This document shows, one piece after another, positions 1-64,000 of a stretch of DNA of 64,000 bases (its first letter is position 1; each line of letters opens with the position of its first letter). The stretch is from Frankiaceae bacterium (GTDB lineage Bacteria > Actinomycetota > Actinomycetes > BP-191), in the NCBI GenBank assembly GCA_035556555.1, contig DATMES010000012.1, forward strand, positions 1 to 64,000, given 5' to 3'. The notes below the pieces were generated by a model. It was not told the origin of the DNA and ran no database searches. It worked only from the letters and a program-made list of their open reading frames with translations. The translations under genes were made by a program, and so were the position numbers.

Positions 1-179
1 GGTGCTCGGGTCGGCTCCGCAACCGGGTTGCGGGCCGTGCGGGGAAAAAGCGCAGATCGCACCCCGATCAGAGCGAAGGCGCTCACCTGGGACGCGGCCG
101 GTCACGCTCGGCCACCATCAGGCCGTTTCGCCAAGCGCTACAGGTGTCCGGCCGCGCGAGGCCGGGAAGGCAGCCTGTC

Positions 180-452
180 GTGCCCACTGTCAACGACATC
201 CTCATCGAAGCGCGCACGAAGGCGGCCGAGCCGGTTCGCGTCCCGTGGCGCGCGGCCCTCGAAGGGTTCCTGGTCGGTTTCCTCGCGGCGCTGCTCCCCG
301 CGGCGTTCGTCACGCACGTCGTCGCCGACGTGCTCCCGTCCGGCTCCGCGGTCGTGACCGGCGGCACCGCGCAGGCGTTCGCGGCGATCCTCGCGCTCGT
401 CGTCGGGCTCGCGGTGGCCGTCTGCCGGGCGGCGCGGTCGTACGACGCTTGA
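180..452 (+). CDS. small two-helix membrane protein, unknown function
   Basis: I do not recognise a family. Starting at GTG 180, nine bases after the purine-rich GGGAAGG at 164-170, the product is 90 aa. It has a short charged N-terminus followed by two hydrophobic stretches (about residues 22-45 and 55-80) separated by a loop, so it is likely an inner-membrane protein with two transmembrane helices. The reading frame is open back to an ATG at 144, but that extension lacks a ribosome binding site and is basic and low in complexity. No operon partner is evident; the next gene has its own promoter region. Confidence 0.55.
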   Translation: MPTVNDILIEARTKAAEPVRVPWRAALEGFLVGFLAALLPAAFVTHVVADVLPSGSAVVTGGTAQAFAAILALVVGLAVAVCRAARSYDA

Positions 453-466
453 CAGGCGCATCATTG

Positions 467-485
467 TGACATCATCATGATGTCA
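467..485. promoter_or_regulatory. perfect palindromic operator over the start codon of the HicB-like gene
   Basis: TGACATCATCATGATGTCA is a 9-bp perfect inverted repeat around one central base. Its last base is the A of the ATG start codon at 485, so a protein bound here would block transcription start or initiation on what looks like a leaderless or nearly leaderless message. The adjacent gene encodes a ribbon-helix-helix protein, a class that typically binds short palindromes and represses itself, so autoregulation is the natural inference. Confidence 0.6.
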
Positions 486-931
486 TGCAGACAGCACCCC
501 TCCTCGACGCCGTACGACGGGAGGTCGAGGCCGCGGCGGGCGACACCGCCAACGCCGCCGTCGTCCAGCGGGTGGCCGCCTCTCTCGAGGCCGCCGCGCA
601 CCTGTGGCTGCTCGACGCCGCCGGCCAGGCGGCCGACCAGCTGAACTCCCAGCTCCAGGCCGGCCACGTCGAGGTACGTCTCGCCGGCCGCGACCCCGAG
701 CTGGTGTACGTCGCCGACCCCGAGCCCGAGCCGTCCCCGGCCGGCGCGGGCGACGACCACGCCGCGCGGATCACGTTGCGGCTCCCCGAGGCGCTCAAGG
801 CGCAGGTCGAGCAGTGGGCCGCCGCCGACGGGGTCTCCGTCAACACCTGGCTCGTGCGCACCATCGCGCGCGGCGGCCAGTCCACCCGACGTACGCCAGG
901 CCGGCGACTGACCGGCTACGGCCGCAGCTAG
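485..931 (+). CDS. HicB-like ribbon-helix-helix regulator
   Basis: The 148-aa protein has an alanine-rich helical N-terminal half (residues 1-75), an acidic/proline linker (about 78-90) and a C-terminal ribbon-helix-helix domain (about 93-130) with the pattern ARITLRLPEALKAQVEQWA followed by GVSVNTWLV. This is the HicB/Arc-type DNA-binding fold. It is followed after 9 bp by a DUF4097 gene, a pairing I recall as common in actinomycetes, and no HicA-type toxin is visible. It is therefore more likely a stand-alone repressor of the two-gene operon than a classic antitoxin. The perfect palindrome over its start codon supports autorepression. Confidence 0.7.
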   Translation: MQTAPLLDAVRREVEAAAGDTANAAVVQRVAASLEAAAHLWLLDAAGQAADQLNSQLQAGHVEVRLAGRDPELVYVADPEPEPSPAGAGDDHAARITLRLPEALKAQVEQWAAADGVSVNTWLVRTIARGGQSTRRTPGRRLTGYGRS

Positions 932-940
932 GAGCGACAG

Positions 941-1735
941 ATGCAGACGTTCGAGATCGACGGGCCCGTCCAGGTCAGCGTCGAGAACTCCGCGGGCGAG
1001 GTCCGCGTGACGACCACCGACGCCGTGCGCGCGGAGGTCGAGGTGACCGCGATGCGCAACGACGACCCCAGCCGCGAGGCCGCCGAGGAGACCCGCGTGG
1101 AGTACCGCGACGGGCGGCTCGACGTGGCGGTGCCGCGCAACAAGGGGACGTTCTTCGGCCGCGAGCCCCGGGTCAGGGTCGACGTGCGGGTGCCGCACGA
1201 CAGCTCGCTGGCGTTCACGACGGCGTCCGCCGACGTCCGCGGCGAGGGCCGCTTCGCCGAGGTCCGCGGCAAGACCGCGTCGGGTGACGTGAGCCTGGGC
1301 GACGCGGGGACCGTACGGATCGAGAGCGCGAGCGGCGACCTGCGCGTCGACGAGCTGCGCGGCGACGGCGGGCTCAAGTCGGCATCCGGCGACATCAAGC
1401 TCGGGCACGTCGCCGGCACGCTCGACGCGTCCGTCGTCTCCGGCGACCTGCGGGTCGCGACGATCGACAACGGCGCCCACGTCCAGGCGGTCTCCGGCGA
1501 CATCGACCTGACGGCCGTGGCGCAGGGCGACGTCGAGGTGCGTTCGGTGTCGGGCGACGTGTCGGTGGGCGTACGGCAGGGCGCGCGGGTGCGCGTCGAC
1601 GTGAGCACCGTGAGCGGAGATCTCGAGTCGGAGGTCGAGCTCGACGCCGCCCCCGGCGACGGCGACGACGGGCCGCTGGTGTCGGTGAGCGGCCGTACGG
1701 TCAGCGGAGACCTGCGCATCAAGCGGGCACGCTGA
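941..1735 (+). CDS. DUF4097 family beta-strand repeat protein
   Basis: The 264-aa protein has an N-terminal beta segment (QTFEIDGPVQVSVENSAGEV) and then about eight short repeats built on SGD (TASGDVSLG, SASGDLRVD, SASGDIKLG, VVSGDLRVA, AVSGDIDLT, SVSGDVSVG, TVSGDLESE, TVSGDLRIK). This is the pattern of DUF4097 right-handed beta-helix/adhesin-like proteins. There is no signal peptide or membrane segment, so the protein appears cytoplasmic. It starts at ATG 941 with AGGAG at 930-934 and is co-transcribed with the HicB-like gene. The molecular function of the family is not established; a role sensed or controlled by the RHH partner is inference from context. Confidence 0.75.
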   Translation: MQTFEIDGPVQVSVENSAGEVRVTTTDAVRAEVEVTAMRNDDPSREAAEETRVEYRDGRLDVAVPRNKGTFFGREPRVRVDVRVPHDSSLAFTTASADVRGEGRFAEVRGKTASGDVSLGDAGTVRIESASGDLRVDELRGDGGLKSASGDIKLGHVAGTLDASVVSGDLRVATIDNGAHVQAVSGDIDLTAVAQGDVEVRSVSGDVSVGVRQGARVRVDVSTVSGDLESEVELDAAPGDGDDGPLVSVSGRTVSGDLRIKRAR

Positions 1736-1775
1736 CACCGCGTCGTGAGCACGCTCAACCTCACTCCGTGCCACC

Positions 1776-1988
1776 ATGGCCGGCATGGAACGGGTCGAGC
1801 TGAACGACGAGCAGACGGCAGTGGTCGAGCGCACCGCCGAGAAGTACGGGAAGGAGCCTCGGGCCCTGGTGTCCGAGGTGATCGACGAGACCGTCAAGAA
1901 GCCCGGGGAGCAATCGAAGGAGCCGGCCCCGGTGCGGGAGCAGTCCACCGCGGACGACGCCGAGGGACTGGACGACGACGTCGAGTAG
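1776..1988 (+). CDS. small acidic protein of unknown function
   Basis: This 70-aa product begins with a predicted helical segment (ERVELNDEQTAVVERTAEKYG, then EPRALVSEVIDETVKK) that resembles the helical part of a ribbon-helix-helix domain. It ends in a long acidic, disordered tail (DDAEGLDDDVE). No good ribosome binding site precedes either ATG (1776 or 1785), so the start is uncertain. Third-position GC is high and the frame is clean, which supports coding. No family is recognised. Confidence 0.4.
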   Translation: MAGMERVELNDEQTAVVERTAEKYGKEPRALVSEVIDETVKKPGEQSKEPAPVREQSTADDAEGLDDDVE

Positions 1989-2076
1989 CGCAGTGACACA
2001 GTTGCGCCTGACAGCGGCGTAATTACGCCCGCGTCGCACTCACCGCTCCGGTGGTCACCGGGAGAATCATTCTGCG

Positions 2077-2469
2077 GTGGGCTATATCGACCTCGATGAA
2101 CGCCAGCATGCGCACGTGCGTTTCGCTGCGCGCGTCTTCGGGGTCACCGAGGGGGAGGTCGTCGCACGCGCCGTCCGGGAGTACGCGCGCGCGACGCCGC
2201 CCCCTGACCGCCCGGGCGCCGACCCGCTACAGCCGGTTGCCGTCTACGGGGAGTACGAGAAGCGCCGCGTCGAAGGCGAGTACCTGCCGGCGACCCGGAG
2301 GCTCACGATCACCAGCGATCCGTTGGCAGGGCGCGAGTTCAAGAGCCCCAGCGGAGCCGCGCGCGCGGCCATCGCGGCGATCAATCCAGCGCGCACGTCG
2401 ACGCAGGCCAACGGGTGGAGGTTCTGGCATCTGGTCGCCACCGGAGAGCGCTTGGAGGTGCTCCGCTGA
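2077..2469 (+). CDS. RHH-like plus RAMA/DUF4357-like domain protein
   Basis: The 130-aa protein starts at GTG 2077 behind GGGAGA (2060-2065). The N-terminal 45 residues (IDLDERQHAHVRFAARVFG then TEGEVVARAVREYAR) look like a ribbon-helix-helix or other small helical DNA-binding module. The C-terminal part (about 55-120) has the pattern of the RAMA/DUF4357 domain: a strand with GEYLPATRRLTI, then GREFKSPSGAARAAI and the closing NGWRFWHL. This domain is known from restriction-associated methylases and other DNA-related proteins. No methylase or nuclease is adjacent, so the role is open. Confidence 0.5.
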   Translation: MGYIDLDERQHAHVRFAARVFGVTEGEVVARAVREYARATPPPDRPGADPLQPVAVYGEYEKRRVEGEYLPATRRLTITSDPLAGREFKSPSGAARAAIAAINPARTSTQANGWRFWHLVATGERLEVLR

Positions 2470-2685
2470 CAAGAGCGCCAGCCAGACGGCGAGGAGGAAG
2501 AGAGCGAGCGCGGCGATGACGACGCCCCGACTGGACATCCTTTCATGATGTCGGGAAAGAGAGTCTGCTCAACCGTGATCTGATGGCGCAATGATGCCAT
2601 TCGATGGCCTTTCTACGCCACCATTCTGTCCCGGATCAACCGGCGTCTCCACGACGGCGCCGGCCCCTCCGCTTACCCTGGAACG

Positions 2686-4422
2686 GTGACCGCGGGACAC
2701 GCGGACGAGTCCGCGCGCCTCGCCGCGGTCCGCCGCTACGACCTCCTCGACGCGCCGCCGGACCGCGCGCTCGACCGCATCACCGCGCTCGCCGCCCGCC
2801 TCCTCGACGTCCCCGTCGCGCTCGTCAGCGTCGTCGATGCCGACCGCATCTGGTACGCCTCCCGCCACGGCCTCGACGGCGCCACCGAGGCCGAACGCCT
2901 CCCCGGCCTCTGCGCCTCGGCGATCCTGCGGGACGAGCCGTACGTCGTGACCGACGCCGCCGCCGACCCGCGCACCCGCTACCACCCGCTCGTCACGAGC
3001 GGGCCGCGCATCCGCTTCTACGCCGGCGTCCCGCTGACGACGCCCGACGGCTTCCGCCTGGGGACGCTCTGTGTCGCCGACCGCACTCCGCGCGAGCCGC
3101 AGCCAGACGACATCGACACCCTCCGCGACCTCGCCGCGCTCGTCGTCGACACGCTGGAGATCCGCCGCGCCGCCCAGGCGCAGGTCGCGGAGGCGGAGAC
3201 GCTGGCCGGCGCGCTGCAGGCCAGCCTGCTGCCACCCGGCCCGCCCCGGCTGCCGGGGATGGAGCTCGCGACCCGGTACGAGGCGGCCAGCGGCCTGGTG
3301 GTCGGCGGCGACTTCTACGACGTGTTCCGCGTCGCCGCCAACGACTGGGCGATCGTCGTCGGCGACGTCTGCGGCCACGGCCCGCGCGCCGCGGCGCTCA
3401 CCGGCCTGGCGCGCTGGACGATCCGCGCCACCGCGGTGCACCACAGCGCTCCGTCGGCCGCGCTGGCCGAGCTCAACACCACCCTCCTCGCGGCCGGCGA
3501 GCACGACGACACGAGGTTCGCGACGGCGGTCCTCGCGCGGCTCGAGCTCGACGTCTGCGGCGCGTGGCTCACGCTCTGCTGCGCGGGCCACCCGCGGCCG
3601 ATCGTCGTACGCCGCGCAGGCTGGGTCGACGTACGCGGGCAGAGCGGCACGCCCGTCGGCATGTTCGACGAGCCGTCGCTGGAGGACGACAGGGTCGGCC
3701 TCGGTCCCGGCGACGCTCTGGTGTTCGTCACCGACGGCATCACCGAAGCGCGCGGCGCGAGTGGCGAGATGTTCGCCGACGAGGCGCTGCCGACGGTGCT
3801 GCTCGACGCCGCGGGGCACAGCGCCGACACCATCGCCGACCGCGTCCTGGGCGCGCTCGCGGAGTTCGCGCCAGGCCGCGCGCACGACGACCGCGCGCTC
3901 GTCGTCGTCCGCGTCCCGGAGGACGCCAAGGACGACTCCGTACGCCGCGTCAGCGAGGCCACCGGCATCCCGCCGGAGAAGCTGACGATGCCGCGCTACC
4001 CCGTCGGCGAGCAGCCGTTCCGCCGCCGCCCGGCACCGCCGCGGGAGGCGCGCATCCGGCTGGCCGGCGAGCCACGCAACGTGCCCGAGGCGCGCGGGTT
4101 CCTGCGCCGGGTGCTGGCGTCGTGGCGGATGGAGGAGCTGCTCGAGGACGGCACGGTCGAGCTGCTGGCGAGCGAGCTCGCGACGAACGCTCTCGCCCAC
4201 GGGGTCTCGCCGTTCACCGTCGTCGCGCGCTACGACGGCGCGACCGTCCGCGTCGAGGTCGGCGACGGGTCGCGGGAGCTGCCGGCCCCGCGTGACGCGC
4301 GACCGACCGACGAGGGCGGCCGCGGCATGGAGCTGATCGAGGCGATGTCGTCGGCGTGGGGAACGCTGCCGACGCTCGACGGCAAGCGCGTCTGGTTCGA
4401 GGTGCCCGCGCCGGCCGCGTGA
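2686..4422 (+). CDS. GAF - SpoIIE phosphatase - HATPase regulator
   Basis: The 578-aa protein starts at GTG 2686. It has an N-terminal GAF sensor domain (about residues 20-155), a PP2C-type SpoIIE phosphatase domain (about 185-405; metal-site motifs VVGGDFYDVF, VVGDVCGHG, FVTDGITEAR and AHDDRALVVVR) and a C-terminal GHKL/HATPase domain of the RsbW type (about 445-575; N-box ELATNALAHG, G-box DEGGRGMELI). Such fusions dephosphorylate anti-sigma-factor antagonists and bind or phosphorylate them, so they control stress sigma factors. It stands alone here; a candidate partner is the small STAS protein encoded near 55.6 kb, but that link is inference. There is no transmembrane segment. Confidence 0.88.
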   Translation: MTAGHADESARLAAVRRYDLLDAPPDRALDRITALAARLLDVPVALVSVVDADRIWYASRHGLDGATEAERLPGLCASAILRDEPYVVTDAAADPRTRYHPLVTSGPRIRFYAGVPLTTPDGFRLGTLCVADRTPREPQPDDIDTLRDLAALVVDTLEIRRAAQAQVAEAETLAGALQASLLPPGPPRLPGMELATRYEAASGLVVGGDFYDVFRVAANDWAIVVGDVCGHGPRAAALTGLARWTIRATAVHHSAPSAALAELNTTLLAAGEHDDTRFATAVLARLELDVCGAWLTLCCAGHPRPIVVRRAGWVDVRGQSGTPVGMFDEPSLEDDRVGLGPGDALVFVTDGITEARGASGEMFADEALPTVLLDAAGHSADTIADRVLGALAEFAPGRAHDDRALVVVRVPEDAKDDSVRRVSEATGIPPEKLTMPRYPVGEQPFRRRPAPPREARIRLAGEPRNVPEARGFLRRVLASWRMEELLEDGTVELLASELATNALAHGVSPFTVVARYDGATVRVEVGDGSRELPAPRDARPTDEGGRGMELIEAMSSAWGTLPTLDGKRVWFEVPAPAA

Positions 4423-4459
4423 CCGTTTCGTTCGTACGGCCGCCGGGAAACTGACGGCC

Positions 4460-4683
4460 ATGCGTCGCGTCCTGAAGGAGAACGGGCTCTCCCTGGCGCT
4501 GTTCTCGGTCGTCATGGGGGTTACCTCACGACGAGCCGCTTCTGGTTCGAGTCGCTGCGGAACTCGCAGAGCGAGTTCCTCGCCGTCGCGGCGATCGTCG
4601 TCCTCACGATCTTCTTGCGCGAGCGCGGCTCCCCGGAGCCGAAGCCCGTGGCAGCACGGCACGCAATGACCGGGAACGGCTGA
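4460..4683 (+). pseudogene. truncated, frameshifted DUF6766-family gene
   Basis: The first 20 codons from ATG 4460 read MRRVLKENGLSLALFSVVMG, the typical N-terminus of DUF6766 membrane proteins. The typical C-terminal part (TTSRFWFESLRNSQSEFLAV, then a hydrophobic helix and LRERGSPEPKP) follows directly but in the +1 frame and runs to TGA at 4681-4683. The junction is at about 4514-4522, in a run of five G. The middle of the family (in my recollection roughly 40-50 residues, including the rest of the first membrane helix) is missing. Internal deletion plus frameshift makes a functional product unlikely. Confidence 0.7.
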
Positions 4684-4697
4684 CCAAGGAGCACGAC

Positions 4698-4847
4698 ATG
4701 AGCGAGCCCACGTTCGGAGACAACGGCCTCAGCGAGGAGGAGCGCCTGCCCGGCGAGATCGGCACGCCCGAGGGCGAGGCAGGCCCCTCCGAGAGCGACC
4801 CCGAGACCGCCGCCGACTACGGCGACCTCGGCGAGGCCGTGGAGTAG
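4698..4847 (+). CDS. 49-aa acidic small protein
   Basis: ATG 4698 follows AAGGA (4686-4690) with a 7-base spacer and gives 49 residues to TAG at 4845-4847. The product starts MSEPTFGDNGLSEEERLPGE and ends GDLGEAVE. It contains about 14 Asp/Glu, few basic residues and no cysteine, so it is probably disordered. It sits right behind the broken DUF6766 gene and may once have shared its transcript. No function is recognised. Confidence 0.5.
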   Translation: MSEPTFGDNGLSEEERLPGEIGTPEGEAGPSESDPETAADYGDLGEAVE

Positions 4848-4877
4848 CGCTGTCCCGATTGCGGGTGCCCGTCCGTA

Positions 4878-4916
4878 CCTAGAGGGCGGGGCGGATCGTC
4901 GTGCCCCGCCCCTAGG
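4878..4916 (+). terminator. strong hairpin between the 49-aa gene and the first exported-protein gene
   Basis: The arms CCTAGAGGGCGGGGC (4878-4892) and GCCCCGCCCCTAGG (4903-4916) pair almost perfectly around a 10-base loop. It lies 31 bp after one stop and 14 bp before the next ATG, so it could be a terminator for the upstream gene or a 5' leader structure of the downstream one. No U-tract follows. Confidence 0.5.
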
Positions 4917-4930
4917 GGGAGGGACCCAGC

Positions 4931-5695
4931 ATGAAGAAGGCTCTGTCCGCGCTGCTCGTCGCCACCGCGACGACGGGCGCGACGATCGGTCTGGCCACGC
5001 CGGCCGCGGCGCTGACCTGCGGCACGGCGATCCTGAACCACGCCGGCCAGTACGTCGCCGTCGACCTCACGCCGAGCCTGCCGCGGGCCTCGGTCGTAGT
5101 CTGCGTCGGCACCAGCTCGGTCGCGTACCAGGCGTTCGAGGTCGCTGTCCGCCCCGGCACTCTCGGCTGCGGCACCGCGGAGAGCCGCACGATCGGCACC
5201 AGCCTGATCGCGGAGACGGCACCAGGGACGATCGGGCTGAACGGGTACGCCGCGTACTCGCTCTGGCCGCAGGTCTGCTCGTACCCCGACGGGTCGTACA
5301 AGGTCGTCGTCGCCGGCCTCGTCTGCGCCGGGAGCAACTGCACCCCGGTCGGCGAGACCGGCGCCATCGTCGGCGTCTTCAAGCCCGTCGTCGGGACCGA
5401 GCCCGGTGCCGGCTACCAGCTCTACGGCACGTACCTCGTCGCCGACAACACGCTGTACGGCATCGGCCCCAGCCACGACACGTACGTCTGGGTGGGCGAC
5501 GGCAGCGTCACCACCGGCGACAACGGCGCGCTCTGCGTCCTCGGGCCGAACTGCGTCCCGTCGAGCGTGTCCTACGACGGCGGCACGATCGTCGGCATCC
5601 GCCTGCCGCTCGCCGGGACGACGTACGTCACGGTGCCCGGCGGTGCGCGCTGCGTGCCGCTCTACTCGCTCGCCGGCCCGGTCCCCTGCGGCTGA
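4931..5695 (+). CDS. exported protein, paralogue 1 of a tandem pair
   Basis: The 254-aa product has a clear Sec signal peptide (MKKALSALLVATATTGATIG, cleavage after about residue 28 at PAAA-LT). The mature part is beta-rich with evenly spaced cysteines (LTCGTAIL, VVCVGTSS, GCGTAES, QVCSYPDG, GLVCAGSNCTP, ALCVLGPNCVP, ARCVPL and a final PCG), suggesting disulfides. ATG 4931 follows GGGGGAGGGA (4915-4924). It shares a conserved layout with the next gene: (V/R)VC(V/A)GTS, GT(S/N)LIA, AG(Y/L)QLYGT, IGP, and CVP followed by a beta strand near the end. The family is not recognised; it is likely released or cell-wall associated. Confidence 0.8.
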   Translation: MKKALSALLVATATTGATIGLATPAAALTCGTAILNHAGQYVAVDLTPSLPRASVVVCVGTSSVAYQAFEVAVRPGTLGCGTAESRTIGTSLIAETAPGTIGLNGYAAYSLWPQVCSYPDGSYKVVVAGLVCAGSNCTPVGETGAIVGVFKPVVGTEPGAGYQLYGTYLVADNTLYGIGPSHDTYVWVGDGSVTTGDNGALCVLGPNCVPSSVSYDGGTIVGIRLPLAGTTYVTVPGGARCVPLYSLAGPVPCG

Positions 5696-5765
5696 CCGGC
5701 GCGCGTTCGCAACACCACCGCGGGCCGCGGCGTCGCGTGCCCGCTCAACGGGAGGGAACCCAGCA

Positions 5766-6578
5766 ATGAAGAGAGTCCTGTCCGCGTTCGCCGCGACCGT
5801 CGTGGCGACCACCGCGGTCGTCCTCGGCGGCGCCGCTCCGGCCAGCGCCGCACCGTGTGACACGTCGGTCCTGGCGTCGCCGGTCCACGTGTCGTTCAGC
5901 ATCACGAACTGGACGCCGAACTACGTCGACACGCGCGTCTGCGCCGGCACCAGCGGCGTCGTCTACCAGGAGTGGGAGGTGCGCGTGCACCCGTACGGCA
6001 CCCCCGGTGCCGCCGCGTGCAGCACCCACCCGGAGAACTACACCGGCGCCGGCACCAACCTGATCGCGGTGCCGAACCAGCTCGGCGCCAGCGGGCACGT
6101 CGGCATGGGCACGGGACCGCGGGTCTGCGACAACGGCAACGGGACGTACGGCGTCGCGCTGCCGGTGTGGCTCTGCGTCGGCGCGGCCTGCCAGGTCACC
6201 CAGGAGGTCGGGACCGGCCAGATCGGGCTGGTCGTGGGCACCGTCGGCACCGGCGCCCCGGGCGGCACCACCGGCGCCGGGCTCCAGCTGTACGGCACCG
6301 AGCTGTGGGTCGCGGGCAACCGCTTCCCGATCGGCCCGGACGTGTTCTCGGCCGGGGCCGGCAGCCCGACCGTGACCCCGGAGACGAACGGCACCGTCGC
6401 GTGCGGCCCGCTCAACCTGGTCTGCGTCCCCGGTTACGCCGGCATCTACTACAACGGCGCCGACGTCCTCGTCGTGTCGGTGCTCGGCCTCGCGCCGGCG
6501 TACGTGACGCCGCTCGGGCGGGGCTGCTCCCAGGTGTTCAACGTCAACTCGGGGCCGCCGGCGTCCTGCTCGCGGTAG
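5766..6578 (+). CDS. exported protein, paralogue 2 of a tandem pair
   Basis: The 270-aa product starts at ATG 5766 with GGGAGGGA just upstream. The frame is open further 5', but the extension overlaps the previous gene and is basic and repetitive, so it is rejected. The signal peptide MKRVLSAFAATVVATTAVVL ends near ASA-AP (about residue 29). The mature part repeats the cysteine and motif layout of the preceding gene (RVCAGTSGVVYQEWEV, GTNLIA, CVGAACQV, AGLQLYGTELW, IGPD, NLVCVPG, GRGCSQV). The leader sequence GGGA(A)CCCAGC before the ATG is also conserved between the two, so the pair arose by tandem duplication that included regulatory DNA. Confidence 0.8.
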   Translation: MKRVLSAFAATVVATTAVVLGGAAPASAAPCDTSVLASPVHVSFSITNWTPNYVDTRVCAGTSGVVYQEWEVRVHPYGTPGAAACSTHPENYTGAGTNLIAVPNQLGASGHVGMGTGPRVCDNGNGTYGVALPVWLCVGAACQVTQEVGTGQIGLVVGTVGTGAPGGTTGAGLQLYGTELWVAGNRFPIGPDVFSAGAGSPTVTPETNGTVACGPLNLVCVPGYAGIYYNGADVLVVSVLGLAPAYVTPLGRGCSQVFNVNSGPPASCSR

Positions 6579-6593
6579 CCCGTAGCGGTACGG

Positions 6594-6635
6594 CGGCCGG
6601 TGGCGCGGGATCCCCACGACCCGCGCCACCGGCCG
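6594..6635 (+). terminator. perfect 16-bp stem terminator after the paralogue pair
   Basis: CGGCCGGTGGCGCGGG (6594-6609) pairs perfectly with CCCGCGCCACCGGCCG (6620-6635) around a 10-base loop, 16 bp after the stop of the second exported protein. It is followed by TTCG and not by a long U-run, which is usual for high-GC actinomycete terminators. Confidence 0.75.
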
Positions 6636-6672
6636 TTCGCGTGTCGACGGCCGCGGCGTACGGTGCCGTCCC

Positions 6673-7056
6673 ATGAACCTCGGAACGCCTGGCCCGCTGG
6701 GCACCCTGGTGCTCGCGTACCTCGACCGCGCCGTCCACCGGCACGACCTCACCGTCGTCGACGAGCTGGTGTCGCCGTCGTACGCCGGCCACGGCTTCGC
6801 GCCCGACCGCGACGCGCTGCGCGTGTTCTACGCGTGGCAGGCGCGCACCGCACCGGACTGGCGCATCGACGTCGAGGACCTCGTCGAGGAGGGCACCCGC
6901 GTCGCCGTGCGGGCGCACGCGTACGGCACCCGCACGGAGTCCGCCCCCGGCGTCCCGCTGCCGGAGCCGGAGTACCGCGACCTCGAGTGGCTCGCGATCT
7001 ACCGCTTCGCCGAGGGGCTGATCGAGGAGATCTGGGTGGCGGTCCGCGATCGCTGA
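6673..7056 (+). CDS. SnoaL/NTF2-like fold protein
   Basis: The 127-aa single-domain protein matches the SnoaL-like/ester cyclase pattern. An N-terminal helix pair (LGTLVLAYLDRAVHRHDLTV) is followed by DELVSPSYAGHG, RVFYAWQARTAPDWRIDVED, a strand with GTRVAVRAHAYGT, and a last strand WLAIYRFAEGLIEEIWV. The fold forms a cone-shaped pocket used by small-molecule cyclases, isomerases and binding proteins. The substrate cannot be inferred. ATG 6673 is the first start after the terminator hairpin; no strong ribosome binding site is visible. Confidence 0.7.
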   Translation: MNLGTPGPLGTLVLAYLDRAVHRHDLTVVDELVSPSYAGHGFAPDRDALRVFYAWQARTAPDWRIDVEDLVEEGTRVAVRAHAYGTRTESAPGVPLPEPEYRDLEWLAIYRFAEGLIEEIWVAVRDR

Positions 7057-7121
7057 CACCTTGCGGCGTACGCCCCGGTTTGGGCATGCTGGGCGCCCCC
7101 TCGACCCCTCGGAGGTACGCC

Positions 7122-7241
7122 ATGAGGCGTCTCGTGCTCGCCGTGTCCGCTGTCGCGTTCGCCCTCGCCGCCGTCCCCGCGCACGCGTGGCCGCCGGTCT
7201 GCAAGGAGCCGGTCTACACGCTGACCGGCAAGTGCATCTGA
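7122..7241 (+). CDS. 39-aa exported peptide with a two-cysteine mature part
   Basis: ATG 7122 lies 6 bases after a good GGAGG (7111-7115). The product is a signal peptide (MRRLVLAVSAVAFALAAVPA, cleavage predicted after AHA at about residue 22) followed by a mature peptide of about 17 residues, WPPVCKEPVYTLTGKCI, whose two cysteines could close an 11-residue loop. The strong ribosome binding site and clean signal peptide argue that this is real despite its size. Function unknown; peptide signals, inhibitors and small cell-wall peptides are all possible. Confidence 0.6.
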   Translation: MRRLVLAVSAVAFALAAVPAHAWPPVCKEPVYTLTGKCI

Positions 7242-7254
7242 CGAACGTGTGAGC

Positions 7255-7286
7255 GGCCATGGGGCGGGTAGCGCCGCCTCATGGCC
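7255..7286 (+). promoter_or_regulatory. hairpin that includes the start codon of the SRPBCC gene
   Basis: GGCCATGGGGCGG (7255-7267) pairs with CCGCCTCATGGCC (7274-7286) with one mismatch and a 6-base loop. The right arm contains the ATG at 7281. It could end transcription of the 39-aa peptide gene or hold the downstream start codon in a stem. Confidence 0.4.
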
Positions 7287-8174
7287 AACGACACCCTTCA
7301 CCGTGCTCTCGGCTGGGCCAGCCTCGGGCTCGGCGCGGCGAACCTCGCCGCGACCCGCCAGGTGGCCCGCCTCTCCGGCGTCGACGACGCCGCCTCCGCG
7401 CCCGGCGTGATCCGCGCCGTCGGCGCCCGCGAGCTCGTCCATGCCGCCGGTCTGCTCGGCGGCACGCACAAGCGGGTCTGGGCGTTCACGCGCGTCGTCG
7501 GCGACACCATGGACCTCGCGGTCCTCGCCAAGGCGCTGAAGAACCGCGACCCGGGCCGCCGCGCGCGCACCATCGCCGTCACCGCGGCCGTCACCGGCAT
7601 CGGCGCGCTCGACCTCGTCGCGGCGCTGAGCAGCCGCCGCCGCGGCGCCGACGAGGACGGGCAGGTCCACGCCTCCGTCACCGTCAACGCTCCCGCGATC
7701 GAGGTCTACCAGTACTGGCGCGACCTCACCAACCTGCCGTCGTTCATGGACCACCTGGAGTCCGTGGAGAAGACCGGCGCGAAGACCTCCCGCTGGACCG
7801 CGAAGGCGCCCGGCGGCAAGACCGTCACGTGGGACGCCGAGCTCACCGAGGACTCGCGCGGGCGGGTCATCGCGTGGCGTTCGCTTCCCGGCGCGAAGGT
7901 GCCCAACTCCGGCCGCGTGACGTTCGCGCCGGCGCCCGGCGACCGCGGCACCGAGGTGCGCGTCGAGCTGGAGTACGACATCCCCGGCGGCCGCGCGGGG
8001 TCGATGGTCGCGCGGATGTTCGGCGAGGAGCCGGCGCAGCAGGTCCGCGACGACCTGCGCCGCTTCAAGCAGGTCGTCGAGACCGGTGAGGTCGTGCGCT
8101 CCGACGGCACGCCCGAGGGCGTCCGTGCCGGCAGGCTCGCCGCGCAGCAGCCCGCCCAGCCCGTCCACGCGTAG
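7281..8174 (+). CDS. membrane-associated N-domain plus SRPBCC (polyketide cyclase/dehydrase-like) protein
   Basis: The 297-aa product has an N-terminal region (1-115) with hydrophobic helical stretches ([36 protein letters not shown]) typical of small integral membrane domains. A SRPBCC/START-like domain (about 130-265) follows: [33 protein letters not shown], then ITWDAEL-type strands and the final helix with [20 protein letters not shown]. The gene lies 11 bp before a zinc alcohol dehydrogenase gene and is probably co-transcribed with it; I recall this pairing from other actinomycete genomes. The SRPBCC domain likely binds a hydrophobic ligand; the exact role is unknown. Confidence 0.75.
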
Positions 8175-8185
8175 GGAGAACGAAC

Positions 8186-9355
8186 ATGAAAGCCAACTGC
8201 TGGATGGGCAAGAACGACGTCTCCGTCGAGAAGGTGCCGGACCCGGTCATCCTCAACGACCGCGACGCCATCGTGAAGGTCACGTCCACCGCGATCTGCG
8301 GCTCGGACCTGCACCTCTACAACGGCTACGTCCCGACGATGCGCAAGGGCGACATCCTCGGCCACGAGTTCATGGGCGAGGTCGTCGAGCTAGGTCGCGG
8401 CGTGTCCAACCTCCAGGTCGGCGACCGCGTCGTCGTGCCGTTCCCCATCGCCTGCGGCGCGTGCAACGCGTGCGCCGCGCAGGCGTTCTCGCTCTGCGAG
8501 AACTCCAACCCGAACGCCGCCATCGCCGAGAAGCTCATGGGTCACGCGACCGCCGGCATCTTCGGCTACTCGCACATGACCGGCGGCTACGCCGGCGGGC
8601 AGGCGGAGTACGCGCGGGTGCCGTTCGCCGACGTGGGCCCGTTGAAGATCGAGGAGGACCTCACCGACGAGCAGGTGCTGTTCCTGACGGACATCCTGCC
8701 CACCGGCTACATGGGCGCGGAGATGTGCGACATCAAGCCGGGCGACGTCGTCGCGGTGTGGGGCGCGGGTCCCGTCGGGCAGTTCGCGGTGGCGAGCGCG
8801 TACCTCCTCGGCGCCGACCGCGTCATCGCGATCGACCGCTTCGAGTACCGGCTCGCGTACGCGCGCAAGTTCGGCGCGGAGACGTTGAACTACGAGGACG
8901 TCGACGTGCTGGAGGCGCTGCGCGAGACCACCGGCGGCCGCGGGCCCGACGCGTGCATCGACGCCGTGGGCATGGAGGCGCACAGCCCCATCCCGGCCAT
9001 CCACGCGTACGACAAGGCGAAGCAGGCGACGAAGCTGGAGACCGAGCGCGGCCACGCGCTGCGCGAGGCGATCCTCGCCTGCCGCAACGGCGGCACCGTC
9101 TCGGTGATCGGTGTGTACGGCGGGTTCCTCGACAAGTTCCCGATGGGCTCCGTCATGAACAGGTCGATCACGATCAAGGCCGGCCAGTGCCACGTGCACC
9201 GCTACCTGCGGCCGCTGCTCGACCGCATCGTCAACGGCGAGATCGACCCCGCGTCGGTGATCTCGCACCGCATGACGCTGGCGCAGGCCCCCGAGGGCTT
9301 CAAGCTGTTCCGCGACAAGCAGGACGAGTGCAACAAGATCGTCCTCACGCCGTAG
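8186..9355 (+). CDS. zinc-dependent alcohol dehydrogenase (glutathione-independent formaldehyde dehydrogenase-like)
   Basis: The 389-aa medium-chain dehydrogenase has a catalytic-zinc Cys ([12 protein letters not shown], about residues 37-48), the GHEFMGEV motif with zinc-ligand His/Glu, a structural-zinc-like loop with Cys ([20 protein letters not shown]) and the Rossmann motif [11 protein letters not shown] (about 190-200). The long insertion before the C-terminus is typical of the formaldehyde dehydrogenase-like subgroup that oxidises aldehydes or alcohols with NAD(P). ATG 8186 follows GGGAGAACG. It forms a likely two-gene operon with the SRPBCC gene. Confidence 0.85.
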
Positions 9356-9364
9356 CAACGCGAG

Positions 9365-9403
9365 AGGCGCAGGGCGCGACGAGTCCCGCCGCACCCCGCG
9401 CCT
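9365..9403. terminator. hairpin between convergent genes
   Basis: AGGCGCAGGG (9365-9374) and CCCCGCGCCT (9394-9403) pair with one mismatch. The hairpin lies in the 60-bp gap between the dehydrogenase stop and the stop of the minus-strand exported protein, so it can serve both strands. Confidence 0.45.
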
Positions 9404-9415
9404 TCGCTGTCCGTG

Positions 9416-9958
9416 CTAGTCGATGATCTGGATACGGTCGTCACAGGGCATGACCGGGCCGACCTCGTACGCGTCGACGTACGACGCGACGACCCAGTCG
9501 TTGATGATGCAGCCCCGGACACCGTTCGAGCCGACCCACGTCGTCCGCAGCATGACCCGCGCTGGGCCGCGGACGACCTCGGGGACGTTCGCCGCGGATC
9601 GAGCGCCGATGGCGTAGGTGACGTTCTGCGCGGCGAACGCCGAGCCGACGCCGGTGCCCGCCGTGCTCTTGACCGGGTACCCGGGCGCGTTGTCGATGAT
9701 GCCGACGCGGACGTCCCAGGTGACCGTCTTGCAGATGGGCGAGTCCACGACCGCCCGGATCTCCTCATGCACGACGAGACCAGGGGTGACCTCGGGGTAG
9801 AGACGAACCCTGCCCGTCGAGGGACAGGTCGAGTCGGCGATCGGGAACGGGATCTCGATGCCCGACACCACGGAGGGCTTGGCACCCGCGCCGGGAGCCA
9901 CCCCGACTACGAGGCCTGCCGCGAGAAGAGCCGCGGCCGCGGCTTTCACGGCGCTCAT
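9416..9958 (-). CDS. exported protein of unknown function
   Basis: The 180-aa product starts at the ATG whose last base is 9956, overlapping the stop of the preceding minus-strand gene by 4 bp (ATGA), so translation is probably coupled. A signal peptide (MSAVKAAAAALLAAGLVVGV, cleavage near GAGA-KP) precedes a beta-rich mature part with cysteines at STCPST, SPICKT, RGCIIND and MPCDDR, consistent with two disulfides. No family is recognised. Its partner gene is also exported, so the two may form a surface pair. Confidence 0.7.
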   Translation of the reverse strand: MSAVKAAAAALLAAGLVVGVAPGAGAKPSVVSGIEIPFPIADSTCPSTGRVRLYPEVTPGLVVHEEIRAVVDSPICKTVTWDVRVGIIDNAPGYPVKSTAGTGVGSAFAAQNVTYAIGARSAANVPEVVRGPARVMLRTTWVGSNGVRGCIINDWVVASYVDAYEVGPVMPCDDRIQIID

Positions 9959-10704
9959 CCGCACACGTAGCTTCCGTCGGCGAGCACGGTGGCGTGGACG
10001 TTCGGCGTGCTGGTCTGCCCCACCTCGACCGGACCGAGCTTCGCCTTCGCGAAGAAGTACCCCGTGTGGTGGTCGACGATCTTCTGCGTGTTCGCCGCGG
10101 GGAGCGGGACCAGCTTGTCGACGTACCTGCTCGCATCGGTGTCCCACGGGAACATGCAGCAGTTGGCGGCGTAGGAGTGGCTGGTGTAGTCGCTGAGCGG
10201 ACCCGTCACCGACGGGTACATGTAGCACCACGACAGCTGTCCGGCGTAGACGAACGCGTAGAGCTCGGGCTCGCCGAAGACCTCATACCCGACGTACGCG
10301 GTCTGGGTGTCGCACTTCTGGACGGGTGGAGTCACGATCGGAGGCTTCGACGGCTCCTTCGGCGCCGGCTTGGTGCTCGGCTGGGGCTTCGGCGCCGGCG
10401 CGTGGTCGCACTCGTCGATCTCCTGGCTCTGGCACGGGCCGCGCAGCTCGGCGTCGTCGGTCGGCGCCGAGGTCCACGTCTTGCCGGGCCGGACGTCGGT
10501 CATGACGTTCCACGCCGCGACCTGCTCTTCGTAGGACAGCTTGTAGAACGCCGCCTCCTGCTGCTCCCACGTCCCTTCGGACCAGATCTGCTTCACCAGG
10601 CGGACCGCGGCCGCCCGGTCGATCTCGGCGGTCTGCGCGGTCGCGGGCACTACGACGTTGAGCAGGAGTGCCGCGGTTGCTGCGTACAGCAATCGTGATC
10701 GCAC
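9955..10704 (-). CDS. exported cysteine-rich protein of unknown function
   Basis: The 249-aa product starts at GTG 10704 with AGAAGGGGG (complement of 10712-10720) upstream. The signal peptide is MRSRLLYAATAALLLNVVVP with cleavage near ATA-QT. The mature part has a helical N-terminal segment (RAAAVRLVKQIWSEGTWEQQ), a proline/lysine-rich spacer (PAPKPQPSTKPAPKEPSKPP) and a cysteine-rich C-terminal domain (KCDTQTAYVGYE, WCYMYPS, ANCCMFPWD, YVCG). The proline-rich spacer is typical of a tether crossing the cell wall. It is translationally coupled to the 180-aa exported protein downstream. Confidence 0.7.
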   Translation of the reverse strand: MRSRLLYAATAALLLNVVVPATAQTAEIDRAAAVRLVKQIWSEGTWEQQEAAFYKLSYEEQVAAWNVMTDVRPGKTWTSAPTDDAELRGPCQSQEIDECDHAPAPKPQPSTKPAPKEPSKPPIVTPPVQKCDTQTAYVGYEVFGEPELYAFVYAGQLSWCYMYPSVTGPLSDYTSHSYAANCCMFPWDTDASRYVDKLVPLPAANTQKIVDHHTGYFFAKAKLGPVEVGQTSTPNVHATVLADGSYVCG

Positions 10705-10838
10705 GATTTTGCCCCCTTCTGGGTAGGTATGGCGGGGGGATCGTGTCGGTGCGCCAGACGCGGGTCAAGGGAGGTTGCGGCCGCGCACGCACGACGCGCG
10801 AGAAGAAAAAGTCGTTGCACACCAGCGGATTCGGCGTG

Positions 10839-11351
10839 TCAGGCCAGCCGGGCTTCGTACGCGTCGCGCAGCTCGGTCCACCCGTGGTCGAGTGCGGCCG
10901 CGCCGACGATCGGCCCGACCGGGTCGCCGTCGAGCAGGCGCTCGGCGACCGCGAGGCAGAGGTGCCAGCCGGCCGCGACGTCGAGGCCGGTGCCGCGATC
11001 GGCGACCGAATGCCGCAGCGTCAGCCGCGTGCCGGCACCGGCGGGATCGAGCTGCCAGCGGAGCTGGTCGCCGCCCCACGTGTACTCGAGGACCTTCGGC
11101 GCGTCGGCTCGCCGCACCGTGGCCGGCAGGTCGGCGGACTGGCCGTCGAGCATCGTCAGCGTCACGTCACCGGTGCTGCCCAGGTCGCGGTCCGCGGTGT
11201 ACGGCGCCCACTCCCTCAACCGCGCGGGATCGGTGAGGACCGCCCACACACGGTCTGGCGCGAAACGCAGCTCGCGCGCGAGCTCGAGCGTCCATCGTTC
11301 GCCGTCGCGCGTCATCGCGACGTCGGCGAGCGGCCCCGGGTCGAACGTCAT
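10839..11351 (-). CDS. SRPBCC family protein (AHSA1/CoxG-like)
   Basis: The 170-aa product has the SRPBCC layout: LELARELRFAPDRVWAVLTD, LREWAPYTADRDLG, central strands (TVRRADAPKVLEYTWGGDQL, LTLRHSVADRG) and a long C-terminal helix (GPIVGAAALDHGWTELRDAY). This matches the activator-of-Hsp90-ATPase-like subgroup of bacterial START-fold proteins. A strong GAGGAGGAG lies just before the ATG at 11351. It is 134 bp upstream of the cysteine-rich exported gene on the same strand, so co-transcription is possible but not shown. Confidence 0.75.
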   Translation of the reverse strand: MTFDPGPLADVAMTRDGERWTLELARELRFAPDRVWAVLTDPARLREWAPYTADRDLGSTGDVTLTMLDGQSADLPATVRRADAPKVLEYTWGGDQLRWQLDPAGAGTRLTLRHSVADRGTGLDVAAGWHLCLAVAERLLDGDPVGPIVGAAALDHGWTELRDAYEARLA

Positions 11352-11491
11352 CGCTCCTCCTCGTGGTCGGCGCGTTACACCCCGAACGTACTTGTGCGTG
11401 GGGATCCCGGACCTTCGGCCCTGTCCCCGACGCCAGCGTTGCCTACTTCGAAGAGGCGGCGGTAGCGTGCCGCCTTCCGTACGGAGGCCCT

Positions 11492-14400
11492 ATGGCGACA
11501 ACGGGGGAACGAGCGCAGCAGCCTGGCGGTCCGGAGATCACCCGGGTCCGCTACGACGGCGGGATCCTCAGCGTCTCGTGGCTCGCCAGCCCCAACCCCG
11601 CCACCACGTACGTCATCAACGTCTTCGCCGACGGCCGCCCCCACCCGGTCGCGGTCGTCGAGGCCGGCCGCACGATGAACGGCTGGCTGCCGGTCGACCT
11701 CGTCCCCGGCCACGACTACACCGTCGCGGTCCAGGAGAAGACCGGCGAGTCGTCGCACGGCTGGTCGCAGTACGTCGCCGTCGTGCTCGACACCGGCGCC
11801 GTCACGCACGCGGACACCGACCCCGCCACCGGTGCGCTGACGCTCGCGACGCCGGGCACCGCCGACGAGACGTACCGGCTGCGGCTCGCGCTCAACGGCG
11901 CGCCGCCGGGACCGGAGACCGAGGTGCACGGCGGGTCCGCCGCGGTCCCCGCGCCGCAGCCACCGGGCTGCCTCGCCGCGGCGACGCTCGCGGTCGTCGT
12001 CGACTCGAACGACGCCGTCTCCATCGGCCCGTACGGCCCCGCGTTCGCGATCCCCACCGAACGTCCCAGCCTGCTCGCCGCCGACTTCGACGGCACGACG
12101 CTGACCGCCGCGTGGACGCCGGTGACCGGCGCGACGGCGTACCGCGTCACGGTGCTGAAGGACGGCACGAAGGACGCACAGGCAGACGTCGCTGCCCCCG
12201 CGACCACCGGCGCGGTTCGCGTCGCGCGGTCCTCGGCGGCGTACACCGTCGTGGTCCAGGCGGTGTCGTCGACCGGCAGCGGACCGGCGTCCGCGCCGCT
12301 CACCCTCGTCCTCGGCGCGCCGGCCGTGACGACCACGACGTACGACGGGGCGACGCTCACGCTCGACGTCACCCCGCCGTCCGGCGTGACCCCGGCGGCG
12401 TACGACGTGACGGTGCTCCGCGACGACGTCACGGTCGTCACGACGAGGGCCGGATCCGTTGCGCCCCTGCGGATTCCGCTGCACCAGCCGGTCGCCGAGG
12501 GCGCGTCGTACACCGTGTCCGTCCGGGCCCGCGTGGGTCCGACGAGCGGGCCCGCCGCGACCGCGCCTGTCGTGCTCGTCCCCGCCGACGTGACCTCCGT
12601 CGTCTGCGGCAGCGAGCTCGTCGTCACCGCCGCCCGCGGTGCGCTGCCGGCCGCAGCGGCGATCGACGCCGTCCTCTACACCGACGGCACGCCGGGTACG
12701 CCGCGGCGCGTCGAGGACGGCACGGCCCGCTTCGACGTACCGGCCGGCGCGGCGGCTGTCGCGGTCCGCGGCACCGACGGCGTCGCGACGGGGCCGTGGT
12801 CGGTACCTGTCCCCGCACCCACGGCGCCACCGGTCTTCACCGCCGCGCGCGCCGGCGGCGACGACGTCGCGCTGGCCTGGACGGGCACGGAGGACGCGAC
12901 GTTCCGGGTCGCGCTCGGCGACGCCGTGACGACCGTGCACGGCACCACCGCGAGCCTCCCGCTCGTCGCGGGGAAGGCGTCGGTCACCGAGGTCGCGGGC
13001 GTCGCGGAAGGACCGACGGTGAGTCTCGACGTCGTCGCCGCCGGGCCACTCCTGCGCTCCGCGACGACCCGCGCGGGCCGCCTCGTCACGATCCCGTGGA
13101 CCCCGCCCGCCGAGCCGCCGCTCGCGTCGGTGCAGCCGGTCGTGCGCTGGGACGGCACGGAGGTCGCCCTGCCAGCCACGGCCGACAACCCCGTCGTCCT
13201 CACGCTGCCCGAGGACGTACCCAACGCCGCGACCGTCGCGCTGCGCGGCATCGCCGGCGTCGCGACCGGCCCGCTCGGCAACGCCGCCACACTGCTCACC
13301 GTCGCGCCGGCCGGGCTCACCGTGACGTACGACGGCGAGTCCGTCGTCGCGACGTGGGACGCGACCGCCGACGCCGCCGTCGACCGCTACGCCGTCACGC
13401 TCCGCGCGCCCGGTGCCGACCCCGTCGTCGTCGTGACCGCCGAGCGGACGGCACGTATCCCGTACGCCCCGGAGACCGCGCCGGGCACGGCGCCGGCGGT
13501 GACGGTCGAGGCGATGGCCGGGGAGATCGCGCGCGGCGTCGAGAGCGCGCCGGTCGACGTCCTCGTCGCGCCGCCGGTCGTCACCGACGCGACGTACGAC
13601 GGCACCGGCCTGCGGCTGGCGTGGACCGGCGACGCGAGCACGTACCGCGTCGACGTCGCCGGCCGCGGGCTCGACATCGAGGGACACGAGGCCGTTCTCC
13701 CGATCCCGCCGGGACCCTGGACGGCCGCCGTCCGCGCGACCGCGGCGCACACCACCGGCGCGGCCGACTGCGTTCCCCTGATCACCGAGCAGCCGGCGCT
13801 CCACCCCGTCGCGTTCGACGCGCACAGCGGCGACGCGCGCCTCAGGTGGGACCCGCTGGCCGGCGCCACCGGCTACGCCGTGACCGTCACCGACGGCACC
13901 CACACCGTCGCGACGCACGACGTCACGGACGCGGAGTGCACGCTGCCTGCGAGCACGTTCGCGGCCGGCGGGACGTACGCCGTCTCCGTCCTCGCCACCG
14001 CCTCGACCGCGGAGCGCACCGTCGAGGGCCCGCCCGCGGCGACACCGCTGCTCGCCACTCCCCCGGCACCGGTCACCGCGGCGTACGACGGCGCCACCGT
14101 CCGCGCGTCGTGGGAGCCGGTCGCCGGCGCGAGCGGCTACCGCGTCTCGACGCTCGCGGGTACGACGGTCACCGCCCTCGGCGACACCGCCGCCACGTCG
14201 GGGCAGTGGCCGCTCACCACCAGCGACCTGGCGACGGGACTCGTCGTGCAGCCGCTGGCCGGCACCGCGGCCGGCGCGCCGTCCACGCCGGCGGCGGTGT
14301 TCCCTGCGTCACTGTTCGTCGGCTCGTCGTACGTCGCCCCGCAGTCGGGGCCGGCGCTGACGCCCGCCCCGATCACGCTGCTGCTGCCGCAGCTCTTCGC

Positions 14401-15433
14401 GACGGCGCCGGCGAAGGTCGACGGCCTGCCGCTCGGCATCACCCTGACGGCCACCGCGGGGCCGTACGCGTGGACGCTGACGATCCCCGCGACCAGCCCG
14501 GTGTGGACGTTCGGCGCGAGCCGCGCCGACGTGCCCGCCGCGTGGGTCACGCTCGTCACGCGGCTGCAGAGCCTCGGCGCGACGCCGTACGGCATCGCGG
14601 TCCTCACCGAGGCGGTGTCGCGGGCGCTGCCGCAGACGTTCGCGGAGACGCTGTACTTCGCGTACGGCCTGCAGTTCGCGCGCGGCTGCTTCGACCTGCG
14701 GCCCGGCGTCGTGCTGCGCGTCGAGTACGAGGGCTACCAGGTCGCGCCCGGCGCGCAGACGACGACGCTGTCCGGCTACGTCGCCACCGCCGTCGCCGAG
14801 TACGAGGTCGCGTCGTACGACCGCTCGGGTACGTGGACCAACGGGCTCGACGCGTTCCTCGCCGCCCTCACGCAGCGCGGCGTCACCGTGCCGAGCGTCC
14901 AGAGCGGGGCGCAGCAGGCGGGCGGCGGCGGGGCGCTCGACGCGTTCGCGACGACGATGCAGCTGCCGTTCGTCCGCCTGGTCTACCCGACGAAGTTCCT
15001 CGACACGACGTCGCCGGGCAGCGCGATGCCGCAGCTCAACGCCGTGCTGCTCGCCGGGGCGACCGTCGCCGCGGTGGAGGCCGCGACCGACCTCGTGCGC
15101 AAGGGGCTGCCGCCCGGCGCGGGTGTCGCGAAGACGTACTTCCGGGGGCGCACGGTCGTCAGCGCGCTGGTGCGGGTCGTCGTCGACGGCGTGCCGCGAC
15201 TCGTCCCGCTCGGCACCACGGTCGGCAACGTCCTCGCCGGGCTCGGCCGCCGCCCGCCGGCCGCCGCGCCGCTGACCGGCGTCACGCTACGCCGGCCGCG
15301 CGCGGCCGCGGTCACCGCCGAGGGACCGCAAGAGGACTGGGCCGTACGCCTCGACTGGACGCCCGGCGACCCGTCGCGGCTCGACCTGCCGCTGCTGCAC
15401 GGCGACCTCCTCGACACGGGTGGCGGGTCATGA
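11492..15433 (+). CDS. 1313-aa FN3/Ig-like repeat protein, first gene of the giant-protein cluster
   Basis: ATG 11492 follows GGAGG (11483-11487). The frame is open upstream, but that part reads as non-coding. Residues about 20-945 are roughly eleven repeats of about 85 aa with the FN3-like pattern (T)YDG.(T/S)L.(A/L).W.P at the start and Y.V.V(R/L)A..G at the end; examples are ADFDGTTLTAAWTPVTGATA and AAYDGATVRASWEPVAGASG. The last ~370 residues are a different domain (from SLFVGSSYVAPQSG) with mixed helix and strand, not recognised. There is no signal peptide, membrane helix or LPXTG. Its stop overlaps the next start (ATGA), so it is the head of a coupled operon. Binding or scaffold function is inference from the repeat type. 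Confidence 0.75.
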   Translation: MATTGERAQQPGGPEITRVRYDGGILSVSWLASPNPATTYVINVFADGRPHPVAVVEAGRTMNGWLPVDLVPGHDYTVAVQEKTGESSHGWSQYVAVVLDTGAVTHADTDPATGALTLATPGTADETYRLRLALNGAPPGPETEVHGGSAAVPAPQPPGCLAAATLAVVVDSNDAVSIGPYGPAFAIPTERPSLLAADFDGTTLTAAWTPVTGATAYRVTVLKDGTKDAQADVAAPATTGAVRVARSSAAYTVVVQAVSSTGSGPASAPLTLVLGAPAVTTTTYDGATLTLDVTPPSGVTPAAYDVTVLRDDVTVVTTRAGSVAPLRIPLHQPVAEGASYTVSVRARVGPTSGPAATAPVVLVPADVTSVVCGSELVVTAARGALPAAAAIDAVLYTDGTPGTPRRVEDGTARFDVPAGAAAVAVRGTDGVATGPWSVPVPAPTAPPVFTAARAGGDDVALAWTGTEDATFRVALGDAVTTVHGTTASLPLVAGKASVTEVAGVAEGPTVSLDVVAAGPLLRSATTRAGRLVTIPWTPPAEPPLASVQPVVRWDGTEVALPATADNPVVLTLPEDVPNAATVALRGIAGVATGPLGNAATLLTVAPAGLTVTYDGESVVATWDATADAAVDRYAVTLRAPGADPVVVVTAERTARIPYAPETAPGTAPAVTVEAMAGEIARGVESAPVDVLVAPPVVTDATYDGTGLRLAWTGDASTYRVDVAGRGLDIEGHEAVLPIPPGPWTAAVRATAAHTTGAADCVPLITEQPALHPVAFDAHSGDARLRWDPLAGATGYAVTVTDGTHTVATHDVTDAECTLPASTFAAGGTYAVSVLATASTAERTVEGPPAATPLLATPPAPVTAAYDGATVRASWEPVAGASGYRVSTLAGTTVTALGDTAATSGQWPLTTSDLATGLVVQPLAGTAAGAPSTPAAVFPASLFVGSSYVAPQSGPALTPAPITLLLPQLFATAPAKVDGLPLGITLTATAGPYAWTLTIPATSPVWTFGASRADVPAAWVTLVTRLQSLGATPYGIAVLTEAVSRALPQTFAETLYFAYGLQFARGCFDLRPGVVLRVEYEGYQVAPGAQTTTLSGYVATAVAEYEVASYDRSGTWTNGLDAFLAALTQRGVTVPSVQSGAQQAGGGGALDAFATTMQLPFVRLVYPTKFLDTTSPGSAMPQLNAVLLAGATVAAVEAATDLVRKGLPPGAGVAKTYFRGRTVVSALVRVVVDGVPRLVPLGTTVGNVLAGLGRRPPAAAPLTGVTLRRPRAAAVTAEGPQEDWAVRLDWTPGDPSRLDLPLLHGDLLDTGGGS

Positions 15434-18400
15434 GCGAGCCGGCGTTCACCCGTGACGGGACGACGGCGCTCTACTGGGCCGACCCCGCGGAGAGGGTCGC
15501 TGCCTTCCTCGCCACCGACCCGGACACGCTGGGCCCCGACCCTTCGCTCACCGCCACGTGGGGCGACGCCGGCGGCGCGTACGTCTTCCTCGGCGCGCCC
15601 GCCGGCGCGGCGTTCCTCGCCGACCTCACGACGTGGCTCGCCGACCACCGGCCGCAGGGGCCGCCGCGCTTCCTCTGGGTCGCCGACCCCGCCGCGCCGG
15701 TCACCGAGTGGCTCGTCACCGAGGTGCCGGTGACGGACGGTCTCGTCGAGACGACGATGTTCCAGCTCGCCGACTACGCGCTCGGCGTGACCGGCGGCAA
15801 CGCGATCGGGCCGGCCGAGTCGCCCGACGGCGGCTGGGGCTTCGTCCTCACCGACAGCGCGGAGTCGCCTGCGCTGACGCTGTACTCGCCGGTGGACGTC
15901 CTCTTCGCGCGCACCGGCACCGGCGTCCTGTCGATGACCGCGGGGCACACGGGCTCGTGGCGGTTCGTCCTCGACGCGGCCGCGGGCGGTGACGCGTTCA
16001 CGACGCTCGGCGCCGGCGTGCGGTTCTTCACTGCCGGCACCGACGGCTACGTCAACACCGTCCACTTCGGAGCCGTACGCCAGCCCGGCGACACCGCGCT
16101 CACGCTCTACGCCGAGGTCGACCCGCTACGGCCGTTCGACCGCGAGCGGACGTCGCTCGCGTTCCACTCGTGGGCCGGCGCCGGCACCCCGCCCCCGCTG
16201 GACTCCGGGTACGCCACCGCGCACGGCCACTCGATCACGCTGCAGCCGCAGGCGAGCGCGCGGCTGGTGTTCGGCTTCGCGCCGTTCTTCGTCGGCGAGA
16301 CCGTCAACGGCGGGTACTACTTCGTGCCCGACGGCGCGTTCGCGATCGGCCACTCGTCCGCCGGTGTGACGAGCGCCGACGGCATCGACCGCGTCGTCTG
16401 CGGCACGTCAGGCCTCGAGTACCTCGGCATCCCGCTGACCGGCGGCTGCGCGCTGACGTTCGTGCCGGGCCAGGCGGCGTACGCGCCGCTCGGCACCGCC
16501 ACCACCGGCGAGAACGCGCTGACGGAGCACGGCACGACGTCGTGGGTCTACGTCGAGTCGCCGCCGGAGGCGACGGTCCGCTACTACAGCCAGCCGGAGG
16601 ACGCGCCGCTGTTCTCCGCGCCGGACCCCGCGCGCAACCTCGCCGACGACACGTTCGACCTCCTCGACTTCTACGAGCTGCCCGCGGCGACGCTCCCGAG
16701 CACGTCGGCGGAGCCGGGCGTGGAGGTCGGCGCGACGCCGTTCCCGATGGCGCCGTTCCGCGGCCTCGCGATCGGTGCCGTCACCGACGCCGTCGCGATC
16801 GAGCAGCTAGCGCTCGCTCCGCGCCGCCGCGCCGCGCTGGTCACCGCGCCCGCGCCTCTCCGCGCGACCGCCGAGACGGTGAAGGTCGGCGTCACGCCAC
16901 AGGGCCTCGGCGTCGGCGTCGCGGCCGACGACGCGACGTGGACGTGGCTCGGCATCGGCCACACCGGCACCGCCGCGCCGGAGCCCGACCTGCGGTTCAC
17001 GACGGTCAGCGGGCCGTTCCGCCAGGCGATGCAGACCAACAACCTGTTCCTCGTCCTCGGCAACCCCACGGAGTTCGTGAAGCACGGCTCCGTCGCGTAC
17101 GAGCTCGACGCGCACGCGCTCGACGTCATCGGCACGCTGCCCGGTCCGCCGATCCCGAAGCCCGACCTCGACGCCGTGCGCGCGGCGATGGCCGGCAAGC
17201 CGTACGGCACGCGCGGCGAGTTCCTCACGGCGCTGCGCGCGGTGCGGCCGTTCACCGAGAAGCAGGAAGGCGTGTTTTTGCGCTACGCCGGGCAGCTCAC
17301 ACCGGTCGTCGGTGGCTGGCCGTTCCGCCTCTCCCCCGACAACTGGGGCGAGAAGACGTACGTCCTCATGAAGTTCGTGCTGGGGCGCAGCGTCGCCAAC
17401 CTCGTCCGCGACGTCTCGACGTGGGCGTGGCCCGAGGCCGCGTCGGCGACCGGCAAGCCGGCCGACGCGCAGACCGCGATCGCCGGCGTCATCGACGCCG
17501 CGCGTCAGGCCGTGACCGCCGCCCCGACGTCGCCGTACGCGAACTTCCTCACCGTCGTCGACGACCCCGACTGGACCGGCGTCCTCGCGCTCAACGTCGA
17601 CGTCCCCCTCGAACAGCTCCCGCCCGAGCTGCAGGTGCTCGCCGCCGGCATCGACGCGACGCGCTTCGGCGCGCACCACTTCGGCATGTCCGTGACGCCG
17701 TACAAGGTCCTCGAAGGACGGATCGCGTTCGAGCGCTCGTCGATGTTCGGGCTCATCGACTACCTCAACCCTGAGGACCAGTACTTCGACGAGAACATCG
17801 CGTACGCGTTCCGGGTGCTGCAGCTCACGGTCGGCATCCGCAACTCGGCGGTGACGACGTTCACGAGCCGGGCCGAGCTGCTCGTCAACCGGCTGTTCGG
17901 CGCGTCGGCGCGCCTCCTTCCGACGGCGCACGGCAACAACGTCATCCTCGACGGCGCGCACCAGCGCCAGCGCCTGCCCGACGGCACGGAGCACGACACG
18001 TACGTCTTCTCGATGTCGGGCGACAACCTGTTCAACCTCGACGGCGCGGTGCTGCGCAGCGTCGAGCTGCTCGCGCTGCAGCTCGTCACGGCGAAGGCGT
18101 CCGACCCCGCGTCGGGGACGGCGGTCGTGGACGCGGTGTTCCAGCTGTCGGGCAACCTGCGCTTCTACGAGCCCGCGGGCTTCGACCCGTTCTGCTGGGG
18201 CCCGCCGCTCGCCGGGGGCCACGACTCGTACCTGCGGTTCGGCAACCTCGCGATCGGCATGACGTTCGCGCTCGGCGACCCCGCGAACACGACGGTGTTC
18301 ACGCTCAAGGACGGCAACCTGTCGTTCGACCAGGCCAACAGCGTCGCGCGGCCTGGCTCGCTCGTCGCGCGGTTCCCGATCCGCCTCAGCGGGCTGGTCG

Positions 18401-18984
18401 CGACGGCCGACCCGGTGCTCTCGCCCGCGGCGCCGCCGCAGACGCCCGCGGACCTCGGGTACGTCGGCGTCACCGCCCCCCTCGAGCAGTCGGCGCTGTC
18501 ACAGCCCTGGTACGGCCTCGACTACACGATCGACCTCGGCACGCTGGGCGCCCTGGCCGGCAGCAAGGCGCTCGCGGTCCAGGTGCTCGTCGCGTGGAGC
18601 CCCGGCAAGGACGGCGGCGACCCGTCGGTCGCGATGGGCGTCAAGCTGCCCGGAGCGAAGGACGTCCTCGGTGTCAGCCTGCCGCTGCAGGGCGTCGTGA
18701 AGATGGGCTTCAAGGGCATCGAGTTCCTCGTCGACGACACGCCGGGCGTCGAGCGCTCGTACACCGTGCGGATGCGCGACTTCGCGCTGCGGCTGCTCGG
18801 GCTCGCGTTCCCGCCCGGCCACAACGACGTCATCCTCTTCGGCAACCCCGACCAGAGCGGCTCGTCCAAGGTCGGCTGGTACATGGCGTACGCCTCCGAC
18901 GCCGACCCCAAGCGCCCGCCCCCACCACCGACACGCGCCGAGGTTACGCGCCGCCGCGCGGCACTCCGCGGAACGGGAGGCTGA
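15430..18984 (+). CDS. 1184-aa protein of unknown family, second gene of the giant-protein cluster
   Basis: ATG 15430 overlaps the stop of the FN3-like gene. The frame is open far upstream through that gene, but the upstream translation is arginine-rich shadow sequence, so the overlap start is chosen. I recognise no domain. The protein is rich in beta strands with many G-A/D-G turns, and has a proline-rich acidic/basic tail (KRPPPPPTRAEVTRRRAALR). Notable segments are NGGYYFVPDGAFAIGHSSAG (about 295), YLNPEDQYFDENIAYAFRVL (about 778) and the C-terminal FGNPDQSGSSKVGWYMAYAS. It has no signal peptide and no membrane helices. It lies 2 bp before the MBL hydrolase gene and so is almost certainly made together with it. 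Confidence 0.7.
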   Translation: MSEPAFTRDGTTALYWADPAERVAAFLATDPDTLGPDPSLTATWGDAGGAYVFLGAPAGAAFLADLTTWLADHRPQGPPRFLWVADPAAPVTEWLVTEVPVTDGLVETTMFQLADYALGVTGGNAIGPAESPDGGWGFVLTDSAESPALTLYSPVDVLFARTGTGVLSMTAGHTGSWRFVLDAAAGGDAFTTLGAGVRFFTAGTDGYVNTVHFGAVRQPGDTALTLYAEVDPLRPFDRERTSLAFHSWAGAGTPPPLDSGYATAHGHSITLQPQASARLVFGFAPFFVGETVNGGYYFVPDGAFAIGHSSAGVTSADGIDRVVCGTSGLEYLGIPLTGGCALTFVPGQAAYAPLGTATTGENALTEHGTTSWVYVESPPEATVRYYSQPEDAPLFSAPDPARNLADDTFDLLDFYELPAATLPSTSAEPGVEVGATPFPMAPFRGLAIGAVTDAVAIEQLALAPRRRAALVTAPAPLRATAETVKVGVTPQGLGVGVAADDATWTWLGIGHTGTAAPEPDLRFTTVSGPFRQAMQTNNLFLVLGNPTEFVKHGSVAYELDAHALDVIGTLPGPPIPKPDLDAVRAAMAGKPYGTRGEFLTALRAVRPFTEKQEGVFLRYAGQLTPVVGGWPFRLSPDNWGEKTYVLMKFVLGRSVANLVRDVSTWAWPEAASATGKPADAQTAIAGVIDAARQAVTAAPTSPYANFLTVVDDPDWTGVLALNVDVPLEQLPPELQVLAAGIDATRFGAHHFGMSVTPYKVLEGRIAFERSSMFGLIDYLNPEDQYFDENIAYAFRVLQLTVGIRNSAVTTFTSRAELLVNRLFGASARLLPTAHGNNVILDGAHQRQRLPDGTEHDTYVFSMSGDNLFNLDGAVLRSVELLALQLVTAKASDPASGTAVVDAVFQLSGNLRFYEPAGFDPFCWGPPLAGGHDSYLRFGNLAIGMTFALGDPANTTVFTLKDGNLSFDQANSVARPGSLVARFPIRLSGLVATADPVLSPAAPPQTPADLGYVGVTAPLEQSALSQPWYGLDYTIDLGTLGALAGSKALAVQVLVAWSPGKDGGDPSVAMGVKLPGAKDVLGVSLPLQGVVKMGFKGIEFLVDDTPGVERSYTVRMRDFALRLLGLAFPPGHNDVILFGNPDQSGSSKVGWYMAYASDADPKRPPPPPTRAEVTRRRAALRGTGG

Positions 18985-18986
18985 CC

Positions 18987-20147
18987 GTGCCGAGCCTCAC
19001 GCTGGTCAAGATGCTCTACTGCGGCCAGGGCATGATGACGCTGATCGAGGTCTACAACGACGGCGTCGAGAAGCCGGCCGCCGACCACCTCGCGCTCGTG
19101 GACTGCGGCGGCAGCTCGGGGACGCCGACCGACGACTCCCTCAACTACATCGTCACGAAGGTCACCGCCCAGGCCGCGAAGAAGCTCGCCTGCGTCGTCA
19201 TCTCGCACCAGGACGCCGACCACGTCCGCTACCTCGGCCTCCTCGGCGGCATGCTCCCCTCCGGCACGACCGTCGACCGGATGGTCCTCGGCGGCGTGCA
19301 GTGGGGCGGCCCGAGCAAGGGCGCGGTGTCGACGTTCGCCAAGGCCGTCGGCTACGACGAGAAGGACATCTACTGGCCGGCGAAGGGTGGGAGCGACTAC
19401 CCGGACGACGGCGACGCGGGCAAGGTGGGGTACCAGTCGAAGCTCGGCGACACGTACCTGCGGCTGGTCGTCAGCGGGCTCACCGTCGGCGGTGTGGACA
19501 TCAAGAACGTGTCGTCCGCGGTGATCGCCGTCGACAACGGGTCGTACCGCGCCGTGCTGCCCGGCGACGCGACCGTCGAGACGATGCGGTACGTCAACAA
19601 GATGACGAACATCGCGACGCTGCTGCGACCCGTGGTGGCCGTGTCGATCCCGCACCACGGCGCCCTGCGGACCGCCGTCGAGAACTACCTCAGCTACAGC
19701 AAGGGCGGCCGTGTCGACGACTTCGACTACGACGTGCTCGAGGACTTCGCCGACACCCTCGACGCGACGCGGGCGGGGGCGAGCGCGGGGCCGTACAACA
19801 GCCATCACCACCCGATGGAGGAGGTGATGGACCGGTTCTACCGGAGCACCGCGCTCAGCGAGGAGCACAAGTACGTCTCGTGGATGTTCGACGACCAGGA
19901 CTGGAAGGGGTGGAAGGCGAGGCGGGCCGCGTACTCCACCGTCCAGCGGATCCGCACGTTCGCCGAGAACGACACGGTCGGCAAGAAGTCCTCCAACGAC
20001 CACGGCGCGTTCATCTACGGCGACGTCGTCTGCAAGCTCGCGGCGCCCGGCGTCCTGCGCGACGAGGAGATGGTCGAGTTCCGTCCGCGCGGCACCCTCG
20101 GCCACCCGGCCGCGGAGGACCCTGTCCGCTACGCGCAGGAACCGTAG
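18987..20147 (+). CDS. metallo-beta-lactamase-fold hydrolase (ComEC-tail-like), third gene of the cluster
   Basis: The 386-aa product starts at GTG 18987, 6 bases after GGGAGG. It has an early strand pair (LVKMLYCGQGMMTLIEVYN), ALVDCGGSSGT, and the zinc-binding HxDxDH motif in VVISHQDADHVRYL (about residues 71-84). A second block VLPGDAT (about 191) and VVAVSIPHHGAL (about 217) follow, as in the soluble MBL domains related to ComEC/Rec2 and stand-alone hydrolases. The family includes nucleases, phosphodiesterases and lactonases. There is no membrane domain and no signal peptide. Its tight packing between two giant structural-looking genes makes it the only obvious enzyme of the cluster. Confidence 0.8.
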   Translation: MPSLTLVKMLYCGQGMMTLIEVYNDGVEKPAADHLALVDCGGSSGTPTDDSLNYIVTKVTAQAAKKLACVVISHQDADHVRYLGLLGGMLPSGTTVDRMVLGGVQWGGPSKGAVSTFAKAVGYDEKDIYWPAKGGSDYPDDGDAGKVGYQSKLGDTYLRLVVSGLTVGGVDIKNVSSAVIAVDNGSYRAVLPGDATVETMRYVNKMTNIATLLRPVVAVSIPHHGALRTAVENYLSYSKGGRVDDFDYDVLEDFADTLDATRAGASAGPYNSHHHPMEEVMDRFYRSTALSEEHKYVSWMFDDQDWKGWKARRAAYSTVQRIRTFAENDTVGKKSSNDHGAFIYGDVVCKLAAPGVLRDEEMVEFRPRGTLGHPAAEDPVRYAQEP

Positions 20148-20156
20148 GGGCACGCC

Positions 20157-23100
20157 GTGTCGGTCCAGAGCATCCTCGAGGCGTTCCAGCGGGCGGCCGC
20201 CGCGGGCGCGCTGGCCGGCGACGACCCGGCAGGCCTCGGCGACCTGCTCGCCTCCCTCGGTACGACGCGGCTCGAGGTCGCCGGCGGCGCCACCGGCAGC
20301 GACGACACCAGCGCCTGGCTGACGGGGACGGCGACGTTCCTTCCCGGCAGCACGTGGACGCTGCGGCTCACCGGCACCCCGGTCGCGGGAACGGAGCGCG
20401 CGGCGCTCGTCCTCGACCTCACGCTGCTCCCCGGCGCGACACCGTGGACGTTCGGCGGGGCGTTCGGCACGCTGCCCCAGAGCCGACGGCCGGCTGCCGG
20501 CGGCAACGGCCTGGTCCTCGGCGCGAGCGTCGTCGCGCCGCTGGTGCTGGTGGAGCCGGCGCTGGTCGCGACGAACGAGCCGGCCGGCACGCTGCCGCGG
20601 CTGTCGGGCACGCTGCCGCTGCGCGGCAGCAAGGACGCGCCGGGCAGCGACCTGCTCGCGGGCTACGCCGGCTACCTCGGCGACGCGCTCTACGTCGACG
20701 GCACGGTCGACCTGCGCACCGCCGCGCGGGTGCTGCAGCTGCGGGGCGTCGCGCCCGGGCTGACGATCCCGCTCGGACGGCTCGACGTGCCGGCGGTCGG
20801 CATCGTGCTGACGACGACGTTCCCCGACCCGTTCCCGCTGCCCGCGCAGGGCGCGCCGACGTCGGCGGCGCTGCTGTTCGCGGACGTCGCGCTGCCGACG
20901 AAGCCGCCGCGCATCGTCACCATCAGCGGGCAGCTGCTCGCCGGCGACTTCCAGTGGGCGTTGCAGGCGGAGTTCGAGAAGGTGCTCACCCTCGAGGGCG
21001 GCATCGCGGCGCTGCTCGCGATCGCCGGCGTGGACAACGCCGACGACTTCGCGCTGCCGCCGGGGATCGCCGCGATCAACGCGTTCGGCCTGTCCGACGT
21101 CGGCTTCGGCGTGCTCCCGCCCGCGCGCGGCGGGCCGTCGATCACGTACACGTCGATCGGCGTGAAGTCGGCCACACCCTGGGACCCGCCGGTGCCGTAC
21201 CTCACGATCGAGGAGGTCGGCACCCGCTGGCTGTTCCTGCCGGACCCGGCCCGGACGATCGTCACGGGCAGCGTCTTCGGCACGATGCGCCTCGGCGCGA
21301 AGAAGGGCCCCTCTCTCGGCGCCATGCCGTCGTACGCCACGCGGGTCGAGCGCGGTCTCGTGGTGCCGGACGCCGACGCCGGCGACATCCTCTTCACGGT
21401 CTCGCTCTCGCTGCCAGGCCTCGCGTTCTCGGCGTACACCGAGGAGCCGTTCTCCGTCACCGAGGCACTGAAGACGTTCTTCCCCGGCAAGGAAGTACCC
21501 GAGCTCGGGCTGACGGTCAGGTCGATGAGCATCTACGCCGCCCTGCCGCGCAAGGAGTTCGAGGCGGGTCTCTCCCTCAGCACCGACCTGTCGTTCACCG
21601 CGGGGCGTGTGCGGTTCGCGTTCGAGACGCTGGACCTCAACGTCTTCGTGTCGCAGAGCTCGGTCACGGGGACGTTCGTCGGCCTGGCGAGCATCGGCGT
21701 CCCCGGCGCGCCGCCGGTGGAGCTGCTCGCGCAGGCGGCGTACCCAGGCACCGGCGCGTGGGAGCTCGGCGCGGTCCTGCGCGGGCGCATCGACCTGCCG
21801 AGATTCGTGTACGCCCTCATGGACACCGACCCGCCGGAGTGGGTCGAGCGGATCACGGTCGTGCTCGCCGACCTCGACCTGCGCTACAGCACCGCCCCCG
21901 GCAACCCGTACTCCGCGGCCGGGACGCTAGAGCTGGCGATGGACGAGAACCTCCTCGGCATCCCGATGAAGCTCACGCTCACCGCGAAGATCCAGCGCGC
22001 GGTGCGGACGCCGGCCACGGAACCGCTCGCGGTCGCGCTCCGCGAGACGTCGCTCGTCGAGCCCACCACCGTCCTGACCGGCAGCCTCGAAGGGTCGTTC
22101 ACGGTCGGGAGGTTCGTCGTCGCCGCGTCGGTGTCGGTGACCGACGCCGGCAAGGACTACACGTTCGCGGTGACGTACCGCGACGTGTCCCTCAAGGCCG
22201 CGACGTCGTGGATCCCCGCGGCGGGCAGCGTGCCGCGGCACCAGGCCGTGACCATCCGGCTGACCGGCACGCTCGGCGACGTCGTGACGTACCTCGTCGG
22301 CCTCGCCAACCCGAACGCGAACTTCCGCCTCGACCCGCCGTGGGACTTCCTCAACAGCATCGACCTCAGCGGCCTCGCGCTCGTCGTGGACCCGACGCTG
22401 CAGACCGTCGCGGTGACGTACGACGTCAAGCTCAACCTCGGCTTCGTGACGATCGACACGGTCGGCCTGAAGTACGACCGGAGCACGGCGACGCCGAAGG
22501 TGGAGTTCGTCCTCGTCGCCAAGATGCTCGGCGACACCCAGGCCAAGCCGGTCGTCTGGGACGCCGTCAACCAGTCGCCGCCGGCGGTGCCCGGCCTCGG
22601 CCAGCGCCTGCTCGACCTGCGCTACCTCGGCCTGGGGCAGCACGTCCGGCCGACGAAGCTCACGGAGTACAAGGACATCACGGCCGTCGTCGACGCGCTC
22701 GTCGCCGCGATGCGCCCGGTGGACCCCGGCAAGGGGAAGCCGCCGATCGACCCGGCGACGATGGAGTTCGACCCGTCGAGCCAGTGGCTGTTCGGCATCG
22801 ACGCCAAGTTCATGGACACGGTCTCGCTGAAGCTCGTGTTCCACGACCCCGACCTGTACGGCATCCTCGTCGCGCTGAGCGGCCCCAGCGCGTCGTCGCT
22901 CGCGGGGCTGAGCATCGAGCTGCTCTACAAGAAGGTCACCGACGACATCGGGGTCTTCCACGCGCGGCTGCAGATCCCCGACGCGTTCCGGCAGCTGCAG
23001 TTCGGCGCGGTGTCGGTCACGCTCGGCATCGTCACGGTGGACATCTACACGAACGGCAACTTCCGGGTCGACCTCGGCTTCCCGCACAACCGAGACTGGA

Positions 23101-26100
23101 GCGTGTCGTTCGCCCTCGAGGCCGGCATCTTCAACGGTCGCGGCGGCATATACTTCGGTGTCCTCAACGGCGCCACGTCCAGCCGCGTGCCGCGCGTCAC
23201 CAACGGCACGTTCAGCCCGGTCATCGAACTCGGGGTCGGCCTGTCGGTCGGCGTCGGGCGGACGTTCGAGAAGGGCCCGCTCAAGGCCGGCCTCTACGTC
23301 AACCTCGTCGTCGTCTTCGAGGGCGCGCTCGCGTGGTTCCACCCCGACGACGGCAACGCCGGCACCGAGATGTACTACTGGTGCCGCGGCACCGCGGGCA
23401 TCGTCGGCAAGATCTACGGCTCCGTCGACTTCAAGGTCATCAGCGTCGACGTCAGCATCGAGATCTCCGCGATGGCTACGTTGGAGCTGACGGCACACAA
23501 GGCGACGCTGGTCGAGCTCGACCTCTCGGTCCGCGCCAGCGCCAGCATCAAGATCGTGTTCTTCCGTGTGTCGTTCTCGTTCTCACTGACCCTGCGGACG
23601 TCGTTCGTGATCGGGTCGGACAGCCCGGCCCCGTGGCAGGAGGTACCGGGGATGACGTTGCGCCGCAGGCTCGCCACGGCGGCCGCGCGCGGGGAGCTGC
23701 CGGAGTCGTACCGGCTGCGCTTCGACAAGGACGCGAAGGTCTTCCCCGACGGCCTGCCGCGCACGGCGTACCTCTCGCTCGTGCCCGCGTACACCGTCGC
23801 GGACGTGCCGGTGAACTGGACCGGCGACGGCACCGTCCCCGCCAACGCCGACCCGGCGTACCGCCTCGTCGTCATGCTCGTCACCGACAACGCGATCCCC
23901 GCCGACGCCGCCACGATCGCGGCGACGTACCGGCCCGACGTGTCGCGCAACGCGCTCGCCGAGACCGCCGCGGACACGTCGTTCAACCAGCTCACCGAGG
24001 CGCTGCTGCGCTGGTCCCTCAACGCGCTCGGCGTCACCGACCCGACGGCGACCGTCACCCTCGCCGACCTCACCGAGCTCGTCGCGCAGCTCGCGCTCGA
24101 CGAGGCCGCCACGACCGGCTTCACGTGGGACAACGTCGAGGGCTTCCTCGCGCACAACCTCCACGTCGTCGTCAGCGGTACGCCCTCCGGGCCGATGGGG
24201 GACGAGGTCTCCGGCACGCCGTTCCCGATGCTCCCGCCGCTGTCGTGGACCTCGCCCGACCTGCCGGACCCGGCGCAGCGCGAGCGCGACTTCGGTACGT
24301 ACCAGCCGATCGACGCGACGTACGAAGCCGAGGCCCTCGCGTACTTCGCGAAGCTCGACCCGCGCCCGCCGGAGGGACGCCCTTCGGTCGAGGCGCGGCT
24401 CGCGGCGGCGGCCGACCCGTCGGAGTCGATGGCGACGTTCGTGCTGCGCGACTACGCGCGGCTGGTCGCGCGCGCGGCGGCGCAGGCGGCCGCCGACCTG
24501 CTCACGGCGTTCCCGCACGACGTCGTGCCGGCCGACTCGCTGGGGGGCATCGCGCAGGCGTACGGCGTCGACCCCGGAGCCGTCGCCATCGCCAACCCCG
24601 ACTGGCCGGTCGAGGCCGGCAAGCCCGTGCACCTCGGCACGCTGCCGGTGCAGGTCGGGGCGACCGACACGCTCGCGTCGATCGCGCAGGCGTACGGCAC
24701 CGGCCTGCCTGCATGGCTCGCGACACTCGACGCGACGACGCCGCTGCTGCGCGCGGGCGCGACGATGCCGCTGCCCGGCTTCCGCCACGCGGGGCTGTCC
24801 GTCGACGACACCGCAGCGGTGTTCTACGTCCGCCTCGGCATGGCGCTGCCCGAGGACGTGCCGCTCGCCGACTGGTACGCCGCCGCCATCGGCCGGCTCA
24901 ACACCGAGGAGACGCTCCCCGCGAGCCTCGTCGTCCCGACCGGCTACCAGCAGACCACGACGACGACGTGGACCCGGCTGCCCGGCGACACCGTGGCCGA
25001 TGTCGCGGCGTACCTCGCGCTGTCGCAGAACGTCGTCGACAGGACGCCGTACGCCGCCTGGCTCGCGAAGGTGCGCGAGGCCAACCCGACGCCCGGCACC
25101 GACGTCGCGCTGCCCGCCGACGCGGTGGCTGTGGTGCTGCCCAACGACACCCTGGCCACGCTGCGCGCGCGGCTGCTGACCGACGCGACGGCGTTCGCCA
25201 CGTACGTCGCGCCGGCCGACGTGCTCGTGCCGCTCGTCACGGTCGACGTGCCCGGCGCCGTGGGCACGACTGCCGAGAAGCAGACGCTGCTGACGCTCGC
25301 GCAGGCGTACGGCCTCGGGCTCGAGGACCTCGCGGGCCGGATGGCAGGCGACACCGGCGTGCTGGCTGCTGGCGACAAGCCGCTGACCGTGCCGGACGTC
25401 CCGTCGATGCCCCTCGCCGGACTCATGACGGCGCTGCACGGCGGCCGGCCGATGGCGACCGTGAGCGGGCAGGTCGCGCGGTTCATGCTCAACGGCCTCC
25501 GGCTGCCCGCGCCCGAGCTCGGCGAGGACGGCAAGTACCACGCGAACGGCGCGATGACCGGGGCGTACGACCTCGTCGGCCAGCAGGTCACGGGCCCGGC
25601 GCCGGCTCCGGAGCCCCCGCCGGGCGACGACCCCGCGCCCGCCGTCGTCACGATCACCGTCGGCAAGGCGCGGCCCGCGGACTGGCTGACGTTCGCGGCC
25701 GCGGAGGTCCGCGAGTCGCTGCTCACCGTCGCCGGCGCGACGGAGAACGCCGTCGTCAGGATCACCGAGGCCGACCTCGCCAACTACCCCGCGACCGGCC
25801 TCGCACCGGTCGTCCTCGAGCCGCTCGCACCGCTCGCGCTGTCGCACGACGTCGGCGTCCGCTACGGCGTCCCGCACGTCATCCCATGGCAGACGACCGA
25901 CGTGCCCCTCCTGCCTGTGCCGCCCGCGGCCGGCGTCGCGCCGAGCCTCTGGCCGCTGCCCGCCGACCTGCGCGCGCGGGCGTCCGGCGGGGTCAGCGCG
26001 TCGCGGTTCCTGCTGGAGCAGACGACGCCGCAGAGCGGTCCCGCCGCGACGCCGACGGAGGTCGGGTCGTACGCCTGGGGCACGCTCGTGGCGTTCGGCG

Positions 26101-29100
26101 TGCGCCGCATCCCCGGCCTGCAAGGCACCGTCGAGGTCCTCGGCGCGGACACCGCCGACCGGCAGCGGCTCGCGCTGCTGCTGGAGTACCTGCGCGCGGT
26201 CCCCGAGCGCGACGCGGTCGCGGCGTTCCCCCCGCCGCCCGAGGGAGAGACGGCGCACCTGCGGCTGCTGTGGCAACTGCCCCCGACGCCCGGCATGGCG
26301 CCGGGCCTGTCGTCGGTCCCGCTCGTGCCGGAGGGGACGTTCCTCGTCCAGACCAACCTCTCGACGGAGACGCGCAGCGCGCTGACCACGACCGCCGACC
26401 CGACGTGGGGCAGGCACTTCGCGTCGGTCGCCGACGCGCCCCGGTTCCTCACGCTGCTCTGGCAGTGCAGCGTCGTCGGCGGCGGCGGGTACTGGATGCG
26501 CGTCCAGGGCACGGGCGCCGGCGTTCCCGAGTCGATCTTCGACCAGGACGGCCTCGCGACGCTCTCGCTGCTCGTCCAGCTCGGCTCGCAGTCGACGGGC
26601 TCACCCGACCGGCACCTGTACGCGTTCAACGACGTCGCCGTCGTCGGCTCCGGCATCGACCCCGCGTCGGTGGCGCTGACCGCGCGCGCCGAGCCCGCCG
26701 AGCTGAAGCCGGTCGCGTCCGTCGACCCCGGGCAGGTCGGCTTCGCCGCGGCGTACGCCAACCCCGGCGCCGACGACACGCCCCAGGGCCTGCTGCGCAG
26801 GCTCTACGGGCTGCTCGGGTTCCGCCTCACGCCGACGGAGGCGTTCGACGGCAGCGAGGAGGGCAGGCCGGTCGCGCCGCAGCCGCCGAACAGCCACGAC
26901 GACCTCGGCCTCGTCGTGCACGCCGAGGAGGACGAGGCGGTCTGGCGGCTCTCGCGCGTCCTCGACGCGAGCCGCTTCGCGCGGCTGCACCTGCCGGAGC
27001 TGCCGACCGCGCCGTCACCGCTGGCCGACCCGTACGCAGGGATCGCACCCGCGGCCGCGACCGAGGTGTCGGTTAGGTTCCAGGACGTGTTCGGCAACGT
27101 CTCCGGCACGCCCGCGACCGAGCCGATCCCCGTGCGCTACACCGACCCGCTCCTCGGCCCAGGCTCGTGGCCGTCCACGACGGCGAGCTACACCGTCGCG
27201 CCGAGCGGCGGCGCGGCCGAGGTGCGGGTCGCCGTGGAGCTGCAGACGGTGGCGTACCAGCCTGGTGCCTCCGGCCCGGGGAGCGCCGCGGCCGCGGCGG
27301 CGGCGCGCGACCGGCAGCGGTTCGCGGCGGCGTACTACCAGGTCATGCGCGACGGCCTGCACGTCTCGGTGCTCACGTCGCTGCAGCAGGCCCCCGGTGC
27401 GGAGCCTGCGCCGCTGCCCGTCGACGCCGGAGTGCTGCGCCGCTACGTCATTGCCGCCCACGCGCTGCTCGGGTCGGTCGCGACGATCGGCGACGCGCGC
27501 GCGACCGGCGGCACGCTCGACGACGTCGTGGCGGCGTACGGCGTCGACTCCGACACCCTCGCCGTGGCCAACGCCTCCGCGGTCCTCCGCCAGCTGCTCG
27601 ACGCGACGTCGCTCGCCGTCCCCGTCAGCGCGGCGTTCCGCAACGGCGACACCGTCGCCGGCCTCTGCGACACCGTCTCGCCGCGTCCCGACCCCGTGAC
27701 CGTGCTGACCGACGAGGACAACGTCGTCCTCCCGCTCATGCCCGGCACCGAGGTCGTCAGGCCGCCGCGCGACCTCGTCGTCGGGGAGGGCGAACCGTCC
27801 GCGCGCGACCTCGCCGAACGGGCGCGGTGCACGCTCGCGACCCTCGTCGCGGCGAACGAGACCCGCCATGGCCTCCTCACCCCGGAGTTCGTCTTCGAGG
27901 TCAACGGCGTGCCGGTCAAGGTCGGCAGCGACACGACGCTGGAGCTGGTCGCGCAGGCGTTCGGCACGACGTACGACGCCGCGCAGGTCGTCGCGCTCAA
28001 CGCCGAGAAGCCAGGCATGTTCCGCCCCGACGCTGCGCTGGTGGTCGACGGCTACGTCGTCGCCAACGGCGACACCCTGGAGAAGAACGAGGCGGAGCTC
28101 ACGCCCGCGCAGCTCGCGCCGCTCAACACCGCGACCGCGAACCTCTTCCCCCCGGGCACGCCGCTGTTCCTCACGACGCGCGCGACCGACGTCCCCGATG
28201 GCGTGACGCTCGGCGAGTTCGCCTCGGCCCACGGCACGACGCCCGGCGCGCTGCTGCGGCACAACGGCTCCGTCGCGGTGTCGACGACCTCACCGCCGGT
28301 CGTTCCCGGCACGTGGGCGTGGCCCGCCGACCTCCGCGACGTCGTGGTGCCGTACGTCGTCCGGGCGGGTGACGCGCTCGCCGAGGTCGCGAAGCACTTC
28401 GACGGCGCGTCCGCGCGGTCGCTCGTCACCGTCAACGCCGCCATGCCCGGCACCGTCGCCGCCGGCGTCACGATCACCGTCGACGCGCGCGACGTGACGA
28501 CGTCCGCGCCGTCGTCGTTCGCCGAGGTCGCCGCGCTCTTCTCCCCCGCCGTCTCGCTCGACGCGCTCGCCGACGCGGTCGCGGCGCGCACCGACGTCCT
28601 CGCCGCCGGCGCTCTGCTCGTCTGCCCGCGCGGCGTGCTGACGGCCACGGCCGACCCTGGCGCCGCGGCAGCGCCGTACGGCGTCTCCCCCGTCGCGCTC
28701 CTCGCCGCCAACGCCGGCACGCCGGACCTGCTCGTGGCCGGCGAGACGCTGCACGCGTGGCCCTCCACGGCCGAGTCGCCGGCGCCGGCCGAGACCGTCG
28801 CGGCGCACGACACCCTGACCGCGGTCGTCGAGCGCTTCCGCCGCCGCGGCGTGTCCACGAGCATCGAGACCCTCGTCACGGCGAACGCCGACCGGGCGTT
28901 CCTGCGCGGCGGCGCGGCGGTGCTCGTACCTCCCGCCACCGCGAGCCTCGACGCGCGGGTCGGCGACACCGGGTGGACGTTCCCCTCGACCGTCTTCCCG
29001 CTGCGGGTCACGCTCGAGCTGGCGCGCGACACAGACCTCGTCGACCCGGCGCTCGCCGCGACCGCGACGCGCGACCGCACAGCCGTGCCCGCGGCACGTC

Positions 29101-31274
29101 CCGCGGGCGACCGGGGCGAACGCTCGCTCACGTCGTTCGCCGCCGCCGTCGAGAACGCCGTGCCCGTGCTGCGCGTCGCGACCGGCCAGGTGCTCGACGC
29201 GGACACCGACGTGTGGGCCGTGGTCTTCGGCGCGGCCGGCATCGCGAAGGTCGCGATGGCGCCGCCGCTCACGATCGAGGGCACCAAGCAGCCGAGGACG
29301 TTCGCGATCCGCCCGCTCTCGACGACGCTCATCGCGCGGACCGAGGTGTTCACGAAGACGCTCGACCTCGCGACCGGCACGCTCACGGGCGGCGAGAAGC
29401 GCAACTACCAGGGCATCGACCTCGACGTCTGGGCGCGCGGCTTCCTCGCCGACGTCGAGCTGGTGCTGTCGGCGGCGTACACCCGCGGCGCGTACGCCCT
29501 CAACCGCCCCGCGCTCGACGCGATCGTCGAGGCGAAGAAGACCCTCGCGGGCGCTGTGGCGCAGGGCCTGGACGACGTCCTCGACGGTTTCACGGCACCC
29601 ACGGACAAGCGCGCGGCCGCGGTCGAGACGCTGCGCCAGCAGCTCCTCGTCTCGCTGACCCGCGGCAACGACACGTCTGCCGTGATCCAGTACGACACCG
29701 ACGTGACGTCGCCGTGGCAGACGACGTACGCGCGGCTGTCGGGCAACCCCGTCGTGACGTTCGGCGAGTCCGACGTGCGCAGCGCCACCGTCTCCAACGG
29801 CAAGGTCGCACTGACGAACGGCGCCTCGCAGGTGAGCTTCCTCGTCAACGTGCCCGACGTACGCGCGCACGCCGGGCTCGACCTCACGCTCGACTTCAGC
29901 GTCGTCGAGCTGGAGTTCGGGATCGCCCCCGAGGTCGAGGGGTACGAGCGCTCCGACTGGCTGACGTTCGTGTCCCCGGTCGCGAACGGCTCGCCGTCAC
30001 AGCTGCACCTCGACCTCGGCTCGCCGCGGGTGCCGCTGCCGCTGCGCGCGTACCCGCCGATGCCGCTGCTCGTCGGCCACGACGCGGTCGTGCCCACCGA
30101 GCCCGCGGTGCTCGACGACGCGCTGCACTGGCGGTACGAGTTCGCGCTCCAGCACCAGTCGGCGGAGCAGGACTCCGTGGAGTTCCGCGTGACGTTCAAC
30201 CAGGCGGGCTCCGCCGTCGCCAACGCGCTGACCGACGACGACCTGTTCGCGACGCTCGCGCAGTACACGGCCGTCTCGACGCCGCTGCTCGGCCTGCTCG
30301 CCGGCGTCGTCGACTGGGAGCGCGCGAGCGAGGCGCAGCGGGCCGTGCTCGCCGCGGCACTGGCGACGTACGAGACGCTGGTCACCGACGTCGCGACCGC
30401 ATGGGCCAAGCACTGGACCCCGCCGCCGGCACTGGTCTCCCCCGCCGGCGACGCGGCCGTCGCTGGCGGTCCCGCGCTCGACGTGTACCAGTACGCGCTC
30501 GGCCTGCGCGCCACCGACGACTGGTACACGACGCTGCGGCTCACCCGCACGACGCTCTCCGGCTCCGGCGGCGTCGGCTGGCCGGACGTCGTCTGCGTCA
30601 CGCCCTCCGGCGACGAGTACCCGCTCGAGCTCGTCCCGCGGGAGGCGTGCGACTGCGCCGACCAGGAGACGTGCCACTGCTACGCGTTCCCGCCGGCGAC
30701 CGTGACGGCGTTCACGCTGCTGACGTTCCGCTTCACGTTCCCGCGCGTGCACGTGGCGTCGTACCAGAACGCCTCGTCGGCCACCTGGGTGACGCGCAAC
30801 GCGACGCTGCTCGGCGAGACGTGGCCGGACACGACGACGGACTTCGTCTACCGCACGCCGGAGGTCGGCTACCCGAAGCCCGTGGTGCCGTTCATCGACG
30901 TCACCGGCGCCATCCCGATCGGAGCCTGGCCGGACGCGCCGTTGCAGGCGATGTTCGACGCGGTGTTCGACGGCGACGCGACGAAGCGGACCATCGGCGT
31001 CGGCGTGCGGTACGGCTACACGCTGGTCCCCGGTGACCCGCCCGTCGAGGCGCTGCTGCCCGTCGCGCAGTCGACGCTGGCGCCGTACGACGCCGCCACC
31101 ATCCCCGCGATCACGGAGCGGCTGACCGAGTGGCTGCGCGACGTGGACCCGGCGCGCGAGGGCGGGGCGTGGGCGTTCTGGGTGAGCCTCTACTCGTCGC
31201 TCGACCCGACGCTGCAACGCCCCGTCCTGCAGCTCAAGCGCCTGTCGTCACCGCTGGTGCGGCCGCCCGGCTGA
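20157..31274 (+). CDS. 3705-aa giant beta-rich protein with two LysM-like arrays, fourth gene of the cluster
   Basis: GTG 20157 follows TAGGGG, 9 bp after the hydrolase stop. Residues 1-1150 are beta-rich (for example VTVDIYTNGNFRVDLGFPHN at about 960) and unlike any domain I can name. From about 1450 to 1780 and again from about 2440 to 2930 run degenerate LysM-like units with the pattern GDT(L/V)..(I/V)A..YG(V/T)....(L/V)...N followed by a hydrophobic strand, such as ADSLGGIAQAYGVDPGAVAI and SDTTLELVAQAFGTTYDAAQ. Residues 1800-2400 and 2950-3705 are again beta-rich. A cysteine cluster CDCADQETCHC sits near 3498-3508. No signal peptide or membrane anchor is present. LysM units usually bind N-acetylglucosamine polymers, but in phage and contractile systems they also serve as structural hubs. 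Function unknown. Confidence 0.75.
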   Translation: MSVQSILEAFQRAAAAGALAGDDPAGLGDLLASLGTTRLEVAGGATGSDDTSAWLTGTATFLPGSTWTLRLTGTPVAGTERAALVLDLTLLPGATPWTFGGAFGTLPQSRRPAAGGNGLVLGASVVAPLVLVEPALVATNEPAGTLPRLSGTLPLRGSKDAPGSDLLAGYAGYLGDALYVDGTVDLRTAARVLQLRGVAPGLTIPLGRLDVPAVGIVLTTTFPDPFPLPAQGAPTSAALLFADVALPTKPPRIVTISGQLLAGDFQWALQAEFEKVLTLEGGIAALLAIAGVDNADDFALPPGIAAINAFGLSDVGFGVLPPARGGPSITYTSIGVKSATPWDPPVPYLTIEEVGTRWLFLPDPARTIVTGSVFGTMRLGAKKGPSLGAMPSYATRVERGLVVPDADAGDILFTVSLSLPGLAFSAYTEEPFSVTEALKTFFPGKEVPELGLTVRSMSIYAALPRKEFEAGLSLSTDLSFTAGRVRFAFETLDLNVFVSQSSVTGTFVGLASIGVPGAPPVELLAQAAYPGTGAWELGAVLRGRIDLPRFVYALMDTDPPEWVERITVVLADLDLRYSTAPGNPYSAAGTLELAMDENLLGIPMKLTLTAKIQRAVRTPATEPLAVALRETSLVEPTTVLTGSLEGSFTVGRFVVAASVSVTDAGKDYTFAVTYRDVSLKAATSWIPAAGSVPRHQAVTIRLTGTLGDVVTYLVGLANPNANFRLDPPWDFLNSIDLSGLALVVDPTLQTVAVTYDVKLNLGFVTIDTVGLKYDRSTATPKVEFVLVAKMLGDTQAKPVVWDAVNQSPPAVPGLGQRLLDLRYLGLGQHVRPTKLTEYKDITAVVDALVAAMRPVDPGKGKPPIDPATMEFDPSSQWLFGIDAKFMDTVSLKLVFHDPDLYGILVALSGPSASSLAGLSIELLYKKVTDDIGVFHARLQIPDAFRQLQFGAVSVTLGIVTVDIYTNGNFRVDLGFPHNRDWSVSFALEAGIFNGRGGIYFGVLNGATSSRVPRVTNGTFSPVIELGVGLSVGVGRTFEKGPLKAGLYVNLVVVFEGALAWFHPDDGNAGTEMYYWCRGTAGIVGKIYGSVDFKVISVDVSIEISAMATLELTAHKATLVELDLSVRASASIKIVFFRVSFSFSLTLRTSFVIGSDSPAPWQEVPGMTLRRRLATAAARGELPESYRLRFDKDAKVFPDGLPRTAYLSLVPAYTVADVPVNWTGDGTVPANADPAYRLVVMLVTDNAIPADAATIAATYRPDVSRNALAETAADTSFNQLTEALLRWSLNALGVTDPTATVTLADLTELVAQLALDEAATTGFTWDNVEGFLAHNLHVVVSGTPSGPMGDEVSGTPFPMLPPLSWTSPDLPDPAQRERDFGTYQPIDATYEAEALAYFAKLDPRPPEGRPSVEARLAAAADPSESMATFVLRDYARLVARAAAQAAADLLTAFPHDVVPADSLGGIAQAYGVDPGAVAIANPDWPVEAGKPVHLGTLPVQVGATDTLASIAQAYGTGLPAWLATLDATTPLLRAGATMPLPGFRHAGLSVDDTAAVFYVRLGMALPEDVPLADWYAAAIGRLNTEETLPASLVVPTGYQQTTTTTWTRLPGDTVADVAAYLALSQNVVDRTPYAAWLAKVREANPTPGTDVALPADAVAVVLPNDTLATLRARLLTDATAFATYVAPADVLVPLVTVDVPGAVGTTAEKQTLLTLAQAYGLGLEDLAGRMAGDTGVLAAGDKPLTVPDVPSMPLAGLMTALHGGRPMATVSGQVARFMLNGLRLPAPELGEDGKYHANGAMTGAYDLVGQQVTGPAPAPEPPPGDDPAPAVVTITVGKARPADWLTFAAAEVRESLLTVAGATENAVVRITEADLANYPATGLAPVVLEPLAPLALSHDVGVRYGVPHVIPWQTTDVPLLPVPPAAGVAPSLWPLPADLRARASGGVSASRFLLEQTTPQSGPAATPTEVGSYAWGTLVAFGVRRIPGLQGTVEVLGADTADRQRLALLLEYLRAVPERDAVAAFPPPPEGETAHLRLLWQLPPTPGMAPGLSSVPLVPEGTFLVQTNLSTETRSALTTTADPTWGRHFASVADAPRFLTLLWQCSVVGGGGYWMRVQGTGAGVPESIFDQDGLATLSLLVQLGSQSTGSPDRHLYAFNDVAVVGSGIDPASVALTARAEPAELKPVASVDPGQVGFAAAYANPGADDTPQGLLRRLYGLLGFRLTPTEAFDGSEEGRPVAPQPPNSHDDLGLVVHAEEDEAVWRLSRVLDASRFARLHLPELPTAPSPLADPYAGIAPAAATEVSVRFQDVFGNVSGTPATEPIPVRYTDPLLGPGSWPSTTASYTVAPSGGAAEVRVAVELQTVAYQPGASGPGSAAAAAAARDRQRFAAAYYQVMRDGLHVSVLTSLQQAPGAEPAPLPVDAGVLRRYVIAAHALLGSVATIGDARATGGTLDDVVAAYGVDSDTLAVANASAVLRQLLDATSLAVPVSAAFRNGDTVAGLCDTVSPRPDPVTVLTDEDNVVLPLMPGTEVVRPPRDLVVGEGEPSARDLAERARCTLATLVAANETRHGLLTPEFVFEVNGVPVKVGSDTTLELVAQAFGTTYDAAQVVALNAEKPGMFRPDAALVVDGYVVANGDTLEKNEAELTPAQLAPLNTATANLFPPGTPLFLTTRATDVPDGVTLGEFASAHGTTPGALLRHNGSVAVSTTSPPVVPGTWAWPADLRDVVVPYVVRAGDALAEVAKHFDGASARSLVTVNAAMPGTVAAGVTITVDARDVTTSAPSSFAEVAALFSPAVSLDALADAVAARTDVLAAGALLVCPRGVLTATADPGAAAAPYGVSPVALLAANAGTPDLLVAGETLHAWPSTAESPAPAETVAAHDTLTAVVERFRRRGVSTSIETLVTANADRAFLRGGAAVLVPPATASLDARVGDTGWTFPSTVFPLRVTLELARDTDLVDPALAATATRDRTAVPAARPAGDRGERSLTSFAAAVENAVPVLRVATGQVLDADTDVWAVVFGAAGIAKVAMAPPLTIEGTKQPRTFAIRPLSTTLIARTEVFTKTLDLATGTLTGGEKRNYQGIDLDVWARGFLADVELVLSAAYTRGAYALNRPALDAIVEAKKTLAGAVAQGLDDVLDGFTAPTDKRAAAVETLRQQLLVSLTRGNDTSAVIQYDTDVTSPWQTTYARLSGNPVVTFGESDVRSATVSNGKVALTNGASQVSFLVNVPDVRAHAGLDLTLDFSVVELEFGIAPEVEGYERSDWLTFVSPVANGSPSQLHLDLGSPRVPLPLRAYPPMPLLVGHDAVVPTEPAVLDDALHWRYEFALQHQSAEQDSVEFRVTFNQAGSAVANALTDDDLFATLAQYTAVSTPLLGLLAGVVDWERASEAQRAVLAAALATYETLVTDVATAWAKHWTPPPALVSPAGDAAVAGGPALDVYQYALGLRATDDWYTTLRLTRTTLSGSGGVGWPDVVCVTPSGDEYPLELVPREACDCADQETCHCYAFPPATVTAFTLLTFRFTFPRVHVASYQNASSATWVTRNATLLGETWPDTTTDFVYRTPEVGYPKPVVPFIDVTGAIPIGAWPDAPLQAMFDAVFDGDATKRTIGVGVRYGYTLVPGDPPVEALLPVAQSTLAPYDAATIPAITERLTEWLRDVDPAREGGAWAFWVSLYSSLDPTLQRPVLQLKRLSSPLVRPPG

Positions 31275-31811
31275 GTAGTGCAGGTGGACGACGCCGTGGT
31301 CGTAGCGGCGTTCGCCGCGCAGGTCGAGGTCGAGGCGTACGCCGTCCGGCAGCGCGCGCAGTCCCCCGCCGACCACTACCGGGTAGACGAACAGGTGCAC
31401 GGCGTCGACGAGCCCCGCCTCGAACGCTCGAGCCGCCAGTGTCGGACCGCCGATCGCGACGTCGCCGTGCTGCTTCGTCGCGTCGACCGCGGCGGGGTCG
31501 AAGTCGCGCTCGATGCGCGTGCGCTCGCTCGCGACGCCGGCCAGCGTCCGCGAGTAGACGACCTTGTCCGCCGCGCGCCACAGTGCCTGATAGTCGCCGT
31601 AGTGCTGCGGCGCGCCGTCGGTGTCCATCGTCTCCCACGCGACGAGGACGTCGTACATGCGGCGGCCGTAGAGGTACGTCTTCGTGGTGCGCAGGAGGTC
31701 GTTGACGGCGGTGTGCACGTCGGCGTCCGGCTCGGCCCAGCCGAACCCGCCGTCGGCGTCCGCGACGTAGCCGTCGAGCGAGACGAGCGACGCGTAGACC
31801 AGCTCACCCAC
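31248..31811 (-). CDS. dihydrofolate-reductase-like (RibD C-terminal) family protein
   Basis: The 187-aa product has the RibD_C/DHFR-like pattern: MGELVYASLVSLDGYVADAD at the N-terminus, TYLYGRRMYDVLVAWE, VVYSRTL, the glycine-rich GDVAIGGPTLAARAF and a C-terminal VHLFVYPVVVGGGLRALPDG. These proteins bind NADPH and are thought to reduce small heterocycles; the substrate is unknown. Its start overlaps the end of the oxidoreductase gene by 8 bp, so the two are one operon. Its 3' end overlaps the last 27 bp of the convergent 3705-aa gene. Confidence 0.8.
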   Translation of the reverse strand: MGELVYASLVSLDGYVADADGGFGWAEPDADVHTAVNDLLRTTKTYLYGRRMYDVLVAWETMDTDGAPQHYGDYQALWRAADKVVYSRTLAGVASERTRIERDFDPAAVDATKQHGDVAIGGPTLAARAFEAGLVDAVHLFVYPVVVGGGLRALPDGVRLDLDLRGERRYDHGVVHLHYSAGRPHQR

Positions 31812-32931
31812 CGAACCACCTCTCCGCGCGGGACGACGCCCAGCGCACCTTGTCGGCCGCCTGCTCCGCGCTCGGCTCGCGCCAGACGCCGTACGGCGCC
31901 TGCCCGGGGAGGAACGTCACGTCCACCTCGCCCACGCGGCTCTCGCCGAACTCCAGGTAGCAGACGCCGCGGCCGCCGTACGTCGGCAGGTCCGCCTCCG
32001 ACCGCGCCGTCGCGACGATGCGCTCGGCGACCGTCGCCGCCTGCCCCTCCGCGAACGCGCCCGCCTTCGGCGTGCCGACGCTCGTCACGTCGCCCACGGC
32101 GTAGACGCCGGGGAACGCCGTCTCCAGCGTCGCCGGGTCGACCGGGATCCAGCCGTCGACGGTCATGCCGGCGGCGACCACGACCGCGGGCGCGGTGTGC
32201 ACGGGAACGCCGAGGAACAGGTCGTACGGCAGCTCCGTCCCGTCGGCGACGAGCGCCACGCGGCGTGCGGGGTCGAGGCTCGTGACGAGGCGTCCGGGCA
32301 GGAACTCGATGTCCCGCTCCGCGAACGCCGTCCGCACCGCCTCCGACGCGGTGGGCGCCGGCGGGATCGGCGAAGGCAGCGGCGTGACGAGCGTGACCGT
32401 GGAGCGTTCGCGCAGACCGCGGGCGACGAGCGTGTCGTGCATCAGCAGCGCCGTCTCGCTCGGCGCCGGCGGGCACTTGAACGGCACGCCGCACACCGCG
32501 ACGACGACCCGCCCTCCCTCGAATCCGGCGACGGCGTCCCGCGCGGCGACGGCGCCCTCGACGCTGTAGAACTCGTGGCCGCCCTCGACCAGCCCGGGCG
32601 TCGCGGAGGTGTCCAGGTCGGCGCCGAGCGCCACGACGAGGACGTCGCCGTCGAACGTCCCCGCGTCGGTCTCGACGCGTCGCGCCACCGGGTCGATGCC
32701 CGTGATCGACGCGCGGACGAACCGCACGCCGGGCTGGACGAGGGAGGCGTACGGATGGCGGACGGCCGCCGCCTCCTTGCGCCCGAACAGCACGTCGATC
32801 TTCGCGAACCCGAACACGAAGGCGTCGCTCCGGTCGACGAGCACGACGTCCGTCTCGTCGCCGAACGCCTCCGCCAGCCGGGCCGTCAGCTCCAGCCCGC
32901 CGAACCCCGCACCGAGCACCAGGACGCGCAT
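31804..32931 (-). CDS. FAD-dependent pyridine-nucleotide oxidoreductase (sulfide:quinone reductase-like)
   Basis: The 375-aa product begins with the FAD-binding motif VLVLGAGFGGLELTARLAE, has a second nucleotide region (VVVAVCGVPFKCPPAPSETA, about residues 147-166) with a conserved-looking cysteine pair, and the C-terminal FAD motif FPGVYAVGDVTSVG. The GVPFKCPPAP segment is typical of the sulfide:quinone reductase/flavocytochrome c sulfide dehydrogenase-like subgroup. No membrane anchor is present. It is the first gene of a two-gene minus-strand operon with the DHFR-like gene. Whether it acts on sulfide is not shown. Confidence 0.8.
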   Translation of the reverse strand: MRVLVLGAGFGGLELTARLAEAFGDETDVVLVDRSDAFVFGFAKIDVLFGRKEAAAVRHPYASLVQPGVRFVRASITGIDPVARRVETDAGTFDGDVLVVALGADLDTSATPGLVEGGHEFYSVEGAVAARDAVAGFEGGRVVVAVCGVPFKCPPAPSETALLMHDTLVARGLRERSTVTLVTPLPSPIPPAPTASEAVRTAFAERDIEFLPGRLVTSLDPARRVALVADGTELPYDLFLGVPVHTAPAVVVAAGMTVDGWIPVDPATLETAFPGVYAVGDVTSVGTPKAGAFAEGQAATVAERIVATARSEADLPTYGGRGVCYLEFGESRVGEVDVTFLPGQAPYGVWREPSAEQAADKVRWASSRAERWFGG

Positions 32932-33040
32932 GCTCGCAACCTAGACCTCGGCGCCCGCCCGTTCTTCGAAGATCACGACGCGTGTGACCGGCGGGCGGGC
33001 TGCAAGGTTGGGCCGACGCGCTCGGCGTATCGCAGCCCTG

Positions 33041-33430
33041 CTAGGCCACGGCGAGGACGTACGCCGCGTCGAACGGGCTGGCGTAGTGCGCGACCTGGAT
33101 GTTGAGCACCAGCGTCGGCGTCGTGATGACGCAGACCCCCGGCGTGAGCTGCCCGGTGGTCGGCTGGGTCTCGCACAGCAGCCGGCACGACCCGTCGTAG
33201 ACCGCGAGCACGACCGGCACCGGCGCTGCCACGACGGTCACCGCGTGGACGCCGACCAGGCTCTCGTAGTGGTACCAGTCGTCGAGCGCCTCGGGGCCGA
33301 CACTGCCCTGGGCGACCGCGGTGATGGACGGAGAGTTGCCGCAGGAGCCGGTCGCGAGCGCGGGCGGCGCGGCAGTGACGCCACCCAGCGCGAGGGCGGT
33401 GGTCGTCAAGGCAAGCAGGGAACGGCGCAT
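33041..33430 (-). CDS. small exported protein, unknown function
   Basis: The 129-aa product has a signal peptide (MRRSLLALTTTALALGGVTA, cleavage near ALA-TG) and a beta-rich mature part with four or five cysteines (GSCGNS, DGSCRLLCETQ, PGVCVITT). The layout DDWYHYESLVGVHAVTVVAA, VLAVYDGSC resembles pre-peptidase-C-type beta sandwiches, but similarity is weak. GGAGGCTCC precedes the ATG. It sits alone between two operons. Confidence 0.65.
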   Translation of the reverse strand: MRRSLLALTTTALALGGVTAAPPALATGSCGNSPSITAVAQGSVGPEALDDWYHYESLVGVHAVTVVAAPVPVVLAVYDGSCRLLCETQPTTGQLTPGVCVITTPTLVLNIQVAHYASPFDAAYVLAVA

Positions 33431-33482
33431 CGGAGCCTCCGTAGGGGTCGAGGGGGCCCCAGGCTACGGACCCGCCGTCGTG

Positions 33483-33530
33483 TGTCAACGGGGGTTGACA
33501 GGTCCGAACGATACGTACATAGTCCGAACG
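33483..33530 (+). promoter_or_regulatory. leaderless promoter and operators of the TetR operon
   Basis: TTGACA (33495-33500) is a consensus -35; CATAGT (33518-33523), 17 bp on, is the best -10. This places the transcript start at or next to GTG 33531, so the message is leaderless. A palindrome TGTCAAC-GGGG-GTTGACA (33483-33500) covers the -35. The 9-mer GTCCGAACG occurs twice, at 33502-33510 and 33522-33530, exactly 20 bp apart (two helical turns). These are likely repressor sites for the TetR protein encoded next. Confidence 0.6.
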
Positions 33531-34157
33531 GTGTTAGGTAACGAGAACACCGATTGGCGCGCTGACCGCCGCGCTGCCGCGACCGCGTCCATCGTGGCGG
33601 CCGCGTGGGAGCTGGCGAGGGAGCACGGGCTCGCCGGGCTCACGCTGCGCGACCTCGCCCGCAGGCTCGGGATGGCGACGCCGTCGCTGTACTCCTACTT
33701 CGACTCCAAGAACGCGCTGTACGACGCCATGTACGCCGACGGGTGGCGCGCGTTCATCGAGTTCGACCCCCAGCCGCCGGCGGCGAGCATCCGCGACGCG
33801 ATCCACGGCGGCGTGGAGCGCTGGGTGCGGTTCAGCCTCGCCGACCCGGTCCGCTTCCAGCTCCTGAGCCTCCGGACGATCCCCGGCTTCGAGCCGTCGG
33901 AGACGTCGTACGCCGTCGCGCAGCGGGCGTACGACGAGTCGTTCGCCGTGCTCGACGCGATCGCGCCGGTGACGCAGGAGCACAAGGACCTCATCACGGC
34001 CGTCGCCAGCGGCCTGCTCAACCAGCAGCTCTCCAACGAGCCCGGCGGCACCCGCTGGGTGCGACTGCTCGACGACGCCGTCGACCTGCTCGCCCCGTGG
34101 GTGGCCGAGACGTTGCCCAAGCCGAGGAAGCCCCGTTCGAGGAAGGCCAAGCCATGA
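33531..34157 (+). CDS. TetR family transcriptional regulator
   Basis: The 208-aa product has an N-terminal TetR HTH (about residues 14-58: RRAAATASIVAAAWELAREH, GLAGLTLRDLARRLGMATPS, LYSYFDSKNALYDAMY) and a helical C-terminal ligand/dimer domain with a basic tail (PKPRKPRSRKAKP). The GTG at 33531 sits directly at the predicted transcript start. It leads an operon with VOC and MBL genes (ATGA overlap, then a 12-bp gap), so it likely represses this operon and responds to the substrate these enzymes handle. Confidence 0.8.
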   Translation: MLGNENTDWRADRRAAATASIVAAAWELAREHGLAGLTLRDLARRLGMATPSLYSYFDSKNALYDAMYADGWRAFIEFDPQPPAASIRDAIHGGVERWVRFSLADPVRFQLLSLRTIPGFEPSETSYAVAQRAYDESFAVLDAIAPVTQEHKDLITAVASGLLNQQLSNEPGGTRWVRLLDDAVDLLAPWVAETLPKPRKPRSRKAKP

Positions 34158-34579
34158 CCCCTGCACAGCTGCACCACGTCGCGCTCACCGTCACCGACCT
34201 CGACGCGAGCATCCCCTGGTACGAAGCCGTCTTCGGCATCCGCTACGTCATGGACGTCCCGCACGACGGCGGCGTCGGCAAGCTGCTCACCGACGAGACG
34301 CGCAGCCTCGGCCTCGTCCTGCACCGTCACGACACCAACGACGGCGCGCTGTTCACCGAGACGAAGGCGGGGCTCGACCACGTCGGGTTCGTCGTGCCGT
34401 CCCGCGACGACCTCGTCACCTGGCAGGAGCATCTCGAGGCGCAGGGCGTCGTCCGCGCCGACACCGCCGCCAAGCCGCTCACGCAGTCGCCCATCACGGA
34501 CGCGCCGTACGGCTCGGTCCTCGTCTTCCGCGACCCCGACAACATCCAGCTCGAGCTCTTCTCACCCGCCACGGCCTGA
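34154..34579 (+). CDS. VOC family (glyoxalase/dioxygenase-like) protein
   Basis: The 141-aa product starts at ATG 34154, overlapping the TetR stop. It has the VOC pattern with metal-ligand candidates: QLHHVALTVTDLDASIPWYE at the start, VLHRHDTNDG, GLDHVGFVVPSRDDLVTW in the middle and VFRDPDNIQLELFSP at the end (conserved metal-ligand Glu in LELF). VOC enzymes act on glyoxals, antibiotics or aromatic diols; the substrate is unknown. The operon with an MBL hydrolase hints at a detoxification pair. Confidence 0.8.
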   Translation: MTPAQLHHVALTVTDLDASIPWYEAVFGIRYVMDVPHDGGVGKLLTDETRSLGLVLHRHDTNDGALFTETKAGLDHVGFVVPSRDDLVTWQEHLEAQGVVRADTAAKPLTQSPITDAPYGSVLVFRDPDNIQLELFSPATA

Positions 34580-34591
34580 TCGGAGAACGCC

Positions 34592-35398
34592 ATGCACGTC
34601 CACCGTCCCGCTCCCGACGTCACCGCGCTCTCCGACATGGTGGTGATCCCCGGCTTCGGCTTCCTGCCGATCAACGCGTACGTCCTGCACGCCGCCGAGC
34701 CGGTGCTCATCGACACCGGCGTGCCCGCGGGCCGCGCGGCGTTCCTCGAGGCGCTGTGGTCCGTCGTCGACCCGGCCGACCTGAAGTGGGTCTACCTCAC
34801 GCACCCCGACCGCGACCACACCGGCAGCCTCGGCGAGGTCCTCACGGCGGCGCCCCAGGCTCGGCTCGTCACGACGTTCACCGGCTTCGGCATCGCGTCC
34901 ATGGAGTTCCCGATGTCGCCGGAGCGGGCGTACTTCCTCAACCCTGGGCAGTCCCTCGACGTCGGCGACCGGACGCTCGCGGCGTTCCGCCCGCCGGTCT
35001 ACGACAGCCCCGCGACCACCGGCGTGTACGACGCGAGCACCGGCACGTGCTTCACGTCCGACTGCTTCGGCGCGCCGCTCGGCTCCGCTGCGGACGTTCT
35101 CACCGACGACGTCGCCTCGCTGTCCGCGGACGACGTCACCGCCGGACAGCGGCTCTGGGTCACCGTCGACAGCCCGTGGGTGTCGGGCGTGGACGCGGCG
35201 CGCTTCGGAGAGTCGCTCGCCCCCCTGCGCGCGATGAACCCGGACGTCGTGCTCAGCACCCACCTGCCGCCGGCGCGCAACGCCATGCCGCGGCTGCTCG
35301 ACATGCTCGCGACGACGCCGGGCTCCGACCCGTTCGTCGGTCCTGACCAGGCGATGCTCGAGGCGATCCTCGCCCAGCACGAGCCCGTTCCGGTCTAG
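34592..35398 (+). CDS. MBL-fold metallo-hydrolase
   Basis: The 268-aa product carries the metallo-beta-lactamase motifs: VLIDTGVPAGR (about residues 47-57), VYLTHPDRDHTGSLGE (HxDRDH, about 67-82), YDASTGTCFTSDCFG (about 148-162) and VVLSTHLPPAR (about 220-230). The HxDRDH variant and the ASTGTCFTSD block resemble the oxygen-binding di-iron proteins of the FDP/ODP group. It is the third gene of the TetR operon. Its stop overlaps by 3 bp with the stop of the convergent VOC gene. Confidence 0.8.
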   Translation: MHVHRPAPDVTALSDMVVIPGFGFLPINAYVLHAAEPVLIDTGVPAGRAAFLEALWSVVDPADLKWVYLTHPDRDHTGSLGEVLTAAPQARLVTTFTGFGIASMEFPMSPERAYFLNPGQSLDVGDRTLAAFRPPVYDSPATTGVYDASTGTCFTSDCFGAPLGSAADVLTDDVASLSADDVTAGQRLWVTVDSPWVSGVDAARFGESLAPLRAMNPDVVLSTHLPPARNAMPRLLDMLATTPGSDPFVGPDQAMLEAILAQHEPVPV

Positions 35399-36072
35399 TC
35401 CGTCTGGGCGAAGGCGCAGAACTCGTTGCCGTCGGGGTCGGCGAGGACGTTCCAGCGGATCTCGTCGTCCCGCGCGCGCAGCAGTGTCGCGCCCGCGTCC
35501 AGGAGCAGCTGGACGTCGGGAGTGGTGACGTCGATGTGGATGCGGTTCTTCACGGTCTTCGGCTCGGGCACGGGCACGAACACCAGCGACTCGAACGGCG
35601 CCCCCGGCACCGGCTCGACGTAGGAGTAGCCGTCCTCGTGGTCGTGGGCCTCCGCGCCGAGCACGCCTGCCCACCAGGCGCAGATACGCGACGCGTCCGC
35701 GGTGTCCACGACGATCTCCATCAGCCCCGCGGGCTTCCCCGCGCGGGTGGCGAAGACGCAGAGCTCGCCGCCCTCGACGTCCTTCATCACCGTCCAGTGC
35801 TCGAACGACTCCGCGTCCACGACGACACCGCCGAGGGCGACGAGGTCGTCGATGCTGTCCGCGCGGACGTCGAGGTGCATCCGCTGCTTGACGGTGACCG
35901 GCTCGGGGACCGTGTTGAGCCACACCGTGTGCCGCGGGGTCGGCCCGGTGAGCCTCGCGTCGCCGTCGTCGTCCACCTGCAGGTCGAGCCGCAAGGCCGC
36001 TGCCCAGAACCGTCCCATCGCCGCCGCGTCCACGGCGTCGATGCAGAGGTCCTTGTAGGTCGCGATCGCCAT
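35395..36072 (-). CDS. double VOC-domain protein
   Basis: The 225-aa product is two glyoxalase-like VOC modules in tandem (about 1-110 and 112-225). Each ends in a similar block: GGELCVFATR in the first and GNEFCAFAQ in the second. Each begins with a KDLCIDAVDAAAMGRFWAAA or MEIVVDTADASRICAWWAGV strand-helix. This is the glyoxalase-like (Glyoxalase_6) type common in actinomycetes. The enzymatic role is unknown; some members bind antibiotics. The first codon is at 36072 behind a GGAAGGG (complement of 36077-36083). Confidence 0.78.
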   Translation of the reverse strand: MAIATYKDLCIDAVDAAAMGRFWAAALRLDLQVDDDGDARLTGPTPRHTVWLNTVPEPVTVKQRMHLDVRADSIDDLVALGGVVVDAESFEHWTVMKDVEGGELCVFATRAGKPAGLMEIVVDTADASRICAWWAGVLGAEAHDHEDGYSYVEPVPGAPFESLVFVPVPEPKTVKNRIHIDVTTPDVQLLLDAGATLLRARDDEIRWNVLADPDGNEFCAFAQTD

Positions 36073-36133
36073 GAGCCCTTCCTACACCTCGGCGCCGGGA
36101 GGGTTCGACGAGACCCGGCTCGGTGCACGGTTC

Positions 36134-36170
36134 GGAACGCGGCCGCGCGCGAGGCGAGCGGCCGCGTTCC
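36134..36170 (-). terminator. perfect 13-bp stem terminator after the protease gene
   Basis: GGAACGCGGCCGC (36134-36146) pairs perfectly with GCGGCCGCGTTCC (36158-36170) around an 11-base loop. It lies 14 bp past the stop of the minus-strand protease gene, in the 112-bp gap before the VOC gene. Confidence 0.7.
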
Positions 36171-36184
36171 CTCCGTTGTTCGAG

Positions 36185-37048
36185 CTACACCGGCGGGCAG
36201 CCCGTCGCCGGCCACGGCACCCGGCTCGCGCAGGTCGCCAGCGGACGGCCGCCGGTCAGCTGCAGGATCCGGGACAGCTTCGTTCCCGCGCTGTCGGCAC
36301 CGGGGAACGCCGTGTTGACGACGATGTGCGTGATGTTGGCGTACGCCTCGCCGGCGGCCGTCTGGATGGCGCTACCGGAGTCGCCCAGCATCGTCGCGCC
36401 CGCCCAGTACGCCGTCTGGCGACCGGTCTGGACGTCGTAGTAGAGGCCGAGCGCGGCGCGCGGCGTGCCGCCGGTGCCGATGACGAGGCCGTGGCCGGAG
36501 TGGACGAGCGGCGTCACGGGGCCGCCCGTGTACCCGCGGGTCGGGCCGCCCCAGTGCGCCATCGAGGGGCTCACCCACGACTGCAGCGCCGGGAAGATGC
36601 TCACGAGGGCGAAGTCGTTGCCGGGACCGTTGTCGCCGGTCGTGCTGATCGTGTTGCCGACGTGCACGAGGATCGGGGTCGGGCTGAGCGGTCCGACGAC
36701 GACGAGGATGACCTGGTCGCCGGGGCTCAACGTGCAGTGACCCGCGGTGCCGATCGTGTAGTTGCCCGGGGTGCCGAAGACGAAGTTCATCGTGCAGCCG
36801 GCGGGCGAGAGCATCCAGGCGCCAGGACGGATGCCGGTGAACGCCAGGCCCGACGTCGGGATGTCGGCGCCGGCAGGGACGGGTACGCCCTGGGCGCCGG
36901 CGGCGACGACCTGGGCGTGGAGCTCGTCGGTGAGCCAGGCGGGGCGAGGCGCCTTCAGCGGCCGGTACTCCGGCGCGGCCTGCGCCTGCGCGGGGACGGT
37001 GGCGACGCTGAGCGCGAGCGCGGCCAGCGCGAGGGTGATTCGTTTCAT
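36185..37048 (-). CDS. exported trypsin-like (S1 fold) serine protease
   Basis: The 287-aa product starts at ATG 37048 (GAGGA about 10 bases upstream). It has a signal peptide (MKRITLALAALALSVATVPA, cleavage near AQA-AP). The catalytic triad is visible: His in NYTIGTAGHCTLSPGD (about residue 102), Asp in GPGNDFALVSIFP (about 147) and Ser in ATMLGDSGSAIQTA (about 220). The sequence around these sites fits the chymotrypsin fold, but the GDSGSA ending and the overall divergence put it among the uncharacterised actinomycete S1-like proteins. A cysteine pair near the C-terminus (TCASR, TGCPPV) may form a disulfide. Substrate unknown. Confidence 0.8.
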   Translation of the reverse strand: MKRITLALAALALSVATVPAQAQAAPEYRPLKAPRPAWLTDELHAQVVAAGAQGVPVPAGADIPTSGLAFTGIRPGAWMLSPAGCTMNFVFGTPGNYTIGTAGHCTLSPGDQVILVVVGPLSPTPILVHVGNTISTTGDNGPGNDFALVSIFPALQSWVSPSMAHWGGPTRGYTGGPVTPLVHSGHGLVIGTGGTPRAALGLYYDVQTGRQTAYWAGATMLGDSGSAIQTAAGEAYANITHIVVNTAFPGADSAGTKLSRILQLTGGRPLATCASRVPWPATGCPPV

Positions 37049-37365
37049 GCGGGCACGTTCCTCACTGTGTAGGGGTCGTTCATGCCCGTCGTCCGTCGCC
37101 CGCACGGGACGACGACGTACACGCAGCAGAGGACGCACGGCTGTCTCCCCCGAATCGGACTAGTAGTGATGATCCGGACAACGCACCCAGCAAGTTACTC
37201 GCTGGTAGCAGCGGTGGGAAGGTGCCGTCGTCGAACCGACGGATCCCGGCACGCGTGCGCCCCCGGCTGCTCAACCGATGCGTCGAGCCTCACCGGCCTG
37301 CCGGACGGGCGGAAGGGTGAGCCGCCCTCGGTCTGACGGCGGCTCACCCAGTCCGGCCTTGCGCG
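37049..37365. other. 317-bp intergenic region upstream of the protease gene
   Basis: No gene is supported here. It holds a terminator hairpin (37315-37349) for the glycine-rich gene and, nearer the protease gene, a short hairpin around 37084-37112 built on CGTCGTCC and GGGACGACG. The rest probably carries the protease promoter, which I cannot place with confidence. Confidence 0.5.
37315..37349 (-). terminator. perfect 12-bp stem terminator after the glycine-rich gene
   Basis: GGGTGAGCCGCC (37315-37326) pairs perfectly with GGCGGCTCACCC (37338-37349) around an 11-base loop, 16 bp past the stop of the minus-strand glycine-rich gene. Confidence 0.7.
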
Positions 37366-39021
37366 CTAGTACGGGTTGGTGTTGCCGGCGCAGTAGTTCG
37401 TGTTCGGTGTCTCTCCCATGAAGTTGATCAGCCACGAGTTGCGTGCCGCGCCGGTCGACCCGGTGAGGCCGGGTGTCCCGCTGGTGGCGACGCCACTGCC
37501 CGGCGTCCCGGCCTTGAGGCCCGCGCCGCCGCTGCCCCCGGAGAAGTTCGCGCCGCCCTGCGCCCCGCGGGCGCCGCCGCGGCCGCCGTCGCCGCAGACC
37601 GGCTCGTACTCCAGGCTGAACGGCGCCTGCATCACGCAGAGCCACGTGGGCTCGCCGGGAAGCGGGAGGAAGCAGCCGATCAGCTCGCCGTAGAACTGGT
37701 CCTGGTTGCTCCAGTCGAACACGCCGTACGCGCCGCCGTGGCCGCCGTGCCCGCCGTTGCCGCCGTCACCGCCGTCGGCGTTGCGGGCGCCGCCGTTGCC
37801 ACCAAGCACCAGCGAACCGCCGCCGGTGCCGCCGTGCGCGCTGGCGTAGCCGCCGTTGCCGCCGCGGCCGCCGTAGCCGCCGGCGATCGCCGGACAGTTC
37901 GACGTGCAGGTCGGGAAGTTGTAGTGGCCGGGCCAGTAGCCGTGCGCGCCGTGGCCGCCGTTGCCGCCGCGACCACCTGTCGAGCTGGCCTCGCCGCCCT
38001 CGCCACCCTGCAGGTAGCCGTAGCCGCCGGTCCCGCCCGTCGCGTAGGCGGCGGCCGCGTTCCCGCCGTTCTTCCCAGGCGCGTGATCCTTCGGGTCACC
38101 CGTCGTCGGGCCGGTGACGCCGTTCGCGCCATTGCTCGCCCAGGGCGTGTACTTGTAGCCGCCCGTCCCGGTCGCGCCGCAGATCGGCGCCAGCGTGCAG
38201 GGGAGGAGGTTCGCGGCCGCCGCTGCGTCACCGTTCGCCTCCGCCGAGCCGCCCGCCCCGCCCACGCCACCGGCCAGCACACCGGCGCGCTGCAGGCGCT
38301 GCGCGAGGAGCGCGTCCCGCACCGCTGTTCCGCCGACGACGAGCGAGCCCGAGTCGCCACCCGCTCCCCCGCGCGCGTTCACCGACTTCACCGGCCGGTC
38401 CGCCGGCGCGAACGCCTTCGCCGCACCACCCGCGCCGCCGTTGCCCAGCGCGACGTACCGCAGCGCCGCCACCGTCGTACCGGTGAGCACGACGTCGCCG
38501 CCCTTGCCGCCCTGGGCGCCCGCAGTGCTCACCCTGGCCGCGACCGCATCCGCGGCCGCCGCCGCGCCACCCGCACCGCCGCTGCCGCTCGCGAGCACGG
38601 CTGCCGGGCCGAACGTGAGCGTCCGCGCGTCGAGCACGAGGTCGCCGCCGTGCGTGCCGGACGTTGCCTTCCGCATGGCGGTCGCCGCCGCACCGTCGAC
38701 GCCGTCGCCCGCCTCGACCTGGCCGGCCACGACGATCTCGCCCGCCGCGCGCAGCGTGATGCTCGCGCCGCGGACGGCGTCGAGCGCGCCGAGAACGACG
38801 ATCCGGTCGGCGCGAACCTCGAGGTCGCGGGTCGCGACCGAGCGCGTTCCCGCCGGGACGATCACGGTCTCCGACACGACCGTGCCGCCGAGGTCGGTAC
38901 CCGACAGCGACACGAATCCCTGACCGGCGAACGACGCGGCGGGGACCGGTCCCAGGCCGATCGCGAGCGCGAGGGCCGCCGCGGTGCGCAGTCGCCCCCG
39001 TCCTGCGTAGATGGACGTCAT
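37366..39021 (-). CDS. exported glycine-rich repeat protein (PGRS-like)
   Basis: The 551-aa product starts at ATG 39021 behind GGGAGGG. A signal peptide (MTSIYAGRGRLRTAAALALA, cleavage near SFA-GQ, about residue 32) is followed by a beta-helix-like region (about 35-260: TVIVPAG, IVVLGALDAVRG, EIVVAGQVEAGDG). A glycine-rich part follows (about 260-540) with many GG.GG.GG units such as GGKGGDVVLTG and GGYGGRGGNGGYASAHGGTG. Cysteines flank some loops (TCTSNCPAI). This composition is like mycobacterial PE_PGRS and other surface glycine-rich proteins, but there is no PE domain. A role as a surface or matrix protein is inference. No LPXTG or membrane anchor is present. Confidence 0.75.
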   Translation of the reverse strand: MTSIYAGRGRLRTAAALALAIGLGPVPAASFAGQGFVSLSGTDLGGTVVSETVIVPAGTRSVATRDLEVRADRIVVLGALDAVRGASITLRAAGEIVVAGQVEAGDGVDGAAATAMRKATSGTHGGDLVLDARTLTFGPAAVLASGSGGAGGAAAAADAVAARVSTAGAQGGKGGDVVLTGTTVAALRYVALGNGGAGGAAKAFAPADRPVKSVNARGGAGGDSGSLVVGGTAVRDALLAQRLQRAGVLAGGVGGAGGSAEANGDAAAAANLLPCTLAPICGATGTGGYKYTPWASNGANGVTGPTTGDPKDHAPGKNGGNAAAAYATGGTGGYGYLQGGEGGEASSTGGRGGNGGHGAHGYWPGHYNFPTCTSNCPAIAGGYGGRGGNGGYASAHGGTGGGSLVLGGNGGARNADGGDGGNGGHGGHGGAYGVFDWSNQDQFYGELIGCFLPLPGEPTWLCVMQAPFSLEYEPVCGDGGRGGARGAQGGANFSGGSGGAGLKAGTPGSGVATSGTPGLTGSTGAARNSWLINFMGETPNTNYCAGNTNPY

Positions 39022-39108
39022 GGTGTTCCCTCCCAGTTGGTGTGACTGCCCCGCTATACGGGGCGAGGGAGGGTGTCCTTCGGCGTGGAGAGGACTTTTT
39101 CGGGCGAT

Positions 39109-39142
39109 CGCGACCATCCGGGCGCAGAGCCGGATGGTCGCG
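39109..39142 (-). terminator. perfect 12-bp hairpin after the KOW-like gene
   Basis: CGCGACCATCCG (39109-39120) pairs perfectly with CGGATGGTCGCG (39131-39142) around a 10-base loop. It lies between the KOW-like gene and the start of the glycine-rich gene, so it probably ends the first transcript. Confidence 0.65.
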
Positions 39143-39185
39143 TATGCCGTCGAGCGCTCGCCGACGATCGTCGGTCTGAGCGGCG

Positions 39186-39356
39186 CTAGTCCGCCGGCTC
39201 CACGTGCGCCTCGTGCGTACGGATCTCACGGCCGTCCTCACCGAGCGCCACCGTGAGCTCGTCGCCGATGACGTCCTTGTCGACGATCACGGCCCACTGC
39301 CCCTTGAACGCGCCCTCGGTGATGAGCACCCGGTCGCCCTTGCGAAATCGCGTCAT
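39186..39356 (-). CDS. 56-aa KOW-motif-like small protein
   Basis: ATG at 39356 gives a 56-residue product, MTRFRKGDRVLITEGAFKGQ then WAVIVDKDVIGDELTVALGE and a charged tail ending HVEPAD. The RKGDRVLITEGAFKGQWAVI segment has the glycine and hydrophobic pattern of the KOW motif (as in NusG and ribosomal proteins L24/L26), which binds RNA or protein. The small size and acidic end suggest a stand-alone KOW/SH3-like domain. It lies just outside the left repeat of the integrated element. Confidence 0.6.
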   Translation of the reverse strand: MTRFRKGDRVLITEGAFKGQWAVIVDKDVIGDELTVALGEDGREIRTHEAHVEPAD

Positions 39357-39398
39357 GGCGTCATCGTGGCACGCCCGCCGTGCGGGAGAAGTCAGACG

Positions 39399-39442
39399 AG
39401 CGCGCTCGGAGGGACTCGAACCCCCAACCTTCTGATCCGTAG
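39399..39442. repeat. left attachment-site repeat (orphan tRNA-Arg 3' fragment)
   Basis: The 44 bp are identical to 49795-49838, covering the tRNA from its 3' end through the T-arm, variable loop and most of the anticodon arm. The homology stops inside the anticodon loop (GTAG, then GGCTCG here and TCAGAT at the intact gene). No functional tRNA can be made from this copy. Confidence 0.9.
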
Positions 39443-39612
39443 GGCTCGACTACTAGTCCGAGGCAGTCCGGGGCAGTTGGTGACACCCCGCCTGACCTGC
39501 GGTTTTGCGAAATCGGGTGTCGTCGGGTGTCGGCCCGTCCGGGCCGATCCGCCGCACGTTGTTAGCGCGGTGTTAGCGCGACCGACCTTCTGATCGCCAT
39601 TCAGAAGGCGAG

Positions 39613-40056
39613 TCAGGCAGCATCGGGGTCTCGCAGGACCGCGCGCTCCGTGACCACGATGTCGAGGGCGGCGGCAACGTCGCAGATGCGCGCGAGGCTG
39701 GCCGATCGGTAGTCGCTCGACTCGTACCGCTGCACCTGCTGCTCGGCGATGCCGAGCGCGTCGGCGAGCCGGCGCTGCGTCCAGCCGCGGGCGATACGCG
39801 CCTTCACGAGCAACGTCGCCAACTCGGCCAGCGAGGCCGCCTCGAACGCGGACACCGCACCGGACCGCAGGCGGTCGTACTCCTCGATCTCCGCGCGGAG
39901 GTCGTCGGCCTGGGCACGGACCGCGTCGAGTTCCAGCTGCGTCAGCCGGGCGCGCGCGCCGCCCTCGGCGAGCGTCGCTTCGAGGTTCGCCGCCGCCTCC
40001 TCGAACTTCGCCAGGTGCGCCTTCGTCGCGCGGTACTGCACCTCGTTGGTGATCAC
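39613..40056 (-). CDS. XRE-type HTH protein with N-terminal coiled coil
   Basis: The 147-aa product starts at GTG 40056, overlapping the stop of the upstream gene (GTGA). Residues 1-75 form a likely coiled coil (AKFEEAAANLEATLAEGGAR, LELDAVRAQADDLRAEIEEY). Residues about 80-135 are a Cro/CI-type HTH (LLVKARIARGWTQRRLADAL, GIAEQQVQRYESSDYRSASL). Antitoxins of two-gene modules often have this form, and here the gene follows a nucleotidyltransferase-like gene. A palindrome before that operon is a likely binding site. Confidence 0.75.
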   Translation of the reverse strand: MITNEVQYRATKAHLAKFEEAAANLEATLAEGGARARLTQLELDAVRAQADDLRAEIEEYDRLRSGAVSAFEAASLAELATLLVKARIARGWTQRRLADALGIAEQQVQRYESSDYRSASLARICDVAAALDIVVTERAVLRDPDAA

Positions 40057-40490
40057 GCTGTCTCTCCGATCCTCAGCACGACGATCCCCTTGCGCCCCGT
40101 GTCGCGCTCGACCTGGAAGAAGTCGGCGAACACGAGCCCCGATCCGGCTTCGGCAACGTTCGGGAACAACTCGCCCCCGAACCTCGCCTTCTGCGCCACG
40201 CGGCCCTTCGACAGGTCCAGCAGCACCGGGTCCAGCACGTCCAGGTCAACGCCGTCCGGGTCCCAGCACGCATCGAAGTCGGCCGGCTCCTCCTTCGCCG
40301 TAACGAAGCTGCCGTTCAACCACAGCCGCTGGCAACCCGCCGCAGCCAGCAACTCGATCGCGTCCGCGAGACCGTCCAGGAGCTGACGCCGCCGCGGGTT
40401 CCACCCGAAGCGCTCCACCACGTCAAGCCAGGTCGCCTCGTGCTCGCCGACCGGCAGACGACCGGTGTCAGAGTCGAAGGGTGGCAGCAC
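40053..40490 (-). CDS. nucleotidyltransferase-like protein (DUF6932-like), paired with XRE gene
   Basis: The 145-aa product starts at GTG 40490. The core LWLNGSFVTAKEEPADFDAC (about residues 57-75) has the GS-x9-D-x-D signature of minimal nucleotidyltransferases: Gly60-Ser61, Asp71 and Asp73. The rest is compatible with a small alpha/beta domain. Pairing with an XRE protein by a 4-bp overlap is the layout of a toxin-antitoxin or abortive-infection module. Which partner is toxic, and whether the NTase modifies RNA or protein, cannot be told. My recall of the DUF6932 name is moderately certain. Confidence 0.6.
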   Translation of the reverse strand: MLPPFDSDTGRLPVGEHEATWLDVVERFGWNPRRRQLLDGLADAIELLAAAGCQRLWLNGSFVTAKEEPADFDACWDPDGVDLDVLDPVLLDLSKGRVAQKARFGGELFPNVAEAGSGLVFADFFQVERDTGRKGIVVLRIGETA

Positions 40491-40492
40491 GG

Positions 40493-40510
40493 CACAACAG
40501 TATCGTTGTG
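40493..40510. promoter_or_regulatory. palindrome upstream of the NTase-XRE pair
   Basis: CACAAC-AGTATC-GTTGTG is a perfect 6-bp inverted repeat with a 6-bp centre, two bases upstream of the GTG at 40490. Read on the minus strand, the centre GATACT resembles a -10 element placed for a leaderless start. It is a candidate autoregulatory site for the XRE protein. Confidence 0.5.
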
Positions 40511-40679
40511 GTAACTGCCTTACAACGCGCGTCGCGGATGATGCGCAGACCCAAGACGGCTACGAGTCCGCCGGTGCACCCTCGCGACGGCCCGAGCCAG
40601 CGCAGGGGAGAGTGGCCGTAAAGCCACGCGACCTGTGACAGGGTTCTAACAACGCGCAAGGTCTCAAGGACACAGCGAG

Positions 40680-42269
40680 GTGAGGACCGTGGTACCGCGC
40701 TACAGGGACTTGTATTTTGGAATGAGCGACTCTCGGAACGAGGTGAACGAAGATCCTGACGCATTCGTTCGCAGCTACGTAGACCTTGATAATGCCTCCG
40801 GCGCTCTCCTCACTGGTGCGAAGTTTCTTGTCCTCGGCCCGAAGGGCACCGGCAAGTCGGCACTCGCATGGTACTTGCAGGCATCACAGTCTGGCGCGGA
40901 CCATGTGACCTTAGTCCGCGACGCATCCAGCCTTCCCCTCGCTGAAGTTCCCAGGCTCCAGACCGGCCAAGCCCAAGGCCCAGAGCGTACCGTGATCGCG
41001 TGGAAGTTCATTTTGCTTTGCAACTATCTAGAGTTGCTACTGAGCGACCCTAGTTGCCGATTCCAGAAGTCGCGCGAGGTCAGGCGGATAGCAAAGTTGC
41101 TACGTGGCTTCGGCTTCATGGGGGATGCGTCTGGACGGGCCCTACTCAAGGCGTCGAGTACCACGATTACGATTCCGATACCCCAGATGGGCGATATCTA
41201 CAAGCGTGAAAGCAAGACCGAACTTAATATCTACAGCCTCGTTCCTTATCTGGAGTCGTGGGTATCGGACGCGGTCGCTGACTCACGCCACCTCTTGATA
41301 TTGGACGGTCTAGACTCAATCTTCCTCAATGATGTTAACTACGACGAGAGTCTTTCGTCGTTAGTCCAAGCCGCCTACGACATCAATCAAAAGTTGCGTG
41401 AGCGCGTTTCCTCGGGCAGTGTAGTGCTGCTACTGCGTAATGATGTGTTTGCGCGCATCGCACTATCGCTTCCCGACAGCCAGAAGATGCGTGATGACCT
41501 TTCGTTCGATCTCGACTGGCGAGTGCTCTCCGGCGAAGCCGGCATCCACGCACCTTTGATCCGACTCGTGAACGCGAAAGCCGCCAGGGCGCTCGGCGTG
41601 ACGGAGGTAGATGTTCTCAGCTACTTCCCATCGCACATACATGTGGGTAGGCGATCTGGCGCACCGAGAAGCATTCCGACTCTACAATACCTCCTGAACA
41701 TGACGCGGCACACGCCGAGAGACCTGTTGCGAATCTTTGAGGAGATCCGCAAGGTTGAGGCGTCCGGCGTATATGGAGATAGTGCGGGAACATTGAGTGA
41801 CGAAGTAATCCGGGAAGGCGTGATCCAGTATTCGACGAAGTACTTCGTTGGTGCGATTCAGAACGAATTTGCAGGCTACGAGGGCGGGCCTGTCTCGGCT
41901 GCGGCGGCACTCACGGCGCTTAAATCCATCGGTAAGCAGCGATTCGACCGCGGAGAGTTCGACGCAGCACTGTCCGACGCGTTGGGCGAGAAGAGCGTTC
42001 AGACTGACCGCTTGTTGCAGCTGCTGTTCTTCGCAGGCGCCATTGGGAACTCGGTGGGACAACATGGCAAGAGTTACATGCAGTTTTACCACCGACGCGA
42101 CGAGTCAGAGATCTACCTCAAAGGAACCTTCATACTTCATAACGCCCTCATCCACGCTTGGGGAATGGCTCGGTCAGCGCCTGAACAGCCGGTGATTCCA
42201 CCTACCGTGCCCCGCCGGCGTCTGCGAACACGCGGCGCGTCCGGCGGTAAGGGCCCGGCCTCCCGGTAA
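40680..42269 (+). CDS. P-loop ATPase, candidate single-gene defence protein
   Basis: The 529-aa product has Walker A GPKGTGKSAL (residues 53-62), Walker B HLLILDGLDSIF (about 201-212), a sensor-like VVLLLRNDVFARI (about 248-260) and a helical C-terminal part. The architecture resembles the 'P-loop ATPase, Sll1717 family', a STAND-like group often found in defence islands. Base composition is visibly lower in GC than the neighbours and codon use includes rarely used AT-rich codons (for example around 41160-41240), which indicates transfer. Start GTG 40680 is the first in frame; GTG 40689 after GAGGTGAGG is equally plausible. The C-terminal tail (RRRLRTRGASGGKGPASR) runs into the sequence before repeat copy A. 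Confidence 0.72.
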   Translation: MRTVVPRYRDLYFGMSDSRNEVNEDPDAFVRSYVDLDNASGALLTGAKFLVLGPKGTGKSALAWYLQASQSGADHVTLVRDASSLPLAEVPRLQTGQAQGPERTVIAWKFILLCNYLELLLSDPSCRFQKSREVRRIAKLLRGFGFMGDASGRALLKASSTTITIPIPQMGDIYKRESKTELNIYSLVPYLESWVSDAVADSRHLLILDGLDSIFLNDVNYDESLSSLVQAAYDINQKLRERVSSGSVVLLLRNDVFARIALSLPDSQKMRDDLSFDLDWRVLSGEAGIHAPLIRLVNAKAARALGVTEVDVLSYFPSHIHVGRRSGAPRSIPTLQYLLNMTRHTPRDLLRIFEEIRKVEASGVYGDSAGTLSDEVIREGVIQYSTKYFVGAIQNEFAGYEGGPVSAAAALTALKSIGKQRFDRGEFDAALSDALGEKSVQTDRLLQLLFFAGAIGNSVGQHGKSYMQFYHRRDESEIYLKGTFILHNALIHAWGMARSAPEQPVIPPTVPRRRLRTRGASGGKGPASR

Positions 42270-42333
42270 CGGTGACAGATGGAGGCGATGCGCCTCTCCG
42301 AAAGCAGGAGCGCCGCGGCCTGAGCGGAGCCGC

Positions 42334-42436
42334 CGGCAACACTCGTGGTGGTCGGGCCGCGCCAGGCGGGCAGGCACCGCCTGCCCGCGACTTCTGACCG
42401 CCAGGTCCGGCAGGGGCCCCGGGGTCAAGATCGGCC
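42334..42436 (+). repeat. repeat copy A, after the P-loop ATPase gene
   Basis: About 103 bp that recur at 44978-45082 with roughly 90% identity, starting CGGCAAC(A/G)CTCGTGGTGG and ending GGGTCAAGATC(C)GGCCG. Inside is a short hairpin GGCGGGCAGGC-ACC-GCCTGCCCGC. It lies between the P-loop ATPase gene and the next cargo gene and contains no supported gene. Confidence 0.75.
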
Positions 42437-42498
42437 GCGCGGTCGACACGCCTCGAACGGCACGACGTCAACCGTCCCCCGGCGTTACCGTCGGACCC

Positions 42499-43074
42499 GT
42501 GGTGTCATCATCTGTACTTCTGAAGCGTCGTCAAAAGGTCGAGGACTTCCTGCGGGCCTTCGACGCGATGCTCGCGAACTGCGAAGCCAACGACACTTGG
42601 CTTGACGACCTCCCGAGCTTTCGGCCGAAGCCCGGCCGGGAACAGACGGTCGCCAGACAGGCCAGCGAACTGCAGGCAACGACCGTCGTCGCGGCCGAGA
42701 TCGTCCAGAACCTCGGCATCATCTATCGCTACAAGCCGCGCGGGACGATGCAGACGGTGCCGCTCAACCCGGTGTACGCGTGGAAAACGATCTTCGACCG
42801 TGACCCGATGGTCAACGCGGAGCACGTCTACGACGCGTGCAACCAGGCCATCGGCCTGCTTGGCCACCGTGCGGAGGAGGCGTACGAGCACGAGCGCTCT
42901 GTCACTGGCCGCGTCGAACGAGTGTCTGCGGCACCGCGTCGCGTCTGGCGTGCCGTGCGTGGTGCATCTGACGCGACTAGCCAGCAGAAGACCGCGTTCG
43001 TGTCGGGCATTGTCGTGACGGCCGTCGGCGGAGCGCTCGGCACGTACCTCGCGCACGTCTTGCACTGGCTTTAG
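42499..43074 (+). CDS. unknown cargo protein with C-terminal membrane anchor
   Basis: The 191-aa product (GTG 42499; a second GTG follows at once) is not recognised. It is helical with an early coiled-coil-like part (LKRRQKVEDFLRAFDAMLAN), a central domain (VVAAEIVQNLGIIYRYKPRG, then NPVYAWKTIFDRDPMVNAEH) and a single C-terminal hydrophobic helix (AFVSGIVVTAVGGALGTYLA). A soluble sensor with a tail anchor is a common shape for defence effectors, but that is inference. It lies between repeat copy A and the TIR-like genes. Confidence 0.6.
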   Translation: MVSSSVLLKRRQKVEDFLRAFDAMLANCEANDTWLDDLPSFRPKPGREQTVARQASELQATTVVAAEIVQNLGIIYRYKPRGTMQTVPLNPVYAWKTIFDRDPMVNAEHVYDACNQAIGLLGHRAEEAYEHERSVTGRVERVSAAPRRVWRAVRGASDATSQQKTAFVSGIVVTAVGGALGTYLAHVLHWL

Positions 43075-43167
43075 CGGCTGCCCCGACGACACGAGCACCG
43101 CTCGCGGTCGGCGCGCCCGTGAGCCCCCCGCCCAATCCACAGACGGGTCAGGCCCGGCGACGCCGCC

Positions 43168-43389
43168 GATCATGCACACATCAGGAACGAGGGCATCGCC
43201 GAGAAGGAACTCGCCGTGCTGCTCAATAGCAGGCGGGTCGTTCCCGTCACGCACGGCGTGACCTTCGACGAGTTGTACGACGTCAGCCCGATGCTCGCGT
43301 CGCACGCCGGACTCAGCACGGCGGAGTCCTCACTTGACGCCGTGGCGGCCAAGATCGCCGCTGCAGCCGCTGCGCTCCCGGCCGCGTAG
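43168..43389 (+). pseudogene. 3' fragment of a TIR-domain-like gene
   Basis: The frame from about 43168 to TAG 43387-43389 reads GIAEKELAVLLNSRRVVPVT, then GVTFDELYDVSPMLASHAGL and a Ser/Ala-rich helix (AAKIAAAAAALPAA). This is the typical end of a TIR domain (a strand with VIPV.H.VTF.E, then SP(M/L)LA and a terminal helix). There is no start codon with a ribosome binding site and the N-terminal two thirds of a TIR domain are missing. A GTG at 43216 could only give a short tail. It is best read as a remnant. Confidence 0.5.
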
Positions 43390-43451
43390 ATCGTCTCGCG
43401 AGTCCCGCGCCTTGCCGGTCGTCAAGGTCGCCGTCTCGTACGGTTATCTCC

Positions 43452-44195
43452 GTGTCGGCTCCGTCCCAGAACGTACGCGTGTTCATCGGCTCCTCCTCGG
43501 AGGGCCGCGCGGTCGCTCGCAACCTCCAGGAGGAACTGGGTGACCGGGTCGACGTCGTGCGCTGGGACCAGGGCGTGTTCGCACCTGGGGGCTACACGCT
43601 CGACTCCCTCCTCGGGGTCGCGGCGGACGTCGACTTCGCGGTGCTGGTCGCGACCCCCGACGACACGACCGTCAGCCGAGGGGAGACCATGCCGTCGGCG
43701 CGGGACAACATCGTGCTGGAGTTCGGCTTGTTCGTCGGTGCTCTGGGCCGAAGCCGGACCTTCCTGCTGCCGACCGGCGACCTCAAACTGCCGACCGACG
43801 TTCTTGGGCTGACTCGATTGCCCTTCCGGCACCGGGCTGACGGCAATCTCCGCGCGGCGGTGAACGGCGCAGCACTCCAGATCGAGGAGCGGGTCCGCAG
43901 CCTCGGCCGTCTACAGCGGAACGACCTGTCGGCGATGAGCACCGGCCAGCACATCGCGCTGCGCCGAGAGATCGAACTGCTGTGCGACAACGCTGTGGCG
44001 CAGGGATGGTCCGTCAAGACCAATAGCGTGACCACGCTCCGACTTCTCTCGCCTGGGCGGAAGCCGTACACGCTGACCAAAGGCCAGGCGGATGCGACGC
44101 GGGCCGAGCTTCGGCCCTTCGTCGCTCGGCTCCGCGCCGGGGGTTTGCGGGTGAACAGCAGCCTCCGGCGGCCGGTGGGCGAGTCGCCCTTCTAA
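43452..44195 (+). CDS. TIR-like nucleotide-binding effector (PF10137/CAP12-like)
   Basis: The 247-aa product starts at GTG 43452. The N-terminal ~140 residues match the predicted nucleotide-binding TIR-like family: NVRVFIGSSSEGRAVARNLQ at the start, VVRWDQGVFAPGGYTLDSLL, DFAVLVATPDD, then SARDNIVLEFGLFVGALGRS and FLLPTGDLKLPTDVLGLTRL. In CBASS and Pycsar systems this domain degrades NAD+ when triggered by a cyclic nucleotide. The C-terminal part (about 150-247: REIELLCDNAVAQGWSVKTN, TLTKGQADATRAELRPFVAR) is unlike known ligand domains and may be a sensor. No cyclase gene is visible within the element, so it may act alone. Confidence 0.72.
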   Translation: MSAPSQNVRVFIGSSSEGRAVARNLQEELGDRVDVVRWDQGVFAPGGYTLDSLLGVAADVDFAVLVATPDDTTVSRGETMPSARDNIVLEFGLFVGALGRSRTFLLPTGDLKLPTDVLGLTRLPFRHRADGNLRAAVNGAALQIEERVRSLGRLQRNDLSAMSTGQHIALRREIELLCDNAVAQGWSVKTNSVTTLRLLSPGRKPYTLTKGQADATRAELRPFVARLRAGGLRVNSSLRRPVGESPF

Positions 44196-44443
44196 GCCGA
44201 GGCATGTCCCCCCGATGGCTGTGCCTTGGCGGCCCTGGCCAGCAGGGGGACGGCGCTCCAACTCGGGCTCTACCGAGAGCACCCATCAAGCGGACGGGTA
44301 TCGCCGCGCCTCGACCGTGTCCCCGCAGGACGGGTGCCACTGGGCGTCGCGCTCAGTGACCGCCACCTGGACGGGTTAACCCCGCCCCGCGGTTTCATGG
44401 CAGTGCCGATCCTAGGCGAACGCGCACGGCGCTATTCAGAGGA

Positions 44444-44848
44444 ATGACAAGTTGCGGCAGGCTCGCGCCCATGGAACTCGGTACCTGGGCTGACTGGATG
44501 TCGGCCGGCATCAACGGGGTTCTCGCGCTGGCGGCGCTGTACGGCATTCGGCAGGCAGGTAACGCCGCTCGCGATGCCCGTCAGGAGCGAGATATGGCGG
44601 AGGCAGCTCTCGCGGACGAGCGTCGGAGGCAGTCGGCCGCTCTAAGAGCCGAGTTTGATCTTCGGGCCGTGCTCCGCATCGCGGACCACCATGCCTCCCT
44701 GGAGGATCCCAACGTGGTCCTGCGACCGTTCGAGCGGGGTGAAATCATCGCCCGCCTTGCCGCTCTGAGTCCCGACACGTTGCCCCTAACACGTGAATGG
44801 GCTGACGCGGGGCGTCGGGACGACGTTCGGCAGGGTGGCTCAGGGTGA
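44444..44848 (+). CDS. membrane-anchored cargo protein, possibly frameshifted at its end
   Basis: The 134-aa frame may start at ATG 44444 (leaderless; TATTCA lies just upstream) or at ATG 44471. An N-terminal hydrophobic helix (WMSAGINGVLALAALYGIRQ) is followed by a coiled-coil-like stretch (ARDARQERDMAEAALADERR) and a helical domain (FDLRAVLRIADHHASLEDPN). The frame ends at 44848. In the frame used next, a coherent continuation (WLRVTQEIEAELRRLAAIAS) runs to 44916, so a one-base shift near 44830 may have cut the protein. Function unknown. Confidence 0.5.
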   Translation: MTSCGRLAPMELGTWADWMSAGINGVLALAALYGIRQAGNAARDARQERDMAEAALADERRRQSAALRAEFDLRAVLRIADHHASLEDPNVVLRPFERGEIIARLAALSPDTLPLTREWADAGRRDDVRQGGSG

Positions 44849-45293
44849 CTCAGGAGATCGAGGCGGAGTTGCGCCGACTAGCCGCCATCGCGTCTCAGGC
44901 GCAGGAGGGCTCATGAAAGCTCCGCCTCTCCCCCTGGTGTGCTGCCCCTCGACTCGGCCGCAGTCTGAACCGCGCGTCGGCAACGCTCGTGGTGGTCGGG
45001 CCGCGGTAGGCGGGCAGGCCCCAGCCTGCCCGCTCTTCTGACCGCCAGGCCCGGCAGGGGCCCCAGGGTCAAGATCCGGCCGAAGGCCGGCCGCGCAGCG
45101 GCGGCGCGCAGCGATCTTGACGCTGGGGGGGCCGGGCCGCACAACAGCGGCCCGACCACCATGAGCGTTGCCCACCTGCGCACGTGGGTGTTTTGACGCT
45201 GGAGGGCGGCCTGCACGGCCCGCGGCCCACGGCTCGCGACACACGAATCCGGGCGAGGCCGAACACCAAGAGCGGCGTCTCCGCGACGAGGTG
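44849..45293. other. 445-bp non-coding segment holding repeat copy B
   Basis: No gene is supported. The segment is dominated by the ~103-bp repeat copy B (44978-45082) and the large composite palindrome built on it (44979-45172). A further partial copy of the TTGACGCTGG piece lies at 45193-45203. Confidence 0.6.
44979..45172. repeat. repeat copy B extended into a ~194-bp composite palindrome
   Basis: The outer arms 44979-45004 and 45147-45172 are 26 bp and match at 25 positions (GGCAACGCTC... against ...GAGCGTTGCC). Inner arms around 45063-45076 and 45113-45126 (CCCAGGGTCAAGATC against GATCTTGACGCTGGG) pair as well. The left half up to about 45082 is the same sequence as repeat copy A. The structure could be a strong RNA fold, a recombination product or a protein-binding region. 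Confidence 0.7.
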
Positions 45294-45824
45294 TCAGCCG
45301 ACCTGAGCGCACTGCTCAGTGAGCAGTCCCCGCTCCCGGCAACGGCTGCGGAGCCGGACGACGGTTCGCCTCGTGACGCCGAGCTCGTCGGCTATCTCGC
45401 GTCCGCTCTGCCCGTTCGCCGTGCGCTCGGCGACGGCTCGGAGGATCACCTCGGAGCGGCCCTTGCCCCAGGGCTGGTCGGACGCGGCGATGGTGAGCGG
45501 CAGGAACTCCGCGAGCGTCACGAGGGGCTCACGGAAGCCGTGGTTCTCCCGCCATGCCGCGCGGGAGCCCTCGGTCATGCCGCCCGCCACTCCGGCGACA
45601 GCGGTCCCGAGCGCCCAGGCGCGACACTCCGCCAGCACCGGGCAGCGCGCGCACAGCCGCAGCGCCTCGCCGGTCCTTCCAGCGTCGTCGAACATCGCCG
45701 GCCGGCCGGCGCAGGCCGCTCGGCGCATCCATCGCCCCGTACGCCCCCACGGCTGGTCGGAGTCTTCCGGCAGTTCCGCGCGCCGCTCGGGGACCGCGTC
45801 GTTCGCCCCTTCGTCCGTCGTCAT
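45294..45824 (-). CDS. WhiB-like iron-sulfur regulator with C-terminal HTH
   Basis: The 176-aa product starts at ATG 45824 behind TAGGAGG. Four cysteines follow the WhiB pattern C-x19-C-x2-C-x5-C (Cys38, 58, 61, 67; RRAACAG, LCARCPVLAEC), which would hold a 4Fe-4S cluster, followed by the G-x-x-G-type turn VAGGMTEGSR. Unusually, the protein continues with a C-terminal helix-turn-helix (about 133-170: GQSGREIADELGVTRRTVVR). Wbl proteins are confined to actinobacteria and their phages and mobile elements, and bind sigma factors. It shares a strand and an 11-bp gap with the next gene upstream. Confidence 0.82.
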   Translation of the reverse strand: MTTDEGANDAVPERRAELPEDSDQPWGRTGRWMRRAACAGRPAMFDDAGRTGEALRLCARCPVLAECRAWALGTAVAGVAGGMTEGSRAAWRENHGFREPLVTLAEFLPLTIAASDQPWGKGRSEVILRAVAERTANGQSGREIADELGVTRRTVVRLRSRCRERGLLTEQCAQVG

Positions 45825-45834
45825 GGCAGACCTC

Positions 45835-46167
45835 CTACGCCGCGTGGTTTGGCACGGCGGCGGCGAGCGCGGCGGCGTCGTAGCCGGTGTTCGTCGTCAG
45901 GATGAGGTGGATCCCGGCGAGGCTGTCGGTGGTGAGCCCGAACGCCGCGAGCTCGCCGGCCATGACTGCCGACCACGCCAGCACCGCGACGGCGTCCCGG
46001 ACGGCCGCGAGCGACGGCCCGAACGCGTACAGGCCAGCGAGCGGGCTCGCCGGATCGCAGACATGCGCCGACCAGCGCGTCTCGGGGTCCGGCCCGACGT
46101 CCTCGGCTGCGGCGACCCGCAGCACCAGGAAGGTGCCGTCGTTCTCGTCGGTGGTGGTCTGCGTCAT
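45835..46167 (-). CDS. unknown small protein upstream of the WhiB-like gene
   Basis: The 110-aa product starts at ATG 46167 with AGGAGG upstream. It has an alpha/beta pattern with an acidic N-terminus (MTQTTTDENDGTFLVLRVAA), a middle helix (LAAVRDAVAVLAWSAVMAGE) and a C-terminal strand-helix. No family is recognised. It is the first gene of a two-gene operon with the WhiB-like gene and diverges from the XRE gene. Confidence 0.55.
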   Translation of the reverse strand: MTQTTTDENDGTFLVLRVAAAEDVGPDPETRWSAHVCDPASPLAGLYAFGPSLAAVRDAVAVLAWSAVMAGELAAFGLTTDSLAGIHLILTTNTGYDAAALAAAVPNHAA

Positions 46168-46235
46168 GCGTCCTCCTGGACATCGCGATGGGTGGTGGGC
46201 AGCCGCCGAGCGACAGGCATCCGTACGATCCGGGC

Positions 46236-46475
46236 GTGGCCGACGACGGGGACGCGCGCCTGTGCGCTGCCTTCGGCGCGCATGTCCGCGCGCTCCGGGT
46301 TCGCCGGAAGCTGTCGCGGACGGTCCTCGCGGCGAACGCGGGCATCAGCCTCACGTACCTCGCCGAGATCGAACGGGGCGAGCGCAACCCGACGCTGGCC
46401 GTCGTCGCCCGGCTCGCGCGTGCGCTCGACACGAAGCCGAGCGACCTCGTGGCTCAGGTCGACGACGTGTCCTGA
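46236..46475 (+). CDS. XRE family transcriptional regulator
   Basis: The 79-aa single-domain Cro/CI-type HTH protein covers residues about 8-70 (LCAAFGAHVRALRVRRKLSR, TVLAANAGISLTYLAEIERG, ERNPTLAVVARLARALD). GTG 46236 lies 7 bases after TACGAT (46223-46228), a good actinobacterial -10, so the message is probably leaderless. It diverges from the 110-aa/WhiB operon across 68 bp and may control the element's switch between maintenance and excision, by analogy with phage-like regulators. Confidence 0.75.
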   Translation: MADDGDARLCAAFGAHVRALRVRRKLSRTVLAANAGISLTYLAEIERGERNPTLAVVARLARALDTKPSDLVAQVDDVS

Positions 46476-46557
46476 TGTCGGGTCAGCAACCATAGTTGCA
46501 GGATGCCTGAACCTGCCATGAGCGCAAGAGCGCCAGGAGAATCTGTGGAAAACAGGA

Positions 46558-47280
46558 TCAGGACGCCATGTCGTCCACAGGTCTACGGCAGCCCTTGATC
46601 ACGTCGTAGACGAGCACCGGCGCGCCGGAGCGCAGGGTCTGGCGATCCGTCGTGAGCACCCGCGCGCCGAGTTCGCGCGCGAGCCGGGCGATGTTGCGGG
46701 CGCGTTCGTCGCTTGTCGTGACGACGAGCGCGACGCGGTCGGGCGTGTGCAGGTAGCGGAAGAGCTTGCGGCGCAGTGCGTGGCGCGACTCGGTGCCGCG
46801 GTCGACCTCGACGTGCCAGCCCCCGCTCGCGTCGTCGGTGCTCCATCGCACGTACAGGTCGGCCATCGCTTCGCCGGGCCGGTGCCATGCACGAAGCTCG
46901 GCCTGCCCCTGCCACTCGGTGACGCGAAGCCGTCCCAGGCGCCCCGGCGTGACGAGCGCAGCGAGGGTCTCGGCGACTTCGAGGGTGTGCGGCAAGTGGA
47001 ACTCCGGTGGCCGCCACGGTCGCGCGAACGCCGGGTCGGCGGCGGCGCCGCGGCGGCCGATGCCGTAGAGCCACAGGTGCCCGGCCGGCCCGCCGACGAC
47101 GCGCGTCCGCCGGAGGAACCCGGCGGCGGTCAGTTCGCTGAGCCGCCCCGAGAGCGTCTTGACCGACGTCGCCGGCGAGATGACGTCGCGGAGGACCGAC
47201 GCGCTCACCAACCCGAGTGACCACGTCGCGCGGATCAGCGCGTGGTCGCGCTTGGTCAGCGTGATCGCGGCGGTACTCAT
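46558..47280 (-). CDS. replication-relaxation family protein
   Basis: The 240-aa product has an N-terminal winged-helix (TKRDHALIRATWSLGLVSAS, VKTLSGRLSELTAAGFLRRT) and a C-terminal endonuclease-like alpha/beta core (MADLYVRWSTDD, WHVEVDRGTESRHALRRKLF, RVALVVTTSDERARNIARLA). This is the layout of the replication-relaxation family (PF13814) common on actinobacterial integrative and conjugative elements and plasmids. The EVDRGTES-type core fits a nuclease/relaxase-like role at an origin. It overlaps the upstream 97-aa membrane gene by 4 bp. The non-coding region beyond that gene is the likely target. Confidence 0.75.
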   Translation of the reverse strand: MSTAAITLTKRDHALIRATWSLGLVSASVLRDVISPATSVKTLSGRLSELTAAGFLRRTRVVGGPAGHLWLYGIGRRGAAADPAFARPWRPPEFHLPHTLEVAETLAALVTPGRLGRLRVTEWQGQAELRAWHRPGEAMADLYVRWSTDDASGGWHVEVDRGTESRHALRRKLFRYLHTPDRVALVVTTSDERARNIARLARELGARVLTTDRQTLRSGAPVLVYDVIKGCRRPVDDMAS

Positions 47281-47570
47281 GCGATCACGTCCGAACGCTT
47301 CGCGCGGTGACCGATGAGGCTCCGCCCAGAGGTGCTGACGTGCGGTCGACGCCCGGCCTCGACAGCGACAGAAGCGGCGATCGACGTGACCGTGACGTGG
47401 ATGACGAACTTGCTCCTGAACGACCTGACCTGATCCGGACCGTCGTCACCGGACGCCGCCCACGCGATCGACCCTCCGGCCATCCCGACCACCAGCGCCA
47501 CGACCGCGACCGACCCCCACCGCCTGATCGCTCCCGCACCACCACTGTCCTTGATCTTGTTACTTCTCAT
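47277..47570 (-). CDS. 97-aa single-span membrane protein coupled to the replication-relaxation gene
   Basis: ATG at 47570 gives MRSNKIKDSGGAGAIRRWGS, then a hydrophobic helix (VAVVALVVGMAGGSIAWAAS), a second moderately hydrophobic stretch (KFVIHVTVTSIAASVAVEAG) and a basic tail. The GRR-rich end overlaps the next gene by ATGA. It could be a membrane helper for DNA processing, but no family is recognised. Confidence 0.5.
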   Translation of the reverse strand: MRSNKIKDSGGAGAIRRWGSVAVVALVVGMAGGSIAWAASGDDGPDQVRSFRSKFVIHVTVTSIAASVAVEAGRRPHVSTSGRSLIGHRAKRSDVIA

Positions 47571-47603
47571 CTCTCTACCTCTGATCCGCTCTTGCTGCTG
47601 TCC

Positions 47604-47761
47604 ACTGCTCCACCTGGCTGACCTGCCTCCCCCTCCCGAAGTGCGTGTCGAGGGAGTGGCACTTGTTCGGGGGTGCGGAGCCGTCAGGCGGAGCAGCCCC
47701 GAACAAGTGCCACGACCGCCCCAGCGGGCCGCGAAACCGCAGGTCAGCCAGGTGGAGCAGT
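47604..47761. repeat. nested perfect inverted repeats (23-bp and 17-bp arms)
   Basis: The outer arms (47604-47626 and 47739-47761; ACTGCTCCACCTGGC... against ...GCCAGGTGGAGCAGT) are perfect complements. The inner arms (GTGGCACTTGTTCGGGG, 47656-47672, and its exact complement at 47697-47713) lie inside with a 24-base loop. Large nested stems of this type occur at transfer origins and at single-strand origins. They do not flank a gene. Confidence 0.8.
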
Positions 47762-47998
47762 CGCACCCGAGAAGCCGCGCAGAGTGGCGCCTCCACCGGC
47801 GCGTCCGCGCCGGGATGGAAGCGCCACCCCGTCGTCCCGACGGACGGCCAGACCGAGCGGTCGCGGAAGCCACGGGAGGTGAGCCCGCAACGAGCGAGGT
47901 CATGGCCGCCTCCGGGTCGGTGATCGGCCCGGAACGACCGGGCCTCGCGTGCCGACCACCCTGCGCCTCAACAGCCGCAACTCCGGCCCCTGCCGGCC

Positions 47999-48086
47999 GA
48001 ACTTCACGAAAACCTCACGACCGGTTACCAGAACTTCACGACGACCTCACGGCCGCGGTAACTCCGCCGTGAAGTTCTCGTGAAGT
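47999..48086 (+). repeat. two 32-bp direct repeats followed by inverted half-sites
   Basis: GAACTTCACGA-N2-ACCTCACG begins two adjacent 32-bp units (47999-48030 and 48031-48062). The TTCACGA core returns inverted as GTGAAGTTC (48069-48077) and TCGTGAAGT (48078-48086). The spacing and repetition look like binding sites for a replication or excision protein, or arm-type sites of the integrase. Confidence 0.7.
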
Positions 48087-48146
48087 CCGAAAACGACCGT
48101 GCTCCCCTCGCCGCCCATCCGAGGCGGCTCCCGAGAGGAGCACCAC

Positions 48147-48254
48147 ATGACCAACGCCACCCGTGCCGCTCTCGACGGCGTCGCTGTCGCCCTCGGCTGC
48201 CACGCCCGCCGGTTCTCGCCTGAGTGGTTCGACCCCGCGCAGGTGACGCCATGA
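48147..48254 (+). CDS. 35-aa ORF at the head of the excision/integration operon
   Basis: ATG 48147 lies 7 bases after GAGAGGAG and gives MTNATRAALDGVAVALGCHA, then RRFSPEWFDPAQVTP. It ends in ATGA overlapping the next start, so it is likely translated and coupled. No function is recognised; it may serve only to deliver ribosomes to the downstream genes. Confidence 0.5.
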   Translation: MTNATRAALDGVAVALGCHARRFSPEWFDPAQVTP

Positions 48255-48520
48255 CCACCGACGACATCCGAGCGCTTCCGCCGGTGCTCGACGTGCCGAC
48301 CGCGGGGCGGCTCCTCGGCCTCGGCCGCTCGGCCGCGTACGACCTCATCGTCGCCGGCCGCTGGCCGACGCCGGTCCTGCGACTGGGGCGGCGGCTGCGG
48401 ATACCGACCGCTCCGTTGCTGGCACTTCTCGGCCTCGACCCTGTTCCGCTGTCGCAGTCCGGTGGCATGGTGGCCGGGTCACCAACTGCCCCGGCTGCCT
48501 CCGAAGGAGGCAGGCCATGA
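48251..48520 (+). CDS. AlpA/excisionase-like DNA-binding protein
   Basis: The 89-aa product has a MerR/AlpA-like winged helix (residues about 12-62: LDVPTAGRLLGLGRSAAYDL, IVAGRWPTPVLRLGRRLRIP) and a Ser/Pro-rich tail. Such proteins bind attachment-site DNA and direct excision. The start at ATG 48251 overlaps the 35-aa ORF; its stop overlaps the integrase start (ATGA). Confidence 0.75.
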   Translation: MTTDDIRALPPVLDVPTAGRLLGLGRSAAYDLIVAGRWPTPVLRLGRRLRIPTAPLLALLGLDPVPLSQSGGMVAGSPTAPAASEGGRP

Positions 48521-49758
48521 CGAAAGAGTCCGGCGTGTACCAGCGGCACACGAGGCACTGCCCGCGCACCGCGGGCAAGCGTGGCTACGCGCCGCACCGA
48601 TGCACCGGCACGTGGTCCTACGTCATCGACGTGGGCCGGGACGCCAAGAACGAACGCAGGCAGGAGACGAAGGGAGGGTTCCCGACCAAGAAGGACGCCG
48701 TCGAGCAGCGCCGCAAGCGGCTCGGCGAGCTGAGGACGCGGACCGGCGAGGCCCACGGCACGACGGTCGCCGCGTATCTGGAGCAGTGGCTCAGTTGGAA
48801 GCGGGGGCTGCGCGACACGACGCGCGTGTCCTACCGCGGCCACTTGGACCACTACCTGATCCCGGCGCTCGGGCAGTACCGGCTGGTGGACCTTGAACGT
48901 CGGCCGGAGCTGATCGAGGAATGGGTGTCGAGCCTGGCCGTCGGCATGAAGGGCAAGCCCCTCGCGCCGGCATCGGTACGCCGGATCTACTCGACGCTGC
49001 GCAGCGCCCTCAACAGCGCGGTGAAGCGCCGGATGCTCTCGCACAACCCGGCGCTCACGGTCGAGTTGCCGGAGACCGTGCACTACCGGCCGGTCGTGTG
49101 GGACGCGCAGCAGGTCGGCGTGTTCCTCGACGCGATCCAGGGCCACCGGCTCTACGCGCTGTTCGCCCTGACGATCCTGACGGGGCTGCGGCGAGGCGAG
49201 GCGCTGGGCTTGCGGTGGGAGGACGTGGACTACGACCAGGGCGTGCTCTACGTCCGGCAGCAGGTCACCGCGGCAGGCCGCGAGATCAAGGTCTGCCCGC
49301 CGAAGACGAAGGCCGGCGAGCGGACGGTCGCGCTGTCGGAGGCGACCGTCGCGTTGCTGCGACAGCACCAGGCGAGACAGCGCCGGGAGCGGTTGCAGTG
49401 GGGCGAGGCATGGCACGACACGGGGCTGGTGTTCACGTACGAGGACGGCCGCATGGTGCGGCCGGACAGCCTGACGTACGTGTTCCGCAAGCTGGCAACG
49501 GACGCGGGGCTGCCCCGCATCCGGCTGCACAACCTGCGGCACACCAGCGCGAGTCTCGCGCTGGCGGCGGGCGTTCCAATGAAGGTCGTGAGCGAACGGC
49601 TCGGGCACTCGCGCGAGTCCACGACGTCGGCGCTCTACACGGTCGTCGTCCCGGCCGTCGCGAGGGACGCCGCCGAGAGGATCGCGAGCGTCGTGCCGCT
49701 GCCCGTGACACAGGGCGAGGACGCCGTGTTAGCGCGCAAGTTAGCGCGGAGCCCCTGA
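48517..49758 (+). CDS. tyrosine recombinase (integrase)
   Basis: The 413-aa product has an N-terminal AP2-like arm-binding domain (about 25-60), a SAM-like core-binding domain (about 80-170) and a catalytic domain. The active-site residues are visible: Arg in LTGLRRGEALGLRW (about 226), Lys in a beta hairpin, HxxR in LHNLRHTSASLAL (about 337-340), His in RLGHSRES and the nucleophilic Tyr in TSALYTVVV (about 374). ATG 48517 is behind GAAGGAGG. It lies 36 bp from the tRNA repeat, as expected for an integrase next to its own attachment site. Confidence 0.92.
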   Translation: MTKESGVYQRHTRHCPRTAGKRGYAPHRCTGTWSYVIDVGRDAKNERRQETKGGFPTKKDAVEQRRKRLGELRTRTGEAHGTTVAAYLEQWLSWKRGLRDTTRVSYRGHLDHYLIPALGQYRLVDLERRPELIEEWVSSLAVGMKGKPLAPASVRRIYSTLRSALNSAVKRRMLSHNPALTVELPETVHYRPVVWDAQQVGVFLDAIQGHRLYALFALTILTGLRRGEALGLRWEDVDYDQGVLYVRQQVTAAGREIKVCPPKTKAGERTVALSEATVALLRQHQARQRRERLQWGEAWHDTGLVFTYEDGRMVRPDSLTYVFRKLATDAGLPRIRLHNLRHTSASLALAAGVPMKVVSERLGHSRESTTSALYTVVVPAVARDAAERIASVVPLPVTQGEDAVLARKLARSP

Positions 49759-49794
49759 AGTGAAGATCGAAAACGCAAAGCCGCAGGTCAGAGA

Positions 49795-49838
49795 AGCGCG
49801 CTCGGAGGGACTCGAACCCCCAACCTTCTGATCCGTAG
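49795..49838. repeat. right attachment-site repeat inside tRNA-Arg
   Basis: The 44 bp are identical to 39399-39442. They cover the tRNA 3' half plus two bases beyond the discriminator. The intact gene on this side shows that integration restored the tRNA here. Confidence 0.9.
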
Positions 49839-49869
49839 TCAGATGCTCTATCCGTTGAGCTACGAGCGC
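49797..49869 (-). tRNA. tRNA-Arg (anticodon ACG)
   Basis: On the minus strand the acceptor stem GCGCTCG pairs with CGAGCGC. The D-arm is GCTCAACGGATAGAGC, the anticodon stem TCTGA/TCAGA holds the loop CTACGGA (anticodon ACG), and the T-arm holds TTCGAGT. The discriminator is G and CCA is not encoded, as usual in actinomycetes. It is the integration site of the element. Confidence 0.93.
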
Positions 49870-50056
49870 TTAGGTGGCGACCGCACATGGTAGCCGAGGC
49901 CGCGCCCGGCGCCGAACCGATAGATGAGCTGAGACCGACCCTCACCCCAGGGTGAGCAGTTTGTCCCTTGTCGTCCGGTTTCCTTACCTGCGAGCGTCGC
50001 CCGCGAGCCGGACGCGCGCTGGGCGCTCCGGCCACCCAACGAGGGAGCCCCTACAC

Positions 50057-50878
50057 ATGCGACTCCGTAACGCCCTCATGGTCGCGTTCGCGGCCGCCGC
50101 CGTGCTCGCCGGCAGCGGCACCGCCCACGCGATCCCGCCGATCCCGAGCTCGATGAGCTCGCTCGGCGACTCCATCACCAAGGGCTTCAACGCCTGCGGC
50201 TGGTACTCCGACTGCGCCGACCGTTCGTGGTCGACCGGCGGCTACGCCAGCGTCAACAGCCACTACCTGCGCATCCGCGCGAAGAACTCCGCCATCAACG
50301 CCCGCAACTTCAACGACGCCCGCACCGGCGCGCGGATGTCCGACCTCAACGCCCAGGCGCAGGCCGCCGTCAGCCGCGGCGTCAGCTACGTCACGATCCT
50401 CATGGGCGCCAACGACGCCTGCACCAGCAGCGAGTCCACGATGACGCCGGTCAGCACGTACCGCGCGCAGCTCGACGCCGCGCTCGCCACGTTGAAGAAC
50501 GGCCTGCCGAACGCCGCCGTCTTCATCTCGAGCGTGCCCGACATCAAGCGGCTGTGGTTCATCGGCAAGGACAGCAGCTCGGCGCGCAACGCGTGGAGCG
50601 GCTTCAAGATCTGCCAGTCGATGCTGGCCAACCCGCAGTCCACGGCGCAGGTCGACGTCGACCGCCGGGCCCGCGTCCAGCAGCGCGTCATCGACTTCAA
50701 CACGCAGCTCGCGCAGGCGTGCACGGCATACGGCGCCAACTGCGATTTCGACGGCAATGCCGTCTTCAACTACCCGTTCGTCCTCGGCCAGGTCTCGAGC
50801 TGGGACTACTTCCACCCGAACACTTCGGGGCAGGCGGTGCTCGCCTCGATCAGCTACCCCGCCGGCTTCAACTGGTAG
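50057..50878 (+). CDS. exported SGNH/GDSL hydrolase
   Basis: The 273-aa product starts at ATG 50057 behind GAGGGAG. A signal peptide (MRLRNALMVAFAAAAVLAGS, cleavage near AHA-IP) is followed by the SGNH blocks: GDSITKG (Ser nucleophile, about residue 39), a Gly in block II, GANDACTS (Asn, about 117-124) and DYFHPNTSG (His, about 253-261). Cysteines pair in the pattern seen in secreted actinobacterial lipases/esterases (CGWYSDC, ACTS, KICQ, ACTAYGANC). The substrate is probably an ester of lipid or polysaccharide outside the cell. A terminator follows directly. Confidence 0.87.
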   Translation: MRLRNALMVAFAAAAVLAGSGTAHAIPPIPSSMSSLGDSITKGFNACGWYSDCADRSWSTGGYASVNSHYLRIRAKNSAINARNFNDARTGARMSDLNAQAQAAVSRGVSYVTILMGANDACTSSESTMTPVSTYRAQLDAALATLKNGLPNAAVFISSVPDIKRLWFIGKDSSSARNAWSGFKICQSMLANPQSTAQVDVDRRARVQQRVIDFNTQLAQACTAYGANCDFDGNAVFNYPFVLGQVSSWDYFHPNTSGQAVLASISYPAGFNW

Positions 50879-50888
50879 TACGAGCCAC

Positions 50889-50921
50889 GGGCCGGGTCAC
50901 CGAGGGAAGGTGACCCGGCCC
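50889..50921 (+). terminator. 13-bp stem terminator after the SGNH hydrolase gene
   Basis: GGGCCGGGTCACC (50889-50901) pairs perfectly with GGTGACCCGGCCC (50909-50921) around a 7-base loop. It lies between the two convergent genes, so it may also end the IPT-repeat transcript. Confidence 0.75.
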
Positions 50922-50940
50922 GACGGCCCGCGGGGGGTTT

Positions 50941-53900
50941 CTAGACGACGCGCAGCGTGAAGAGAGCCGAGCGTCCGCTCGTGTTGCCGACCGTCGCCGG
51001 CACACCGACCTGCAGCGTGTACGTCCCGCGCGGCAGCGAGCGCGACAGCGCGAACGAGCCGTTCCGCGCGATCTCCGCGCGCCGCAGTACCGCGACCGAC
51101 CCGTCCGCCTTGCGCCAGAACAGGTACGCCGTCACACCGGGCTTGCCCGGGTACGTCGTCCCGCGCACGGTGAACGTCCGCCCGGCCGCGACGCGCGTGC
51201 CGCTGTCCGGGGAGGTCACGGTCACCCGCGTCGCGACGAGCACCGTCTTCACCGGGGACTCCGACCGCGTGTACGACGCGTTCGGCGGCAGGTAGACGGC
51301 CTTGATGGAACGCGTCCGCGTCATCCGCGCGGTCTTCGCGAACGCCCCGGCGCCGTCGGTCGTCACGGAGTGCCAGAGCACCCACGACCGGAAGCCGCCG
51401 CCCTTGACGTAGAGCCGCACGGTCGAGCCGGCGAGCGGCGTGCCGTCGGTCTCGAGCAGCGACCCGCGCATCGTGATCGACTGCCCCGCGACCAGCCGTG
51501 ACGCCGACACGCGGAACCCCTCGATCTTCGTGCCCGTGCCGACGGTGAGCGAGGTCGTCGGCGTCGAGACGCTCGGCGTGCCGTCGTCGGAGACCCGCAC
51601 GGTCTTGGAGCCGGTCGAGCCGAACGTCAGCGTGAACGTGCACACCGCCGAGCCGCAGTTCAGCGGCACGGTCGACGGCGAGGAGCCGGTGACGTGCGCG
51701 GTGCGCGCGGCGTCGTAGCCACTGATCGACGCGCCGCTGACACCCGCGACGGGACGCACGGTGAACGACACCGGCGAGTCCGCCTGCGCGGTCTTCGGCG
51801 CCGCCGGGCTGAACGTCAGCGACACCGGCTCCACGGTCACCGCGCGGGTGCCGCCGAGGTCGGCGTCGCCGCCGGTGCCGGAGACGTTGAGCAGCGCGTC
51901 GCCGAGGTCGCCGAAGACGACGCCGGAGCAGGTGCTGACGCCGTTGACGGCCGCCGCGCAGGTGCCGCCGCTGAACTTCTCGTCACCGTCCGCGGAGAGC
52001 ACGGGCACACCGGTGTACGACGTGTCGGTCGCCGAGTCCTCGGCGGACGAGACGTGCGCGGTGACGGTGTACGACTCGGCGTCGCCCGACGTAGGCGACG
52101 TGTCGCCCGCGACGGTGAACACCCGCGGCGTCGTCACCGTCAGGCAGGACGCGCACGTGGCGCGGCCGCCGTCGCCGTTGACGACGGTGATGTCGCGCGC
52201 GCCGAGCGACGCGTCGTCGCCGACGTCGAACGTCACCCGCACCGACGACGCCGTGAGCGCCTGCGCGTCGGTGACCGTGATGTCGTCGCCGAGGTCCGCG
52301 CCGACCGCACCTGGCTGGAAGCCGGAGCCGCTCAACATGACGACGACGGCGTCGCGGTTGCGCTGCGCGGTGTACGCCGCGGCGTCGAGCGCCGGCTTCG
52401 GGTTGACGGTGAAGCACGCCGCGCAGTTGGCCGACTGGCCGCTGTCGAGGTTGGTCACGGTCACGCTGCGCGTGCCGGGCGCGACGTCACCGGCGATGGA
52501 GAGGACGACGTCGATGCGGGACTCGTCGACCACGTCGGTGTCGACCACGGTGATGCCCGGCTCGGCGAACGACACCGTGGCCGAGTCGGCGAACTTCGAG
52601 CCCATGATCGTCACCGGCTGGTTCACCGAGCCGGCGCCGCGGCTGGCCGGCGTGAGGCCTGTGATGGTCGGCGGCTGCGACACGGTGAACACGCACTCGC
52701 ACGCCGCCGTCCCGCCGTCGGGATTGGTGACGACGACGGGGTGCGCGCCGGTGTTGGCCGCGCGCAGGTCGAGCGTCGCGGTCAGCGTCTCGCCGCTGCC
52801 GGTGACGCTCGAGACGATGACGTCGTCGCCGAACGACACGCCCGCACCGTTCTGGTAGCCGGTGCCGGAGAGGACGACCTCGACGCCGTTGCTGCCCTGG
52901 GCGCCGCCCGGCGGCGCGATGGACGCGGTCTGCGGCCGCGGCGTCACCGCGAAGCAGGCGCAGCTGCCCGCGCCGCCGTCGGGGTTGGTGACGGTGACGG
53001 TGCGCGGACCGGGCACGGCGTCGCCGGCGATGGTCGCCGTGAACGTCATCTGCGTCGCGCTGACCCACAGCACGTCGGTCACCTCGACGCCGTCACCGGC
53101 GGACACGGTGGCGCCCGGCGCGAAGTCGGTGCCGGTGACCGTGATGCCGATGGCCGGGGCGCCCTGGCCGCGGCTCGCGCGGCTGACCGACGTGACCGTC
53201 GGGCTCTTCGTGACGGAGAAGCACGCGGCGCAGGTCGACTCGGTGTCCGACCCGAACGACGGCACCATCACGGTCACGGGGACGGCGCCGACGGTCGCGT
53301 TCTGCGCGACGTCGACGGGGACGGTCAGCGTCGTCGCATCGACGAACGTCACGTCGCCCGCCTTGGTCACGCCGGTGCCGAAGCGCACGTCGGTGCCGCG
53401 CGTGAAGCCGCTCCCCTTGAGCGTCAGCTCGCGGCCGGTCGTGCCCTGCGGCGCGCTGGACGGCGTCACCGACGTCAGCACCGGCGCGGTCTCCGCGACG
53501 ACGCTGAACGTGCACGTGCACGTCCCGACCGCGTCGCCGTCGGCGAGCCGCAGCGTGTACGCGCCCGGCGCCACCTGCCGCAGGTCCACCGAACCGGCGA
53601 AGCGGGTGCCGTCACTGTTGGTCGTGCCGTCGAAGACGATCGGGTCCTGGCCGGCCCGCGCGACGTTGCGGGTCAGGGTCGCGGTGATCTCCTTGTCGAC
53701 CGGCAGACCCGAGCCGGTGACGTCGAGGAGGTACGTCGCGGAGTTCAGCACCGCGGACGGCGTGACGCTGTCGACGGAGAACGTGTCGACGGAGAAGCAG
53801 CCCGCGCACGTCGCGCGGCCGCGGCGGCCGGCGGCGGTGTTGAGCACCGACACGTCGAGCGTGCCGACCTCGGCGGTGCCGGGGACCGACGCGTTCGCGG

Positions 53901-55353
53901 TGATGGTCGTCGTGGACGTGGCGACGACGCCGGAGAGCGTGATGCCGGGGATCGTGACGGCGACGGCGGTGCCGCCGTTCGACGTGTCGAAGTTCGTGCC
54001 CTTGATGGTGATCGGGCGGCCGGACGCGCCGCGGCCGAGCGCGCGCGGCGTGACCTCGGTGACGGTCGGCGTGGCGCCGACGGTGAGGACGGTGCCGGAC
54101 GTGGAGCGGCCGCCGTCGGGGTTCTCGACGGTGATCGTGCGGCCCGCGACGGTCGCGCCGGGCGCGGTGGTGACGTTCAGCACGCCCTTGGTCGAGGGCG
54201 TGGACGCGTCGGGCGTGTAGCCGTTGACGGTGACACCCGTCCCCGAGAAGACGAACGCCGGCGCCGACGACAGACCCGTACCGGTGACGACGAGGTCCTC
54301 GCCCTCCGCGCCGCCGTCGAGGGTCGACGGCGTCAGCGCGCTGACGACCGGCTCGGGCGTGACGGTGAGCGCGTTCGCGACGCGGGTCGTGCCGCCGTCG
54401 GGGTTGCGCAGGACGAGGTCGCGGGTGGTGTTCACGGTGTCGCCGCGGTCGGCGACGTTGGCCGTGATGGTCGCCGCGCCGTCCTCGGTGACGGAGAACG
54501 ACGTGACGGTGACGCCGCCGAGGTCCGTGTCGGACGACGGCATGTAGAACGTCGCCGACATCGACGGCTGGAAGTCCGCGCCGACGAGCGCCAGCGAGCG
54601 CGCTACCGCGCCCTGGCCGGCGGTGGACGGCGTCAGGGAGACGTACGACGGCGCGGCCGTCACGGTCAGGCACTCGACGCAGAGCGCGCGCTGGCCGTCG
54701 GTGTTGGTGACCTCGACGTCGCGGGTGCCGGGCACCGCGCCGGCGCCGACGGCGAGCAGGCCGCTGATCGTGTTGTGGCTCGCGCCGACGGTGAGGGAGC
54801 CCGACGAGGGGAACGTGATCGCGCTGTCGTTGGCGCCGTCGCGGAGGAAGCGCACGGACGCGCCGTCGAAGAAGTTCGTGCCGGTCACGGTGAACGTCGC
54901 GCCGGGCGAGCTCGCGCCGCGGACGGTCGGCGAGACGGCGCTGACGGTGGGCGGCGTCGCGAGGACGCGCAGGCACGACGCGCAGGTGAACTCGTCGACG
55001 GTGCCTCCGGTCGCGTCCGCGATCGTCACGCCGTAGACGCCGGGCGAGGCGCCGCGCAGGTCGAACGTCGCGGTGACCGACGAGCCGTCGACCTCGGGGG
55101 TGCCGGTCTCGTTGATGGCCGAGCCGGCGGGGCCGCTCAGCTCGACGTTCAGAACTTCGCCCGGCGACATGGGCGCGGCCGAGAGCGCGAACGTCACCGA
55201 CGTCTCGGCGCCCGTGTTGGCGACGAACGCCGGCGACGCCGACGTGATCGTGCCCGTCGCGGCGACGGTCGGACCGGCGGGCAGGCCGGCGAGCGCGAGG
55301 GCTGCTGCGACGACGACGCCGGACCGGCGAACGGCGTTATGGAGGCGGTTCAT
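50941..55353 (-). CDS. 1470-aa exported IPT/TIG-repeat surface protein with periodic cysteine pairs
   Basis: A signal peptide (MNRLHNAVRRSGVVVAAALA, cleavage near VAA-TG, about residue 32) is followed by about eleven IPT/TIG-type Ig-like repeats of about 90 aa. Their starts read like TVSAVSPTVRGASSPGATFT, V.G(T/S).F and end in a CxxC or CxC with f(S/T)V (CASCLRV, CVECLTV, CAGCFSV, CAACFSV, CECVFTV, CAACFTV, CASCLTV). From about 1050 on come other Ig-like domains, the last two with the GTPLAGSTVRLYVKGGG and PGKPGVTAYLFWRKADG patterns. There is no LPXTG or membrane helix. It is probably a cell-surface adhesin or sheath protein; the cysteine pattern is odd for an extracellular protein of this class. 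Confidence 0.8.
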   Translation of the reverse strand: MNRLHNAVRRSGVVVAAALALAGLPAGPTVAATGTITSASPAFVANTGAETSVTFALSAAPMSPGEVLNVELSGPAGSAINETGTPEVDGSSVTATFDLRGASPGVYGVTIADATGGTVDEFTCASCLRVLATPPTVSAVSPTVRGASSPGATFTVTGTNFFDGASVRFLRDGANDSAITFPSSGSLTVGASHNTISGLLAVGAGAVPGTRDVEVTNTDGQRALCVECLTVTAAPSYVSLTPSTAGQGAVARSLALVGADFQPSMSATFYMPSSDTDLGGVTVTSFSVTEDGAATITANVADRGDTVNTTRDLVLRNPDGGTTRVANALTVTPEPVVSALTPSTLDGGAEGEDLVVTGTGLSSAPAFVFSGTGVTVNGYTPDASTPSTKGVLNVTTAPGATVAGRTITVENPDGGRSTSGTVLTVGATPTVTEVTPRALGRGASGRPITIKGTNFDTSNGGTAVAVTIPGITLSGVVATSTTTITANASVPGTAEVGTLDVSVLNTAAGRRGRATCAGCFSVDTFSVDSVTPSAVLNSATYLLDVTGSGLPVDKEITATLTRNVARAGQDPIVFDGTTNSDGTRFAGSVDLRQVAPGAYTLRLADGDAVGTCTCTFSVVAETAPVLTSVTPSSAPQGTTGRELTLKGSGFTRGTDVRFGTGVTKAGDVTFVDATTLTVPVDVAQNATVGAVPVTVMVPSFGSDTESTCAACFSVTKSPTVTSVSRASRGQGAPAIGITVTGTDFAPGATVSAGDGVEVTDVLWVSATQMTFTATIAGDAVPGPRTVTVTNPDGGAGSCACFAVTPRPQTASIAPPGGAQGSNGVEVVLSGTGYQNGAGVSFGDDVIVSSVTGSGETLTATLDLRAANTGAHPVVVTNPDGGTAACECVFTVSQPPTITGLTPASRGAGSVNQPVTIMGSKFADSATVSFAEPGITVVDTDVVDESRIDVVLSIAGDVAPGTRSVTVTNLDSGQSANCAACFTVNPKPALDAAAYTAQRNRDAVVVMLSGSGFQPGAVGADLGDDITVTDAQALTASSVRVTFDVGDDASLGARDITVVNGDGGRATCASCLTVTTPRVFTVAGDTSPTSGDAESYTVTAHVSSAEDSATDTSYTGVPVLSADGDEKFSGGTCAAAVNGVSTCSGVVFGDLGDALLNVSGTGGDADLGGTRAVTVEPVSLTFSPAAPKTAQADSPVSFTVRPVAGVSGASISGYDAARTAHVTGSSPSTVPLNCGSAVCTFTLTFGSTGSKTVRVSDDGTPSVSTPTTSLTVGTGTKIEGFRVSASRLVAGQSITMRGSLLETDGTPLAGSTVRLYVKGGGFRSWVLWHSVTTDGAGAFAKTARMTRTRSIKAVYLPPNASYTRSESPVKTVLVATRVTVTSPDSGTRVAAGRTFTVRGTTYPGKPGVTAYLFWRKADGSVAVLRRAEIARNGSFALSRSLPRGTYTLQVGVPATVGNTSGRSALFTLRVV

Positions 55354-55443
55354 GGGACTCCTCGAAAGCGACTACGCGAACCGCGCGAGGGCTGGAGGGA
55401 CGCGCGGGCTTACGAGAGGTCTTTGGGATCGCGCCGCCTCCTC

Positions 55444-55492
55444 CTGTGACAACGAGGTGACGACGCGCCTTGCGTTCTCATGTCGTTGTCAC
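55444..55492. promoter_or_regulatory. 11-bp inverted repeat in the divergent region IPT gene / STAS operon
   Basis: TGTGACAACGA (55444-55454) and TCGTTGTCACA (55482-55492) are perfect complements 27 bp apart (centre to centre 38 bp). The gap between the two gene starts is 221 bp and must hold both promoters. TGACAACG returns at 58593-58600 upstream of the phosphodiester glycosidase gene. Confidence 0.5.
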
Positions 55493-55574
55493 AGAACCGT
55501 CATGTGCGCTCCGTCACCGGATCGCAACGGTGCCGTACGGCGTTCGCACAGCGGCGCGGGGATCGTCGTCAGGT

Positions 55575-55825
55575 ATGGCCGACCGACTGCACATCGAGTT
55601 CGCCGACGAGCGCAGGCTCGTCGTCACGGCGTCCGGGCTGCTCGACCGCGACCTCGCCAGGGTGCTGCTCCGCGTCGTCGCGATCGCGGTGGCGCAACGC
55701 GTCCCGCGCATCCGCGTCGACCTCGGCGGCGTCCGTACGTGCACGGCCGACGCGGCGGTCGCCGTCACGGGCTGTCGTCGCCTCGCGCAGCTCATGCCGG
55801 ACCGCGTCTCCGTGACCGGTGACGT

Positions 55826-55829
<4 letters not shown>
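55575..55829 (+). CDS. STAS-domain protein (anti-anti-sigma-like)
   Basis: The 84-aa product starts at ATG 55575. Its pattern fits a STAS fold: strands LHIEFADERRLVVTASGLLD, helix LARVLLRVVAIAVAQ, strand IRVDLGGVRTCTADAAVAVT and a last helix. The usual phosphorylatable Ser/Thr position (in DLS or DVS) appears as LGGVRTCTADA, so Thr or Ser candidates exist but the site is not certain. It overlaps the response-regulator gene by GTGA, so it belongs to this signalling operon. Anti-anti-sigma use is inference. Confidence 0.6.
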
Positions 55830-56538
<709 letters not shown>

Positions 56539-56542
<4 letters not shown>

Positions 56543-57918
56543 GCCCATCGCGTTCCAGGCCGCGCGTCGGCCTGCGCTCGCGGCTCATCCTCATGTTCGG
56601 CGTCGGCGGGCTCCTGCTCGCGACGTTCCTCGCGGTGCTCACGTACTCCCTCGCCCGCGGCTACCTGCTCGACCAGCGCGAGGGCGCCGCCGTGCGCGCC
56701 GCGCGGGCCAATGCCGGCGCCGTCGCGACGCGGCTGCGCGCCGCCGACACCGACCTGCCAGGCGTGCTCGACGCGCTGGGCCGGCGGTCGGGCGGCGACG
56801 CGGAGGCGTTCCTCTACGTCGACGGCGAGTTCTTCGGGGCGGCGATCACGCCGACGCCGCAACGCCTCCCGCGCTCGTTCGTCACCGCGCTGTCGGAGGG
56901 GGACGCCGTACGCCAGCGCTTCACGGTGCCCGGGCAGCCGCGGCTCGCGATCGGGGTCCCGCTCACCGGCAGCGACGCGGCGTACGTCGAGGTAGTCAGC
57001 CTCGCCGAGCTCGAACGCACGCTGCGGACGTTGTCGAGCGCGCTGCTCGTCGCGGCGGCGCTGACCTGCGTGGCGTTCGCCGGGCTCGGCTGGCTGGCGA
57101 GCCGCCGCGTGCTGCGCCCGGTCACCGACGTCGCGCAGGCCGCGTCGGCGATCGCGGAGGGGCGGCTCGGGACGCGGCTCGACGTCGGCGGCGACAAGGA
57201 CCTGCGGCCGCTCGCGGACTCGTTCAACGCGATGGCCGACGCGCTGCAACGCCGCATCGAGCGCGACGCGCGCTTCACCGCCGACGTGAGCCACGAGCTG
57301 CGCTCGCCGCTCACCGCACTCGCCACGTCGTTCTCGGTGCTGGAGGCGCACGAGACCGAGATGACCGAACGCCCCCGCCGCGCGACGCGCCTGCTCGCGC
57401 ACGAGATCACGCGCTTCACCGGGCTGGTCGAGGACCTGCTGGAGATGTCGCGCGCCGACGCGGGGCTGCCGGTGGAGCTCGACGAGGTGCGGCTCGACGA
57501 CCTCGTACGGCGCACGCTCGACCGCACGCCGTACGCCGCCGTCCCCCTCGACGTCGAGGGCCCGATCACGGTGATGGGCGACAAGCGGCGGCTCGACCGG
57601 GTGCTCGTCAACCTGCTCGACAACGCCGCCCACCACGGCGGCGGTGCGGTACGCGTGGGCGTACGAACGGCAGGGCGCGTCGCGCGGATCGAGGTGGACG
57701 ACACCGGTCCTGGGGTTGCCGCCGAGGAGCGCGAGCACGTCTTCGAACGCTTCGCGCGCGGCGCCGTCGGCGCGGACCGCAGGCGAGGCCGCGGCGCCGG
57801 GCTCGGCCTCGCGCTCGTCCGCGAGCACGTCCGCGCGCACGGCGGCACGGTCCGCGTCGAGGACAGACCGGGCGGCGGCGCGCGGTTCGTCGTGGACCTG
57901 CCCCTGGCCGCGTCGTGA
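56539..57918 (+). CDS. membrane sensor histidine kinase
   Basis: The 459-aa product starts at GTG 56539. It has a first membrane helix (LILMFGVGGLLLATFLAVLT), an extracytoplasmic sensor region (about 35-165), a second helix (ALLVAAALTCVAFAGLGWLA), a HAMP domain (about 190-240), the HisKA box DVSHELRSPLTAL (His at about 255), and ATPase motifs NLLDNAAHHG, DDTGPGV and GAGLGLALVREH. It is the partner of the response regulator encoded just upstream and overlaps the lipoprotein gene by 4 bp. Confidence 0.9.
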
Positions 57919-58442
57919 GGGCGGCCTTGGTGGCGTGCGCGCTGCTGCTGACGTCATGCGGCGTACGTCCCGAGGGGACCCCGCACCGCCTCGACGACGC
58001 CGCGGTGCCCGTCGCGCCCGGGTCGCCGATCGCGCGCCCCGCCGGCGTCACCGTCCACCTCGTCCGCGAGGGCCGCGTCGTGCCTGTACGCCGCATCGTC
58101 GTCGCCCCGCCGACCCTCGGCGGGCGGCTCGCGTCGCTGACCCGCGGCCCCGACGACAGGGAGGCCGCCGACGGCCTGACGACCGCGATCGGGGACCGCG
58201 CCGTCGCGGTGTCGGTCGACGGTGGCGTCGCCGCGGTCGAGCTGACCGCGGGCTTCGAGGCGCTGACGGTGACGGAGCGGGCGCTCGCGGCGGCGCAGGT
58301 GGTGTTCACGCTGACGGAGGACGGCGGCGTACGCGCCGTCCGTTTCACCGCCGGCGGCGACGCCGTCGCGGTGCCGCGCGCGCCCGGTCCGCCGACGACG
58401 AAGCCAGTGAACCGGGACGACTACGCCACCCTCGGCGGCTGA
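57915..58442 (+). CDS. GerMN-domain lipoprotein (short LpqB-like)
   Basis: The 175-aa product starts at GTG 57915, overlapping the kinase stop. The signal sequence MRAALVACALLLTSCGV has a lipobox (LTSC, Cys15), so it is anchored outside the membrane. Residues about 45-150 match a GerMN domain (VTVHLVREGRVVPVRRIVVA, GLTTAIGDRAVAVSVDGGVA, LAAAQVVFTLTEDGGVRAVR). In actinobacteria the mtrAB-lpqB operon pairs such a kinase with a larger GerMN-containing lipoprotein; here the lipoprotein lacks the C-terminal beta-propeller. It may modulate the kinase. Confidence 0.75.
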   Translation: MRAALVACALLLTSCGVRPEGTPHRLDDAAVPVAPGSPIARPAGVTVHLVREGRVVPVRRIVVAPPTLGGRLASLTRGPDDREAADGLTTAIGDRAVAVSVDGGVAAVELTAGFEALTVTERALAAAQVVFTLTEDGGVRAVRFTAGGDAVAVPRAPGPPTTKPVNRDDYATLGG

Positions 58443-58485
58443 GAGGAACTCGCCGCGGCGCCGTTCCTCCGGCCGTAGTCCCTAC

Positions 58486-58581
58486 GAGGAGGAACCCAGG
58501 AAGCGAGTGCTCGGCGACGTGACGCTCGTCGTCGCCGGCACCACGGTCGTCGACCAGGACCTCGGCTGCGTCGAGGTCTAG
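58486..58581 (+). pseudogene. remnant of an exported-protein gene of the 4.9-6.6 kb family
   Basis: GAGGAGGAACCCAG (58486-58499) matches the leader in front of the two tandem exported genes near 4.9 and 5.8 kb, followed by AAGCGAGTGCTC, the same as the codons after ATG in paralogue 2 (KRVL), but the ATG itself is gone. A short frame (GDVTLVVAGTTVVDQDLGCV, stop at 58579-58581) resembles the last strand region of that family. Most of the gene must have been deleted. The match is short, so this is a tentative call. Confidence 0.4.
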
Positions 58582-58692
58582 CAGTCCCGGACGTGACAAC
58601 GTCCTGACCCGGGATTCCCGGGGAACCCCCGGACGTTGTACGCAGCGTGCGCGGGCTGTTACGACGCGCTTCGTTCCCGCGGGAGTGTGGCC

Positions 58693-60105
58693 ATGCGTCG
58701 TCCCCTCGCCTCTGCCCTGTTCGCCGTCGTCACCGCGCTGCAGGTCCCTGGCGCGGCGGCCACTGCCGACGAGCCGCTGCCGTTCAAGGTCCCGCCCGGC
58801 TACCGCGTCACCCACCGCGAACGCATCGCGCCGGGCGTCGGGCACGTACGTCTCGACAGCGCGCGGCCGCGCCACGTCGTCGAGGTCGGCTTCACCCGCC
58901 CGCGCTCCGGCTACCGCGTCACCGTCGAGCACGCGGGCGAACGTTCGGCGGGCCCTGACCGCGACCTCGAGGGCACGAGCGGGCTCTGCGGCGGCTGCGC
59001 GTACGCCACCAACGGCGACTACGCGTGGCGGCAGCCGAGCCGCGTCGTCGGGCGCCCGATCGGCGGCATCGTCGAACGCGGCGTCGTCCTCGTCTCCCCC
59101 GACCCGCGCCACCAGCAGGCGAGCTACACGTACGGCGGCGGCTTCACGACGAAGCGCGTCACGTGGTCGGCGCGCGTGACCAGCGGGCGGCATGCGCTCA
59201 CGGTGACCGGCAAGAACGTCCCCCGCGATGCGGGCGGCCTCGTCCTCTACACGTCCGACTACGTCCGTTCGACGGGGACGCCCGCGGCCGGCGCCGAGCT
59301 GACGCTCGCGCTGCCCGGCCGGGCGGGCAACCTCGTCCCGAACGCCCCCACGACAGCGGCCGTCGTGTCGTTCGCCGAGGGTGCCGGGGACGGCGCCGTA
59401 CGGCCTGGGACGGTCGTGCTCTCCGGTGCCGGTGCGCAGGCGACGGCGCTGCGCAGGCTCTGGAACGGCGGCGGCCGCGGCACGCGCGTCGAGGTCACCG
59501 AGGCGCTCACGCCCGACGACGTCTGGGCGAGCGTCGGCGCGGGTCACATCCTGCTGCGCGAGGGCCGTCGCTGGCTCGCGCCGGAGAATGCGCCTCACCT
59601 CACGACGACGCACCCGCGAACGTTCGCCGGTGCGATGCGCGACGGGACGCTGATCCACGCCACGGTCGACGGCCGCGAGCGCAACGCCGGCCGCAGCGTC
59701 GGCATGCCGCTGGAGGAGGCGCTCGCGTTCTTCACCGCGCTCGGCGCGCGCGAGGTGATCAATCTGGACGGCGGCGGCTCGACGACGTTCGTCCGCGCCG
59801 GTCGCGTCGTGAACCGGCCCAGCGACGGCTACGAGCGCCCGGTCACGACCGCGCTCGTCGTCGGACCTGGGCGTGTCCCGCGGCACCGTGCCGCACCCCC
59901 GCCGAGCGCACCGCGCAGGCCGCGACCGGACCTGCCCGACGCGGAGCTCGCGGCGGCTGTCTGGGTGGACGACGCCCCGCCAGGGACGCCGCCCGCGCCG
60001 ACACCGTTCGTCGTCTGGGTGGCAACGGGCAACGCCGGCGCGGTGGCGCTCGCGTTCACCGTGCTGTGGGTACGCCGCGGCCGCCCGCTGCTCCCGCCCG
60101 CCTGA
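58693..60105 (+). CDS. exported phosphodiester glycosidase (NAGPA-like) with C-terminal membrane helix
   Basis: The 470-aa product starts at ATG 58693. The signal peptide (MRRPLASALFAVVTALQVPG, cleavage near ATA-DE) is followed by an N-terminal beta domain. A C-terminal NAGPA/phosphodiester-glycosidase domain (about 120-400) contains GDYAWRQPSRVVGRPIGGIV, HILLREGRRWLAP, TTHPRTFAGAM and the family hallmark INLDGGGSTTFV (about 356-367). Close to the C-terminus is a helix (AGAVALAFTVLWV) and a basic tail, so it is likely membrane-anchored with the enzyme outside. The family removes sugar phosphodiester caps or teichoic acid-like groups. The motif TGACAACG and a palindrome (58607-58621) lie upstream. 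Confidence 0.82.
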   Translation: MRRPLASALFAVVTALQVPGAAATADEPLPFKVPPGYRVTHRERIAPGVGHVRLDSARPRHVVEVGFTRPRSGYRVTVEHAGERSAGPDRDLEGTSGLCGGCAYATNGDYAWRQPSRVVGRPIGGIVERGVVLVSPDPRHQQASYTYGGGFTTKRVTWSARVTSGRHALTVTGKNVPRDAGGLVLYTSDYVRSTGTPAAGAELTLALPGRAGNLVPNAPTTAAVVSFAEGAGDGAVRPGTVVLSGAGAQATALRRLWNGGGRGTRVEVTEALTPDDVWASVGAGHILLREGRRWLAPENAPHLTTTHPRTFAGAMRDGTLIHATVDGRERNAGRSVGMPLEEALAFFTALGAREVINLDGGGSTTFVRAGRVVNRPSDGYERPVTTALVVGPGRVPRHRAAPPPSAPRRPRPDLPDAELAAAVWVDDAPPGTPPAPTPFVVWVATGNAGAVALAFTVLWVRRGRPLLPPA

Positions 60106-60108
60106 CCG

Positions 60109-60339
60109 TCAGAACGCCGGGATCCGCAGCTCGACCCGCTTGCACTGGCGGCACGACATGACGAGCAGCGGCAGCATCCCCTCGCCGATCTCGCCCCAGT
60201 CGCCCAGGATGAACTTGCGGATGCCGACGCTGCCGCCGGTCCGGAACTCCTGGACGCCGTGCGTCGTCAGGTGAATGCCGCAGCGCACGCAGGTGTTCGA
60301 CTCGTCACCGAACTCGAAGTGCTCGAGACCGTCCGTCAT
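60109..60339 (-). CDS. small zinc-ribbon-like protein
   Basis: The 76-aa product starts at the ATG at 60339 (GAGAGGG upstream). It contains two CxxC pairs (NTCVRCGIHL near residue 17 and SCRQCKRVEL near the end), suggesting a zinc ribbon or rubredoxin-like knuckle, and a conserved-looking GSVGIRKFILGDWGEIGEGM between them. Function unknown; such proteins usually bind zinc and a partner. It converges with the glycosidase gene, whose stop is 3 bp away. Confidence 0.65.
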   Translation of the reverse strand: MTDGLEHFEFGDESNTCVRCGIHLTTHGVQEFRTGGSVGIRKFILGDWGEIGEGMLPLLVMSCRQCKRVELRIPAF

Positions 60340-60352
60340 GCCGCGCACCCTC

Positions 60353-60928
60353 TCACCGAACGGCGGGCCTCGGACACTGCGACGCCTTCTCGTACACGAT
60401 CTCAAACGGCTTCTCGAGCTCGATCCACGCCGTGTGCGCCATGCCGAACGCGCGGTAGCGCACCGGCACCTCGGAGAACGTCATGCTCCCCCCTGCGCTG
60501 TGGAACTCGCAATGGTCGAGCCAGAGCGCGACCGACATCGACCGTTCCTCGTCCGGCCGCAGGGTGAACGGCGTGAACGCGGGTCCTTCGTAGTCGTAGA
60601 CGTTCGGCGGGTTGAGCATGTTCTCGTCGGGCCGGAAGTCCAACAGCCCGTGCCAGTCCGGGTCGTTCGACCGGCCGACGCGTTCGACCCGCACCGGCCA
60701 CCGGCCGTTGTTGCGCAGGCTGAAGATCGCGCGGACCAGCTTGCGATCGCGGTACGGCACCACCCACGGCTCGTGCTCGCCGAAGCCGTCGGTCGCACGC
60801 GACTCGCGGAACCCCGAGCCGCCGCCCTCATCGAGCGGCTGGTAGATGCTCGTGTACGCCGTCGCCGAACCCGCCGCGACCAGCCCCAGCGCGAGCGCGC
60901 CGAGCAGCAGCCGTCGTCGCATTCCCAT
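60353..60928 (-). CDS. exported or membrane-anchored protein of unknown function
   Basis: The 191-aa product starts at the ATG at 60928 behind GGGGGA. It opens with a signal or anchor (MGMRRRLLLGALALGLVAAG, then SATAYTS), and the rest is a beta-sandwich-like domain (VRAIFSLRNNGRWPVRVERV, TPFTLRPDEERSMSVALWLD, FSEVPVRYRAFGMAHTAWIE). This pattern resembles immunoglobulin-like extracellular modules with one late disulfide pair (DHCEFHS, SQCPRP). No family is recognised. The zinc-ribbon gene follows 13 bp downstream, so the two may be one transcript. Confidence 0.65.
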   Translation of the reverse strand: MGMRRRLLLGALALGLVAAGSATAYTSIYQPLDEGGGSGFRESRATDGFGEHEPWVVPYRDRKLVRAIFSLRNNGRWPVRVERVGRSNDPDWHGLLDFRPDENMLNPPNVYDYEGPAFTPFTLRPDEERSMSVALWLDHCEFHSAGGSMTFSEVPVRYRAFGMAHTAWIELEKPFEIVYEKASQCPRPAVR

Positions 60929-61097
60929 GAAATCCCCCGTCGTTGACGAAGCGTGCACGATACCGGTCAGAGCCTTTTTATTGCACCACCCTTCTAGTAC
61001 CGTGCCGGGGCGCTGACGGTGGAGTCGCGCGACAACGAGGGAGCGCAGCATCTTCGCGAGCAACCGGTCCGCGCGGCATTCGCGTGCCGCCCGTCCG

Positions 61098-63752
61098 GTG
61101 CTGGCCGCGACCCTCCTTCTCCTCGCCTCGTTGCCGCTGTTCGGCGCGAAAGCAGGCGCCCCCACCGGCGACGACCTGGCCGCCTGCGCGACGCCAGGCC
61201 AGGTCGAGATCCGCAAGGACACCTGGGCGCGCATCGCCTCCCCGCAGTACGCCGCCAACGAGGGCCCGCGCGAGGTCCGCGCGTTCGCGATCCCCGAGTC
61301 GCACCCGGCGTGGATCTACGTCACCAACGGCTCCGTCGTGCAGCTGTCCACGTCCGCCGGCTGCACGTGGGACCACGTCTACCCCGCGCCAGGCCAGGCG
61401 CCGGACAGCGTCGCGACGCCGCGCGCGCGGGTCGTCACGCAGCTCGTCGCGCCGGAGCCGCAGGCGCTGTGGATCGCGAGCTACGACGACGCGGGCGGTG
61501 TCCCCCACCCGCACGTCGAGCGCACCCGCGACGCGACGCCCGCCGCCGGCAACAAGACCACGAAGCCGTACGAGTCCGTCGACGCCGGCCTTCCCGCCGT
61601 CGGCACGCCGCTGCAGCTCGTCGTGTCACCCGTGAGCAGCGACAGGGCGTACGTGCTCGTCGAGACGCTGCCCGACGCGGCCAACGGGCAGACGACCGCG
61701 AAGCGCCGCGTCTACCGCACGATCGTCGACCCGATGCTCGACGACGCGGGCCTGCCCGGCACGACGTGGGACGAGGTGACCGTGCCGCTCGACGCGCCCG
61801 CGGGCCTCGTCACCTCGCCGGTCAAGAGCAGCGTCGTGTGGACGTGGAGCGGCGACACGTACGCCTTCTCCGCCGACGGCGGCGAGACGTGGAAGACGGG
61901 CCGTGCGGGCGGCGAGATCACGACGATCGACGTCGACGGGTCCGGCCGCGCGGCGGTGTTCACACGCGCCGGCGAGGCGGGGACGGTGACGTTCCTCGAC
62001 GCCGACGGCAAGGAGGTCGGCCGCCGCGCGGTGCCCGTCGTCGCGACCAGCGCGAGCCATGCCCGGCGCTACGACGTCTACGCCGTCTCGGGCCCGGACG
62101 GCACGTACGGCTACGACGTCAACCACGAGCGCTGGATCCGCATCCACCCGGTGGGCGTGGAGCCGTTCGAGCGGATCGCGTTCGGCGCCAGCAGGAGCGG
62201 GCGCATCCTGCTCGGTCAGGCGGAGGGGGCGCTGTTCCGTCTCGACCTGTTCGCGCAGGAGTCGTTCCTCCCGCCGCCGCCGACCATCGACGGCAACGGC
62301 ATCGAGGTCAACCGCCCCACCGGCCTCACCAAGCCGGTCCTCACCGTCGAGAAGCCGACCGTCACCGTCGCGCCCGGCGAGACCGTCGCGAACGCCGTCG
62401 ACTTCGGCGTGCCGCCGAGCCCGGTGCCGATCGACGTGTTCTTCCTCATGGACACGACCAACAGCATGGGCCCGGCCATCGCCGGCCTGCGCGAGGGCGT
62501 CAAGGACATCGCGACCAACCTGAAGAAGCGCACGAACGGCTCCGCGTGCTTCGGCGTCGGCGACGTCAGGGACGAGTCCGTGACGCAGGGCCAGGGCAGC
62601 TCGGTCATGCGGCCGTACCGCCTCGTGCAGCCGATCACCTGCGACCTCGGCGAGCTGAAGCGCGGCGTCGACGAGCTGGTCGAGGGCGGCGGCAACCAGA
62701 CACAGGCCGAGGGCCAGACCATCGCGCTGACGCAGGCGGTGAGCGGCAAGGGCCAGCTCGAGCCGCCCGCCGTACTGCCCGGCCAGGACGCGCACTTCAC
62801 GGCGCCGACGCGGGTCATCGTGCTGCTGACCGACGCGGCGTTCATGACCGGCAAGCAGGGCGGCTTCACGTTCCCGACGATCGACGAGACCGTGCAGACG
62901 CTGAACGCGTACCACGACGTCAAGGTCGTCGGCGTCGTCGTCCACACCGCCAACGACTTCCACGCCGCGCTCGCCGACGTCACCGCCGTCGCCAAGGGCA
63001 CGCACACGTACGCGCCCGAGTTCGGCGTCGACTGCGACGGCGACGGCGTCATGGACGTGCCGCCGGGCGAGCCGCTCGTCTGCGAGACCGACAACAGCGC
63101 GCCCGCGATCGAGCCCGCCATCACCGCGCTGCTGCTCGGCGTAAAGGACCCCGGCACCATCGCGTCGCGCATCGACGACCCGCACCACGTCGTGGCCCGC
63201 GTCGACGGCGGCACGTCGCGCATCGTCAACCTCAAGCGCGAGAACCACCTCCTCTACGACCTGCACCTCACCTGCTCCGCCGCGCAGGACGGCGAGGACC
63301 TGCCGGTACGCCTCGTGCAGACGGTGCGCGGCGACACCGTCGTCGTCGGCGAGATCGTCGTGCGCTGCCGTTCGGCCGTCGTGCCGCCGGAGGTCTCGAA
63401 GCCGCCGCGGGTGGCCGAGCCCGAGCCCGACCCGCCGCTCCCCCGCCCGCGCCCGATCGTGCTCGCTTTGGTGCCGCCGGCGTTCCAGCCGCCGGTGCCG
63501 AACAACCCGATCAGCAACATCAACCCCAACGCCGGCCTGTCGCAGGAGGAGCAGCAGCAGTTCCAGGTCGCGACGGTGACGCAGGGGGCGCAGGAGGACG
63601 AGGAGGCAGAGGACGTCGAGCTGGCGATGAGCGGCGTACGTCCCGACGACGCCGCCGCCGCGAGCCTGCTGCTGGGAGCCGCGACCGTGGTCAGCGTGGC
63701 GTACGCGCTGCGCCGCAGGACCCAGCGCGCGACGGCGACCGCTAGACGCTGA
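61098..63752 (+). CDS. exported BNR-like / von Willebrand A protein with C-terminal membrane anchor
   Basis: The product is 884 aa from GTG 61098 (MLAATLLLLASLPLFGAKAG; signal peptide). An in-frame extension back to ATC 61050 (SNRSARHSRAARP) would add the basic n-region and sits 7 bases after GAGGGA, so the true start may be non-AUG. The N-terminal half (about 30-400) holds BNR/Asp-box motifs (SADGGETWKTG) of a beta-propeller. Residues about 435-680 form a von Willebrand A domain with the MIDAS DTTNSMGPA (about 452). A proline-rich stretch and a C-terminal helix (AASLLLGAATVVSVAYALRR) follow. The design is a surface protein that binds ligands or partner proteins. Confidence 0.75.
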   Translation: MLAATLLLLASLPLFGAKAGAPTGDDLAACATPGQVEIRKDTWARIASPQYAANEGPREVRAFAIPESHPAWIYVTNGSVVQLSTSAGCTWDHVYPAPGQAPDSVATPRARVVTQLVAPEPQALWIASYDDAGGVPHPHVERTRDATPAAGNKTTKPYESVDAGLPAVGTPLQLVVSPVSSDRAYVLVETLPDAANGQTTAKRRVYRTIVDPMLDDAGLPGTTWDEVTVPLDAPAGLVTSPVKSSVVWTWSGDTYAFSADGGETWKTGRAGGEITTIDVDGSGRAAVFTRAGEAGTVTFLDADGKEVGRRAVPVVATSASHARRYDVYAVSGPDGTYGYDVNHERWIRIHPVGVEPFERIAFGASRSGRILLGQAEGALFRLDLFAQESFLPPPPTIDGNGIEVNRPTGLTKPVLTVEKPTVTVAPGETVANAVDFGVPPSPVPIDVFFLMDTTNSMGPAIAGLREGVKDIATNLKKRTNGSACFGVGDVRDESVTQGQGSSVMRPYRLVQPITCDLGELKRGVDELVEGGGNQTQAEGQTIALTQAVSGKGQLEPPAVLPGQDAHFTAPTRVIVLLTDAAFMTGKQGGFTFPTIDETVQTLNAYHDVKVVGVVVHTANDFHAALADVTAVAKGTHTYAPEFGVDCDGDGVMDVPPGEPLVCETDNSAPAIEPAITALLLGVKDPGTIASRIDDPHHVVARVDGGTSRIVNLKRENHLLYDLHLTCSAAQDGEDLPVRLVQTVRGDTVVVGEIVVRCRSAVVPPEVSKPPRVAEPEPDPPLPRPRPIVLALVPPAFQPPVPNNPISNINPNAGLSQEEQQQFQVATVTQGAQEDEEAEDVELAMSGVRPDDAAAASLLLGAATVVSVAYALRRRTQRATATARR

Positions 63753-63865
63753 CCCGCGCGATCACCTGCGGTGACGGCCGCCGCCGCGACCCCGCGCAGA
63801 GCGCGATCCCTGCAGCCCACCAGCCGGTCTCGTGCGTGGTGATCTTCAAAGAACGGGTCGGCCGA

Positions 63866-63919
63866 GACCTGCTGGACCTGCTGGACCTGCTGGACCTGCT
63901 AGACCTGCTGGACCTGCTA
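63866..63919. repeat. six tandem copies of a 9-bp unit
   Basis: GACCTGCTG or GACCTGCTA repeats six times without a gap (63866-63919). Copies four and six end in A, the others in G. The last copy contains the stop codon of the minus-strand gene at the window edge. The plus-strand reading (DLL repeated) is open but not supported as a gene. Confidence 0.85.
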
Positions 63920-64000
63920 GACGGTGACGGTCGCGGACTTCGCGGCGGCGTAGCGGCCGGTAGCGCCGGCGTAGCGCGCCTGCACCTTCTGGCCCGCCGT
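63917..64000 (-). CDS. 3' end of a gene running off the window (likely exported Ig-like protein)
   Basis: The last 27 codons read TAGQKVQARYAGATGRYAAA, then KSATVTV and TAG. The pattern of an aromatic-rich strand followed by a hydrophobic-threonine end is like the closing strand of the Ig-like domains of the IPT protein in this window (AVYLPPNASYTRSESPVKTV). Only the end is visible, so nothing more can be said of its function. Confidence 0.5.
   Translation of the reverse strand, partial: TAGQKVQARYAGATGRYAAAKSATVTV

What the first reader, a model, noticed from the sequence alone, without database searches (positions are those of the whole stretch)
11492..31274. A ~20-kb coupled operon of giant proteins around one MBL-fold hydrolase
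Four same-strand genes are packed with a 4-bp overlap, a 2-bp gap and a 9-bp gap, and code for 1313, 1184, 386 and 3705 aa. One is an FN3-like array, one is unrecognised, one is an HxDxDH metallo-hydrolase, and one is a giant with two LysM-like arrays. None has a signal peptide, LPXTG motif or membrane helix, which is strange for FN3- and LysM-type modules. The organisation suggests one machine, for example a large intracellular or non-classically released particle with one enzymatic component. The function is my inference.
Basis: partly seen in the sequence, partly recalled or inferred. Interest (0 to 1): 0.8.

Follow-up and report, generated by a model that had tools for sequence, protein, structure and literature searches.

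The report
Giant-protein operon with swappable enzyme
Bacteria of at least seven phyla share a previously unnamed operon in which two giant proteins without known relatives flank one phosphoester-cutting enzyme, and that enzyme is of one unrelated fold or another in different species, which looks like a cell-made particle carrying an exchangeable enzyme.

Summary
In detail: four tightly coupled genes (A 1313, B 1184, C 386, D 3705 aa) with a 4-bp overlap, 2-bp gap and 9-bp gap. The order B-C-D recurs in 48 distinct loci from Actinomycetota, Pseudomonadota, Bacteroidota, Bacillota, Cyanobacteriota, Acidobacteriota and Verrucomicrobiota. B and D always travel together: independent searches hit the same 8 of 72,556 plasmid records. 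Neither has a Pfam, NCBIfam or PHROGs family beyond LysM in D, and B's confident AlphaFold model matches no solved fold. Main new result: the C slot holds a ComEC-like metallo-beta-lactamase enzyme in 21 loci, a non-homologous DNase I-like (EEP) enzyme in 22, none in 5. Catalytic residues are conserved in both. A (FN3 array plus conserved C-terminal domain) belongs to the MBL clade only. No A, B or D homologue has a signal peptide. The most conserved part of D is a run of very long amphipathic beta strands. Not eCIS, Tc or T6SS by family search. Best reading: a cytosol-made, non-classically released assembly (B+D) that carries one phosphodiesterase/nuclease as exchangeable payload, with A as binding module. 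Anatomy is shown; particle, release and target are inferred.

The parts
11492..15433 (+). Gene A, 1313 aa: FN3-like array plus conserved C-terminal domain (~residues 960-1313, ending 'LPLLHGD'); accessory of the MBL clade, proposed binding module
   Evidence: FN3 3.8e-17; 19-member family, conserved columns nearly all in the C-terminal third; fn3 in 11 of 19 and a Laminin_G_3 lectin (1.5e-19) in one member
15430..18984 (+). Gene B, 1184 aa: core scaffold protein, beta-rich, no known family or fold
   Evidence: 45 homologues, 21 invariant columns; no Pfam in 39 members except two chance-level; AF2 pLDDT 85.6, pTM 0.71; no PDB or viral fold match
18987..20147 (+). Gene C, 386 aa: ComEC-like MBL-fold metallo-hydrolase; occupant of an exchangeable enzyme slot
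   Evidence: HxDxDH/GD/PHHG, all metal ligands invariant in 16 homologues; nearest solved: ComEC MBL domain 1.4e-8; slot held by EEP enzyme in other loci
20157..31274 (+). Gene D, 3705 aa: core giant; beta repeats, invariant long-strand core, LysM-like repeats, C-terminal region
   Evidence: homologous in the loci compared; LysM in 12 of 16 members
22257..23636 (+). D residues 701-1160: most conserved segment of the system; D 1017-1152 = six consecutive beta strands of 17-23 residues, strongly amphipathic
   Evidence: mean identity to window 0.27-0.58 across phyla versus about 0.2 elsewhere; AF2 strands; period-2 hydrophobicity p<=0.002 for four of the six
24516..25845 (+). D residues ~1454-1896: first LysM-like stretch
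   Evidence: Pfam LysM best stretch 1454-1480; degenerate repeats read from sequence; end approximate
27750..29170 (+). D residues ~2532-3004: second LysM-like stretch (approximate bounds)
   Evidence: self-similar to the first stretch in homologues by BLASTP cross-matches; weak match of 2633-2705 to a solved LysM endopeptidase, E 0.13

Best explanation
B and D form a giant, beta-rich assembly made in the cytosol that carries or anchors one metal-dependent phosphodiesterase (C), probably a nuclease, as its exchangeable active part; A supplies target or matrix binding. It probably works outside the producing cell after non-classical release, as lysis-released complexes do: LysM stretches of D and FN3/lectin modules of A bind envelope or matrix, the long amphipathic strands of D's invariant core form a groove or membrane-inserting barrel, and C cleaves a phosphodiester substrate such as DNA. 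Shown: gene order, co-inheritance of B and D, enzyme exchange, intact catalytic residues, no Sec signals on A/B/D, amphipathic core strands. Inferred: that the proteins assemble, that they leave the cell, that the core inserts or shelters something, and the substrate.
For: Independent tblastn searches with B and with D's core hit exactly the same 8 plasmid records; the one IMG/VR contig found with D's core also carries B. B-C-D order in 39 genome loci. C slot: MBL 21 loci, EEP 22, none 5; B tree needs at least 4 state changes, with two separate MBL groups and phyla intermixed. Catalytic residues conserved in both enzyme classes; nearest solved relatives are the ComEC nuclease domain, and DNase I / sphingomyelinase, so phosphodiester cleavage is the common chemistry. 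No signal peptide in 45 B, 43 D, 19 A, yet the Chitinophaga C enzymes carry Sec-type signals in 6 of 6, as do several upstream partners: the active part works outside the cytoplasm at least there. LysM in 12 of 16 D. Long amphipathic strands in D core. Tandem duplicated enzymes in the genus mate and in Chitinophaga.
Against: No export route, lysis gene or particle was found. In Chitinophaga only the enzyme has a signal peptide, which fits poorly with a pre-assembled cytosolic particle. Five loci have no enzyme in the slot. LysM and FN3 do not prove an extracellular place. D's AF2 model is of low overall confidence (pTM 0.42), so 'barrel or groove' rests on strand length and pattern only. No immunity gene was identified, which a free DNase would be expected to need.
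Confidence: 0.42

Rival explanations
1. An intracellular anti-phage or anti-plasmid defence complex: B and D sense or bind the invader and C is the nuclease effector, exchanged between folds as in other defence systems.
For: C resembles defence MBLs (PADLOC RTasMBL 1.9e-5, LmuA 4.2e-5, Avs1a 0.008; NCBIfam Avs1a, 6A-MBL); patchy, horizontally moved distribution; many copies on plasmids; no signal peptides on A/B/D; some loci near defence-like genes (SIR2, CRISPR III-B in A. lipoferum; nucleotidyltransferase and E2/UBC in Lysinibacillus).
Against: No NTPase, nucleotide-binding or sensor domain found in A, B or D; LysM, FN3 and lectin modules are foreign to known defence systems; Chitinophaga enzymes are Sec-exported; B/D/A match no PADLOC model.
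Confidence: 0.17
2. A cell-surface or extracellular scavenging or remodelling complex: C degrades extracellular DNA, teichoic acid or phospholipid for phosphate or matrix turnover, and A/D anchor it to the wall or matrix.
For: MBL profile also meets the teichoic-acid phosphorylcholine esterase Pce (E 0.01), EEP profile sphingomyelinase; LysM in D, FN3 and LamG in A; Sec signals on Chitinophaga C and on several upstream partners.
Against: The giants lack Sec-type signals and sorting motifs in every lineage; present in only 1 of 396 genomes of the phylum sampled, unlike housekeeping scavenging.
Confidence: 0.22
3. A giant lipid- or envelope-bridging system: D's long amphipathic strands form an ApoB/LptD-like hydrophobic belt that carries lipids, and C is a phospholipid or nucleotide phosphodiesterase.
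For: Top Foldseek matches of the D segment are ApoB100 (E 3.4e-5), LptD, VDAC, MTP; strands D1095-1152 have faces of about +3.4 and -1.5 KD.
Against: TM-scores are about 0.1 and the model has pTM 0.42, so these matches show only beta-belt character; LysM and FN3 unexplained.
Confidence: 0.1
4. Not one machine: unrelated surface-type genes that happen to be neighbours.
For: A is absent or replaced outside the MBL clade; C changes fold.
Against: B-C-D order in 48 loci across seven phyla; B and D co-occur in every searched record.
Confidence: 0.03

Closest known systems
DUF6603 (PF20248) multi-giant-protein operons (function unknown)
   Same: D is a likely distant relative: D profile versus the DUF6603 giant in L067, hhalign 96% probability, E 2.8e-9 over 166 columns N-terminal to its DUF6603 domain; D core end aligns with the DUF6603 C-terminus at 54%, E 1.3e-4; an MBL gene sits directly upstream of that giant, related to the Chitinophaga C enzymes (E 8e-11).
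   Different: No B homologue there; most DUF6603 operons seen have no MBL and other large partners; D itself does not reach the DUF6603 family.
ComEC/Rec2 MBL nuclease domain
   Same: C's fold and metal motif; profile match 1.4e-8 to a solved ComEC MBL domain
   Different: No membrane channel, stand-alone, sits in a giant-protein operon
Endonuclease/exonuclease/phosphatase (DNase I-like) family
   Same: Alternative occupant of the C slot: Exo_endo_phos up to 1.3e-8, DNase I 2.8e-5, catalytic N, E, D, N, H conserved
   Different: Longer (about 370-500 aa) and linked to B and D
Extracellular contractile injection systems, Tc toxins, T6SS
   Same: Giant, signal-peptide-less proteins with a payload in one operon; eCIS contain a LysM protein (own knowledge)
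   Different: No sheath, tube, baseplate, spike, AAA ATPase, Tc or Rhs family in A-D; sheath gene elsewhere in only 13 of 24 carrier genomes
Lamassu (LmuA), Avs1, RT-associated MBL defence proteins
   Same: MBL effector of similar fold
   Different: Partner proteins of those systems absent

Membership tests
Extracellular contractile injection system (eCIS) | Phage-tail sheath, tube and baseplate genes in the operon | tested here: not met
   No such family in A-D or their homologues; the PHROGs tail-protein hit of A (3.6e-7) covers only its FN3-like residues 192-273
Extracellular contractile injection system (eCIS) | Sheath gene always present in carrier genomes (if the operon were eCIS cargo) | tested here: not met
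   PF04984 over cut-off in 13 of 24 carrier genomes
Tc (ABC) toxin | TcA/TcB/TcC families, Rhs-like cocoon | tested here: not met
   No Pfam match to Tc or Rhs families in any member
Type VI secretion | VgrG, Hcp, TssB/C, ClpV | tested here: not met
   None matched in A-D
MBL-fold hydrolase, ComEC type (gene C) | HxDxDH, GD and HH metal ligands | tested here: met
   H74 D76 D78 H79 D194 H223 H224 invariant; ComEC match 1.4e-8
MBL-fold hydrolase, ComEC type (gene C) | Nuclease activity | not testable with these tools
   needs a biochemical assay
Lamassu/Avs1 defence system | LmuB SMC ATPase or Avs STAND NTPase partner | tested here: not met
   No PADLOC match for A, B, D
DUF6603 (gene D) | Match above the Pfam gathering score | tested here: not met
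   Own genome: none; two homologues at best E 0.0075 only; profile-profile relation suggestive
LysM proteins (gene D) | LysM repeat above cut-off | tested here: met
   37.3 bits versus cut-off 20.9; 12 of 16 members at E <= 0.01
LysM proteins (gene D) | Peptidoglycan or chitin binding | not testable with these tools
   needs a binding assay

The most novel reading that the evidence does not exclude
A previously undescribed class of bacterial delivery particle, built from two giant proteins of new fold (B and D), spread by horizontal transfer over seven or more phyla, whose payload enzyme was replaced in evolution by a non-homologous enzyme with the same chemistry.
Probability: 0.35. Interest if true: 0.92.

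Novelty: categorically new. Interest (0 to 1): 0.74.

Why it matters
The B and D families (about 1200 and 2500-4100 aa) are unnamed in Pfam, NCBIfam and PHROGs, have no solved structural relative that I could find, and were always linked, so a four-gene window leads to a new system found in plant- and soil-associated Pseudomonas, Burkholderia, Streptomyces, Chitinophaga, Nostoc, Azospirillum and others. Replacement of one phosphodiesterase fold by another in a fixed operon slot pins the system's chemistry and makes its function directly testable: expression, pull-down, electron microscopy and a nuclease assay would settle it.

Tried and rejected
Viral origin: two viral-contig scans with B found nothing, phage records none; one IMG/VR contig (L057) carries B and D, with no phage structural gene recognised by eye among its neighbours. 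eCIS link: sheath in 13 of 24 carriers, not obligate. Fold searches of B against PDB and viral models: nothing meaningful, TM about 0.1. D against PDB: ApoB, LptD and VDAC-like beta belts only, low TM. A2M and DUF4992 weak Pfam hits taken as noise. The idea that the small upstream gene of EEP loci equals the A C-terminus: no similarity. B related to D or to DUF6603 partners: no. The EEP gene near DUF6603 in L068 is on the opposite strand and not counted. Literature searches found no paper describing the operon; the library lacks most subscription papers and all preprints, so absence there is weak. A first genome-contig scan with ten B rows failed for lack of conserved stretches.

Full report
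Observation. The four genes are present exactly as described: A 11492-15433, B 15430-18984, C 18987-20147, D 20157-31274, all on +. In a 72% GC window long ORFs arise by chance, so homology matters: all four are conserved elsewhere (below). Pfam sees FN3 in A (3.8e-17), LysM in D (2.7e-9), a sub-threshold Lactamase_B in C, and nothing in B. NCBIfam, PHROGs and PADLOC name none of A, B or D as a system component (A's PHROGs tail-protein hit covers only its FN3-like residues). There is no LPXTG and no Sec-type N-terminus. Flanking genes are ordinary metabolism and regulation: a Polyketide_cyc protein and an alcohol dehydrogenase upstream, RibD_C, an oxidoreductase and TetR downstream. The unit is therefore the four genes.

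Recurrence. A tblastn search of plasmids with B found 8 records from Tistrella, Embleya, Nostoc, Paenibacillus, Lysinibacillus, Mycetohabitans and two Azospirillum. A separate search with D residues 701-1160 found exactly the same 8 records. A scan of 84,980 species genomes with a B alignment gave 39 loci, and B is followed by an enzyme-sized gene and a giant in almost all of them. The giants are homologous to the window's D (BLASTP; Mycetohabitans by tblastn; a few contigs end before or inside D). Removing two duplicates and adding the window, genus mate G002, the plasmids and one IMG/VR contig gives 48 loci. Intergenic distances are small: median 1.5 bp B-C and 21 bp C-D. The system is rare: 1 of 396 genomes in a phylum-wide sample, absent from one of two genus mates. 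The B tree mixes phyla (Chitinophaga next to Sphingomonas, Streptomyces and the window next to Magnetospirillum and Tistrella, Streptosporangiaceae next to Xanthobacteraceae), which indicates horizontal transfer.

The enzyme slot. In the window C is an MBL-fold protein with HQDADH, GDA and PHHG. Across loci the same slot holds either such an MBL enzyme or an endonuclease/exonuclease/phosphatase (EEP) protein, two unrelated folds. Slots that looked empty because of gene calling were resolved by tblastn. Tally: MBL 21, EEP 22, none 5 (Paenibacillus, Lysinibacillus, Mycetohabitans, Azospirillum B510 and the IMG/VR contig). The metal ligands of the MBL group (H74, D76, D78, H79, D194, H223, H224) and the catalytic residues of the EEP group (N8, E59, H241, D277 nearly, N279, D363, S455, D456 nearly, H457) are conserved, so both are maintained as active enzymes. 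Closest solved proteins are the ComEC MBL domain (1.4e-8) and, weakly, Pce (0.01) for MBL; DNase I (2.8e-5) and sphingomyelinase (3.9e-5) for EEP, plus a designed protein matched only at residues 67-107. The common denominator is phosphodiester hydrolysis. On the B tree the slot changes state at least four times. MBL occurs in a main clade (18 rows, SH-aLRT 99) and separately in Chitinophaga whose MBLs are of another subfamily, doubled, and Sec-exported; strongly supported branches alone force fewer changes, and several rows have long branches. The genus mate G002 also has two tandem MBL genes.

The giants. B: AF2 with 39 sequences gives pLDDT 85.6, pTM 0.71, a beta-rich protein with long strands after residue 750; Foldseek finds no meaningful relative in PDB or among viral models. 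D: the most conserved stretch of the system is D 701-1160, with identity to the window up to 0.58 (bins 901-1050) across phyla against about 0.2 elsewhere. The AF2 model of D 250-1400 is weaker (pLDDT 77.3, pTM 0.42) but shows six consecutive strands of 17-23 residues at D 1017-1152. Alternation of hydrophobicity in the alignment is strong there, with faces near +3.4 and -1.5 for three strands and p <= 0.002 for four of six. Structural matches are to ApoB100, LptD and VDAC-type belts and barrels with TM near 0.1, so only the character is informative. LysM is found in 12 of 16 D proteins.

Accessories. A is confined to the MBL clade as far as I could see (one short relative-like gene precedes an EEP locus, L027, and Nostoc has a divergent one): a conserved C-terminal domain (residues about 960-1313) behind a variable N-terminal part (FN3 in 11 of 19, a LamG lectin in one), which is the pattern of an exchangeable binding module on a docking domain (inference). 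Many MBL loci outside the window's clade have one more gene upstream, a Hint-domain protein of 550-630 aa with a conserved Cys at the Hint start (Pfam hits are below cut-off). EEP loci mostly have instead small unrelated proteins. Several of these upstream partners carry signal peptides in Gram-negatives, and six of six Chitinophaga (L036-L038) C enzymes do, whereas 45 B, 43 D and 19 A do not (a simple rule, not SignalP).

Interpretation. Taken together: two linked giants of unknown fold, one exchangeable phosphodiesterase, binding modules, no Sec signals on the giants, horizontal spread. I favour a cytosol-made assembly, released non-classically, that carries the enzyme to an extracellular or target-cell substrate (0.42). 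Rivals are a surface or extracellular scavenging/remodelling complex (0.22), an intracellular defence complex (0.17) and a lipid- or envelope-bridging giant (0.10). The steps 'assembles', 'leaves the cell', 'inserts or shelters' and 'substrate' are not shown.

Relation to known systems. No defining part of eCIS, Tc toxins or T6SS is in the operon, and a contractile sheath is present in only 13 of 24 carriers. The nearest relative of D is a giant with a DUF6603 domain: hhalign 96% probability, E 2.8e-9 for the N-terminal beta region of the protein in L067 and 54%, 1.3e-4 for the core end. That giant is directly preceded by an MBL gene related to the Chitinophaga C enzymes. DUF6603 operons occur in bacteria and haloarchaea with other giant partners and usually no MBL, and have no described function in the searchable literature. 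I treat this as a sister lead, not as membership.

Novelty. The single enzymes are of known folds; the B and D families, the operon and the enzyme exchange are not described in any source searched. I rate the system as categorically new with the caveat that the literature library is partial and that function is open.

Noticed in passing
L067:5511-18378: A DUF6603 giant (7207-11805) preceded by an MBL enzyme and followed by 952- and 1227-aa giants: a sister-type operon; DUF6603 operons also occur on haloarchaeal, Rhizobium, Streptomyces and Paenibacillus plasmids (L071-L074).
   Followed up: partly
L066:13912-17189: Two Hcp-like (T6SS_HCP) small proteins next to a 3234-aa DUF6603 giant in an Actinomycetota genome.
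   Followed up: no
L018:4988-6730; L019, L020, L022-L026, L047: Hint-domain protein directly upstream of A in many MBL loci; conserved Cys at the Hint start and a C-terminal 'AGGIxxGD' instead of the intein HN, suggesting hedgehog-like autoprocessing.
   Followed up: partly
L036, L037, L038 (C slots): Tandem pair of MBL enzymes with Sec-type signal peptides in Chitinophaga, unlike all other C proteins.
   Followed up: partly
G000 contig C2:39551-39958: The window's own genome has a contractile sheath gene (PF04984, 1.9e-19), possibly eCIS or prophage; not near the operon.
   Followed up: no
window 50941-55353 (-): Another long ORF with coding-like composition (1470 aa); not examined.
   Followed up: no
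window 34592-35398 (+): A second, unrelated MBL-fold protein (Lactamase_B 1.8e-10, ODP-like) near the operon.
   Followed up: no
L013 and L010: Operon copies on plasmids near SIR2 and CRISPR III-B genes (A. lipoferum) and, about 10 kb downstream, nucleotidyltransferase and E2/UBC genes (Lysinibacillus).
   Followed up: no
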